The position numbers and the translations under genes are program-made. The notes below the pieces were generated by a model that made no database searches, was not told the origin of the DNA, and worked only from the letters and a program-made list of their open reading frames with translations. Positions 1-39,294 of a stretch of DNA of 39,294 nt are shown piece by piece. The stretch comes from Bacteroidota bacterium (lineage in GTDB: Bacteria; Bacteroidota; Bacteroidia; Sphingobacteriales; Sphingobacteriaceae). The stretch lies in NCBI GenBank assembly GCA_013288485.1, contig JABDBW010000017.1, positions 1 to 39,294 of the forward strand. Direction: 5' to 3'. How positions within the stretch are numbered: position 1 is the first letter of the stretch; each line of letters begins with the position of its first letter.

Positions 1-1
1 G

Positions 2-298
2 CAGGAAATGCGAGCTACCATCCGACAGGCAGCACCTGAAGCGGAAGAGGCCATAAAATATGGCATACCAACCTTCGTATTTAAAGGCAATTTAGTGCAT
101 TTTGGGGCATTCAAAAATCATATCGGATTTTATCCTGCTCCCCGGGAGATCGCGGCATTCAAAGAGGAGCTTTCGGTTTATGACGGCGATAAGAGTACCG
201 TAAGGTTCCCGATAGACAAACCTCTTCCTTTAGCGCTGATCACTAAAATGGTAAAATTCAGGGTGCAGAAAAATTTAGAAAAAGCGATAAAGAAATAA
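2..298 (+). CDS. DUF1801 (YdhG-like) protein, 5' end cut by the window
   Basis: The reading frame is open to the window edge (codons CAG GAA precede the ATG at 8), and the text RATIRQAAPEAEEAIKYGIPTF is the middle of a DUF1801 domain, so the true start lies upstream and the ATG at 8 is internal. The visible 98 residues carry the family's usual sequence: a small beta segment with hydrophobic FKGNLVHFGAFKNHIGFYP, then the FPIDKPLPLALITKMVKFRVQKNL helix that ends the fold. DUF1801 proteins are small, cytoplasmic and of unknown biochemical role; they belong to a structural superfamily with frataxin/YjbR-like folds. The gene stands alone, 70 bp ahead of the MaoC-like gene. Family assignment is firm, function is not. 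Confidence 0.85.
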   Translation, partial: QEMRATIRQAAPEAEEAIKYGIPTFVFKGNLVHFGAFKNHIGFYPAPREIAAFKEELSVYDGDKSTVRFPIDKPLPLALITKMVKFRVQKNLEKAIKK

Positions 299-368
299 AC
301 GGCGTTTTCTTTCAGATTGCTTTTATCACAAGGTTTGTTATTTTTACAGCGCCATTATTGCGAACCTT

Positions 369-830
369 ATGATAGTTATTAGAAATCACAAAGAATTTGA
401 ATCTCATTTGGGCCTGGAGCTTGGCGTATCTGGCTGGCATACTATTACCCAGCAACAAATAAGTCAGTTTGCCGAAGCTACTATCGATCACCAATGGATA
501 CATACCGACCCGGAAAGGGCCAAAACCGAAAGTCCGTTCAATGCCACCATAGCGCATGGTTATTTAACCGTATCGCTACTACCTTATTTCTGGCACCAGA
601 TAGCCGATGTGCAAAACTTGAAGATGCAGATCAATTATAGTATTGACAATATTCGTTTTGCACAAGCTGTTGTGGTTGATAGCCGTGTGCGGCTTAAAGC
701 AAAACTTGTAGCTATTGTAAATTTACGCGGCATAACCAAAGCTACCATTGGTGTGGAGATGGAAATTGAAGGCTATAAAAAACCGGCTTATACGGGTGAG
801 GTGGTATTTTTATATCATTTTGAAGGGTAA
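369..830 (+). CDS. MaoC-like (R)-specific enoyl-CoA hydratase family protein
   Basis: A 153-residue single hot-dog-fold protein. Residues 35-66 read AEATIDHQWIHTDPERA...AHGYLTVSLLPYF, which is the MaoC/hydratase-2 signature; D40 and H45 have the D-x4-H spacing of the catalytic pair in (R)-specific enoyl-CoA hydratases such as PhaJ. The family hydrates trans-2-enoyl-CoA to (R)-3-hydroxyacyl-CoA, so a role in fatty-acid or hydroxyacyl metabolism is likely, but the acyl chain length cannot be read from the sequence. The start is the first ATG, 12 nt before the conserved N-terminal segment. It is monocistronic. Its last 16 bases overlap, tail to tail, the last bases of the toxin gene on the other strand. 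Confidence 0.85.
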   Translation: MIVIRNHKEFESHLGLELGVSGWHTITQQQISQFAEATIDHQWIHTDPERAKTESPFNATIAHGYLTVSLLPYFWHQIADVQNLKMQINYSIDNIRFAQAVVVDSRVRLKAKLVAIVNLRGITKATIGVEMEIEGYKKPAYTGEVVFLYHFEG

Positions 831-1150
831 GGACTATCTGAATTAGGATTTTCAGTTGCATAATGTTTTTTCGTAGGATGCCTGCTCATATGGAATACAG
901 AAGTGATGATGATCATTTTCCTATTTGCAATAAATTTATAGACAAGCAAATACGGAAATGCCTCAATTACCGCTTCATGAAATCCATTTTTTAAAGGATA
1001 ATGTAATGGATTGCTTTCTATTAAAGCAAACTTTGAATTAATCTCATGATCAAACCGTTTACCCAAACCCGGTTGCTTTTTTTCATACCATTCCCGGGCC
1101 TCAATTAATTCCCGGCTGGCTTTAGGAAAGAAGTCAACCGTATAATTCAT
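815..1150 (-). CDS. ParE/RelE-family type II toxin
   Basis: A 111-residue protein with the RelE/ParE toxin pattern: an N-terminal beta strand (YTVDFFPKASREL), two helices ending in EKKQPGLGKRFDHEI, and C-terminal strands FPYLLVYKFIANRKMIIITSVFHMSRHP, where YLLVYK and the terminal HxxRxP segment are typical of ParE-like members. Such toxins act in the cytoplasm either on ribosome-bound mRNA (RelE) or on gyrase (ParE); the sequence does not decide between them, though family resemblance favours ParE. The ATG sits inside the antitoxin stop codon (ATGA overlap), so translation is coupled. The last 18 residues (HYATENPNSDSPYPSK) extend past the usual fold and overlap the end of the maoC-like gene by 16 bp. 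Confidence 0.85.
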   Translation of the reverse strand: MNYTVDFFPKASRELIEAREWYEKKQPGLGKRFDHEINSKFALIESNPLHYPLKNGFHEAVIEAFPYLLVYKFIANRKMIIITSVFHMSRHPTKKHYATENPNSDSPYPSK

Positions 1151-1407
1151 TTTGCCGCGTTTTTTAAACGCTCCTTATCTAACTTTTCTATCTCTGCTTT
1201 AACTTCTTCAAAGGAAACGAGTGAATCAATCCCATCTTCCCATCTTTTCACGCGCTCATTTAATTCTGCTACAAATTCTTTATCCTCCGACCAATCAACC
1301 ACAGGAATTAATTGATCTTCAAGCAAATTATAAATAGCAGTGATTTTCTTATCATCAGCCACCCTGATATAATCGTATAGTCTTTCTCTTATTGCTGCGG
1401 TAGTCAT
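1147..1407 (-). CDS. Antitoxin of the ParE/RelE-type pair
   Basis: An 86-residue, highly charged, mostly helical protein encoded directly upstream of the toxin and overlapping it by 4 nt. The sequence (TTAAIRERLYDYIRVADDKKITAIYNLLEDQL ... VSFEEVKAEIEKL) resembles the short addiction-module antitoxins that pair with ParE-like toxins in Bacteroidota: an N-terminal helix bundle for dimerisation or DNA contact, and a C-terminal EEV-rich helix that wraps the toxin. Autoregulation of the operon is usual in such pairs but no operator is obvious in the AT-rich 117 bp before it. Family placement comes from the pairing plus general resemblance rather than a sharp motif. Confidence 0.75.
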   Translation of the reverse strand: MTTAAIRERLYDYIRVADDKKITAIYNLLEDQLIPVVDWSEDKEFVAELNERVKRWEDGIDSLVSFEEVKAEIEKLDKERLKNAAK

Positions 1408-1504
1408 AATTAAAAATCTTTTAACAAATTTAACTATAAAAAATAATATAAATACTTCAAATGTGTAGTGATTTCTATTTACAATTCACTTACAAACCCT
1501 TTAG

Positions 1505-1512
1505 TATTTTTG
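1505..1512 (+). promoter_or_regulatory. Bacteroidota -7 promoter element (TATTTTTG)
   Basis: TATTTTTG matches the Bacteroidota -7 consensus TAnnTTTG and ends 12 nt before the ATG of the luciferase-like gene. No clear TTTG/TTG -33 box is seen at the usual 19-nt distance, so the call is tentative. Confidence 0.4.
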
Positions 1513-1513
1513 T

Positions 1514-1530
1514 GTTCATAAAGTATGAAC
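1514..1530. promoter_or_regulatory. Inverted repeat across the start codon
   Basis: GTTCATA-AAG-TATGAAC is a perfect 7-bp inverted repeat with a 3-nt centre. It covers the ATG at 1525 and lies directly after the -7 element, so it could be an operator or a start-codon hairpin. No regulator can be named. Confidence 0.35.
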
Positions 1531-2535
1531 ACAAAAAAGATCCGCCTCAGTGTACTCGACCAATCCCCCATAAGGAAAGGCGTTACCGCCGAGCAGGCTG
1601 TACAGGAAACTATCGCGTTAGCAAAATATACCGATCAATTAGGCTATACCCGCTTTTGGGTGTCAGAGCATCATAATACCGGCAGCCTGGCCGGGTCGAC
1701 ACCCGAAGTATTGGTGGCTTACCTGGCATCGCAAACAACACATATTCGTGTTGGCTCGGGTGGGGTAATGATGCCTAACCACAGTACCTTAAAGGTTGCC
1801 GAAAATTTTCGGATGCTGGAAGCATTGGCCCCGGGCCGCATTGACCTGGGTATGGGCCGCGCGCCGGGAACCGACCGGGTAACTGCCTCCGTACTTAATC
1901 CGTCCAACAATTTCAGTGAGCAGGATTTTATGGAACAGTTAGCCGATCTGCAAAATTATTTTCATGATACGGCCGCCCCGGGAACCATTCAGCAAAAAAT
2001 CAGGGCCATACCACAAGTAAAAACCGTACCCGACATGTGGCTGCTAAGTTCAAGCGGGCAAAGCGGTTTGTTTGCCGCGCATTTTGGCATGGGTTTTTCC
2101 TTCGCGCATTTTATTAACCCGGTTGGCGGGCCCCAGGCGGTGCAGTTGTATAAAGATCGTTTTCAGTCCTCGCTTGACCTACAGCAGCCCGAGGCCAACA
2201 TGGCCATATTTGTTTTTTGCTCGGAAGATGAGGAAAAAGTAATGCAGCATAAAGCCATTATGGATTACCGCTTCATCCAGTTTGAAAAGGGTTTGGGCAT
2301 TTCGCCGCTGGGTTATGCAGATGTAAAAAATGCCGAATACACCCTGCCCGAACAGGACCGCATACGCTACAACCGCCAGCGTGTGGTAGCCGGCACACCC
2401 GAAATGGTAAAAACGCGCCTCACTCAGTTAGCGGAAAGTTACAGTGTTGATGAAATTATTGCCGTAACCATTGCCGAAGATTTTGATGACAGGCTGCAAT
2501 CGTATAAACTATTAGCTAGTCTCTTTGAGTTATAG
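1525..2535 (+). CDS. Luciferase-like (LLM class) flavin-dependent oxidoreductase
   Basis: A 336-residue single-domain bacterial-luciferase-fold protein close to the E. coli YhbW / MsnO8 type. Typical segments are LSVLDQSPIRKG at the start, LGYTRFWVSEHHN (residues 39-51), the strand IRVGSGGVMMPNHSTLKVAENFRMLEALAPGRIDLGMGRAPG (75-117), and near the end VVAGTPEMVKTRLTQLAESYSVDEIIAVT. Members bind reduced FMN and oxygenate an organic substrate; the substrate here is unknown. The ATG follows a -7 promoter element with only a short leader, and it lies in a palindrome. The gene is isolated between two toxin-antitoxin loci. Confidence 0.85.
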   Translation: MNTKKIRLSVLDQSPIRKGVTAEQAVQETIALAKYTDQLGYTRFWVSEHHNTGSLAGSTPEVLVAYLASQTTHIRVGSGGVMMPNHSTLKVAENFRMLEALAPGRIDLGMGRAPGTDRVTASVLNPSNNFSEQDFMEQLADLQNYFHDTAAPGTIQQKIRAIPQVKTVPDMWLLSSSGQSGLFAAHFGMGFSFAHFINPVGGPQAVQLYKDRFQSSLDLQQPEANMAIFVFCSEDEEKVMQHKAIMDYRFIQFEKGLGISPLGYADVKNAEYTLPEQDRIRYNRQRVVAGTPEMVKTRLTQLAESYSVDEIIAVTIAEDFDDRLQSYKLLASLFEL

Positions 2536-2588
2536 AAATCACAAAGGTTAAGATTAAATACCTGCATAAAATCCTAATGGTTTAATTG

Positions 2589-2596
2589 TATCTTTG
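2589..2596 (+). promoter_or_regulatory. Bacteroidota -7 element (TATCTTTG) before the second TA locus
   Basis: TATCTTTG fits TAnnTTTG, 51 nt before the antitoxin-like ATG at 2648. No good -33 box is found at the standard distance. Confidence 0.35.
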
Positions 2597-2647
2597 AATA
2601 TTGTCTATTCTGTTAATACTTACTGTTGAATTGATAATTAATAAAAT

Positions 2648-2863
2648 ATGGAAACGGTACTTGTACAAATAAATAACAATAAGGCTTACAAACTTTTAGA
2701 GGGTTTGGAAGATATGCATATTATAAAAGTGTTAAAAAAAAGCGCACAAAAGCAACAAAAGCTTTCTGAAAAATATGCCGGCAAACTGCCTTCTGATATT
2801 GCAGATGAACTTCAGAATTATGTAGCTCAAAGCCGTAACGAATGGAACAACCGCAGTATTTAA
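2648..2863 (+). CDS. Putative antitoxin partner of a broken PIN toxin
   Basis: A 71-residue charged protein (METVLVQINNNKAYKLLEGLEDMHIIKVLKK...QNYVAQSRNEWNNRSI) with a short N-terminal strand-helix followed by a lysine-rich helical tail. It overlaps the start of the PIN-domain frame by 22 nt, the arrangement of a VapBC-like module. Proteins of this shape encoded before PIN toxins are common in Bacteroidota. Since the toxin downstream is frameshifted, this gene may be a surviving antitoxin without a target. I assign the role from position and shape; no named DNA-binding motif is evident. Confidence 0.6.
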   Translation: METVLVQINNNKAYKLLEGLEDMHIIKVLKKSAQKQQKLSEKYAGKLPSDIADELQNYVAQSRNEWNNRSI

Positions 2864-3244
2864 TTGATACCAATGCCATAATCGATTACCTCGGTAAAAA
2901 CCTTCCTCCACATGGCATGGATTTTATGAGTGATATTATTGACAATGTGCCTAATGTGTCAGTAATTACTAAAATTGAAGTACTGGGTTTTAATGCCCTG
3001 ATAAACATTACGAACTTCTGGTAAACTTCATGATGATGCTACAATATTTGATTTAACAAGTGAAATTGTAGATATAAGCATTGATATCCGCAAAAACCAC
3101 AAAACTAAATTACCTGATGCTGTAATTGCAGCTACGGCCATTGCACATAAATTAGTTTTAATTTCACGCAATTCTTCCGACTTTAAAAATATTGGGGATT
3201 TGAAAGTTATTGATCCGCACAGGTTGGAAAAAACAAAGCTATAA
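2842..3244 (+). pseudogene. PIN-domain (VapC-like) toxin, broken by two frameshifts
   Basis: Three frames read in order reconstruct one PIN domain. Frame 1 gives MEQPQYLIDTNAIIDYLG...VSVITKIEVLGFNA. From about 2997 frame 3 continues PDKHYELLVNF. From about 3032 frame 2 gives DDATIFDLTSEIVDISIDIRK...LPDAVIAATAIAHKLVLISRNSSDF to the stop at 3242-3244. Each switch is equivalent to loss of one base, and both lie within roughly 35 bp. The acidic residues of the PIN nuclease (D in LIDTN, E in TKIEVLG, D in LPDAVIAATA, D in SRNSSDF) are all present, so decay is recent or the breaks are sequencing errors. In the intact state this would be an RNase toxin. As written the first frame stops after 60 residues and cannot form the active site. 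Confidence 0.85.
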
Positions 3245-3405
3245 TTAGCAATTAATACTAACTGACCAATAAGTTCTACAGGTTTTAGCCAAACCTATTC
3301 ACCCTGTAGCAACCTTGATTGTAAATTAATAATTACTTCATTAACGGTAAAAACTTAAATTGTATCTTTACCGGAATTATAATACTAAAAAATCCATTCA
3401 ATTAC

Positions 3406-4143
3406 GTGATCATTCTAATTTTTTTCCTGGCACACTGGTTCCTGTCTTTATTTTTTCAAACATTTTTTCTTCACCGGTATGCTTCCCATAAAATGTTTAG
3501 CACCCATAAAATTAACGAGCGCGTTTTCCACATGCTTACGTTTATATGCCAGGGTTCATCGTATTTAAACCCACGGGCGTATGCTATTATGCACCGTGAG
3601 CATCATGCTTACAGCGATACCGAAAAGGATCCGCATTCGCCCTATTTTTTCAGGGACGTTTTCCAGATGATGTGGCGCACTGCGCAAAGTTATAAGCTAT
3701 ATGAAAAGCGTTTAAAAGAACCTGAGGCCCAATTTAAAGGCAATTACCCTGAGTGGCGTTTGCTGGATTATTGGGGATCAACCTTTTTGTCGCGCATCCT
3801 GTTTGGCATTGGGTACGTGGCATTTTACATTGCTTTTGCTACCCATTGGTGGATGTTTTTGTTGTTGCCTGTCCATTTTATGATGGGCCCTATACATGGT
3901 GCTATTGTAAACTGGTGCGGACATAAATATGGTTATGCTAATTTTAACAATGGCGACAAATCAAAAAACTCAACCCCGCTTGATTTTTTAATGCTCGGCG
4001 AATTGTTTCAAAACAATCATCATAAACGCCCCAACAGCGCCAACTTTGCTGCCCGCTGGTTCGAGTTCGACCCGGTTTACCCGGTAATGAAGTTAATGCA
4101 TTGGGTAAGGTTAATTAAGTTGAGGAAGCCTGTGGCAGTGTAA
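3406..4143 (+). CDS. Membrane fatty acid desaturase (acyl-CoA/acyl-lipid type)
   Basis: A 245-residue integral membrane di-iron desaturase. Histidine boxes are visible: H23RYASH28, H63REHH67, and FQNNHHKRPNSANF near residue 208. Box three reads QNNHH where many stearoyl-CoA-type desaturases have H-x-x-HH, a variant seen in bacterial relatives. Hydrophobic segments at about 1-22, 38-55, and 125-165 supply the membrane hairpins. The reaction is O2-dependent insertion of a cis double bond into a fatty acyl chain. Translation is taken from GTG at 3406; no in-frame ATG precedes box one. TATCTTTA, one base off the -7 consensus, occurs about 40 nt upstream. A second, unrelated desaturase lies at 25.4-26.4 kb. 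Confidence 0.88.
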   Translation: MIILIFFLAHWFLSLFFQTFFLHRYASHKMFSTHKINERVFHMLTFICQGSSYLNPRAYAIMHREHHAYSDTEKDPHSPYFFRDVFQMMWRTAQSYKLYEKRLKEPEAQFKGNYPEWRLLDYWGSTFLSRILFGIGYVAFYIAFATHWWMFLLLPVHFMMGPIHGAIVNWCGHKYGYANFNNGDKSKNSTPLDFLMLGELFQNNHHKRPNSANFAARWFEFDPVYPVMKLMHWVRLIKLRKPVAV

Positions 4144-4260
4144 GGTTAAAGGCGAAAGGTAAAGGGTAAAAGGTTGTTTTTGCTCTTTGTCTTTCTAATA
4201 AAATATTAATCAGGTAGGGTAAGCTTCAACCTTTCAGCTTTTACCTTTTACCTTTCACCT
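4142..4260. repeat. Word array, GGTAAAAGG family, inverted arms
   Basis: Left arm 4142-4176 repeats AAGG-TTAAAGG-CGAAAGG-TAAAGGG-TAAAAGG; right arm 4227-4260 carries the complement (ACCTTTTACCTTTCACC). The arms could pair over about 34 nt around a 50-nt loop. The left arm begins in the desaturase stop codon and the right arm ends 7 nt before the next ATG. The same word family recurs in two rRNA spacers. A terminator-like function is possible but there is no simple U-tract. Confidence 0.85.
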
Positions 4261-4267
4261 CTAAAAA

Positions 4268-5530
4268 ATGAAAGTATCTGCATTAGCCGAAAACCTGCAC
4301 GGTTCTGAAATTATCAAAATTGCGGGCGAGATAAACGAACTGAAACGCCAGGGGCAAAATATTGCCAATTTAACTATCGGCGATTACGACTCGAACATAT
4401 ATCCCATTCCTGCCGAATTAAAACAGGGCATTGTTGACGCCTATGCCGATAATCAAACCAACTATCCTCCTGCAGATGGCGTATTGAGCCTGCGCGAAAG
4501 CGTGGCTGTTTTTTTGAAAAACAGGCTGGGGCTTGATTATAAACCAAACCAAATATTAATTTCGGGCGGATCAAGGCCGTTGATATATTCTACTTACCTG
4601 GCGGTTGTTGATGAGGGGGATAAGGTTGTTTTCCCCGCGCCATCATGGAACAATAACCACTACTGCGACCTGCTAAAGGCCGAAGGTATAGTGGTGCAAA
4701 CCACCGCCGAAAATAATTTTATGCCTACGGCGGATGAGTTGCGCCCGCATATAAAAGGTGCGACTTTGCTTGCACTATGTTCGCCATTGAACCCTACCGG
4801 GACCATGTTTCATAAAAAGGACCTGGAAGAAATTTGCGACCTCGTTATCGCCGAAAACAAAACACGGTCATCAGGGCAAAAACCACTATACTTTTTATAC
4901 GACCAAATATATTCGCAATTAATCTTTGGCGATAATCAGCATTTTGACCCGGTTACACTGCGCCCGGAACTTAAAGACTATGTAATATTTGTTGACGGCG
5001 CATCAAAATGTTTCGCATCTACCGGTGTACGGGTGGGCTGGGGCTTTGGGCCTGAAAGTGTTATTAACCATATGAAAGCTATTGTGGGCCACATGGGCGC
5101 GTGGGCGCCAAAGGCGGAGCAGGTGGCTATGGCTAAATATATATTGGAAAATGATAAAGTGAATAGCTATTTGGAGAGTTTAAAATCAAGGATACAAGCC
5201 AGCCTTAACGCATTACACAAAGGTTTCCAGGAACTAAAGACTGAAGGTTTCCATGTTGATTCCATCGCCCCGATGGGCGCCATTTATTTGACTGTAAAAA
5301 TTGATTACACCGGCAAAACCACACCAGGCGGCATCGTATTAAAAAACTCAACAGACATTAACTCTTACCTGATTAAAGAAGCCAAAATAGCTTTTGTGCC
5401 TTTTTCTTCTTTCGGTACCGATGATGATGTGAACTGGTTCCGTGCATCAGTAGGTGCATGTACCCTGCAGGATATTGAGCAAGCCCTACCGAGGATCAAG
5501 GACGCCCTGGCGAAATTAAGTGGGCAGTGA
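4268..5530 (+). CDS. PLP-dependent aminotransferase, class I/II
   Basis: A 420-residue fold-type I aminotransferase of the aspartate aminotransferase superfamily. K247 in DGASKCFASTG is the expected PLP lysine; N175 in SPLNPTG, D212 and Y215 in YDQIYS, and R255 in GVRVGWG are the usual cofactor and phosphate contacts. The N-terminal segment (IGDYDSNIYPIPAELK...NYPPADGVLSLRE) is the substrate-binding entry seen in alpha-aminotransferases. The amino-acid substrate cannot be read from sequence; no pathway neighbours help. It is preceded closely by a word-array hairpin arm, and its stop codon lies within the left part of another word array that separates it from the convergent PLP gene. Confidence 0.88.
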   Translation: MKVSALAENLHGSEIIKIAGEINELKRQGQNIANLTIGDYDSNIYPIPAELKQGIVDAYADNQTNYPPADGVLSLRESVAVFLKNRLGLDYKPNQILISGGSRPLIYSTYLAVVDEGDKVVFPAPSWNNNHYCDLLKAEGIVVQTTAENNFMPTADELRPHIKGATLLALCSPLNPTGTMFHKKDLEEICDLVIAENKTRSSGQKPLYFLYDQIYSQLIFGDNQHFDPVTLRPELKDYVIFVDGASKCFASTGVRVGWGFGPESVINHMKAIVGHMGAWAPKAEQVAMAKYILENDKVNSYLESLKSRIQASLNALHKGFQELKTEGFHVDSIAPMGAIYLTVKIDYTGKTTPGGIVLKNSTDINSYLIKEAKIAFVPFSSFGTDDDVNWFRASVGACTLQDIEQALPRIKDALAKLSGQ

Positions 5531-5580
5531 ACAGTTGGACTACTATTACATACTCACTACTTACCACTCACAAACTCATT
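5519..5580. repeat. Word array, ACTCACTAC/ACCACTCAC family
   Basis: Between two convergent genes the run ACTCACTACTTACCACTCAC (5553-5572) is followed by AAACTCATT, and a diverged inverse (GTGGGCAGTGAACAGT) covers the stop codon of the upstream gene. The same words recur inside waaA (20.46 kb) and in the tRNA spacer (34.68 kb). Confidence 0.65.
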
Positions 5581-6868
5581 TCTTCCCCGCTATCTCCTCA
5601 ATAGCCCTTACTAATTTATCCAGGTCAGGCAAAGTAGTATATACATGCGGCGTTACGCGTACGCAGCTAATGTTTTCATAGACTATACTTACGGTATGTA
5701 TTTTATATTGGTTAAAAAGCGCGCTGTCCAGTTCTCCGGGTGTCATGCCGTCAATGCTTACGCCGCAAATGGCGCATGAATATTCTGGTTTCAGCGAGGT
5801 ATGCAGTTTTACCTTGGGTATATGCTGCACTTTTTCGGCCCAGTAGTTTTTTAAATAACGTATGCGTTCTTCCTTGCGTTTATTGCCTATCCCGTTCTGA
5901 AAGTTAACCGCCTCGCCAATTCCCTGCTCTATAGGAAAACTGCGTGTGCCCAGGTTCTCGAACTTGCGGATGTCGCCGCTGTTTGGTTTATCGTCACTTA
6001 GCAACGGCCATACCTTTTCTATTTTCTCCTTTTTTATCCATAGCATCCCGCTGCCTATGGGGGCCGACAGGAATTTATGCAGGCTGGTGCCAAAATAATC
6101 GCAGTGCAGGTCGGGGATTTTATAATCAAGCAGGGCAAAGGTATGCGCACCATCGCATATTACTTCAATGCCACGCGCATGGGCCATATCGGCTATTTTA
6201 CGTACCGGCATAATTTGTCCCACCCAGTTAATAATATGAGTTACATGTATCAGCTTTGTTTTTGGGGTGATGGCATCAGCATACGCTTTTACAATTTGCT
6301 CATCATTTTCTATCGGGAACTCAAAGCTGAGCTGTTTGTAAATAATACCCTCGCGCAATGCCCGTTGCCGGTAGGCAGCTACCATGTGCGGATAATCCTG
6401 CCGCGTACCTATTACTTCGTCGCCTTTTTGCAGGGGGATGCCCAATATTATGGTGTTCAACGCTTCGGTAGCATTGCGGTTCACGGCAATTTCTTCCGGA
6501 TCGGCACCGGCCAGCAAGGCCAGTTTTTCGCGGAGCGGCTCGCGCCCCTGGTCGAGTATGCGCCACATGTAATAGGACGGCCCCTCGTTGGATAGCTGGT
6601 TATAACGTTCAACCGCCTGCTGCACCACCAGCGGAGAGGGCGAGACCCCGCCATTATTTAAAATAATAAGGTTTGGGTTAACTGTATACGCCTTTTGTAT
6701 AACACTCCAGTAATCCTCGTCCAGCGCGGCTTCTATGGGGTTTAAATGGGCGATGTTTTGTGCTGCCGACCGCCATTCTTCAGCATGTGCCCGGTTAAAC
6801 AGGCTGGCCGATGAAAATGCCCCGGTTAATACGGCGGCTTGTTTAATAAAATGGCGGCGATCAGTCAT
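5576..6868 (-). CDS. Tat-exported class V aminotransferase-like PLP enzyme
   Basis: A 430-residue enzyme with an N-terminal twin-arginine signal: D-RRHFIKQ at residues 3-10, a hydrophobic stretch AAVLTGAFSSASLF and a likely AHA cleavage site near 29. The body is a class V (cysteine desulfurase / isopenicillin-N epimerase-like) fold: NNGGVSPSP (71-79), VNRNATEALN (129-138), D239 in VICDGAHT, and the PLP lysine K265 in GTSLHKFLSAPIGSG. Tat export of a folded PLP enzyme to the periplasm fits the isopenicillin-N epimerase-like subgroup found in many Bacteroidota; its substrate is unknown. It is monocistronic and converges on the other aminotransferase. Large shadow ORFs on the plus strand (6077-6595) are antisense to it. 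Confidence 0.87.
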   Translation of the reverse strand: MTDRRHFIKQAAVLTGAFSSASLFNRAHAEEWRSAAQNIAHLNPIEAALDEDYWSVIQKAYTVNPNLIILNNGGVSPSPLVVQQAVERYNQLSNEGPSYYMWRILDQGREPLREKLALLAGADPEEIAVNRNATEALNTIILGIPLQKGDEVIGTRQDYPHMVAAYRQRALREGIIYKQLSFEFPIENDEQIVKAYADAITPKTKLIHVTHIINWVGQIMPVRKIADMAHARGIEVICDGAHTFALLDYKIPDLHCDYFGTSLHKFLSAPIGSGMLWIKKEKIEKVWPLLSDDKPNSGDIRKFENLGTRSFPIEQGIGEAVNFQNGIGNKRKEERIRYLKNYWAEKVQHIPKVKLHTSLKPEYSCAICGVSIDGMTPGELDSALFNQYKIHTVSIVYENISCVRVTPHVYTTLPDLDKLVRAIEEIAGKK

Positions 6869-6920
6869 TAGTTAAAGTTAGCGTTTTATGGCGAAACTAT
6901 CAGGTGCTTAAAAGCCAATG

Positions 6921-6934
6921 ATCGTAATTACGAT
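6921..6934. repeat. 14-bp palindrome ATCGTAATTACGAT
   Basis: Perfect palindrome in the 76-bp gap between the start of the class V gene and the end of the next minus-strand gene, about 53 bp upstream of the class V start. A longer relative with the same half-site, TCGTAATT-ac-AATTACGA, lies at the dnaA stop codon (8009-8026). Possible protein-binding site; AT-rich chance is not excluded. Confidence 0.4.
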
Positions 6935-6944
6935 ATAGGAATTT

Positions 6945-7886
6945 TTAATCGTATATTTTTAACTTTTGCTTCAAATACCGTTTTCTTGCTATATAATAAG
7001 CATCGTTTTTATACAGTTCATCATGCGTTTTAAAATAGCCGAAAACTTTAGCCGAATCCACGTCACCGGCTTTATTCATAAATGCGTCGCTCATAATGCT
7101 CATGGTAATTGCCATATTTACCCATGCGGTATCAACAACTGCTGTAATATTTGTAACCATAGTTTGCGAATAATCAACATGCTGTAGCGCTTTGCCTGTA
7201 TTATATTGACAGGCAACATTCGCATCAGCCAGCAAACCGGTAACCTCATTTAACGCATATTTTGCATGTATAGTTTTATCGTCGCTGGCAGCTACGATGT
7301 CCAGGAGCGCACCACGCATTGCTATCACCTTGTAACTTATTTTTGCGGCGGTTGTCCAGGTCGATTGATAGCTTATTTTTTGATCGGGCAATTCAAAAAA
7401 CATGTTTTTTATAGCAGCTGAAAGAAAGTCATTCAAATTGGGTATAATATATTTTTGGATACCCGGAGTCATATGCCAATTTCTTATAGCTTTTTGTATC
7501 AATTCATCAGTACCTTCAAACCTTATCAACTTACTTTTAGGACTCAACACTACTATAAAAGGCTCTTCTAAAAGGACAATTGGTGTTAAAACGGCCGTAG
7601 AATTAAATACCGTTTGCCGTATACTATCCGAGTTTAGCTTTATTGATTTATTTGGCAAATTCAATTGGCTTCTTGCCTTTATTAAAACGCATTGCAACTT
7701 ATACTCCGCATCATTACTGCTGAGTACTGTATATTGAAAGATGTATTGGTCATCGCTGCTAAATTCGGCTTTTGCGATATTGCGGGTTTCGATAGTGAAT
7801 ACCTCGCCATTTTTTAGCGTTAATTGCTGTGCCGGGAGCTTATTAATACTTAATAATACTGCTAGCAGAAGAATAAATCTTTTCAT
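6945..7886 (-). CDS. Secreted protein of unknown function
   Basis: A 313-residue protein with a clear Sec signal peptide (MKRFILLLAVLLSINKLPAQ, cleavage after A19 or Q20). The mature part starts QLTLKNGEVFTIETRNIAKAEFSS and looks mainly beta-stranded in the first half, with a helical C-terminal region (MSDAFMNKAGDVDSAKVFGYFKTHDELYKNDAYYIARKRYLKQKLKIYD). I do not recognise a defined catalytic motif; it somewhat resembles DUF6263-type periplasmic proteins of Bacteroidota, but this is only an impression. There is a single Cys pair (C107-like LQCVLIK and ACQYN). It is monocistronic, between the class V enzyme and dnaA, all on the same strand. Confidence 0.7.
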   Translation of the reverse strand: MKRFILLLAVLLSINKLPAQQLTLKNGEVFTIETRNIAKAEFSSDDQYIFQYTVLSSNDAEYKLQCVLIKARSQLNLPNKSIKLNSDSIRQTVFNSTAVLTPIVLLEEPFIVVLSPKSKLIRFEGTDELIQKAIRNWHMTPGIQKYIIPNLNDFLSAAIKNMFFELPDQKISYQSTWTTAAKISYKVIAMRGALLDIVAASDDKTIHAKYALNEVTGLLADANVACQYNTGKALQHVDYSQTMVTNITAVVDTAWVNMAITMSIMSDAFMNKAGDVDSAKVFGYFKTHDELYKNDAYYIARKRYLKQKLKIYD

Positions 7887-7969
7887 TAATGCCAGGGCGA
7901 TTTCATGCTAATATAATATACTTTATTCGGCTACTAGCCTAATTAACAGTATTTAACAATTAACTGCAT

Positions 7970-7994
7970 AAAAAAACCCTGCACAAGTGCAAGG
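7970..7994 (-). terminator. Intrinsic terminator after dnaA
   Basis: On the minus strand CCTTGCAC-TT-GTGCAGGG (one mismatch) is followed by a run of seven T. It begins about 27 nt after the dnaA stop. Confidence 0.85.
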
Positions 7995-8008
7995 CTGTAA
8001 ATGTATTT

Positions 8009-8026
8009 TCGTAATTACAATTACGA
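8009..8026. repeat. Inverted repeat overlapping the dnaA stop codon
   Basis: TCGTAATT-AC-AATTACGA, 8-bp perfect arms with a 2-nt centre. It spans the last codons of dnaA. Its half-site matches the palindrome at 6921-6934. Confidence 0.4.
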
Positions 8027-9448
8027 CATTTTCAGTTTCTTCTGTATATCGGCTACATAGCCTTTGAATTTTTTGTCGGTGTCTATCAGGTCCTCAACCG
8101 TTTGGCATGCATAGATAACGGTAGAATGGTCGCGGCCACCGAAGAAGTGTCCGATTGATTTCAGGGAGCTTTTGGTATGCGCCTTTGCCAGGTACATTGA
8201 TATTTGCCTTGCCTGCACAATTTCGCGTTTGCGGGTTTGCGATTTCACCATATCAATAGGTACTTCAAAATATTCGCAAACCAGGTTCTGGATGTATTCC
8301 ATTGAAATTTCTTTCGAAGAATTTTTTACAAAGTTCTTCAGCATCTGCTTGGCCAGGTTCAGGTCAATTTCCTTACGGTTAAGGGTTGATTGTGCTAACA
8401 ACGATACCATAGCGCCTTCCAGTTCGCGCACATTATTATCAATATTGTGGGCAACATATTCAATTACATCATCGCCCAGTTCAATACCATCCTGGTAGGT
8501 TTTATTTTTAAGGATAGCCATTCGGGTTTCCAGGTCGGGTATTTGCAGGTCGGCCGAAAGGCCCCATTTAAATCTCGACAATAAACGTTCTTCTAAACCG
8601 GCCAGGTCCTTAGGCGCTTTATCGGATGTAATGATCAATTGCTTGCCCGATTGGTGCAGGTGATTGAAAATATGGAAAAAGAAATCCTGTGTTTTTTCTT
8701 TGCCGGCAAAATTGTGCACATCATCCATTATCAGCACATCAATAGCCTGGTAAAAATTCACAAAATCATTAATGTTATTATGCTTTAAGGCATCAACAAA
8801 TTGCTGGGTAAACTTTTCGCATGATACATACAGTACCAGCTTATCAGGCAGCGCGCGTTTAATTTCGTTGCCTATAGCCTGCGCCAGGTGGGTTTTACCT
8901 AAACCTACGCCGCCATATATCATTAACGGGTTAAATGAGGTACCACCGGGTTTCGCCGCAACAGCATACCCTGCCGAGCGTGCTAAACGGTTACAGTCGC
9001 CTTCAACAAAGTTTTCAAAAGTGTATTGCCTGTTTAATTGCGGGTCTACATTCAGTTTCTTTAAGCCGGGTATTACAAACGGGTTCTTAATATCCTTATT
9101 TATAGAAATAGGAATAGGCATTGACTGATTTTTCGACTCTGCGCCATTTCCGTTTGAAGGCATATTAGTAGTATAAGGTTTGCTGGCTGATGATTGCTCT
9201 ACAACTATGTTATATTCTAAACGTCCGTCATCGCCCAATTGTTTCTTAATTGTTTTACGGAGCAAGCCAACGTAATGTTCTTCAAGCCATTCATAAAAAA
9301 ATAAACTGGGAACTTGTATCGTTAAAACGCTGCCTTCCATACGCAAAGCTTTAATTGGCTCGAACCAGGTTTTAAAGCTTTGGGCGGGGATGTTGTCTTT
9401 TATTATCAGCAGGCAGCTGTTCCAAACGTTAGTACAAGTTTTTTCCAT
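8021..9448 (-). CDS. dnaA: Chromosomal replication initiator protein DnaA
   Basis: A 475-residue DnaA with all four domains. Domain I (1-75, VWNSCLLIIKDNIPAQSFKTWFEPIKAL) binds helicase and regulators; domain II is a short linker rich in S/N/P (about 85-125). The AAA+ domain III has Walker A GGVGLGKTH (179-187), Walker B VLIMDDVHNF (near 240), sensor 1 LIITSDKAP and the arginine-containing LLSRFKWGL. Domain IV ends with the DNA-binding signature GGRDHSTVIYA near 450. It opens the origin as an ATP-bound oligomer. The ATG gives the canonical N-terminus (MEKTCTNVWN). dnaN and recF are not adjacent, as often in Bacteroidota. A terminator follows. The upstream gap is described separately. Confidence 0.98.
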   Translation of the reverse strand: MEKTCTNVWNSCLLIIKDNIPAQSFKTWFEPIKALRMEGSVLTIQVPSLFFYEWLEEHYVGLLRKTIKKQLGDDGRLEYNIVVEQSSASKPYTTNMPSNGNGAESKNQSMPIPISINKDIKNPFVIPGLKKLNVDPQLNRQYTFENFVEGDCNRLARSAGYAVAAKPGGTSFNPLMIYGGVGLGKTHLAQAIGNEIKRALPDKLVLYVSCEKFTQQFVDALKHNNINDFVNFYQAIDVLIMDDVHNFAGKEKTQDFFFHIFNHLHQSGKQLIITSDKAPKDLAGLEERLLSRFKWGLSADLQIPDLETRMAILKNKTYQDGIELGDDVIEYVAHNIDNNVRELEGAMVSLLAQSTLNRKEIDLNLAKQMLKNFVKNSSKEISMEYIQNLVCEYFEVPIDMVKSQTRKREIVQARQISMYLAKAHTKSSLKSIGHFFGGRDHSTVIYACQTVEDLIDTDKKFKGYVADIQKKLKMS

Positions 9449-9804
9449 ATAAAATTTTAAATAAAAGATTGATTTTCAACCCCCCAGTGCACTTTCATTG
9501 GGATTGCTACGGAACATCGAATATTCAGAAAAAAAGCGAATTAAAAAATTTATTTTTCACTTTTTATTAAAATAAATTTAAAAAAAACAGCACTTAATGT
9601 TGTGAAAATCCGAATATAAAAAGTTATATTTCGCATGAACAGACCGCCATTATATTCTTTTTAATAGTAAACCCTGCGTTTTATGCTGTTTTGGCGGTTT
9701 TATTATTAATTACCTCAAATATTTTAGCTTAATATCTTCTTAACGTTAAGGTATTATTGGCGTAATTTTAGGAATCTCTACTATTTCGATAGGGTTAATT
9801 TTTC
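9449..9804. other. 356-bp AT-rich gap upstream of dnaA
   Basis: No ORF or RNA gene. It is strongly AT-rich, with poly-A/T stretches around 9530-9595, a 12-bp palindrome CTTAACGTTAAG (9739-9750) and a 7-bp inverted repeat ACCGCCA/TGGCGGT (9643-9649 and 9692-9698). DnaA-box-like strings are weak: TTTTTCAC near 9553 and TGTGAAAAT at 9601, the latter matching the consensus TTATNCACA imperfectly. I see no box cluster, so I do not call this the origin. The dnaA promoter must lie here, but I find no clean TAnnTTTG pair. Confidence 0.5.
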
Positions 9805-11352
9805 TCAAAATTCGCCAAAAACATGGCGCAAGGTATCTGCAATTTCACCCAGCGTGGCATAATTTTCAACAGCGGTCAATATATAAGGCATCAAATTTTG
9901 ATTTCCGGCGGCGGCATCCTTCAAATTTTGCAGGCAAACAGCTACTGCCCGGTTGTCCCGTTCGGCTTTTAATGCTGTAATTCTTTCTGTTTGTTGTTTC
10001 CTGATGGCGTCATCAACGCGGAACACGTTACTCAACGGTTCTTCTTTTTCCTCAAAACGGTTCACCCCCACTATTACTCTTTCGCCGCTTTCAATTTCAT
10101 TCTGATATTGGTAGGCCGAGTTGGCTATCTCCTGCTGGATATAATTCTGTTCAATAGCTTTTACCGAGCCGCCCATCGCGTCAATTTTATCTATATATTT
10201 TTGCGCGGCGGCTTCCAGTTCGTCTGTTAAGGCTTCAATAAAATACGACCCGGCCAATGGGTCAACCGTATCGGTAACGCCGCTTTCAAAAGCGATGATC
10301 TGCTGGGTACGCAGCGCGATCATTGCGGCCTCCTCGGTGGGCAGGGCAATAGCTTCGTCATAACCATTAGTATGTAACGACTGTGTGCCGCCTAATACCG
10401 CGGCGAGCGCCTGACTGCTTACCCGTACTATATTATTCATGGGTTGCTGCGCGGTTAGGGTTGATCCGCCGGTTTGTGTATGAAAGCGCAGTTTTTGCGC
10501 GCCGGCATCAGTAGCCCCCAGTTCTTTGGTAATATGCGCCCACATCCGCCTCGCGGCCCTGAATTTGGCTATCTCCTCGAAAAAATTATTATGGCAATTA
10601 AAAAAGAAGGATACCCGTTTACCAAACACGTTTATATCCAACCCCTTAGTTAATGCCGCTTTTAAATACGCCTTGCCATTGGCCAGCGTAAAGGCCAGTT
10701 CCTGCGCAGCTGTGGAACCCGCTTCGCGAATATGGTAGCCCGATACGGAGATGGTGTTCCACTTAGGTACTTTCTTACTGCAATACTCAAATACATCGGT
10801 TATCAGCCGCATAGAGGGCCCGGGCGGATAGATGTAAGTGCCTCGCGCGGCATACTCCTTTAATATATCGTTTTGTACCGTGCCTGATAATTGCCGCAGA
10901 TCAGCCCCCTGCTTTTTGGCTAACGCTATATACATGGCCAGCAAAATAGCCGCGGTGGCGTTAATGGTCATGGAGGTAGTGATTTTGGCTAACTCAATAC
11001 CGTCAAATAAAATTTCTATATCCTTTAATGAATCAATAGCTACACCTGCCTTACCTACTTCGCCATCAGCCAACTCATGGTCCGAGTCATAGCCTATCTG
11101 CGTTGGCAGGTCAAAAGCTACCGATAGCCCCATGGTGCCCTGGTTTAAAAGGTAGTGATAGCGTTTGTTTGATTCGGCTGCTGTTGAAAAGCCGGAATAT
11201 TGGCGCATGGTCCAGGGTTTGCCCCGGTACATATCTTTCTGAATGCCACGGGTATAGGGGTATTCGCCGGGCAACTCATTCATTTTTGACGGACCGGTAT
11301 ATACCTCCTTAACTTCAATACCCGACGTGGTTGTTATTTTTTTACCCGGCAT
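9805..11352 (-). CDS. Acyl-CoA (methylmalonyl-CoA-type) mutase, catalytic subunit only
   Basis: A 515-residue B12-dependent acyl-CoA mutase TIM barrel that stops at residue 515 ([13 protein letters not shown]) where full-length mutases continue into the B12-binding domain; the DxHxxG cobalamin motif is absent, so a separate small subunit is required. Residues Y52, R170 and H207 keep the exact spacing of Y89, R207 and H244 of Propionibacterium methylmalonyl-CoA mutase. Isobutyryl-CoA mutases are known to change the first two, so methylmalonyl-CoA or a similar dicarboxylic substrate is favoured. The position of R82 is K45 here, and HMQEAG becomes HIREAG, so specificity is not certain. It would link succinyl-CoA with propionate or branched-chain catabolism. 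Followed downstream by the dnaA gap; a word-array hairpin separates it from the small membrane protein gene upstream. Confidence 0.85.
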
Positions 11353-11359
11353 ATTTGTT

Positions 11360-11450
11360 GATTTGAAAATTTGAAGATGTGCTAATTTGAAAATGTTGTT
11401 TCATAATCATAAAGTGATTTTCAAATCTTCAAATTAACACATTCTCAAAT
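11360..11450. repeat. Word array, ATTTGAAAAT family, inverted arms
   Basis: Left arm 11360-11395 reads GATTTGAAAATTTGAAGATG then TGCTAATTTGAAAATG; right arm 11416-11450 is a near complement (TTTTCAAATCTTCAAATTAACACATTCTCAAAT). The arms pair over about 35 nt with a 20-nt loop. The right arm reaches the stop codon of the next gene. The hairpin lies between two co-directional minus-strand genes, so it may attenuate or process their transcript. Confidence 0.88.
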
Positions 11451-11980
11451 TAAAATAATTCCTGCAGATCCCTGCGGACCAGGTTAAGGCCAATATCATA
11501 CGGGTTATCTTCCAGGTGGCTTAAATGCGCCAGTATGGTTTTGCTTAGCTCAAGCCCGGTAGCGGCAGCAGGCAATGCTTTAACCGCGTTGTTTACTATG
11601 CCTAAGGTATCATCCTTTAACCGTTTCACTACGGCCCAGGCATTGCTGCTTACGTAAATTTGCTGGGTAACGTTATGCTGATACTCATTACGCAATTCGG
11701 CAACTATAAGCATATGTAATTCGGCAGCCGAGTAAGCGGGGTCATTTAAGCGAAGCAGCATATTGGCGGGGTTTATCCGCTCAATAAATAACACCACGCG
11801 CTCGTATGCCTGTAGTTGTAAAGGCAGCGTTTGGTTGCTGATGGTTTTTTTTAGTTCGACAAGTTGGATGCTTTCCGATCTGTCAAGGTAGGGCTTTACC
11901 AGGTAAAAAGCTATCCATACCACACCCAAACCGGCAACCGTATATTTTATAATATCTAATAAATAAGGATAAAGTACCAT
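11450..11980 (-). CDS. Small membrane-anchored protein of unknown function
   Basis: A 176-residue protein with one N-terminal transmembrane helix (YPYLLDIIKYTVAGLGVVWIAFYLV, about 4-28) followed by a cytoplasmic or periplasmic helical domain: LVELKKTISNQTLPLQLQAYERVVLFIERINPANMLLRLNDPAYSAAELHMLIVAELRNEYQHNVTQQIYVSSNAWAVVKRLKDDTLGIVNNAV. No catalytic motif is visible. The helical region LPLQLQAYERVVLFIERI and the tail NLVRRDLQELF seem characteristic of a Bacteroidota-specific family I cannot name. It precedes the mutase gene on the same strand with a 97-bp gap holding a word-array hairpin, and is divergent from the iscA-like gene, sharing a 90-bp intergenic region. Confidence 0.75.
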   Translation of the reverse strand: MVLYPYLLDIIKYTVAGLGVVWIAFYLVKPYLDRSESIQLVELKKTISNQTLPLQLQAYERVVLFIERINPANMLLRLNDPAYSAAELHMLIVAELRNEYQHNVTQQIYVSSNAWAVVKRLKDDTLGIVNNAVKALPAAATGLELSKTILAHLSHLEDNPYDIGLNLVRRDLQELF

Positions 11981-12042
11981 GTTGATAATGTTAAGCGCAG
12001 GTCATAAATATTGCGGCCGAAACAAAAATCCGCATTTTACCT

Positions 12043-12050
12043 TATATTTG
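12043..12050 (+). promoter_or_regulatory. Bacteroidota -7 element (TATATTTG) of the iscA-like gene
   Basis: TATATTTG matches TAnnTTTG, 20 nt before the ATG at 12071. The -33 region is poor (AAACAAAAA at that distance). Confidence 0.45.
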
Positions 12051-12070
12051 TGTAGTTAATTAAAAATAAG

Positions 12071-12424
12071 ATGAGCACTGCTGTTGAAACTGCACCCGCA
12101 CCGGTAACCTTTACAGAAGGCGCCGTTAAAGAACTTTTTAAATTAAGAGATCAGCAAGAGATAGGCACCGATTTTGGCCTGCGCATTGGCGTGGAGGGCG
12201 GCGGCTGTTCGGGAATGAGCTATGTGCTGGGCTTTGACCAGAAAAAAGACGGCGACCAGGAATTTATGATAGACGGACTGCGGGTTTTTATGCATAAAGC
12301 GCATGGCCTGTACCTTATGGGTATGCAAATTAATTTCCAGGATGGATTGAACGCGCGCGGTTTTACCTTTAATAACCCTAACGCTGCCAGTACTTGTGGT
12401 TGCGGCACATCGTTTTCTGTATAG
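12071..12424 (+). CDS. A-type Fe-S cluster carrier (IscA/ErpA/HesB family)
   Basis: A 117-residue A-type carrier. Its three conserved cysteines are C46 in GGGCSGMSY, and C109 and C111 in STCGCGTSFSV, exactly the ligand set that holds a [2Fe-2S] or [4Fe-4S] cluster between subunits. Such carriers receive clusters from the assembly scaffold and deliver them to apo-enzymes in the cytoplasm. The first ten residues (STAVETAPAP) are an extra acidic/Pro-rich tail. No isc or suf genes are adjacent, so the carrier stands alone; IspH in the same window is a possible client but that is only inference. A -7 promoter element sits 20 nt upstream. Confidence 0.93.
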   Translation: MSTAVETAPAPVTFTEGAVKELFKLRDQQEIGTDFGLRIGVEGGGCSGMSYVLGFDQKKDGDQEFMIDGLRVFMHKAHGLYLMGMQINFQDGLNARGFTFNNPNAASTCGCGTSFSV

Positions 12425-12432
12425 ATCAAAAT

Positions 12433-12495
12433 ATAAGAATCAAGAGCGGGGATGGTGAAAGTCTTAATTCCTGCATCTTGATTCCTGACTCTCCG
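12433..12495. repeat. Word array, GAATCAAGA family, inverted arms
   Basis: Between convergent genes, left arm AAGAATCAAGAGCGGGGATG and right arm CTGCATCTTGATTCCTGACTCTCC are imperfect complements and can form a hairpin. The AGTCAGGA-TTCAAGA words recur in the 23S-tRNA spacer at 34341-34382. A bidirectional terminator role is plausible from its position. Confidence 0.7.
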
Positions 12496-12497
12496 TT

Positions 12498-13007
12498 TTA
12501 CTTCGCCGCCTTCAAAGTTTCTTTAACACTTCCGCACTCTGGCATTGTTTTTCCGTAATATGGGTTTTCAATGACAGCTTTATCGCTCAGCCATGATGTT
12601 TTTTTCATGGGGCAATACTCCCAATAAAGCGGGGTACTATTTACCTTAAACGTCTTTACAACCTCGTACATATTTTTTGATAACGATGCAAAATGCTCAC
12701 GCTGGTGGTCAATACTTGTTGATTCGCTGATATGGCGACTATCGAAACTTAATTTGTCCACATAGTTTTTCCAGATCGTTTGTTGGACAGCGCTCATTTC
12801 TTTTGTCTGTATTACATCTACCTGGGCCTTCAGAATTTTTGCTTTACCCTGCGCCGCTGTACCATCATCCGCAGCTAAAGCGTTCTTTAAATCGAGGTAG
12901 GCTGTAGTTAAATTGTTTATCGAAGTATTTACCGCCGGCGTTTGGGCCCTCAAGGTTGCAACTGTTATTAATAATAACAGGGTTAGCCAAATTGATGTGG
13001 TTTTCAT
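12498..13007 (-). CDS. DUF3347 secreted protein
   Basis: A 169-residue protein with a Sec signal peptide (MKTTSIWLTLLLLITVATLRAQ, cleavage after A21) followed by a DUF3347 domain: AYLDLKNALAADDGTAAQGKAKILKAQ, WKNYVDKLSFDSRHISESTSIDHQREHFASLSKNMYEVVKTF, then YWEYCPMKKTSWLSDKAVIENPYYGKTMPECGSV. The closing NPYYG-x-M-x-x-CG motif is the hallmark of the family, which also occurs as the tail of CusB-type copper-efflux adaptors; conserved His, Met and Cys make metal binding likely. Its exact role is unknown. Monocistronic, converging with the iscA-like gene and divergent from the permease gene. Confidence 0.88.
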   Translation of the reverse strand: MKTTSIWLTLLLLITVATLRAQTPAVNTSINNLTTAYLDLKNALAADDGTAAQGKAKILKAQVDVIQTKEMSAVQQTIWKNYVDKLSFDSRHISESTSIDHQREHFASLSKNMYEVVKTFKVNSTPLYWEYCPMKKTSWLSDKAVIENPYYGKTMPECGSVKETLKAAK

Positions 13008-13147
13008 GGTGATTAAATTTAAAAAGTGAATTTAGCACATATTTTATAAATATGTCCGGTTTAAAACCTATCGCTATTTATAAAAATATAGTTGTAACAA
13101 ATCGCTCCGTTGCTTAGTCTTACCGCTAAGTTTTTTATATTTATACC

Positions 13148-14389
13148 ATGCCGGTAAAAACCACCCTTCGGGAAAACGTTTCGATAGCCCTACAATCTAT
13201 AGCCGGTAACAGGCTTCGCACCTCGCTTACTTCTCTAATTATTGCGATCGGTATCATGGCTTTGGTGGGGATATTAACGGCAATCGAAGGCATTAAACAA
13301 TATACTACCGACGCTTTTTCAAGGCTGGGGGCCAACTCCTTCACTATACAGAACAGGGGGTCGGGCGTTAATTTTGGGAATGGCGGCCATAGAAAGATAT
13401 ATCCGTCTATCAGTTACGAGCAGGCCCAGCGCTTTAAAGAAACCTTTCAACTGCCCGCGTTAGTTGCTATAAATTTAGATATATCGGGCATTGCAGTTGT
13501 AAAATATGGTAGTTTAAAAACTAACCCTAACATTACAGTAACCGGCACCAATGAGAATTATTTGCAAACCAATGGCTATAAATTAGCTTTTGGCCGCAGT
13601 TTTTCAGAATCAGAACTGGAGCATGGCGCTAATGTGGTAATTATAGGCGACGAAATAAAAACAAAACTTTTTAAAAATGAGGACCCTGTTAATAAATCTA
13701 TTTTTGTAGGCAGCAATAAATTCCGGATAATCGGGGTTTTTGCCTCAAAAGGATCGAGCGCCGGCTTTGGGGGCGACAGGGTTTGTACTATTCCCATATT
13801 TAAGGCCAAGCAAATTGCCGAAATTTCAAAACCATCATTCGCGGTTACTGTAATGGTAACTAACGGTGGCGGATTTGACGCGAGTATTGGTGAGGCCACC
13901 TCTCTTTTCAGGAACATACGCGGCCTTAATGTTGCTAACGCTGATAATTTTGAAATAACCAGGAGTGATTCGGTACAGCAACAGTTAGCCGGCCAGTTAA
14001 ACGGTATGACGATAGCCGGATTTGCCATAGGCATAATTACCTTAATTGGCGCCGCCATAGGGTTAATGAATATTATGCTGGTTTCTGTTACCGAGCGTAC
14101 CCGCGAAATTGGTATACGCAAAGCAATAGGCGCTACCCCCGCAGTAATACGCAAGCAGTTTTTAATCGAGGCTATAGTAATATGTTTGATAGGCGGCATT
14201 GGCGGCATCGTACTGGGTATGGCCGTTGGCAACCTTATAGCCGTGCAGATAAGCGGTAAATTTGTTATTCCCTGGCTATGGCTCTTCTCGGCTATAGCAT
14301 TGTGTACCTTAATTGGTTTGCTATCCGGATTTTATCCCGCCAAAAAAGCATCCCGGCTTGACCCTGTAGAAGCGTTGCGATACGAATAG
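13148..14389 (+). CDS. MacB-like ABC transporter permease
   Basis: A 413-residue permease with the MacB/FtsX topology: one N-terminal helix ([20 protein letters not shown], about 27-47), a 220-residue periplasmic domain, and three C-terminal helices in the FtsX domain (about 283-310, 335-362 and 375-398), including [30 protein letters not shown] and the tail [18 protein letters not shown]. MacB-type permeases do not move substrates through the membrane but transmit ATPase motion to the periplasm for efflux or lipoprotein release. The ATPase subunit is not in the window on either side, nor is an HlyD-type adaptor, so the partner must be encoded elsewhere. Confidence 0.9.
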
Positions 14390-14430
14390 ATGTGCAGATG
14401 CGTGGATGTGCAGATATGCAAATGTGCACT
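14389..14430. repeat. Word array, GATGTGCAGAT family
   Basis: GATGTGCAGATGCGTGGATG, then TGCAGATATGCAAATGTGCACT: the word GATGTGCA is reiterated four times with changes. It starts at the permease stop codon and ends just before the convergent gene. Only one orientation is present. Confidence 0.7.
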
Positions 14431-14431
14431 T

Positions 14432-15175
14432 CTACTTCAACAAAATATTCTTCAGCGGGTAATCAAAAAGAACTTTTTTAATATAAGGGGTGCTTAAAGC
14501 ATCGCGAAAAGCGGCGGCATGGCGAGGGTTGTGCATATCGCTTGATATAAAATCAACCAATTGCATATCGATCATATTTTCGGCTTTCTTTTTAACGTCC
14601 TTGCCATAATACCCTGTTAATGACATGGTATTTAATTGCGCATCGCATCCCCAACTGCGCAGGTCGGCAATGGCATCTAAACTCATATAGGAATATCTTT
14701 CGGGGTGCGCCAATATAGGCTTATAATCCCCCCACTCTATCATTTTTTGTATAACTGTGTACGCATTGGGTGGCGGGTCTATAAATGAATATTCAAAAAG
14801 CACGTAGTTATCACCCATCGTCATCAAGCCGCGTTTATCTACAAGTTCCTGAAAAGTTTCATCAAAATAATGCTCGGCGGCAGCTTCTACCACAATATCA
14901 ATTTCAAGCCTTTTTAATTCAGCTTTAAGTATGTCTAATGCACGGTTTATGGTTTCGGGAGTGTTTTTGTAAAAATCGGCCATGATATGCGGGGTAGCAA
15001 TGATCTTTTTTATCCCCAGGCCCATCATTGCTTTCACCAGCGTGACAGATTGTTGCACATTTTGCGCCCCATCGTCAATACCGGGTAAAACATGCGAATG
15101 CATATCAACCATTACCGACTTATAATTGAGGGTGCGATCTAATTCAGGTTCTTTTTTTTTAAACCAGGAAAACAT
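14432..15175 (-). CDS. PHP-family tyrosine-protein phosphatase (CpsB/CapC type)
   Basis: A 247-residue PHP-domain metal-dependent phosphatase. Metal-binding motifs are visible in order: DMHSHVLPGIDDGA (24-37), ATPHIMADFYK (about 81-91), LAHPERYSYM (about 174-183), and SSDMHNPRH (about 210-218). CpsB/CapC/Wzb-type PHP phosphatases remove phosphate from the C-terminal tyrosines of the Wzc-like kinase that drives polysaccharide chain-length control. The gene is last in the nucleotide-sugar operon, 2 bp after rfbB, which supports a polysaccharide role. No kinase/chain-length gene (wzc) is in this window. Confidence 0.9.
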   Translation of the reverse strand: MFSWFKKKEPELDRTLNYKSVMVDMHSHVLPGIDDGAQNVQQSVTLVKAMMGLGIKKIIATPHIMADFYKNTPETINRALDILKAELKRLEIDIVVEAAAEHYFDETFQELVDKRGLMTMGDNYVLFEYSFIDPPPNAYTVIQKMIEWGDYKPILAHPERYSYMSLDAIADLRSWGCDAQLNTMSLTGYYGKDVKKKAENMIDMQLVDFISSDMHNPRHAAAFRDALSTPYIKKVLFDYPLKNILLK

Positions 15176-15177
15176 TT

Positions 15178-16233
15178 TTATCGGTCGTTATATTGTTCAG
15201 AATAATATTGCTGGTAATGGCCCGATGTTACATCAGTTAACCATTCCTCATTAGCCAGGTACCAATCTACGGTTTTTTCCAAACCTTCTTCAAATGTAAT
15301 GCTGGGTACCCAGCCCATATCTTTTTTCAGTTTAGATGAATCAATGGCATAACGCAGGTCATGCCCGGCCCTGTCTGTAACAAAAGTTATCAGTTTGGCC
15401 GACTCGCCTTCTGCCCTGCCTAATTTTTTATCTAATATACGGCATAATAGTTTTATCAGGTCGATATTTTTCCATTCGTTATGGCCGCCTATATTATACG
15501 TTGTACCGGTTTTTGCTTTATGGAATAGCACATCAATTGCACGTGCATGATCTTCAACCCATAACCAATCGCGTATATTTTCACCTTTCCCATATACCGG
15601 GACGGGCTTTTTTTGTTTGATATTATTAATGGCAAGCGGTATTAATTTTTCGGGGAAATGGTAGGATCCATAATTATTTGAGCAGTTGGAGATCACGGTA
15701 TTTAAACCATAAGTATCATGATACGCCCGTACAAAATGATCAGAGCTCGCTTTTGAGGCTGAATAAGGGGAGTGCGGATCATACGCGGTTTCTTCAGTAA
15801 ACATCCCGCTTTCTCCTAATGTTCCGTATACCTCGTCGGTGGATACATGATAAAAACGGGTTTTATCATAATTGCCCCGCCAGCAATCGCGTGCGGCGTT
15901 CAATAAATTTACTGTACCCACCACATTGGTCATTACAAACTCCAGTGGGCTGGTTATTGAGCGGTCAACATGCGATTCGGCCGCCAGGTGTATCACCGCG
16001 TCTGGATGCTCATCAGCAAAAAGCTGGTTAATGAATTCCATATCCACAATATCGCCCTTTATAAACCGGTAGTTGGGCGCGTTTTCTATATCCTTTAAAT
16101 TTGCCAGGTTACCCGCATAGGTAAGCTTATCCAAATTAATTATCCCGTACTCGGGGTAATTCTTAACAAAACGGCGCACAACATGCGAACCTATAAAACC
16201 TGCTCCTCCGGTAATAATTATTTTTTTCATCAT
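15178..16233 (-). CDS. rfbB: dTDP-glucose 4,6-dehydratase
   Basis: A 351-residue extended short-chain dehydrogenase. The NAD site is [14 protein letters not shown] (9-22); the catalytic region reads [20 protein letters not shown] and [21 protein letters not shown], where T-D-E before the YxxxK motif is specific to RmlB/RfbB dehydratases (Asp-Glu perform the water elimination). Product: dTDP-4-keto-6-deoxyglucose, precursor of L-rhamnose and other deoxysugars. The other rml genes (rmlA, C, D) are not present here. Middle of the five-gene minus-strand operon, with gaps of 2 and 11 bp on its sides. Confidence 0.95.
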
Positions 16234-16244
16234 TATTTATATAA

Positions 16245-17267
16245 CTATAATGGGTTTTGGGAAATATAATTTTCCCACTCCCAGGCAGATAACATCATTG
16301 TATCCAGATCCAGTTCTGTTTGCCATTTTAAAATATTTTTTGATTTGTTAACATCGCCCCATATTTGCTCTATATCACCGCCACGGCGGGGCCCTATTTT
16401 ATAATTTAGTTTTACACCTGTTGTTTGCTCAAAAGCATATATTACTTCTAAAACCGAGCTGCCTTTCCCAGTGCCAATGTTAAAAACATCGTAGCCGGTA
16501 AAATTAGCTGTTTCCATTAATTTTAAAGCGGCTACGTGTGCTTTAGCCAGGTCAACAACATGAATATAATCGCGTATGCAGCTGCCATCGGGAGTATTAT
16601 AATCGTTCCCGAATACGGTTATTTTTTCTCGTTTGCCAATAGCTGTTTGGGTAATAAATGGTACCAGGTTTTGTGGTACGCCAATAGGCAATTCGCCAAT
16701 TAATGCTGAACTATGCGCCCCAACGGGGTTAAAGTATCTTAATGAAATTACTTTATAATTGCTGCCCGCCGCAACCATGTCCTTCAGTATTTCTTCGGCA
16801 ACTTGTTTGGTGTTTCCGTAGGGCGATTCGGCAGTTTTAACCGGGGCTTCTTCTGTAACCGGCAAATGATCGGGCTGGCCGTAAACAGTACAGCTTGATG
16901 AAAATACAAAATTTACAGGCTGCTCATGGTAAACATTCAATACATTAAGCAGCGAATAAAAATTATTCCGGTAATACTTTAAAGGAAAATGTACCGATTC
17001 GCCAACAGCTTTAAAAGCTGCGAAATGAATTATACCCGCAATATCCGGTTCGCTTTCGGCCAGCTTTTTTACGCCCGGTTCGTCACAAAGATCAAGCTGA
17101 TAAAAATCGGGCTTGTAACCTATGATCCTGGCAAGCTGATCTAATATTTTGATATTAGAGTTAGACAGGTCATCAACAATAACAGGTTCATAACCTGCAT
17201 TTACCAGTTCAACAACCGTGTGCGAACCAATAAAGCCTAAGCCACCCGTTACTAATATCCTGGCCAT
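16245..17267 (-). CDS. galE: UDP-glucose 4-epimerase
   Basis: A 340-residue GalE. NAD-binding GGLGFIGSHTVVELV (7-21), SSSCTVYGQPD (active-site Ser/Thr), YGNTKQVAEEIL (YxxxK), then FNPVGAHSSALIGELPIGVPQNLVPFI and the long YDVFNIGTGKGSSVLEVI segment are all typical of GalE. It interconverts UDP-glucose and UDP-galactose in the cytoplasm. Start and stop overlap with the upstream gene by one base (TAATG), so the two are translationally coupled. Confidence 0.95.
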   Translation of the reverse strand: MARILVTGGLGFIGSHTVVELVNAGYEPVIVDDLSNSNIKILDQLARIIGYKPDFYQLDLCDEPGVKKLAESEPDIAGIIHFAAFKAVGESVHFPLKYYRNNFYSLLNVLNVYHEQPVNFVFSSSCTVYGQPDHLPVTEEAPVKTAESPYGNTKQVAEEILKDMVAAGSNYKVISLRYFNPVGAHSSALIGELPIGVPQNLVPFITQTAIGKREKITVFGNDYNTPDGSCIRDYIHVVDLAKAHVAALKLMETANFTGYDVFNIGTGKGSSVLEVIYAFEQTTGVKLNYKIGPRRGGDIEQIWGDVNKSKNILKWQTELDLDTMMLSAWEWENYISQNPL

Positions 17268-18250
17268 TAGTTTTTATTATAATAGGTAAAATCTTTATGC
17301 TGTATATCTTTTTCAGGCAGCGATTTAAAGTACTCGTACGTTATTTTTAACCCCTCGCTTCTGGAAACCTTAGGTTCCCAGCCCAAAATGGCTTTAGCTT
17401 TGGTAATATCGGGCCTGCGCTGTTTGGGGTCATCAACAGGCAATGGCAGGCCTGTTAATTTTTGATCTGTGCCGGTTAATTTTATTATTTCTTCGCCAAA
17501 CTGGCGTATGGTAATCTCATCGGGGTTACCAATGTTCATGGGTTGCGTGTAATCGCTGTGCAGTAAGCGGTAAATACCTTCAACCAGGTCATCAACATAA
17601 CAAAATGAGCGCGTTTGCGATCCGTCGCCGAACATGGTTAACGGTTCTCCCCTTAATGCCTGCCCTATAAAAGCAGGCAATACACGCCCGTCGTTCAACC
17701 GCATACGCGGGCCATACGTATTAAATATGCGCACAATCCGGGTTTCCAGCCCGTGAAAAGTATGATAAGCCATCGTAATAGCTTCCTGGAAACGTTTGGC
17801 TTCATCATAAACCCCCCGCGGGCCAACGGGATTAACATTGCCCCAGTATTCTTCGGGTTGCGGATTAACACTCGGGTCGCCGTATACTTCGGATGTAGAG
17901 GCAATAAGCATCCTTGATTTCTTTGACCGCGCCAACCCCAATAAATTATGCGTACCGAGCGAGCCTACCTTTAAAGTTTGAATAGGTATTTTTAAATAAT
18001 CTATCGGGCTTGCAGGCGAGGCAAAATGCAGTATATAATGCAGTTCGCCCGGCACATACACAAATTTGGAAACATCGTGCTGATAAAACTCGAAGTTTTC
18101 CAGCTTAAACAAATGCTCAATATTGCGCAGATCGCCGGTTATCAGGTTATCCATACCAATAACATGGTAATCTTCTTTTATAAACCTGTCGCATAAATGC
18201 GAGCCTAAAAATCCGGCAGCCCCGGTAATCAATATGCGTTTACGTGCCAT
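17267..18250 (-). CDS. UDP-glucuronate decarboxylase (UDP-xylose synthase)-like SDR
   Basis: A 327-residue extended short-chain dehydrogenase: [15 protein letters not shown] (9-23), [42 protein letters not shown], then [53 protein letters not shown]. [22 protein letters not shown] is the pattern of UDP-glucuronate decarboxylases, which make UDP-xylose from UDP-glucuronate. The upstream neighbour makes that substrate (Ugd), and start/stop codons of both junctions overlap, so the pair is a two-step route UDP-glucose to UDP-glucuronate to UDP-xylose. A 4-keto-pentose side activity cannot be excluded. Confidence 0.9.
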
Positions 18251-19560
18251 TAGTTTACCACTTTCCTCCCAATGCTGTTATAGTAAAAACCGCAATCAAT
18301 CATTTTTTGTATGTCGTATAAATTACGCCCGTCAAAAATAACTTTTGATTTTAACAATTTTTCCAATTGGTCAAAATCAGGCGTTCTAAATACCTGCCAT
18401 TCCGTCAATATTAACAAAGCATCCGCACCGGATAAAGCTTCGTATTGGTCGGCGGCATAATTTATTTTATCGCCCAGCAAATTTTTAACATTGGTCATAG
18501 CTTCCGGGTCAAACGCGGTTATTGACGCACCTTCTTTCAGTAATTCATCAATAATATATAATGCCGGGGCTTCCCGTATATCATCCGTTTCGGGTTTAAA
18601 AGCAAGTCCCCACAGGGCAAATTTTTTGTTTTTTAAATCGCCTTTAAAGTATTTTTTTATTTTTTCAACCAGCACCTTTTTTTGGATGTCGTTAACATCC
18701 ATTACTGAGTTTAAAATTTTAAAATCGTATTTATACTCTTTAGCCGATTGGGCCAGCGCCTGCACATCCTTAGGGAAGCAGCTTCCGCCATAACCAATGC
18801 CCGAAAAAAGAAAACGCCTGCCTATGCGATCGTCAGACCCAATGCCCCGCCTAACCATATCTACGTCGGCACCAACCAGTTCACAAAGGTTCGCTATCTC
18901 GTTCATGAATGATATTTTGGTGGCCAGGAAAGAATTAGCTGCATATTTTGTCAATTCAGACGAACGCTGATCCATATAAATAACCGGGTTACCCTGGCGA
19001 ACGTAAGGCGAATACAACTCACCCATTAACTTACGGGCACGTTCATCCATAGTGCCTATAATAATGCGATCTGGTTTCATAAAATCCTCAACTGCAACAC
19101 CTTCACGCAAAAATTCGGGATTAGAAACCACAGCGAACTCAACACTGGTATGCGCTTTAAGCACCGCGGTTATTTTATCGGCCGTACCCACCGGTACGGT
19201 TGATTTGGTTACAATAACCTTATATTCGGTAATCAGCTTTGCAATGTCCTTAGCTGCGCCTAATACATAACTCAAGTCGGCCGAGCCATCTCCATCCGGC
19301 GGCGTAGGCAGCGCCAGGAATATGATCCTTGCTTCCTTTATAGCTTCTGCCAGGTCGCTGGTAAAATGCAATCTTTTTTGATCAATATTCCGATGAAAAA
19401 GCAGTTCAAGCCCCGGCTCATAGATGGGTAATTTGCCATCCTGCATCATTTTTATCTTTTTCTCGTTTATATCAACACAGGTAACCTGGTTGCCCGTTTC
19501 GGCTAAACAGGTGCCTGTAACTAAACCTACGTATCCCGTACCTATTACAGCTATTTTCAC
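18250..19560 (-). CDS. ugd: UDP-glucose 6-dehydrogenase
   Basis: A 436-residue UDP-glucose/GDP-mannose dehydrogenase family enzyme. N-terminal NAD site [15 protein letters not shown] (7-21), [35 protein letters not shown], then the catalytic cysteine in [16 protein letters not shown] (about 254-269), and a C-terminal UDP-binding domain ([26 protein letters not shown]). It oxidises UDP-glucose to UDP-glucuronate with two NAD. GlcA specificity rather than GDP-mannose follows from the close resemblance and the downstream decarboxylase. First gene of the operon, divergent from waaA over 63 bp that must contain both promoters. Confidence 0.95.
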
Positions 19561-19623
19561 AAAAGTATTTTGTTGTTATTGTTATTATATTTATCGCGGC
19601 GAAGATACTGATTTCGTATTTAA

Positions 19624-20850
19624 ATGTTGTTAATATATAACTTAGGATTACGCGTATACTATATTTTAATATTCATATTTTCTGCTTTCAATAAAAAGGC
19701 AAAGCTTTGGATAAAGGGGCGGCAGCAAATTATTTATGCCAATCCACATGAAAGCATTTGGTTTCATTTTGCTTCGCTGGGTGAGTTTGAGCAGGGCCGA
19801 CCGGTTTTAGAACAGATCAGAAACCTGCACCCGAAAAGCAAAATTGTTATCACCTTTTTTTCGCCATCGGGGTATGAGGTCAGAAAAAACACACCACTGG
19901 CCGATGCAGTTTATTACCTGCCACTGGATACAGCTAAAAATGCCCGCGAATTTGTAACCGCTATAAACCCAACGCTCGTTATATTCACTAAATACGAATA
20001 CTGGTATCATTTTTTTAACGAACTGCATCAGCGGGATATACCTTTATATATCATATCGGGCATATTCAGGCCAAAGCAGGTTTTTTTTAAATGGTATGGC
20101 GGCCTGCATCGTAAAATATTAAGTTTTGTGCGCCACTTTTTTGTGCAGGATGAACGGTCAAAACAATTACTGCGATCTATTAAATTAACCAACGTAACCG
20201 TGAGCGGCGATACCCGTTTCGACCGCGTTTGGGCCAACGCCCGGCAACCAAAAATACTGCCGGAAATACAAGAATTTATAGGCGGTCAAAAAACATTTAT
20301 AGCCGGCAGCACCTGGCCTGCCGACGAGCAACTGGTAGCCAAATTAGTTACCCTATACCCGGGCTGTAAATTTATTTTTGCCCCGCATGAAATTAGTGAA
20401 GAGAAAATAAATAGCCTTATTAGTTTGCTGCCTGAAAACTCTGCGGTCCGATACACACAACTTACCACTCACCACTCACCACTCACCACTCAAACACTCA
20501 TTATCGATAACATCGGTATGTTGTCCTCCCTGTATCAATACGGCGATATCGCTTATATTGGCGGCGGGTTTGGCGCGGGTATACATAATACCTTAGAGGC
20601 GGCGGCATTTGGTTTGCCTGTAATTTTTGGCCCTAATTATGCTAAGTTTAAAGAGGCGAAAGACCTGGTAGAACTCTGTGCGGGTTTTAGCGTGGCTAAT
20701 GAGGACGAATTGAAAAATTTAGTAGCCGCTTTAGTTGATGATGATGCTTATTGTAGAAATGCTGGTACGAAAGCAAGGGAATATGTAACAGAGAATATAG
20801 GGGCTACGGGGGTTATTGTTGAGTATATAGAAAAAGCATTATCCTATTGA
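19624..20850 (+). CDS. waaA: 3-deoxy-D-manno-octulosonic acid (Kdo) transferase
   Basis: A 408-residue GT30 enzyme. N-terminal membrane anchor (LLIYNLGLRVYYILIFIFSAF), acceptor domain with HFASLGEFEQGRPVLEQIR (catalytic-type Glu E54), donor domain with TFIAGSTWPADEQLV, KFIFAPHEISEEKI, and IGGGFGAGIHNTLEAAAFGLPVIFGPNYAKF. It adds Kdo to lipid A precursor at the inner membrane. Unusual: residues about 280-292 (QLTTHHSPLTTQT) are encoded by four tandem 7-bp ACCACTC units at 20464-20491, in a variable loop just ahead of LIIDNIGMLSSLYQYGDIAYIGGGF. The rest looks intact, so the gene is probably functional. The next gene begins 1 bp after its stop. Confidence 0.93.
   Translation: MLLIYNLGLRVYYILIFIFSAFNKKAKLWIKGRQQIIYANPHESIWFHFASLGEFEQGRPVLEQIRNLHPKSKIVITFFSPSGYEVRKNTPLADAVYYLPLDTAKNAREFVTAINPTLVIFTKYEYWYHFFNELHQRDIPLYIISGIFRPKQVFFKWYGGLHRKILSFVRHFFVQDERSKQLLRSIKLTNVTVSGDTRFDRVWANARQPKILPEIQEFIGGQKTFIAGSTWPADEQLVAKLVTLYPGCKFIFAPHEISEEKINSLISLLPENSAVRYTQLTTHHSPLTTQTLIIDNIGMLSSLYQYGDIAYIGGGFGAGIHNTLEAAAFGLPVIFGPNYAKFKEAKDLVELCAGFSVANEDELKNLVAALVDDDAYCRNAGTKAREYVTENIGATGVIVEYIEKALSY
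20459..20500 (+). repeat. Word array inside waaA: (ACCACTC)x4
   Basis: Four perfect 7-bp units ACCACTC (20464-20491) flanked by AACTT and AAACACTCATT. Seven is not a multiple of three, so unit gain or loss would shift the waaA frame unless three units change together. The same words (CTTACCACTCAC, AACTCATT) occur in the intergenic arrays at 5551-5580 and 34678-34702. Confidence 0.9.
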
Positions 20851-20851
20851 C

Positions 20852-21940
20852 ATGATAATTGCCATATCTGTTGTTTTCTTCTTCATTATCCTGCGCTTCG
20901 CGGTAACACTGTTCAATTTTATTTCTGACCCTAAACTGAGGCGCGTTAACCGCAGCTATAACGATTTGGTTTCTATTTTGATACCGGTACGCAACGAAGA
21001 AGAAAACATTTTAAACCTGCTTACATCTATCCGGCAACAGGATTATCAAAACTATGAAGTTATTCTGTTGGATGATGATTCAACCGACGCCACTTATGAA
21101 ATTTGTTCGGCTTTTGCTGCCGTCAACTCCCGTTTCAGGCTCGTAAAAGGCGAAAGCCTGCCGCGCGGTTGGCTGGGTAAAAACTACGCTTGTTATCAAC
21201 TAGCGCAGGAGGCGCGGGGGAATTTCTTTTTATTTATTGATGCTGATGAACAGGCAAACGATGCTTTAATCAACAGTGCCGTACACCGTATGTATATGCA
21301 GAAACTGGGTCTATTAAGTCTGTTTACCAACCAGCGGATGCTGACTTTTGGCGAAAAACTGGTTGTGCCTATAATGCATTATATACTGCTTAATTTATTG
21401 CCGCTGCGCTTAATTTACCTGGTAAAAAACTATTCGGTTGCGGCGGCGAGCGGCCAGTTTATGTTGTTTGATGCTGAAATATACCGCAAGCACCAATGGC
21501 ATGAGCAGGTGAGGCACCAGGTAGACGAAGATGTAGAAATAATGCGTTTAGTAAAAGCCGCGGCTTGTAACGGCGAGACTTTATTGGCCAACGGAATGAT
21601 AAGCTGCCGTATGTACAAAAATTATTTAAATGCAGTAAACGGGTTCAGCAAAAACTTCCTGGCCGCGTTTAACTATAATATTTTATGGCTTTTAATTTAT
21701 ATTATGCTGGTAATTGCCGGGCCCATGCTGATCATAATGACACTTGATTTTCATTTAATATTTTTCATGGCGGGTTTAATTATACTTACCCGTGTAATGA
21801 TCTCACTTTCAGTTGGTCAAAACGCCTGGTATAATGTAGTTTTACACCCCTTACAAATGTTTAACCTCACGCTCATCGCTTTTTTAGCCATACAAAAACA
21901 TCTCACTAAAACCATCACCTGGAAAGGGCGCAAAATATAA
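20852..21940 (+). CDS. Family 2 glycosyltransferase (CrtQ-like), membrane
   Basis: A 362-residue GT2 protein. An N-terminal helix (IIAISVVFFFIILRFAVTLF) precedes the GT-A domain: SILIPVRNEEENILNLLTSI (41-60), LLDDDSTDATYEI (DxD-type nucleotide binding), FLFIDADEQAND (second DxD), and RHQVDEDVEIMRLVK (the ED base region). Three or four C-terminal helices (ILWLLIYIMLVIAGPMLIIMTLDF, LIFFMAGLIILTRVMI) anchor it. It resembles carotenoid glycosyltransferase CrtQ and related membrane GT2s; the acceptor is unknown. Co-transcribed with waaA (1 bp apart), so a lipid or LPS-linked acceptor is plausible. Confidence 0.85.
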   Translation: MIIAISVVFFFIILRFAVTLFNFISDPKLRRVNRSYNDLVSILIPVRNEEENILNLLTSIRQQDYQNYEVILLDDDSTDATYEICSAFAAVNSRFRLVKGESLPRGWLGKNYACYQLAQEARGNFFLFIDADEQANDALINSAVHRMYMQKLGLLSLFTNQRMLTFGEKLVVPIMHYILLNLLPLRLIYLVKNYSVAAASGQFMLFDAEIYRKHQWHEQVRHQVDEDVEIMRLVKAAACNGETLLANGMISCRMYKNYLNAVNGFSKNFLAAFNYNILWLLIYIMLVIAGPMLIIMTLDFHLIFFMAGLIILTRVMISLSVGQNAWYNVVLHPLQMFNLTLIAFLAIQKHLTKTITWKGRKI

Positions 21941-21972
21941 GCATACGGCGCACTGTTCAGACAAATAATCTG

Positions 21973-21980
21973 TAAATTTG
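21973..21980 (+). promoter_or_regulatory. Bacteroidota -7 element (TAAATTTG) of ispH
   Basis: TAAATTTG fits TAnnTTTG and ends only 7 nt before the ATG, which would place transcription start at or within a few bases of the start codon. Confidence 0.5.
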
Positions 21981-21987
21981 TACCGCA

Positions 21988-22839
21988 ATGGGCGCATACC
22001 AGTTAAAGGTTACTATAGATAAGGATTCGGGCTTTTGTTTCGGGGTGATCTACGCTATTGATATGGCTGAAGACATCCTGGAGGCAGACGGCTACCTGTA
22101 TTGCCTGGGCGATATTGTGCATAATGATGAGGAGGTGGAACGCCTTAAAGCCCGTGGCCTGCGCATTATTGACCACGCCGAACTAAAAAACCTGCATAAC
22201 GAAAAAGTGCTGATCCGTGCGCATGGCGAGGCCCCCGATACTTACCGTACGGCATTAGAAAATAATATAACGCTGATAGATGCCTCCTGCCCTGTGGTGT
22301 TAAAACTACAAAATCGTATCAAAACCTCCTACGACGCGAAAGAAAAGATATTAATTTTTGGCAAACACGGCCATGCCGAGGTTGTGGGTTTAGAGGGGCA
22401 GACAAATGGCGAGGCGCTGGTTTTCCAGGATATTGCCGAGCTGGATAATGTGGAACTGCCGCGAAACATCACCCTATACAGCCAGACCACCAAAAGCATG
22501 GAAAAGTTTTACCATATAAAGGAAGAACTAACCGCGCGTGGTTATGAGCTGAATGCCAACGATACCATTTGCCGCCAGGTATCAAACCGGGATAAGGACC
22601 TGCCCGCTTTTGTAAGTAATTTTGATAAAATTGTATTTGTATCAGGCGTGAAATCATCAAACGGCAAGGTTTTATATGAAGTTTGCCGTAAGCATAATCC
22701 TAATACTTATTTTGTTTCTTCGGTTAGCGAATTGCAGCCGTCTATGTTCGCGCCCGGCGATAAGGTGGGGATAGCCGGCGCCACCTCAACCCCCATGTGG
22801 TTGATGGAAGAGGTGAAGGCAGAGTTAGAACGATATTAA
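21988..22839 (+). CDS. ispH: 4-hydroxy-3-methylbut-2-enyl diphosphate reductase
   Basis: A 283-residue IspH/LytB. The three cluster cysteines are in GFCFGV (C17), DASCPVV and NDTICRQVSNR; the substrate histidines and glutamate lie in DIVHND, RAHGEAP and GKHGHAEVVGLEGQT. The enzyme reduces HMBPP to IPP and DMAPP, the last step of the MEP isoprenoid pathway, using a [4Fe-4S] cluster. No other MEP gene is nearby. The start chosen (MGAYQLKVTIDKDSGFCFGV) gives the family's usual N-terminus. A GC-rich palindrome and a second hairpin follow, probably terminating transcription before hemH. Confidence 0.96.
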   Translation: MGAYQLKVTIDKDSGFCFGVIYAIDMAEDILEADGYLYCLGDIVHNDEEVERLKARGLRIIDHAELKNLHNEKVLIRAHGEAPDTYRTALENNITLIDASCPVVLKLQNRIKTSYDAKEKILIFGKHGHAEVVGLEGQTNGEALVFQDIAELDNVELPRNITLYSQTTKSMEKFYHIKEELTARGYELNANDTICRQVSNRDKDLPAFVSNFDKIVFVSGVKSSNGKVLYEVCRKHNPNTYFVSSVSELQPSMFAPGDKVGIAGATSTPMWLMEEVKAELERY

Positions 22840-22847
22840 GCCCCCGG

Positions 22848-22867
22848 CCTCCGCCTTTAGGCGGAGG
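22848..22867. repeat. Palindromic repeat CCTCCGCC-TTTA-GGCGGAGG
   Basis: Perfect 8-bp arms with a TTTA loop, 8 nt after ispH. The core TCCGCC-TTT-GGCGGA recurs at 30976-30990 and, with a GTCT loop, inside the 23S gene at 33071-33086. Confidence 0.85.
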
Positions 22868-22904
22868 AGCAATAAAGGTTTGTTTAATTTATTTGTAATA
22901 AATT

Positions 22905-22926
22905 CCCCCTTCAGGGGGTTAGGGGG
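22905..22926 (+). terminator. GC-rich hairpin with T-tract, likely terminator of ispH
   Basis: CCCCCT-TC-AGGGGG (22905-22918) followed by TTAGGGGG and a TTTTTT run at 22927-22932. Hairpin plus T-tract in the ispH-hemH gap fits an intrinsic terminator, although the T-tract is offset from the stem. Confidence 0.55.
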
Positions 22927-22936
22927 TTTTTTCTTT

Positions 22937-22944
22937 TATTTTTG
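22937..22944 (+). promoter_or_regulatory. Bacteroidota -7 element (TATTTTTG) of hemH
   Basis: TATTTTTG fits TAnnTTTG, 11 nt before the hemH ATG. The -33 position falls in the preceding G-run and has no TTG. Confidence 0.4.
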
Positions 22945-22955
22945 CGCACTTAATT

Positions 22956-23972
22956 ATGGCTAAAAAAGGAATATTACTGGTTAACCTGGGCACACCCGAC
23001 AGCCCCAGTACTGCCCATGTACGCAAATACCTGAACGAGTTTTTAATGGATCCGCGGGTAATTGACGTAAACCCGGTACTGCGCACGTTTTTGGTAAAAA
23101 GCCTTATTGTGCCTTTCAGGTCGCCAAAATCAGCAAAGCTGTACCAAAAAATATGGAGTGATAAAACCGGATCGCCCTTATTATATTACAGCATTTTACA
23201 GCATAAATTATTGCAGGAACGTTTGGGCGATGAGTACCAGGTAGAACTGGCTATGCGTTACCAGAGCCCCACCATTGAGGCGGCATTGGAGCGACTAAAG
23301 GCAAATTTGGTTAACGATATTAAAGTGATCCCCCTATTCCCGCAATATGCGTCGGCAAGTACGGGTTCTGTGCATGATAAGGTGATGGAGCTGGTAAAAC
23401 AATGGCAAACCATACCACATATTTCTTTTATCAATTCATTTCATAATAATGAACTGATGATAGAAACCTTCGCCAATAACGGCCTAAAGTATCAACCTGA
23501 AACTTACGATCATATATTATTTAGCTTTCACGGCCTGCCGCAACGCCAAATAATGAAATGCGACCATACCCACAACTATTGCCTTAAAGTTGATGGCTGC
23601 TGCGATACAATGAACGATACCAATAAGTTTTGCTATTCGGCCCAATCGTACGATACGGCGCATTTAATTGCCGAAAAAATGGGGTTGCCTAAAGAAAAAT
23701 ATACGGTTTGCTTCCAGTCGCGTTTGGGTAACGACCCCTGGGTACAGCCCTATACCAGCAAAGTAGTAGCTAAATTAGCCAATGAAGGCAAGAAACGCCT
23801 GCTGGTATTTTGCCCCGCCTTTGTTGCCGATTGCCTCGAAACCGTTTATGAAGTTACCGAAGAATACGGCGGCGAGTTCCGCGCCTTAGGCGGTGAACAT
23901 GTGCAATTGGTGGAAAGCCTGAATGATTCGCCTTTATGGATAGATGCTTTGGAAGGAATGGCGAGAAATTGA
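22956..23972 (+). CDS. hemH: Ferrochelatase
   Basis: A 338-residue HemH. Features in order: GILLVNLGTPDSPSTAHVRKYLNEFLMDPRVID (N-terminal substrate lobe), LFPQYASASTGSVHDK, the metal-inserting His in LFSFHGLPQRQI, SQSYDTA-like SAQSYDTAHLIAEKMGL, VCFQSRLGNDPWVQPYT, and CPAFVADCLETVYEV with the conserved Glu. Inserts Fe(II) into protoporphyrin IX (or coproporphyrin III in some lineages). Cysteines in KCDHTHNYCLKVDGCCDTMND are more numerous than in most ferrochelatases and could bind a cluster or metal, which is speculative. Converges with the aldo/keto reductase across 17 bp. Confidence 0.96.
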   Translation: MAKKGILLVNLGTPDSPSTAHVRKYLNEFLMDPRVIDVNPVLRTFLVKSLIVPFRSPKSAKLYQKIWSDKTGSPLLYYSILQHKLLQERLGDEYQVELAMRYQSPTIEAALERLKANLVNDIKVIPLFPQYASASTGSVHDKVMELVKQWQTIPHISFINSFHNNELMIETFANNGLKYQPETYDHILFSFHGLPQRQIMKCDHTHNYCLKVDGCCDTMNDTNKFCYSAQSYDTAHLIAEKMGLPKEKYTVCFQSRLGNDPWVQPYTSKVVAKLANEGKKRLLVFCPAFVADCLETVYEVTEEYGGEFRALGGEHVQLVESLNDSPLWIDALEGMARN

Positions 23973-23992
23973 ACATTCGAAATTCGAAATCA
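23964..23992. repeat. Short word array, ATTCGAAAT family
   Basis: GAAATTGAACATTCGAAATT then CGAAATC: the word ATTCGAAAT is repeated across the hemH stop codon and the end of the convergent gene. Confidence 0.5.
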
Positions 23993-25012
23993 CTTCCGTT
24001 TCTCCACCTTATCATAAAACCCGCCAAAAGTATTCATCCTTACAGCATCTTCCTTCAAAAAATCGCCGGGAAATCCCAGTTCAATTGCGCTTACTTTATC
24101 CAGTTTTTCTAAATGTTCCTTACTTAAGGTAACATCAATGGTTTTCAGGTTATCCTCCAGTTGGCTCAGCTTTGTTGCCCCAACTATGGGGATAGAAGAA
24201 AAACCCTGGCTCCTAACCCATTGCAGCGCCACATGGCTTGCCGATACACCCAGTTCATCGGCAACAGCCACTACCGCTTTGGTAATATTTACACTAAGCT
24301 CATCGCGGCGTTTGCTTTCGGGTTTTATGCGGCCCTGCTCGCCGCGCAGGTATTTACCGCTTAATACGCCGCCGCCCATCGGGGCCCACGGCGTAACTGT
24401 CATCCCGAAATGTTTGGCCATAGGTATAAGGTCGCGCTCGGGTGTGCGTTGCAGCAGGCTATATTCTACCTGCAAAGCGATGAACTGGCTCCAGCCCATC
24501 AGCTCGGCCATCGTATTGCCTTTGGCAACCATCCATGCCGGTGTGTCGCTTATGGCAGCGTAGTTCACTTTTCCCTGGCGTACCAGGTCGTCTAAACCGC
24601 GCATTACTTCATCAATAGGGGTCAGGTCATCCCAGATGTGCAGGTACAATATATCAATAAAATCGGTTTTTAAACGTTTCAGGCTTTCTTCCACACTACG
24701 CATCATGTTTTTGCGGTTATTGCCCGACGCGTTGGGGTTGGTCATATTATCCTTTAACGAATATTTGGTGGCCAGCACAAAAAAATCGCGGTCATTATTG
24801 CTAAGATAATCGCCTATTATTTTTTCGCTGGTGCCCAGTTTATATACATTTGCCGTGTCTATGAAATTGCCCCCGGCATTTGCAAAGGCATCCATAATGG
24901 CAAAGCTGGTTGCCGCGTCGGCACCCCATCCGGCTTCGGTGCCAAAGCCCATAGTGCCCAGGCATAGTTCGGAAACCTTAAGGCCCGAACGGCCCAATAA
25001 TTTATAGTTCAT
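23990..25012 (-). CDS. Aldo/keto reductase
   Basis: A 340-residue TIM-barrel aldo/keto reductase. The catalytic tetrad is visible: D and Y in FIDTANVYKLGTSE, K in FVLATKYSL, H in ILYLHIWDDLTP. The NADPH site appears in the C-terminal half (GSxxSRP replaced by GATKLSQLEDNL). Length and the N-terminus MNYKLLGRSGLKVSELCLGTMGFGTEAG place it with the YajO/YhdN-like branch. It reduces aldehydes or ketones; the physiological substrate is unknown. Divergent from the small plus-strand gene at 25072. Confidence 0.92.
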   Translation of the reverse strand: MNYKLLGRSGLKVSELCLGTMGFGTEAGWGADAATSFAIMDAFANAGGNFIDTANVYKLGTSEKIIGDYLSNNDRDFFVLATKYSLKDNMTNPNASGNNRKNMMRSVEESLKRLKTDFIDILYLHIWDDLTPIDEVMRGLDDLVRQGKVNYAAISDTPAWMVAKGNTMAELMGWSQFIALQVEYSLLQRTPERDLIPMAKHFGMTVTPWAPMGGGVLSGKYLRGEQGRIKPESKRRDELSVNITKAVVAVADELGVSASHVALQWVRSQGFSSIPIVGATKLSQLEDNLKTIDVTLSKEHLEKLDKVSAIELGFPGDFLKEDAVRMNTFGGFYDKVEKRK

Positions 25013-25071
25013 ATATATAGCGTATTTTAAACAAAACTAAACAATAATAGCTGTTGGGTTGTAATTTATAC

Positions 25072-25401
25072 ATGAAAATTATAACACTGCATACGCGCGT
25101 TGATGCCGATAAATTGTTAGCGCACCTTGTACAAAAGCTGAACCCGCTGTTCAGGGAGCAACGGCAGCAGGATATCAGCTTCAAAATTGAAAAAGTTGGC
25201 AACACTATTGAAATATCGCAGCCTGAACTATATGAAGGCGTGCTTTTTAAATTAGAAATAAAAGGCAAACGATTGTGGATAACCCGCAATGAGCATTATG
25301 TGGATGATGTGAACTCGCTTACGGTCGAATCCATATTAAACAGTTTGTTTGAGGATATTACGGATGACAGCAGGGGGGTTGATTTGCTTTTGGAGGGATA
25401 G
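25072..25401 (+). CDS. Small protein of unknown function
   Basis: A 109-residue protein starting at the ATG MKIITLHTRVDADKLL; the ORF-track start at 25054 is a TTG only six codons upstream and is less likely. The sequence alternates strands and helices (FKIEKVGNTIEISQPELYEGVLFKLEIKGKRLWITRNEHYVDDVNSLTVESILNSLFEDIT) without Cys or catalytic motif. No signal peptide or membrane segment. It ends 3 bp before the convergent acyl-ACP desaturase. I do not recognise the family. Codon use matches neighbours, so I regard it as a real gene. Confidence 0.65.
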   Translation: MKIITLHTRVDADKLLAHLVQKLNPLFREQRQQDISFKIEKVGNTIEISQPELYEGVLFKLEIKGKRLWITRNEHYVDDVNSLTVESILNSLFEDITDDSRGVDLLLEG

Positions 25402-25404
25402 AGG

Positions 25405-26382
25405 CTAATTTATCCAGCTAAATTTATATTCCAGCATGGGGTTTTTCATCCGTTCGGCAACGCGCAATAAACGGGCAGGCAGGTTTACAATATAATCACG
25501 CGCCTTTTCGCCCGATTCACTGAGCTCGCTTACACTTTCAATATGCCATTCGGCAATCAGTTCCTTTAAAATATCCACGTAATCAACGGCGGTATATATA
25601 CCCAGGCGTTGTGCGGCATCAGTAAAATGGCCAAAGGTTTGCCCTATTTTTAAACCTACCTCGCGTAAAAAATGCGCGGGCATAACAATTTTTTTACGCA
25701 TCATATCCTCAAAAGCAAGCATGGCGCCGTTGGGGTCAACTTCAAAAATTTTCTCTATAAAATATTTATAGGCTTTGGCGTGGCGCGCCTCATCCGAGGC
25801 AATAACACCGCACATTTTTGATAATAAAGCGTCGCCGTCTTTTTTCGCCTGCGAGGCTACCCTGCGGTGCGAAACATTGGTGGCCAGTTCCTGAAAAGAA
25901 GTGTATATAAAATTTCGGTAAGGGTCATGCCCTGTACCAATATCAAATCCGTCGGCTATTAAGTAATGGGTTGATACCTCCATAGCGCGCATATTTACAC
26001 GGCCCGAAAGGTATAAGTATTTATTAAGCAGATCGCCGTGGCGGTTCTCCTCGGCTGTCCATTGCCGGGTCCATTTCATCCAACCACCCTCTTCATTTTT
26101 TGATACGCCTTCAACCATGGTGAGCCATGATTCATAAGTAGGCAGCGCCTCCTCGGTAATCGTATCGCCAATTAAAACAGCTACCAGGTCGTACGAAAGG
26201 CCCCGGGCGCTTTCCTGCATATCTTTTATTTCGCTAAAAAATGTATCCCTCGAAGAATCGGGTAAAAAATCAGATGGCTGCCAGATGGTATCAATAGGTT
26301 TCAGATATTCATGCATTTTTTCAAGCATGAATTTCTCAATATAGGCCATCACTTCCTGTCTCTTTTCTTCAAAAAATATCAT
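25405..26382 (-). CDS. Acyl-ACP desaturase (soluble di-iron type)
   Basis: A 325-residue fatty acid desaturase type 2. Di-iron ligands fall in EENRH (111-115), QELATNVSHRR (around 164-174) and DEARH (197-201), the ExxH pairs of the plant stearoyl-ACP desaturase family; a further Glu near 78 (TITEEAL) completes the set. The enzyme uses ferredoxin and O2 to place a cis double bond in acyl-ACP in the cytoplasm, unlike the membrane desaturase at 3.4 kb. It is monocistronic. CAAAGGTA at 26400-26407 (TACCTTTG on the minus strand) is a possible -7 element 18 nt before the ATG, but the -33 box is off the usual spacing. Confidence 0.9.
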   Translation of the reverse strand: MIFFEEKRQEVMAYIEKFMLEKMHEYLKPIDTIWQPSDFLPDSSRDTFFSEIKDMQESARGLSYDLVAVLIGDTITEEALPTYESWLTMVEGVSKNEEGGWMKWTRQWTAEENRHGDLLNKYLYLSGRVNMRAMEVSTHYLIADGFDIGTGHDPYRNFIYTSFQELATNVSHRRVASQAKKDGDALLSKMCGVIASDEARHAKAYKYFIEKIFEVDPNGAMLAFEDMMRKKIVMPAHFLREVGLKIGQTFGHFTDAAQRLGIYTAVDYVDILKELIAEWHIESVSELSESGEKARDYIVNLPARLLRVAERMKNPMLEYKFSWIN

Positions 26383-26502
26383 ATCGGCTTGTTAATTCAC
26401 AAAGGTAATAATTTAAATACTTATATAGGTATATCAATTTTTCCGGTATAACTGTCGATGCAGAAAGGGTTTAGTAAAACGTTACCCACCTCATTAAGAG
26501 GC

Positions 26503-26796
26503 TTACTTATGTTTCTCCTTTTGTTCCAGGTTACTTACAAAGGCAGTAAGTTCGCGTGTAAAGGCATCAAGGTGCAATGCCGATTGTTTCATGTAGCCGG
26601 CTATTTTTTTCAGTTCTTCGGGCGAGTTCGAGTATTCATCCATCAGGATCGCCATACCTAAAATATTGGCAACGGGCTGGCGCACTTTATGGTGGGTCAT
26701 AAACATCATTTCTTCAAGGCCATGCACATAGTCTTTCAAAAATTCTTCGTGCTTATCGCTTTTTTTAAAAGCTTTTGTTGATTTATATGTACGCAT
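26503..26796 (-). CDS. Stand-alone histidine kinase phosphoacceptor (DHp) domain
   Basis: A 97-residue protein composed almost only of a HisKA-like dimerisation domain: helix one with the H-box MTHHKVRQPVANILGM (residues 33-49, phosphoacceptor probably H36) and helix two EELKKIAGYMKQSALHLDAFTRELTAFVSNLEQK. The same text is found near the middle of PAS-type hybrid kinases of the Sphingobacteriaceae, but here the HATPase domain is missing and no remnant follows. It could be a phosphotransfer protein, a dominant inhibitor or a decayed kinase. It starts with MRTYKSTKAFKK, a basic leader. It lies 41 bp downstream of the amidase gene on the same strand. Confidence 0.75.
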   Translation of the reverse strand: MRTYKSTKAFKKSDKHEEFLKDYVHGLEEMMFMTHHKVRQPVANILGMAILMDEYSNSPEELKKIAGYMKQSALHLDAFTRELTAFVSNLEQKEKHK

Positions 26797-26837
26797 TTTC
26801 TTTCCGTCGCTATCATATTACTTATGCTATTTTTCGT

Positions 26838-27392
26838 TTAAACAGTGAGCGACTGGTCAATTAGCGGGGCATGATCATTGGCCATAGCGATCAATTTATT
26901 AATGTCGACCGTATTACCCAGGCACTTTTTTAACGCATATATTTCGTGATGGCCTATAATATGCTTGCGGTCAAGCGGAATATTCCAGCGCAGGCTGATC
27001 GCTCTTATCAGGTTACTGCTTGCGTTGTACATTTCATCGGTCCAGTCTACATTAAAATCACCCTCATGTTCAATGCCTATGGTATAATAATCGGGGCTAA
27101 TGTATAACCCGGTATCAGTTTGTTTGATCAGGCCCCAGGTGGGGGTATTAACGCGCCCGGCATGGTATGCGGTATCTTTTTCATTTACATACTGGTGTAC
27201 CTGGCCTGCTTTGCCGATGCCATAATGGGCCGATACTTTCGATAAAGTACTTTGAAACCAGCTGTCAGTACCATACAGTGTACCTTGCATAATATGTATT
27301 ACTATAGCTTCGGGTTTATAAGTCTTACGGCCCGGATAATAATTTGGGCTGGGTTTATTAATTATATTCATACGCTTCTTATTTTCGGGCAT
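26838..27392 (-). CDS. N-acetylmuramoyl-L-alanine amidase (Amidase_2, T7-lysozyme-like)
   Basis: A 184-residue PGRP/Amidase_2 domain. Zn ligands can be placed by the T7 lysozyme pattern: H33 in IVIHIMQGT, H148 or H149 in HIIGHHEIYALKKC, and C157 in the third position, the cysteine also used by T7 lysozyme. SAHYGIGKAGQVHQYVNEKDTAYHAG and TIGIEHEGDF are the usual core. It cleaves the N-acetylmuramoyl-L-Ala bond of peptidoglycan. There is no signal peptide or membrane helix, so export is not evident and the protein may act in the cytoplasm, be released by lysis or be a domesticated phage enzyme. No phage genes lie nearby. Confidence 0.9.
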   Translation of the reverse strand: MPENKKRMNIINKPSPNYYPGRKTYKPEAIVIHIMQGTLYGTDSWFQSTLSKVSAHYGIGKAGQVHQYVNEKDTAYHAGRVNTPTWGLIKQTDTGLYISPDYYTIGIEHEGDFNVDWTDEMYNASSNLIRAISLRWNIPLDRKHIIGHHEIYALKKCLGNTVDINKLIAMANDHAPLIDQSLTV

Positions 27393-27553
27393 TTACCAGG
27401 TTGGGTTCACAGCAGCCACCCCCAGCCGCTGATCCCCCTTTCCCGGTTAATTATTAACTAACTCCAGCAAATATGAGCAGGAAAAATATCATCCCTTACA
27501 GTAAATCCCCCCTTTTTAATAGGGTGTTTTTACCCTTTTTAAAAGGGTATAAT

Positions 27554-27561
27554 TACTTTTG
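27554..27561 (+). promoter_or_regulatory. Bacteroidota -7 element (TACTTTTG)
   Basis: TACTTTTG matches TAnnTTTG, 78 nt before the ATG at 27640. It follows the inverted repeat TACCC-TTTTTAAAA-GGGTA (27531-27549). There is no TTG at the -33 spacing. Confidence 0.4.
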
Positions 27562-27639
27562 TAATACGCTGTTTAATATTGATTTTAGCAGAATTTAAAT
27601 TAACAACCTTTTATATTTAAACTTAAACCCTACACCATT

Positions 27640-28242
27640 ATGAAAAAATTAACATTGCCAATTATTATGTTGTTAATTGGCTTTATTGCCGGTTATTACA
27701 TCTCTAAAGGAAAAAGCACAGCTACAGTCTCTTCGGGAACCGGAGAATTCAAATCAGAGAATAGCATCAGCTATGACGAAGCAAAATTATTAGTAGACAC
27801 TTTTGGAATGTACGGATTGGACGACTCAAAAAAGGTACCCGGCGGAAAGGGTCCAAAAACCAGGAGTGTTTTTATGCCTTTAACAAAACTCGACAGCCTG
27901 GTGGCTGCGCTTGACGCGGCAAGAAAAAGTGACGGGAAAACCGATGGAATACGCGTGTACTTTGGCAGGTACCCGAAATTTCACCCCGACGGGAAAACAC
28001 CTTACGAGCATCCGTTCCGCAATACTATTGTTCTGGTTTCAACCAAGGATACCAGTGTAATTGTAAAAGGCAGTACGCAACCATTACGAATACACCTTGA
28101 TTATTACGGCGCGCCAAATCATAAACTGCCCTTGCACATGTTTGCCTTAGATCCGCAAAACCAGGGAGAGTTATGCCCGGATAATTGTGATGGTGCACTA
28201 TTTGTATGCCCTGACCCTACCGATCCTGCCTGCGGCAATTAA
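27640..28242 (+). CDS. Membrane-anchored protein of unknown function with Cys-rich tail
   Basis: A 200-residue protein with one N-terminal helix (LTLPIIMLLIGFIAGYYI, about 4-21) that is either an uncleaved signal or anchor, putting the rest in the periplasm. The body has SYDEAKLLVDTFGMYGLDDSKK, MPLTKLDSLVAALDAARKSDGKTDGIRVYFGRYPKFHPDG, and PLRIHLDYYGAPNHKLPLHMFALDPQNQGE. It ends CPDNCDGALFVCPDPTDPAC, four cysteines in 20 residues. I do not recognise the family and see no catalytic motif; a metal-binding or disulfide-stabilised tail is possible. It precedes the two-component genes on the same strand, separated by a 40-bp perfect palindrome. Confidence 0.75.
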   Translation: MKKLTLPIIMLLIGFIAGYYISKGKSTATVSSGTGEFKSENSISYDEAKLLVDTFGMYGLDDSKKVPGGKGPKTRSVFMPLTKLDSLVAALDAARKSDGKTDGIRVYFGRYPKFHPDGKTPYEHPFRNTIVLVSTKDTSVIVKGSTQPLRIHLDYYGAPNHKLPLHMFALDPQNQGELCPDNCDGALFVCPDPTDPACGN

Positions 28243-28262
28243 TAATATTACCCGCATCTAAA

Positions 28263-28302
28263 AACCCCCTCTCTCCCGATAGCTATCGGGAGAGAGGGGG
28301 TT
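28263..28302. repeat. 40-bp perfect palindrome
   Basis: A perfect 20-nt-arm palindrome centred on CCCGATAGCTATCGGG (28275-28290), extended on both sides by CTCTCT/AGAGAG and AACCCCC/GGGGGTT. No mismatch or spacer. It lies between the anchored protein and the membrane-protein/kinase genes, and can extrude as a cruciform or fold as an RNA hairpin, but no T-tract follows. Confidence 0.95.
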
Positions 28303-28327
28303 GGGATGAGGCAAAACCTGCTAATAT

Positions 28328-28969
28328 ATGTCAGTAGTAATTTTTTTCGAGTTGATCTGTTTTATCATCGCCTTTATTACTTTAATAAAGGATGCAAATT
28401 TTGTATGGCGCAGCATGGTTGTTTTTCTGCTGATAACCTGCATAACCGAAATAACAGGCAGATGGTTAAGAATTGCATATCATAACAACCAATGGTTATA
28501 TAATATATTCATGGTTATTGAAGCGGGTTTCACCAGTTTAATGTTTGGAAGCATATTAAGCCGGTACATTAACAGCAAACCCATTATTTTAAGCGGGCTT
28601 GCTTTATTATTATTGCTGTATGCTCATGATGTTTTTGAGCATGGTTTTTTAATTTATAATGATCTCACAGCAACCGTTATGTCGGTTATTTTTGTGTTAT
28701 ACAGTTTTTATTACTATTTCCTGTTAATAAACGATGAACAATATATTGATCTTAAACGTTCACCCCCCTTTTGGTGGGTGGCAGGCACACTGTTTTTTCA
28801 TTTCGGCAGCACCGCCGTTAACCTGTTTTTTACGTCGTTACCGCACGTAAAAATTGCCGGGCATAATATTACTTATTTTATATTTACAGCACTCAGTATT
28901 ATTTTGTATAGTTGCTGGAGCTATTCATTCATTTGCAAAAAATGGCTACGAACAATATCCAAAACTTAA
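28328..28969 (+). CDS. Multi-pass membrane protein, possible sensor partner
   Basis: A 213-residue integral membrane protein with about six helices (roughly 3-22, 28-46, 58-80, 84-103, 109-132, 152-171 and 178-198) separated by short loops, including KDANFVWRS and NDEQYIDLKRSPPFWW. No known sensor domain is recognised. Its 3' end overlaps the histidine kinase gene by 28 nt, so the two are translationally coupled and the protein may act as its membrane sensor. I place it as a six- or seven-helix orphan family of Bacteroidota. Confidence 0.75.
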   Translation: MSVVIFFELICFIIAFITLIKDANFVWRSMVVFLLITCITEITGRWLRIAYHNNQWLYNIFMVIEAGFTSLMFGSILSRYINSKPIILSGLALLLLLYAHDVFEHGFLIYNDLTATVMSVIFVLYSFYYYFLLINDEQYIDLKRSPPFWWVAGTLFFHFGSTAVNLFFTSLPHVKIAGHNITYFIFTALSIILYSCWSYSFICKKWLRTISKT

Positions 28970-29727
28970 TTTTAGCAGCCACGCTGATATTTTTATTAGC
29001 GCCTCTTTCTGTTATTTTATATATTTTGGTCTATAACCGCCGTAAAATAAAGCATATTGAAGAAAAAGCACAGATGAAGCTGGCCTTTGATGCCGAAATT
29101 GTAAAAACACAACTCGAGGTACAGGAACAAACCATGCAAAACATAGGCGCCGACCTGCACGACAACATCGGCCAGTTGCTAAGCCTGAGCTCACTCACAT
29201 TAAGCTCCATAGAATTGGACGACCCGGAAAAGGCCCGCCAAAAAATTGAGGCGTCTATCGACCTCACCGGCCGTTCCATTAAAGAAATGCGCCTGTTGGG
29301 CAAACTCTTACAGGGCGACCAGTTATTAGGTGTGGGCCTGTCGGAAGCCATTTGTCATGAAATAACCTGGATAGAAAAATCAGGCAAATACCAGGTTAAT
29401 TACGTGCACGAAGGTGAAATGCCCGCTAATACCAATTTAGATAAAGACCTCATTCTGTTCCGTATCTTACAGGAGATAATAAATAATATTATCAAGCATT
29501 CGTTTGCTACCCGTATCAATATTAAATTAGCCTGGAAGGCGCAAAATGTGGAGCTGCATATTGACGATAACGGCGTAGGCTTTAATGCCGACAGCCTGCC
29601 CGCGGCCCAAATGGGAATGGGGCTGCAAAACATGAACAAAAGGGCCGGTATAGTAGGCGGGCAGGTGTTTATCAAATCGCAACAAAATGAAGGTACCCAA
29701 ATAAGTGTTATTATCCCCTATCCTTAA
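28942..29727 (+). CDS. NarL-type sensor histidine kinase
   Basis: A 261-residue kinase: one N-terminal helix (LILAATLIFLLAPLSVILYILVY, about 9-31), a basic stretch and coiled coil (RRKIKHIEEKAQMKLAFDAEIVKTQLEVQEQTMQ), HisKA_3 domain with phosphoacceptor H73 in DLHDNIGQLLSLSSL, then HATPase with N box FRILQEIINNIIKHSFA, G1 HIDDNGVGFN and G2 MGMGLQNMNKRAGIVGGQ. It phosphorylates the response regulator downstream (4 bp away). The ATG at 28942 is preferred to the TTG at 28912, which would only add ten residues of the preceding gene's other frame. The periplasmic sensing region is nearly absent, so the signal probably comes through the upstream membrane protein or the cytosol. Confidence 0.93.
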   Translation: MATNNIQNLILAATLIFLLAPLSVILYILVYNRRKIKHIEEKAQMKLAFDAEIVKTQLEVQEQTMQNIGADLHDNIGQLLSLSSLTLSSIELDDPEKARQKIEASIDLTGRSIKEMRLLGKLLQGDQLLGVGLSEAICHEITWIEKSGKYQVNYVHEGEMPANTNLDKDLILFRILQEIINNIIKHSFATRINIKLAWKAQNVELHIDDNGVGFNADSLPAAQMGMGLQNMNKRAGIVGGQVFIKSQQNEGTQISVIIPYP

Positions 29728-29730
29728 AAA

Positions 29731-30378
29731 ATGGAAACCCCCCGTATTCGTATTGCTATTGTTGACGACCACACCCTGTTCCGCAACGGCGTTGCTGCGC
29801 TAATGCGTGAGTTTAATGACCTGCACGTTTTATTTGAAGCCGATAACGGTTACCAGATGCAGCAAATGATAACCGAACACCCCCTGCCGCAGGTTATATT
29901 AATGGATATAAATATGCCCGTACTGGATGGTTACGACGCTACGGCCTGGCTGAAAGAAAAATATCCTACCGTAAAAGTTTTAGCCCTAAGTATGTTTGAG
30001 GACGACAGGGCAGTGATAAAAATGATAAAATGCGGCGCATGCGGTTACCTGCTCAAAGAATCGGCCCCGCGCGAAGTACATGAGGCCATAAAAGTTATTT
30101 TTGAAAAAGGGATATATATTAATGAGTTGGTTTCAGGCAAGATGGTGCGCTCAATTACCGCTGCCGATAGCGCCCCTATGTTTTCGAAAAACGAGGCCAC
30201 TTTTTTAAAACTATGCTGCACTGAACTAACCTACAAAGAAATAGCCGACCAAATGTTCATCAGCCCCCGCACCGTTGATAATTACCGCGAAGCGCTTTTT
30301 CAAAAACTGAATCTTAAGTCAAGAACCGGTTTAGTTTTGTATGCTATACAAAATGATATAGTTAAGTTGGGAGGTTAA
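29731..30378 (+). CDS. NarL/FixJ-family response regulator
   Basis: A 215-residue two-domain regulator. Receiver domain: acidic pair D12/D13 in VDDHTLF, phosphoacceptor D59 in ILMDINMPVLDG, lysine in YLLKESAPREV. A LuxR-type HTH (about 150-210) reads FLKLCCTELTYKEIADQMFISPRTVDNYREALFQKLNLKSRTGLVLYAIQND. Phosphorylation would dimerise it on target promoters. It follows the kinase by 4 bp. Targets are unknown; the anchored Cys-rich protein upstream is a candidate. Confidence 0.95.
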   Translation: METPRIRIAIVDDHTLFRNGVAALMREFNDLHVLFEADNGYQMQQMITEHPLPQVILMDINMPVLDGYDATAWLKEKYPTVKVLALSMFEDDRAVIKMIKCGACGYLLKESAPREVHEAIKVIFEKGIYINELVSGKMVRSITAADSAPMFSKNEATFLKLCCTELTYKEIADQMFISPRTVDNYREALFQKLNLKSRTGLVLYAIQNDIVKLGG

Positions 30379-30395
30379 GATTTATATTTGCTTTA

Positions 30396-30890
30396 TTAAC
30401 GAGGAGTAAGAGGTGGGGAATAGTTGGGTGGCTTGGTATGTACTTTAGGATTATTTACATCAAAGAAAATAGGCATTACATATCGAACCCGCGTAGGTTT
30501 ACCATTTTGTGTACCCGGTTCAAACTTAACATTTTGCAATACTCTTGCACATTCATCGCTCAATTCTATAGACGGAGACCTAAATGCTTTAATATCGGTT
30601 AAGCTGCCGTCTTTTTCTATAACGAAGGTCATCACAACATTGCCGCCCACCTTTTTTCTTAATGCTTTTTTGGGATAAATGATCTTTTCATTTAAATATT
30701 TAAAAAGGCTATCAAATCCTCCGGGATAACCCGGCTCTGGCCATACTACCCATCCTTTTTCCCCATCCATAAACGGCTTAGGTTCGGGAATATTTGGTAT
30801 ACTATCAGGAATAGACCTATCGTCACGAACCTGGCCATTTACAATAAGTGCAAAACAACATATTATGATAAGCATGCCATACCTTTTCAT
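30396..30890 (-). CDS. TonB C-terminal-domain periplasmic protein
   Basis: A 164-residue protein with a signal peptide (MKRYGMLIIICCFALIVNGQ) then a TonB_C domain: YPGGFDSLFKYLNEKIIYPKKALRKKVGGNVVMTFVIEKDGSLTDIKAFRSPSIELSDECARVLQNVKFEPGTQNGKPTRVRYVMPIFF. The usual N-terminal membrane helix plus proline-rich spacer of TonB is replaced by a cleavable-type signal, so it is not a canonical energy transducer. Such proteins are common in Bacteroidota and their role is unclear. The tail THTKPPNYSPPLTPR is proline-rich. It converges with the response regulator and lies on the rRNA-operon strand, downstream of its terminator. Confidence 0.85.
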   Translation of the reverse strand: MKRYGMLIIICCFALIVNGQVRDDRSIPDSIPNIPEPKPFMDGEKGWVVWPEPGYPGGFDSLFKYLNEKIIYPKKALRKKVGGNVVMTFVIEKDGSLTDIKAFRSPSIELSDECARVLQNVKFEPGTQNGKPTRVRYVMPIFFDVNNPKVHTKPPNYSPPLTPR

Positions 30891-30941
30891 AATATAAAGT
30901 TAATGATAATCTTGTAGCAAATAGTTTAGGTTTATAAACGC

Positions 30942-30971
30942 AAAAAAGCCCGTCATCTTCCGATGGCGGGC
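30942..30971 (-). terminator. Intrinsic terminator of the rRNA operon
   Basis: On the minus strand GCCCGCCAT-CGGAAG-ATGACGGGC (one G-U pair) followed by TTTTTT, about 32 nt after the 5S gene. Confidence 0.92.
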
Positions 30972-30975
30972 TTAT

Positions 30976-30990
30976 TCCGCCTTTGGCGGA
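30976..30990. repeat. Palindromic repeat TCCGCC-TTT-GGCGGA
   Basis: A 6-bp-arm hairpin between 5S and the terminator. It shares TCCGCCN3-4GGCGGATAAA with the 23S gene (33071-33090) and its core with 22848-22867. Confidence 0.75.
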
Positions 30991-31002
30991 TAAAATAAAA
31001 TT

Positions 31003-31112
31003 GGGCACCGACCTACTCTCCCACGTATTACCGCAGTACCATCGGCTCTGGCGGGCTTGACTTCTCTGTTCGGAATGGGAAGAGGTAGACACCGCCGATA
31101 TAGGCACCTGAA
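31003..31112 (-). rRNA. rrf: 5S ribosomal RNA
   Basis: On the minus strand the sequence reads TCAGGTGCCTATATCGGCGG to the 3' part GGGAGAGTAGGTCGGTGCCC, with the universal CCCATTCCGAACAGAG and GCCGATGGTACTG segments and closing helix. Length about 110 nt is normal for Bacteroidota. The ends are set by the pairing of GGTGCC with GGTGCC-complement and are accurate to a few bases. It follows 23S by about 280 bp, longer than usual because the spacer holds word arrays. Confidence 0.96.
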
Positions 31113-31116
31113 TTTC

Positions 31117-31176
31117 TTTGAGGTAAAAGGCTGGAAGGTAAAAGGTTTTTCCTTTCGCTTCCTTACGTTTTTACCC
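31117..31176. repeat. Word array in the 5S-23S spacer, GGTAAAAGG family
   Basis: Left arm GAGGTAAAAGGCTGGAAGG then TAAAAGGTTT (31120-31148), right arm CCTTTCGCTTCCTTACG then TTTTTACCC (31151-31176). It forms a tight hairpin. Same family as 4142-4260 and 34481-34550. Confidence 0.8.
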
Positions 31177-31205
31177 GGTATTTTATTTGTTTAACCGGCC
31201 CAAAA

Positions 31206-31364
31206 CCATGAACTATCATCCATGAACTATGAACCAATAAAACAATGACAAAAATTGAAAGAAGTAATTCAAGAGAAAACAACAGTTTATTATTATCTGT
31301 CTGTTGTTTTGTTGTGGTTGATAGTTCATGGTTCATGGCTACATATTACTATGAACTATGATCC
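31206..31364. repeat. Word array in the 5S-23S spacer, CATGAACTAT family
   Basis: CCATGAACTATCATCCATGA then ACTATGAACC (31206-31235), its inverse GGTTGATAGTTCATGGTTCA then TGG (31316-31338), and a third direct copy TATGAACTATGATCC (31350-31364). Long hairpin potential inside the rRNA precursor. Confidence 0.85.
31272..31285. other. 23S processing stem, 3' strand
   Basis: AGAGAAAACAACAG here is an exact reverse complement of CTGTTGTTTTCTCT at 34428-34441; with one flanking base on each side the match is 16 bp. The two lie about 105 and 148 nt outside the 23S ends, as expected for an RNase III-type precursor stem. A local hairpin AACAACAG/CTGTTGTT competes with it. Confidence 0.6.
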
Positions 31365-31390
31365 ATTTGCTATCAACCTTTAATTCAACA

Positions 31391-34280
<2,890 letters not shown>

Positions 34281-34340
34281 CTACCATTGCCGCCTTTTGC
34301 TCGGCACGGTATGCTTTTTGATTCTTGTTGTGTCCGGCAG

Positions 34341-34382
34341 ATCCAAGAGTCAGGATTCAAGAGCCAAGACGAATCTTGATCC
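34341..34382. repeat. Word array in the 23S-tRNA spacer, GATTCAAGA family
   Basis: ATCCAAGAGTCAGGATTCAA then GAGCCAAGACGAATCTTGAT: the word ATTCAAGA/GCCAAGA is reiterated, with the inverse ATCTTGATCC close by. The same AGTCAGGA-TTCAAGA words occur between the iscA-like and DUF3347 genes (12433-12495). Confidence 0.75.
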
Positions 34383-34427
34383 TTGTTTCTTTATTCTTGT
34401 CTCTTTCAGAGCCCCAACAGTCCTCTA

Positions 34428-34441
34428 CTGTTGTTTTCTCT
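34428..34441. other. 23S processing stem, 5' strand
   Basis: CTGTTGTTTTCTCT, complementary to 31272-31285 on the far side of 23S. It also forms a local hairpin CAACAG-TCCTCTA-CTGTTG (34415-34433). Confidence 0.6.
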
Positions 34442-34480
34442 TTTTTTACTTCTTCCAATATGTCAAAGAACGTTCGTTTT

Positions 34481-34550
34481 GAGGTAAAAGGTGAAAGGTT
34501 TTGAGGTAAAAGGTATTACCTTTCGCCTTTAACCTTTAGGCCTTTAACCT
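34481..34550. repeat. Word array in the 23S-tRNA spacer, GGTAAAAGG family
   Basis: Left GAGGTAAAAGGTGAAAGG then TTTTGAGGTAAAAGGT (34481-34514); right ATTACCTTTCGCCTTTAACC then TTTAGGCCTTTAACCT (34515-34550). Arms of about 34 nt meet with no loop, giving a near-perfect hairpin. Confidence 0.88.
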
Positions 34551-34556
34551 AAAACT

Positions 34557-34633
34557 TGGTGGAGAATAACGGATTCGAACCGTTGACCCTCTGCGTGCAA
34601 GGCAGATGCTCTAGCCAGCTGAGCTAATCCCCC
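34557..34633 (-). tRNA. tRNA-Ala (anticodon TGC)
   Basis: On the minus strand GGGGGATTAGCTCAGCTGGC starts a full cloverleaf: D-arm AGCTCAGCTGGCTAGAGC, anticodon loop CTTGCAC giving TGC, T-arm GGTTCGAATCC, acceptor GGGGGAT/ATTCTCC, discriminator A. The 3' CCA is encoded. It sits between 23S and tRNA-Ile in the rRNA operon. Confidence 0.97.
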
Positions 34634-34640
34634 CTTAGAT

Positions 34641-34702
34641 TGAGTTTGCAGTTCTGAGTTTGCAGTTCTGAGTTCCTTAACTCATTACGCACAACTCATT
34701 AC
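34641..34702. repeat. Word array between the two tRNAs
   Basis: Left TGAGTTTGCAGTTCTGAGTT then TGCAGTTCTGAGTT (34641-34674); right TAACTCATTACGCACAACTC then ATTAC (34678-34702). AACTCATT is the same word seen at 5571-5580 and at the edge of the waaA array. Confidence 0.75.
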
Positions 34703-34727
34703 TTTTAACTGCGGCTCCGCCGCAATG

Positions 34728-34802
34728 TAGTCCCGAGCAGATTTGAACTGCTGACCCCTACATTATCAGTGTAGTGCTCTAACCAAACTGAGCTACAGGA
34801 CT
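34728..34802 (-). tRNA. tRNA-Ile (anticodon GAT)
   Basis: On the minus strand AGTCCTGTAGCTCAGTTTGG starts the cloverleaf: anticodon loop CTGATAA giving GAT, T-arm AGTTCAAATCT, acceptor AGTCCTG/CGGGACT with discriminator A. The next bases are CAT, so CCA is not encoded, unlike the neighbouring tRNA-Ala. The 16S-Ile-Ala-23S order is the usual one. Confidence 0.96.
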
Positions 34803-34806
34803 TTTT

Positions 34807-34897
34807 TGAGTTTGCAGTTTTGAGTTTGCAGTTTTGAGTTGTTAGCTTCGCTTTTGCTAACTGCCAACTGCCTTCTGCCTACTGATAACTGCCAACC
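34807..34897. repeat. Word array in the 16S-tRNA spacer, GCAGTT family
   Basis: Left GAGTTTGCAGTTTTGAGTTT then GCAGTTTTGAGTTGTTAGC; right GCTAACTGCCAACTGCCTTC then TGCCTACTGATAACTGCCAACC. The arms are imperfect complements around a short loop. AACTGCCAACT also appears upstream of 16S at 36862-36873. Confidence 0.82.
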
Positions 34898-34966
34898 GAG
34901 TGTCCCTGCCCCAGCGGGCCGGCACCACATAGATGGCTTCATCTTTGGGTTTACTTTTTGTTATTA

Positions 34967-35053
34967 ATGAGTGAATTAGTGAATGAATGAATTAGTGAAT
35001 GTTTGAACCATTCAGGCCTAATCAACTATTCTCTAATCAACTAATCATCTAAC
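34967..35053. repeat. Word array in the 16S-tRNA spacer, GTGAATTAG family
   Basis: Left ATGAGTGAATTAGTGAATGA then ATGAATTAGTGAATG; right CATTCAGGCCTAATCAACTA then TTCTCTAATCAACTAATCATC. Each side repeats its word three or four times; the sides are diverged complements. Confidence 0.78.
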
Positions 35054-35065
35054 TTTAAGAAATTT

Positions 35066-35081
35066 AAATCATGCAGTAAGC
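35066..35081. other. 16S processing stem, 3' strand
   Basis: AAATCATGCAGTAAGC is complementary at 15 of 16 positions to GCTCACTGCATGATTT at 36887-36902 on the other side of 16S, the layout of an RNase III precursor stem. Confidence 0.8.
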
Positions 35082-35122
35082 AGTTTTGCTCATTTTGGGA
35101 AGCGGAATGGGAGATATTGCTC

Positions 35123-36645
<1,523 letters not shown>

Positions 36646-36774
36646 GTAAAATGTTTAGTCTGACTTCCCGACCCTATTATTAATAATAGAATCTGATTAA
36701 TCATTGTTATTGTATTCTTTATACAATATCTCCGCTTTCTTTCCGATTCTTCCTTCGTAAGCGCCCTCTTCTCT

Positions 36775-36874
36775 TAGTTATTAGTTATTGGTTATTCAGT
36801 TATTGGTTCCCGGCCGCTCGTTATTACTAACTGCTTTCTCTTACTGCTAACTGCTAACTTAAAACTGCCAACTT
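36775..36874. repeat. Word array in the 16S leader, AGTTATT/CTGCTAACT families
   Basis: Left AGTTATTAGTTATTGGTTAT then TCAGTTATTGGTT (36777-36808); right TTATTACTAACTGCTTTCTC then TTACTGCTAACTGCTAACTT and AAAACTGCCAACTT (36821-36874). The right side repeats CTGCTAACT several times and partly complements the left. Confidence 0.78.
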
Positions 36875-36886
36875 CCTTAAAAGCCC

Positions 36887-36902
36887 GCTCACTGCATGAT
36901 TT
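36887..36902. other. 16S processing stem, 5' strand
   Basis: GCTCACTGCATGATTT, reverse complement of 35066-35081 with one mismatch. It lies about 240 nt upstream of the mature 16S 5' end in the direction of transcription. Confidence 0.8.
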
Positions 36903-37051
36903 TCTATTCCTTATAAGAACTTTCTTAGTTCGCTTCGCAGCAAACTTTGTATTTTGGTTATCACCTTTAACAGTGATTACTTTTTCAATTTTTGTATGCC
37001 GGAAATCGCTTCCGGCAACCGCTTTATTTAACGCCCCTTGTTTTGGGACTG

Positions 37052-37081
37052 CAAAGGTACGAACCTTTTCTGCTTCTGCAA
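37052..37081 (-). promoter_or_regulatory. rRNA operon promoter P2 (proximal)
   Basis: Minus strand: TTG (37081-37079), 19-nt spacer, TACCTTTG (37059-37052). Both boxes fit the Bacteroidota sigma-ABfr promoter (-33 TTTG, -7 TAnnTTTG). Predicted start near 37047. Confidence 0.8.
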
Positions 37082-37146
37082 GATATATTATTAAATATTT
37101 TTTTCTTGAATTTTCAGAGCCATTTCGCTATGTTTTTTGCGGGCTG

Positions 37147-37177
37147 CAAAGTTACACCGAATTTTGGCTTATTCAAA
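37147..37177 (-). promoter_or_regulatory. rRNA operon promoter P1 (distal)
   Basis: Minus strand: TTTG (37177-37174), 19-nt spacer, TAACTTTG (37154-37147), a full match to the Bacteroidota consensus with the same spacing as P2, 95 bp away. After both -7 boxes comes the same CAG trinucleotide. Confidence 0.85.
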
Positions 37178-37344
37178 TGGTTTTTACTATTAAAACATAA
37201 ATCTTTGCAAATCAGGCGTAAAATTTAAAGGCAGCTTGTTAGCTCAATACTATCTTCCGGCACCATTCGTTAAAAGATGTTAAAACAGCACCATATATAT
37301 ACATAGAATAAAAACACGCTATATATTAGCCGGTAAATAAATAA

Positions 37345-37375
37345 TTGACTGTTTTATAATATTCCCTTATCTTTG
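37345..37375 (+). promoter_or_regulatory. bamD promoter
   Basis: TTG (37345-37347), 20-nt spacer, TATCTTTG (37368-37375). The -7 box ends 4 nt before the ATG, so the transcript would be leaderless or nearly so. Confidence 0.7.
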
Positions 37376-37379
37376 CAAA

Positions 37380-38303
37380 ATGTTTAAAAAACACCAAGCG
37401 CTATTTGCCGGTATTTTACTTGTATTGATCTTTGCAGTAGCAGGCTGCAAAACCAAGTATGAAAAACTAAAAGCAAGTAATGATAACGCCAAAAAATTCC
37501 AGGAAGGTAAAAGGCTGTATGATAAAAAAGAATACAGCAAAGCATTGGGGCTATTTGAAACCCTGCTAACCCGTTATCGTGGCCAGGATGGGGCCGTGGA
37601 CCTATTTTATTATAATGCGTACACTAACTACAGATTAAAGGATTATACAGCAGCGGCTTATCATTTTAAAGATTTTGCTACTTCCTATCCATCGGACCCA
37701 CGCGCAGAGGAATGTAGGTTTTTAACAGCCTATTGCTATTACCTGGATGCGCCTGTATTTTCGTTAGACCAGGAGAACACCTTAAAGTGTATCGAATCAT
37801 TACAATTGTTTATTAACCTTTACCCTAAAAGCGAACGTGATGCCGAGGCGAGTAAACTGATACAAAACCTGCGCGACAGGCTGGAGCAAAAGGCCTATGC
37901 CAATGCAAAAATGTATTTAACCATAGGCGAGAACCAGTCGGCTGTTATAGCATTTGGTAATATGCTGCGCGATTACCCCGATACTAAATATGCTGAAGAA
38001 TTGGAATTTTTAACTATAAAAGCACAATATGCATACGCCCACGAAAGCCGTGAATATAAACAGGAAGAGCGGTACACTCAAACCATAACGGATGCTGACC
38101 TGTTTGTTGATAAATACCCGAAGAGCGCTTATGTAAGCCAGGCCCAGGCGGTAAAAAAAGATAGCCAAAGCGCTATCCTTTCGGTAAAAAGGTTGATGGC
38201 TGAGGCGCTCAATAATGACCGGATTGCCCGGAGGCTAGCTAAAAAAGATTCTGTAGCTATACCACTTTCAGAGAAACCTGACCTTAATAAAAAAATTCCA
38301 TAA
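37380..38303 (+). CDS. bamD: Outer membrane assembly lipoprotein BamD
   Basis: A 307-residue lipoprotein. Signal MFKKHQALFAGILLVLIFAVAGC has a lipobox VAGC with lipidated C23. The mature part is a chain of TPR-like helical pairs (KFQEGKRLYDKKEYSKALGLFETLLTRYRGQDGAVDLFYYNAYTNYRLKDYTAAAYHFKDFATSYPSDPRAEECRFLTAYCYY, then SLQLFINLYPKSERDAEASKLIQNLRDRL and later repeats). BamD is the essential partner of BamA in inserting beta-barrel proteins at the inner face of the outer membrane. Followed 10 bp later by the omega gene and then coaBC, the usual Bacteroidota order. Confidence 0.93.
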   Translation: MFKKHQALFAGILLVLIFAVAGCKTKYEKLKASNDNAKKFQEGKRLYDKKEYSKALGLFETLLTRYRGQDGAVDLFYYNAYTNYRLKDYTAAAYHFKDFATSYPSDPRAEECRFLTAYCYYLDAPVFSLDQENTLKCIESLQLFINLYPKSERDAEASKLIQNLRDRLEQKAYANAKMYLTIGENQSAVIAFGNMLRDYPDTKYAEELEFLTIKAQYAYAHESREYKQEERYTQTITDADLFVDKYPKSAYVSQAQAVKKDSQSAILSVKRLMAEALNNDRIARRLAKKDSVAIPLSEKPDLNKKIP

Positions 38304-38313
38304 TTAAAAAGAT

Positions 38314-38658
38314 ATGAGTAACAACGTAATTAATACAACAACAAACAAACCTGCTATAGCCAGCAGTACAGTAACCCGTGATCTGCGTGAACTGGATGTA
38401 GAAACAGGCAACATTTATGAGTCGCTGGTGATTATGTCAAAAAGGGCGAACCAGATATCAAATAATATAAAGGAAGAATTGCATCAAAAACTTTCGGAGT
38501 TTGCTTCGTCAAATGATAACCTGGAAGAGATATTCGAAAATCGCGAGCAAATAGAAATATCTAAATATTACGAAAAATTGCCGAAACCTTCATTGGTTGC
38601 AGTTCAGGAATTTTTAGATGGCAAAATTTACTACCGCAATCCTACAAAAGAAGTATAA
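38314..38658 (+). CDS. rpoZ: RNA polymerase omega subunit (Bacteroidota type)
   Basis: A 114-residue protein whose core VTRDLRELDVETGNIYESLVIMSKRANQISNNIKEELHQKLSEF holds the omega/Rpb6 fold's conserved pattern (N-I-Y-E-x-x-x-I-x-x-x-R-A-x-Q). Its location between bamD and coaBC is the standard Bacteroidota context for rpoZ. The variable N-terminus (MSNNVINTTTNKPAIASST) and C-terminal tail (EEIFENREQIEISKYYEKLPKPSLVAVQEFLDGKIYYRNPTKEV) are lineage-specific. It binds beta' and helps assemble RNA polymerase; a (p)ppGpp-site role as in Proteobacteria is not established here. Confidence 0.85.
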   Translation: MSNNVINTTTNKPAIASSTVTRDLRELDVETGNIYESLVIMSKRANQISNNIKEELHQKLSEFASSNDNLEEIFENREQIEISKYYEKLPKPSLVAVQEFLDGKIYYRNPTKEV

Positions 38659-38668
38659 GCTTCTTTTA

Positions 38669-38736
38669 ATTCAAATCCTTAAAGTCAAAATTCAAAAATA
38701 TTTGGTTTTCCAGTTTTTTTGAATTTTGGCTTTTTA
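38669..38736. repeat. Word array, ATTCAAAAT family, between rpoZ and coaBC
   Basis: Left ATTCAAATCCTTAAAGTCAA then AATTCAAAAATATTTGG; right TTTTTTGAATTTTGGCTTTTT. The TCAAAATTCAAAA/TTTTGAATTTTGG words pair as a hairpin and resemble the family at 11360-11450. Confidence 0.75.
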
Positions 38737-38753
38737 TTTTTTACTTTAACAAG

Positions 38754-39294
38754 ATGCTTGAGGGTAAAAAGGTTATTATGGGTGTATGCGGCAGTATAGC
38801 TGCTTATAAATCGGCTTTGCTGGTTAGGCTGCTTATTAAAGCGGGTGCCCATGTGCAGGTGGTTATGACCGCCGATGCTATTAACTTCATTACCCCTTTA
38901 ACCCTCTCCACCCTTTCAAAAAACCCGGTACTGTCCGATTATTTCAAGCCCGAAAGCGGCGAGTGGAACAATCATGTGGAGTTAGGTTTATGGGCCGACC
39001 TGTTTATCATTGCCCCTGCAAGCGCCAATACTTTAGCCAAAATGGCGGGCGGTTTAACCGATAATTTATTGACTGCTGTATACCTATCAGCCAAATGCCC
39101 GGTGTATTTTGCGCCGGCTATGGACCTAGATATGTGGAAGCACCCCTCAACTACCAAAAATATAGCCAGGCTCCAATCATTCGGAAATGTAATGATAGCC
39201 CCCGGTTATGGCGAGCTAGCCAGTGGGCTCCAGGGCGAAGGTCGCATGGCCGAGCCTGAAGAGATCATGGCTTTTATAGCTGCCGATATTAAAA
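38754..39294 (+). CDS. coaBC: Coenzyme A biosynthesis bifunctional protein CoaBC, N-terminal part
   Basis: The frame runs off the window edge (180 residues visible), which is why it is missing from the ORF track. It begins MLEGKKVIMGVCGSIAAYKSALLVRLLIKAGAHV, the FMN-binding start of the phosphopantothenoylcysteine decarboxylase (CoaC) half. H in NNHVELGLWAD is the catalytic His; PASANTLAKMAGGLTDNLL and FAPAMDLDMW are the flavin and active-site segments (the PAMN of E. coli is PAMD here); GLQGEGRMAEPEEI closes the substrate flap. The CoaB synthetase half should follow outside the window. Together they make phosphopantetheine from phosphopantothenate and cysteine. Confidence 0.95.
   Translation, partial: MLEGKKVIMGVCGSIAAYKSALLVRLLIKAGAHVQVVMTADAINFITPLTLSTLSKNPVLSDYFKPESGEWNNHVELGLWADLFIIAPASANTLAKMAGGLTDNLLTAVYLSAKCPVYFAPAMDLDMWKHPSTTKNIARLQSFGNVMIAPGYGELASGLQGEGRMAEPEEIMAFIAADIK

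What the first reader, a model, noticed from the sequence alone, without database searches (positions are those of the whole stretch)
4142..38736. A multi-family system of degenerate 'word array' repeats, often with inverted arms, at gene ends and in every rRNA spacer
About sixteen sites hold a short word (6-11 nt) repeated 3-6 times with small changes. At ten or more of them the word then returns in inverted orientation, so arms of 20-35 nt can fold back. Different sites use different words, but words recur at unrelated loci: GGTAAAAGG (4.1, 31.1, 34.5 kb), GATTCAAGA with AGTCAGGA (12.4, 34.3 kb), ACCACTCAC/AACTCATT (5.5, 20.5, 34.7 kb), AACTGCCAACTG (34.87, 36.86 kb), TTTGAAAAT (11.4, 38.7 kb). 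This is not a classic REP, BIME, MITE or CRISPR: units are degenerate, there is no conserved consensus across families, no terminal inverted repeats and no target duplication visible. It looks like a grammar (repeat a word, then its complement) rather than a single element, which suggests local generation by slippage and template switching, with seeding between loci. Function as terminators, RNA-stability hairpins or DNA-structure sites is only inference. I do not know of a description of it.
Basis: partly seen in the sequence, partly recalled or inferred. Interest (0 to 1): 0.85.

Follow-up and report, generated by a model that had tools for sequence, protein, structure and literature searches.

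The report
Word-repeat hairpins tied to S23/IVP genes
The scattered "repeat a word, then its complement" hairpins in this soil bacterium are real and share their words with the repeats that flank a family of small genes of unknown function (S23/IVP) in Bacteroidota and cyanobacteria, which gives both the repeats and the genes a testable partner.

Summary
The arrays are real. In the window, period-7/14/8 tandem segments number 8/6/3 against about 0.2/0/0 in shuffles. In 1.23 Mb of the same Mucilaginibacter genome there are 171 such arrays; 92 have an inverted partner within 160 nt (0 of 171 with shuffled flanks), and the 5' arm is G-rich in 87 of 92. The same arrays flank genes of one protein family, PF05635 (23S rRNA intervening-sequence protein, IVP/S23; a four-helix bundle): 5/5 IVPs in this genome, 56/59 in the genus sample, 24/30 in other Bacteroidota, at least 7/9 on cyanobacterial plasmids. 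Words go with the IVP lineage, not the genome. Sampled genomes with no or one IVP have few or no arrays. At orthologous junctions the site is empty, carries an IVP element, or carries a gene-less hairpin, often of another word. Best reading: a REPIN-like two-part selfish system in which a pentameric IVP recognises 4-5 degenerate 7/8-nt units per arm and gene-less hairpins spread with it. Binding and mobilisation are inferred. Heptamer arrays are known (Xanthomonas/Nostoc, Beggiatoaceae, STRR); I found no description of the IVP link.

The parts
4142..4174 (+). G-rich 5' arm, word AGGTAAA (period 7)
   Evidence: RNA fold with partner z -5.6
4221..4260 (-). C-rich 3' arm of the same hairpin (ACCTTTT)
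5549..5580 (-). weak single C-rich array ACTCACTACTTACCACTCAC downstream of a stop codon
   Evidence: sequence; below the scan threshold
11353..11394 (+). 5' arm, 8-nt word ATTTGAAA
   Evidence: same element in L001, another word in L002, absent in L003/L004/L006/L007/L010
11417..11453 (-). 3' arm of the same hairpin
   Evidence: z -3.6
12434..12492 (.). short hairpin, word AATCAAGA / TCTTGATTCCTGACTC
   Evidence: fold z -4.0
14388..14428 (+). single array, 8-nt word GATGTGCA, between convergent genes; relative L006 has the same word with an inverted partner
20457..20492 (-). C-rich array CACCACT inside the open frame 19624-20850
31122..31178 (.). weak hairpin, word GGTAAAAGG, between 5S and 23S rRNA
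31204..31236 (-). array AACCATGAACTATCATCCATGAACTATGAACC (word GTTCATG), 23S-5S spacer
31315..31378 (.). hairpin, word GTTCATG (arms 31315-31338 and 31348-31378)
   Evidence: fold z -6.7
34339..34405 (.). hairpin, word CAAGAATC, just upstream of 23S
   Evidence: fold z -2.5
34482..34555 (.). hairpin, word AGGTAAA, between tRNA-Ala and 23S
   Evidence: fold z -4.5
34641..34710 (.). arrays TGAGTTTGCAGTTC / ACTCATTACGCACA between tRNA-Ile and tRNA-Ala
34804..34896 (.). hairpin, word AGTTTGC / GCCAACT, between 16S and tRNA-Ile
   Evidence: fold z -4.3
34963..35052 (.). two 8-nt arrays GAATGAGT and CTAATCAA (not complementary to each other) downstream of 16S
36774..36876 (.). arrays TTAGTTA and CTAACTG upstream of 16S
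38681..38733 (.). weak hairpin AAAGTCAAAATTCAAAAA / TTTTTGAATTTTGGCTTT

Best explanation
The word hairpins are the dispersed, gene-less members of a family of elements whose gene-bearing members carry a PF05635 gene (IVP/S23, four-helix bundle) between two inverted arms. Each arm is 4-5 degenerate units of 7 (sometimes 8) nt, G-rich arm 5', C-rich arm 3'. Each IVP lineage has its own word, so a genome holds many words. SHOWN here: the arrays and their polarity; flanking of IVP genes by such arms across Bacteroidota and on cyanobacterial plasmids; association of word with IVP lineage beyond orthologous loci; association of arrays with IVP presence; orthologous junctions that are empty, gene-bearing or gene-less; swapping of words at the same slot, including rRNA spacers. 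INFERRED: the toroidal IVP pentamer (known for the Xanthomonas homologue) binds one arm, about one subunit per unit; this recognition lets gene-less hairpins spread or persist in trans, as RAYT is thought to do for REPINs; in RNA the arms pair and can be cut by RNase III, as shown elsewhere for rRNA intervening sequences, so inserts in operons and rRNA spacers are tolerated. The enzyme that moves the DNA is not identified.
For: Own genome: 5 PF05635 genes, all 5 between inverted word arms, each with a different word. Unbiased scan: of 952 genes, 4 are enclosed by periodic G-first arms, 3 of them the 3 IVPs in the sampled DNA. Relatives: 34/34 IVP loci score 17-36 against a shuffled maximum of 16; 56/59 in genus and 24/30 in other Bacteroidota reach 14, against a null 99th percentile of 14, 5' arm G-rich in 56/56; 9 cyanobacterial plasmid IVPs all have G-first heptamer arms, 7 above all shuffles. 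Word and lineage: IVP pairs in different genomes with identity >=0.8 share a word 100%, <0.4 about 1%; after collapsing orthologous loci, identity >=0.5 gives 28% against 0.7%, 0/2000 permutations. Presence: p7+p8 arrays per Mb are 0 and 20 with no IVP, 0 with one, 70 with two, 20 with three, 175 with fifteen, 134 in the own genome. TGAACTA copies/Mb are 7.6 with the cognate IVP clade and 1.4 without, p=1.7e-4, control word p=0.80. In G035 and G023 the word hits found bracket the cognate IVP found. Gene-less arrays match IVP arms of other genomes in 145/207, reversed control 55. At pyrR-pyrB: gap 2 nt, about 500 nt with IVP, 106 nt arms only. Fold: 2gsc TM 0.94, Avd about 0.8. Units per arm: median 4.4, IQR 4.2-5.0.
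Against: No near-identical whole-hairpin copies at different loci were found in the sampled half of the genome: same-word hairpins share arms, not loops, so recent copy-and-paste is not seen. No target duplication or excision product was demonstrated. IVP has no known catalytic site, and no reverse transcriptase or Y1 transposase was found in the assembled own genome. Four genomes (own, G013, G031, G033) have many TGAACTA arrays without a cognate IVP in the assembly (own is 62% complete). One non-IVP gene is also enclosed by arms (L141 13123-13620). Genome comparisons are not phylogenetically independent, and G110 (3 IVPs) has few arrays. Some gene-less words (AGTTTGC, GAATGAGT) have no IVP match in the sample.
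Confidence: 0.72

Rival explanations
1. Hairpins come first (made by slippage, template switching or another process) and IVP genes are passengers that home into hairpin loops.
For: IVSs are known to occupy rRNA helix loops (PMC4990558); gene-less hairpins far outnumber gene-bearing ones; one non-IVP gene sits between arms.
Against: Sampled genomes without IVP lack arrays (0 in 200 kb of G159, 2 in 100 kb of G036); word goes with IVP lineage, not genome; copy number of one word follows its IVP clade.
Confidence: 0.17
2. Selected RNA hairpins (terminators or rRNA/mRNA processing stems) that evolve by local duplication; IVP association secondary.
For: Stable RNA folds; conserved slots in rRNA spacers across species; an ordinary GC-rich terminator sits at one slot in L003.
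Against: Fraction of intergenic regions hit is alike for co-directional, divergent and convergent pairs (74/594, 18/150, 16/141), unlike terminators; shared vocabulary across loci and species; empty orthologous junctions.
Confidence: 0.07
3. One reading: local slippage plus template switching, with seeding between loci.
For: Perfect long expansions exist (ACTCAATA x13 in L117, GTGAGTG array in L125); heptamers are favoured in simple repeats generally (cited in PMC4679880).
Against: Own arms are hardly better partners than same-word arms elsewhere; array unchanged but for point drift and 1 nt against a 92% relative; IVP linkage unexplained.
Confidence: 0.03
4. REPINs of RAYT (Y1_Tnp) transposases.
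For: Similar anatomy (inverted doublets in extragenic space); Y1_Tnp is present in array-rich G101, G005, G015, G030 and absent from G159, G036.
Against: 26 Y1_Tnp loci of these genomes: most are flanked by ordinary palindromic REPs with no 7/8 periodicity, 1/26 has a word array within 400 nt; none found in the own genome assembly.
Confidence: 0.01

Closest known systems
rRNA intervening sequences (IVS) with S23/IVP ORF (Leptospira, Coxiella; PMC4990558)
   Same: PF05635 gene between complementary arms; sporadic, selfish-looking; also in rRNA operons here (gene-less, in spacers)
   Different: IVSs lie inside rRNA genes; here elements lie between protein genes and in rRNA spacers, arms are degenerate 7/8-nt word arrays, and gene-less copies are dispersed in large numbers
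REPIN-RAYT (PMC3116915)
   Same: single lineage-specific gene flanked by its repeat; many gene-less inverted doublets in extragenic space; several families per genome
   Different: partner is a four-helix-bundle protein, not a Y1 transposase; arms are tandem degenerate words, not compact palindromes; RAYT-REPs coexist as a separate system
GGGNATC / GGGGAYT heptamer repeats of Xanthomonas and Nostoc (PMC4692102)
   Same: 7-nt G-rich units, preferred number four, inverted convergent pairs (70-75 in Xanthomonas), mainly intergenic, G-rich strand on the sense side after stop codons
   Different: read as G-quadruplex repeats of one word per genome; no gene partner proposed in the passages read
TAACTGA repeats (PMC4679880), cyanobacterial STRR (PMC2670836), trnL P6b heptamer stems TDNGATT/NNTGAGT (PMC4476775)
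   Same: heptamer arrays, some with hairpin arms; P6b shows repeated whole-word replacement at one slot, like the rRNA slots here
   Different: described one or two words at a time, origin stated as unknown, no IVP link found in the passages read
DGR accessory protein Avd
   Same: same fold, TM about 0.8 to 4dwl and 8ub7 chains; weak NCBIfam hit below cut-off
   Different: no reverse transcriptase in the assembled own genome

Membership tests
IVS (rRNA intervening sequence) | contains an S23/IVP (PF05635) ORF, at least in some members | tested here: met
   for gene-bearing members; gene-less members lack it
IVS (rRNA intervening sequence) | ends complementary, forming a stem | tested here: met
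IVS (rRNA intervening sequence) | inserted within 16S/23S rRNA genes | tested here: not met
   elements lie in intergenic regions and rRNA spacers
IVS (rRNA intervening sequence) | excised by RNase III | not testable with these tools
   needs RNA data
REPIN-RAYT | inverted repeat doublets in extragenic space | tested here: met
REPIN-RAYT | associated gene is a Y1 (RAYT) transposase | tested here: not met
REPIN-RAYT | compact palindromic REP consensus | tested here: not met
   arms are tandem 7/8-nt words
Heptamer simple-sequence repeats (GGGNATC, TAACTGA, STRR) | tandem 7-nt units, mainly intergenic | tested here: met
Heptamer simple-sequence repeats (GGGNATC, TAACTGA, STRR) | one dominant near-perfect word per genome | tested here: not met
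   many degenerate words in one genome; 31 distinct words among 138 IVP arms
MITE | terminal inverted repeats of a DNA transposon plus target duplication | tested here: inconclusive
   inverted arms met; no transposase partner seen; target duplication not resolvable at this divergence
DGR | reverse transcriptase with Avd and TR/VR | tested here: not met
   no RVT_1 in the own assembly (62% complete)

The most novel reading that the evidence does not exclude
A transposase-free mobile repeat system of several phyla: a toroidal pentamer (IVP/S23) reads 4-5 repeated 7/8-nt words, one unit per subunit, and this sequence code alone defines which hairpins spread, so that new words arise with new IVP lineages. 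STRR, GGGNATC and TAACTGA repeats would all be its products.
Probability: 0.35. Interest if true: 0.95.

Novelty: new variant of a known kind. Interest (0 to 1): 0.85.

Why it matters
S23/IVP proteins have solved structures and no known function, and heptamer repeats in cyanobacteria, Xanthomonas and Beggiatoaceae have been described separately without an accepted origin. A lineage-matched word flanking each IVP gene makes both directly testable by a simple binding assay. It also offers a reason why rRNA spacers and operon junctions in Mucilaginibacter change sequence completely between species while often keeping a stem.

Tried and rejected
Rejected: chance; REP/RAYT; a link to reverse transcriptases (none found in the own assembly, one each in the two IVP-free genomes); terminators as the primary identity (no preference among intergenic classes); palindrome copying between arms as the main source of arm similarity. 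A universal purine-G anchor common to all words was tested and not supported. Recent whole-hairpin copies were sought and not found; same-word hairpins in the genome share arms, not loops. The high identity bins turned out to be mostly orthologous loci, so the association was retested on one locus per orthologous group.
Full report
What was checked. The window is contig 17 of a 2.50 Mb, 62%-complete Mucilaginibacter genome. A mechanical scan for tandem periodicity finds 8, 3 and 6 segments at periods 7, 8 and 14, against 0.2, 0 and 0 in dinucleotide shuffles. In 1.23 Mb of the same genome the counts are 132, 39 and 97 against 6, 7 and 3. At least 147 of the 171 p7/p8 arrays lie between predicted genes and 19 fall in predicted coding frames, although 88% of the DNA is coding. 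Ninety-two of 171 have an inverted partner within 160 nt at a score that no array reached with shuffled flanks. Where two arrays are adjacent, 50 of 55 pairs are complementary, and in all 50 the G-rich arm is first.

What the arms are. Arms belonging to one locus match each other hardly better than arms of the same word from other loci (own partner best in 8 of 41, 6.4 expected; mean score 18.4 against 14.9). Similarity is therefore largely at the level of the word family. Words recur across the genus, and different species favour different words: TGAACTATGAAC and its reversed control word are each abundant in different genomes.

The clue. Some arms are 350-600 nt apart and enclose one small gene. 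Three of these genes are PF05635, 23S_rRNA_IVP. The own genome has five PF05635 genes and all five lie between inverted word arms, each with a different word. An unbiased scan of 952 genes finds four enclosed by periodic G-first arms: the three IVPs present in the sampled DNA and one other gene.

How general. In 150 Mucilaginibacter genomes 147 have PF05635 genes; 14 control genomes have none. All 34 IVP loci first examined have arms scoring 17-36 (shuffled maximum 16). With a uniform method 56 of 59 in-genus loci and 24 of 30 loci from other families and genera of Bacteroidota reach 14 (null 99th percentile 14). Nine IVP genes on cyanobacterial plasmids have G-first heptamer arms such as GGGAACA, GTCAGGA, GGGAAAA and GCTTTTA; seven exceed all shuffles.

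Word and gene travel together. IVPs at least 80% identical in different genomes always share a word; below 40% identity about 1% do; unlike IVPs within one genome never do. Most of the first class are orthologous loci. After keeping one locus per orthologous group (35), pairs with at least 50% identity still share a word in 28% against 0.7% of other pairs, beyond all 2000 permutations. The clade with the GTTCATG word is present in 14 of 37 genus genomes; these carry 7.6 TGAACTA copies per Mb against 1.4 in the others (medians; p=1.7e-4; control word p=0.80). These genomes are related, so the p-value is optimistic.

Presence. Arrays per Mb: 0 (G159) and 20 (G036) with no IVP, 0 (G071) with one, 70 (G065) with two, 20 (G110) with three, 175 (G101) with fifteen, 134 in the own genome. 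The trend is clear at the ends and noisy in the middle; samples are 100-200 kb each (1.19 Mb for the own genome).

Turnover at fixed sites. Between pyrR and pyrB the gap is 2 nt in two genomes, 492-705 nt with GAATATC-type arms around an IVP-type insert in sixteen, and 106 nt with arms only in one; others carry an unrelated CGTCATTGCGAGG palindrome. At window 11.35 kb the window and L001 have an ATTTGAAA hairpin, L002 a hairpin of another word, and five relatives nothing; at 14.39 kb relatives have the same word with both arms, another word, or a plain GC-rich terminator. In 28 rRNA operons the same slots hold stems of different words (arms >=12 in 10/28, 11/28, 9/27 and 7/28 against 1, 0, 0 and 0 in shuffles).

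Mechanism. Arms have a median of 4.4 units (IQR 4.2-5.0). An AlphaFold2 model of the own IVP (pLDDT 97) matches 2gsc (TM 0.94) and 2rld (about 0.8), and then the DGR protein Avd and DGR ribonucleoprotein chains (about 0.8). The Xanthomonas protein is a toroidal homopentamer of unknown function (PMC4990558). I infer that one pentamer reads one arm. Rehm et al. found a strong preference for four units and convergent inverted pairs for GGGAATC in Xanthomonas (PMC4692102), the genus of 2gsc, which fits but was not linked to that gene there. Window hairpins fold stably as RNA, so RNase III processing as in IVSs is plausible but untested.

What it is not. RAYT genes in the same genus are flanked mostly by ordinary palindromic REPs without 7/8 periodicity. 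Reverse transcriptase genes do not track IVP presence in the seven genomes examined. No class of intergenic region is preferred by the fraction of regions hit, which argues against terminators as the primary identity.

Limits. The genome is a partial MAG; only half was sampled. No recent whole-hairpin copies, target duplications or excision products were seen. The DNA-moving enzyme is unknown. Literature was searched only in the open-access library; I found no report linking IVP/S23 genes to heptamer arrays, but subscription papers were not searched.

Noticed in passing
L339-L352, pyrR-pyrB junction: A second repeat, CGTCATTGCGAGGTACGAAGCAATC...GATTGCTTCGTACCTCGCAATGACG, is inserted at the same junction in many relatives, sometimes inside remnants of word arms; it resembles the CGTC-tagged palindromes of PMC3733652 (title and abstract only read).
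   Followed up: partly
L141 13013-13654: AGGTAAA arms enclose a 165-aa secreted-looking protein with no Pfam or NCBIfam hit instead of an IVP: possible cargo.
   Followed up: partly
L382-L407: RAYT (Y1_Tnp) genes of Mucilaginibacter relatives are mostly flanked by inverted classical REPs (e.g. CAAGCGTCCACGCTTG, GCCCCATAGGGGC).
   Followed up: partly
L353, L356, L359: On cyanobacterial plasmids IVP genes sit inside CRISPR operons (cas6-IVP-cas4, cas10-IVP-cmr3).
   Followed up: no
L117 10792-10897; L125 4956-5056; G035:C6:166442-166537: Long near-perfect expansions of single words (ACTCAATA x13, a GTGAGTG array, TGAACTA x13), which suggest that occasional slippage does act on the arrays.
   Followed up: no
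window 28263-28302: Perfect 40-bp palindrome AACCCCCTCTCTCCCGATAG/CTATCGGGAGAGAGGGGGTT, not a word array.
   Followed up: no
window 20457-20492: Word array inside the open frame 19624-20850.
   Followed up: no
L125 10965-11849 flanks; L144 5185-5330: AAAGTCTCCCC...GGGGGAGATTTAGAGGGGGCT palindromic repeat occurs at several loci, once between two word arms.
   Followed up: no
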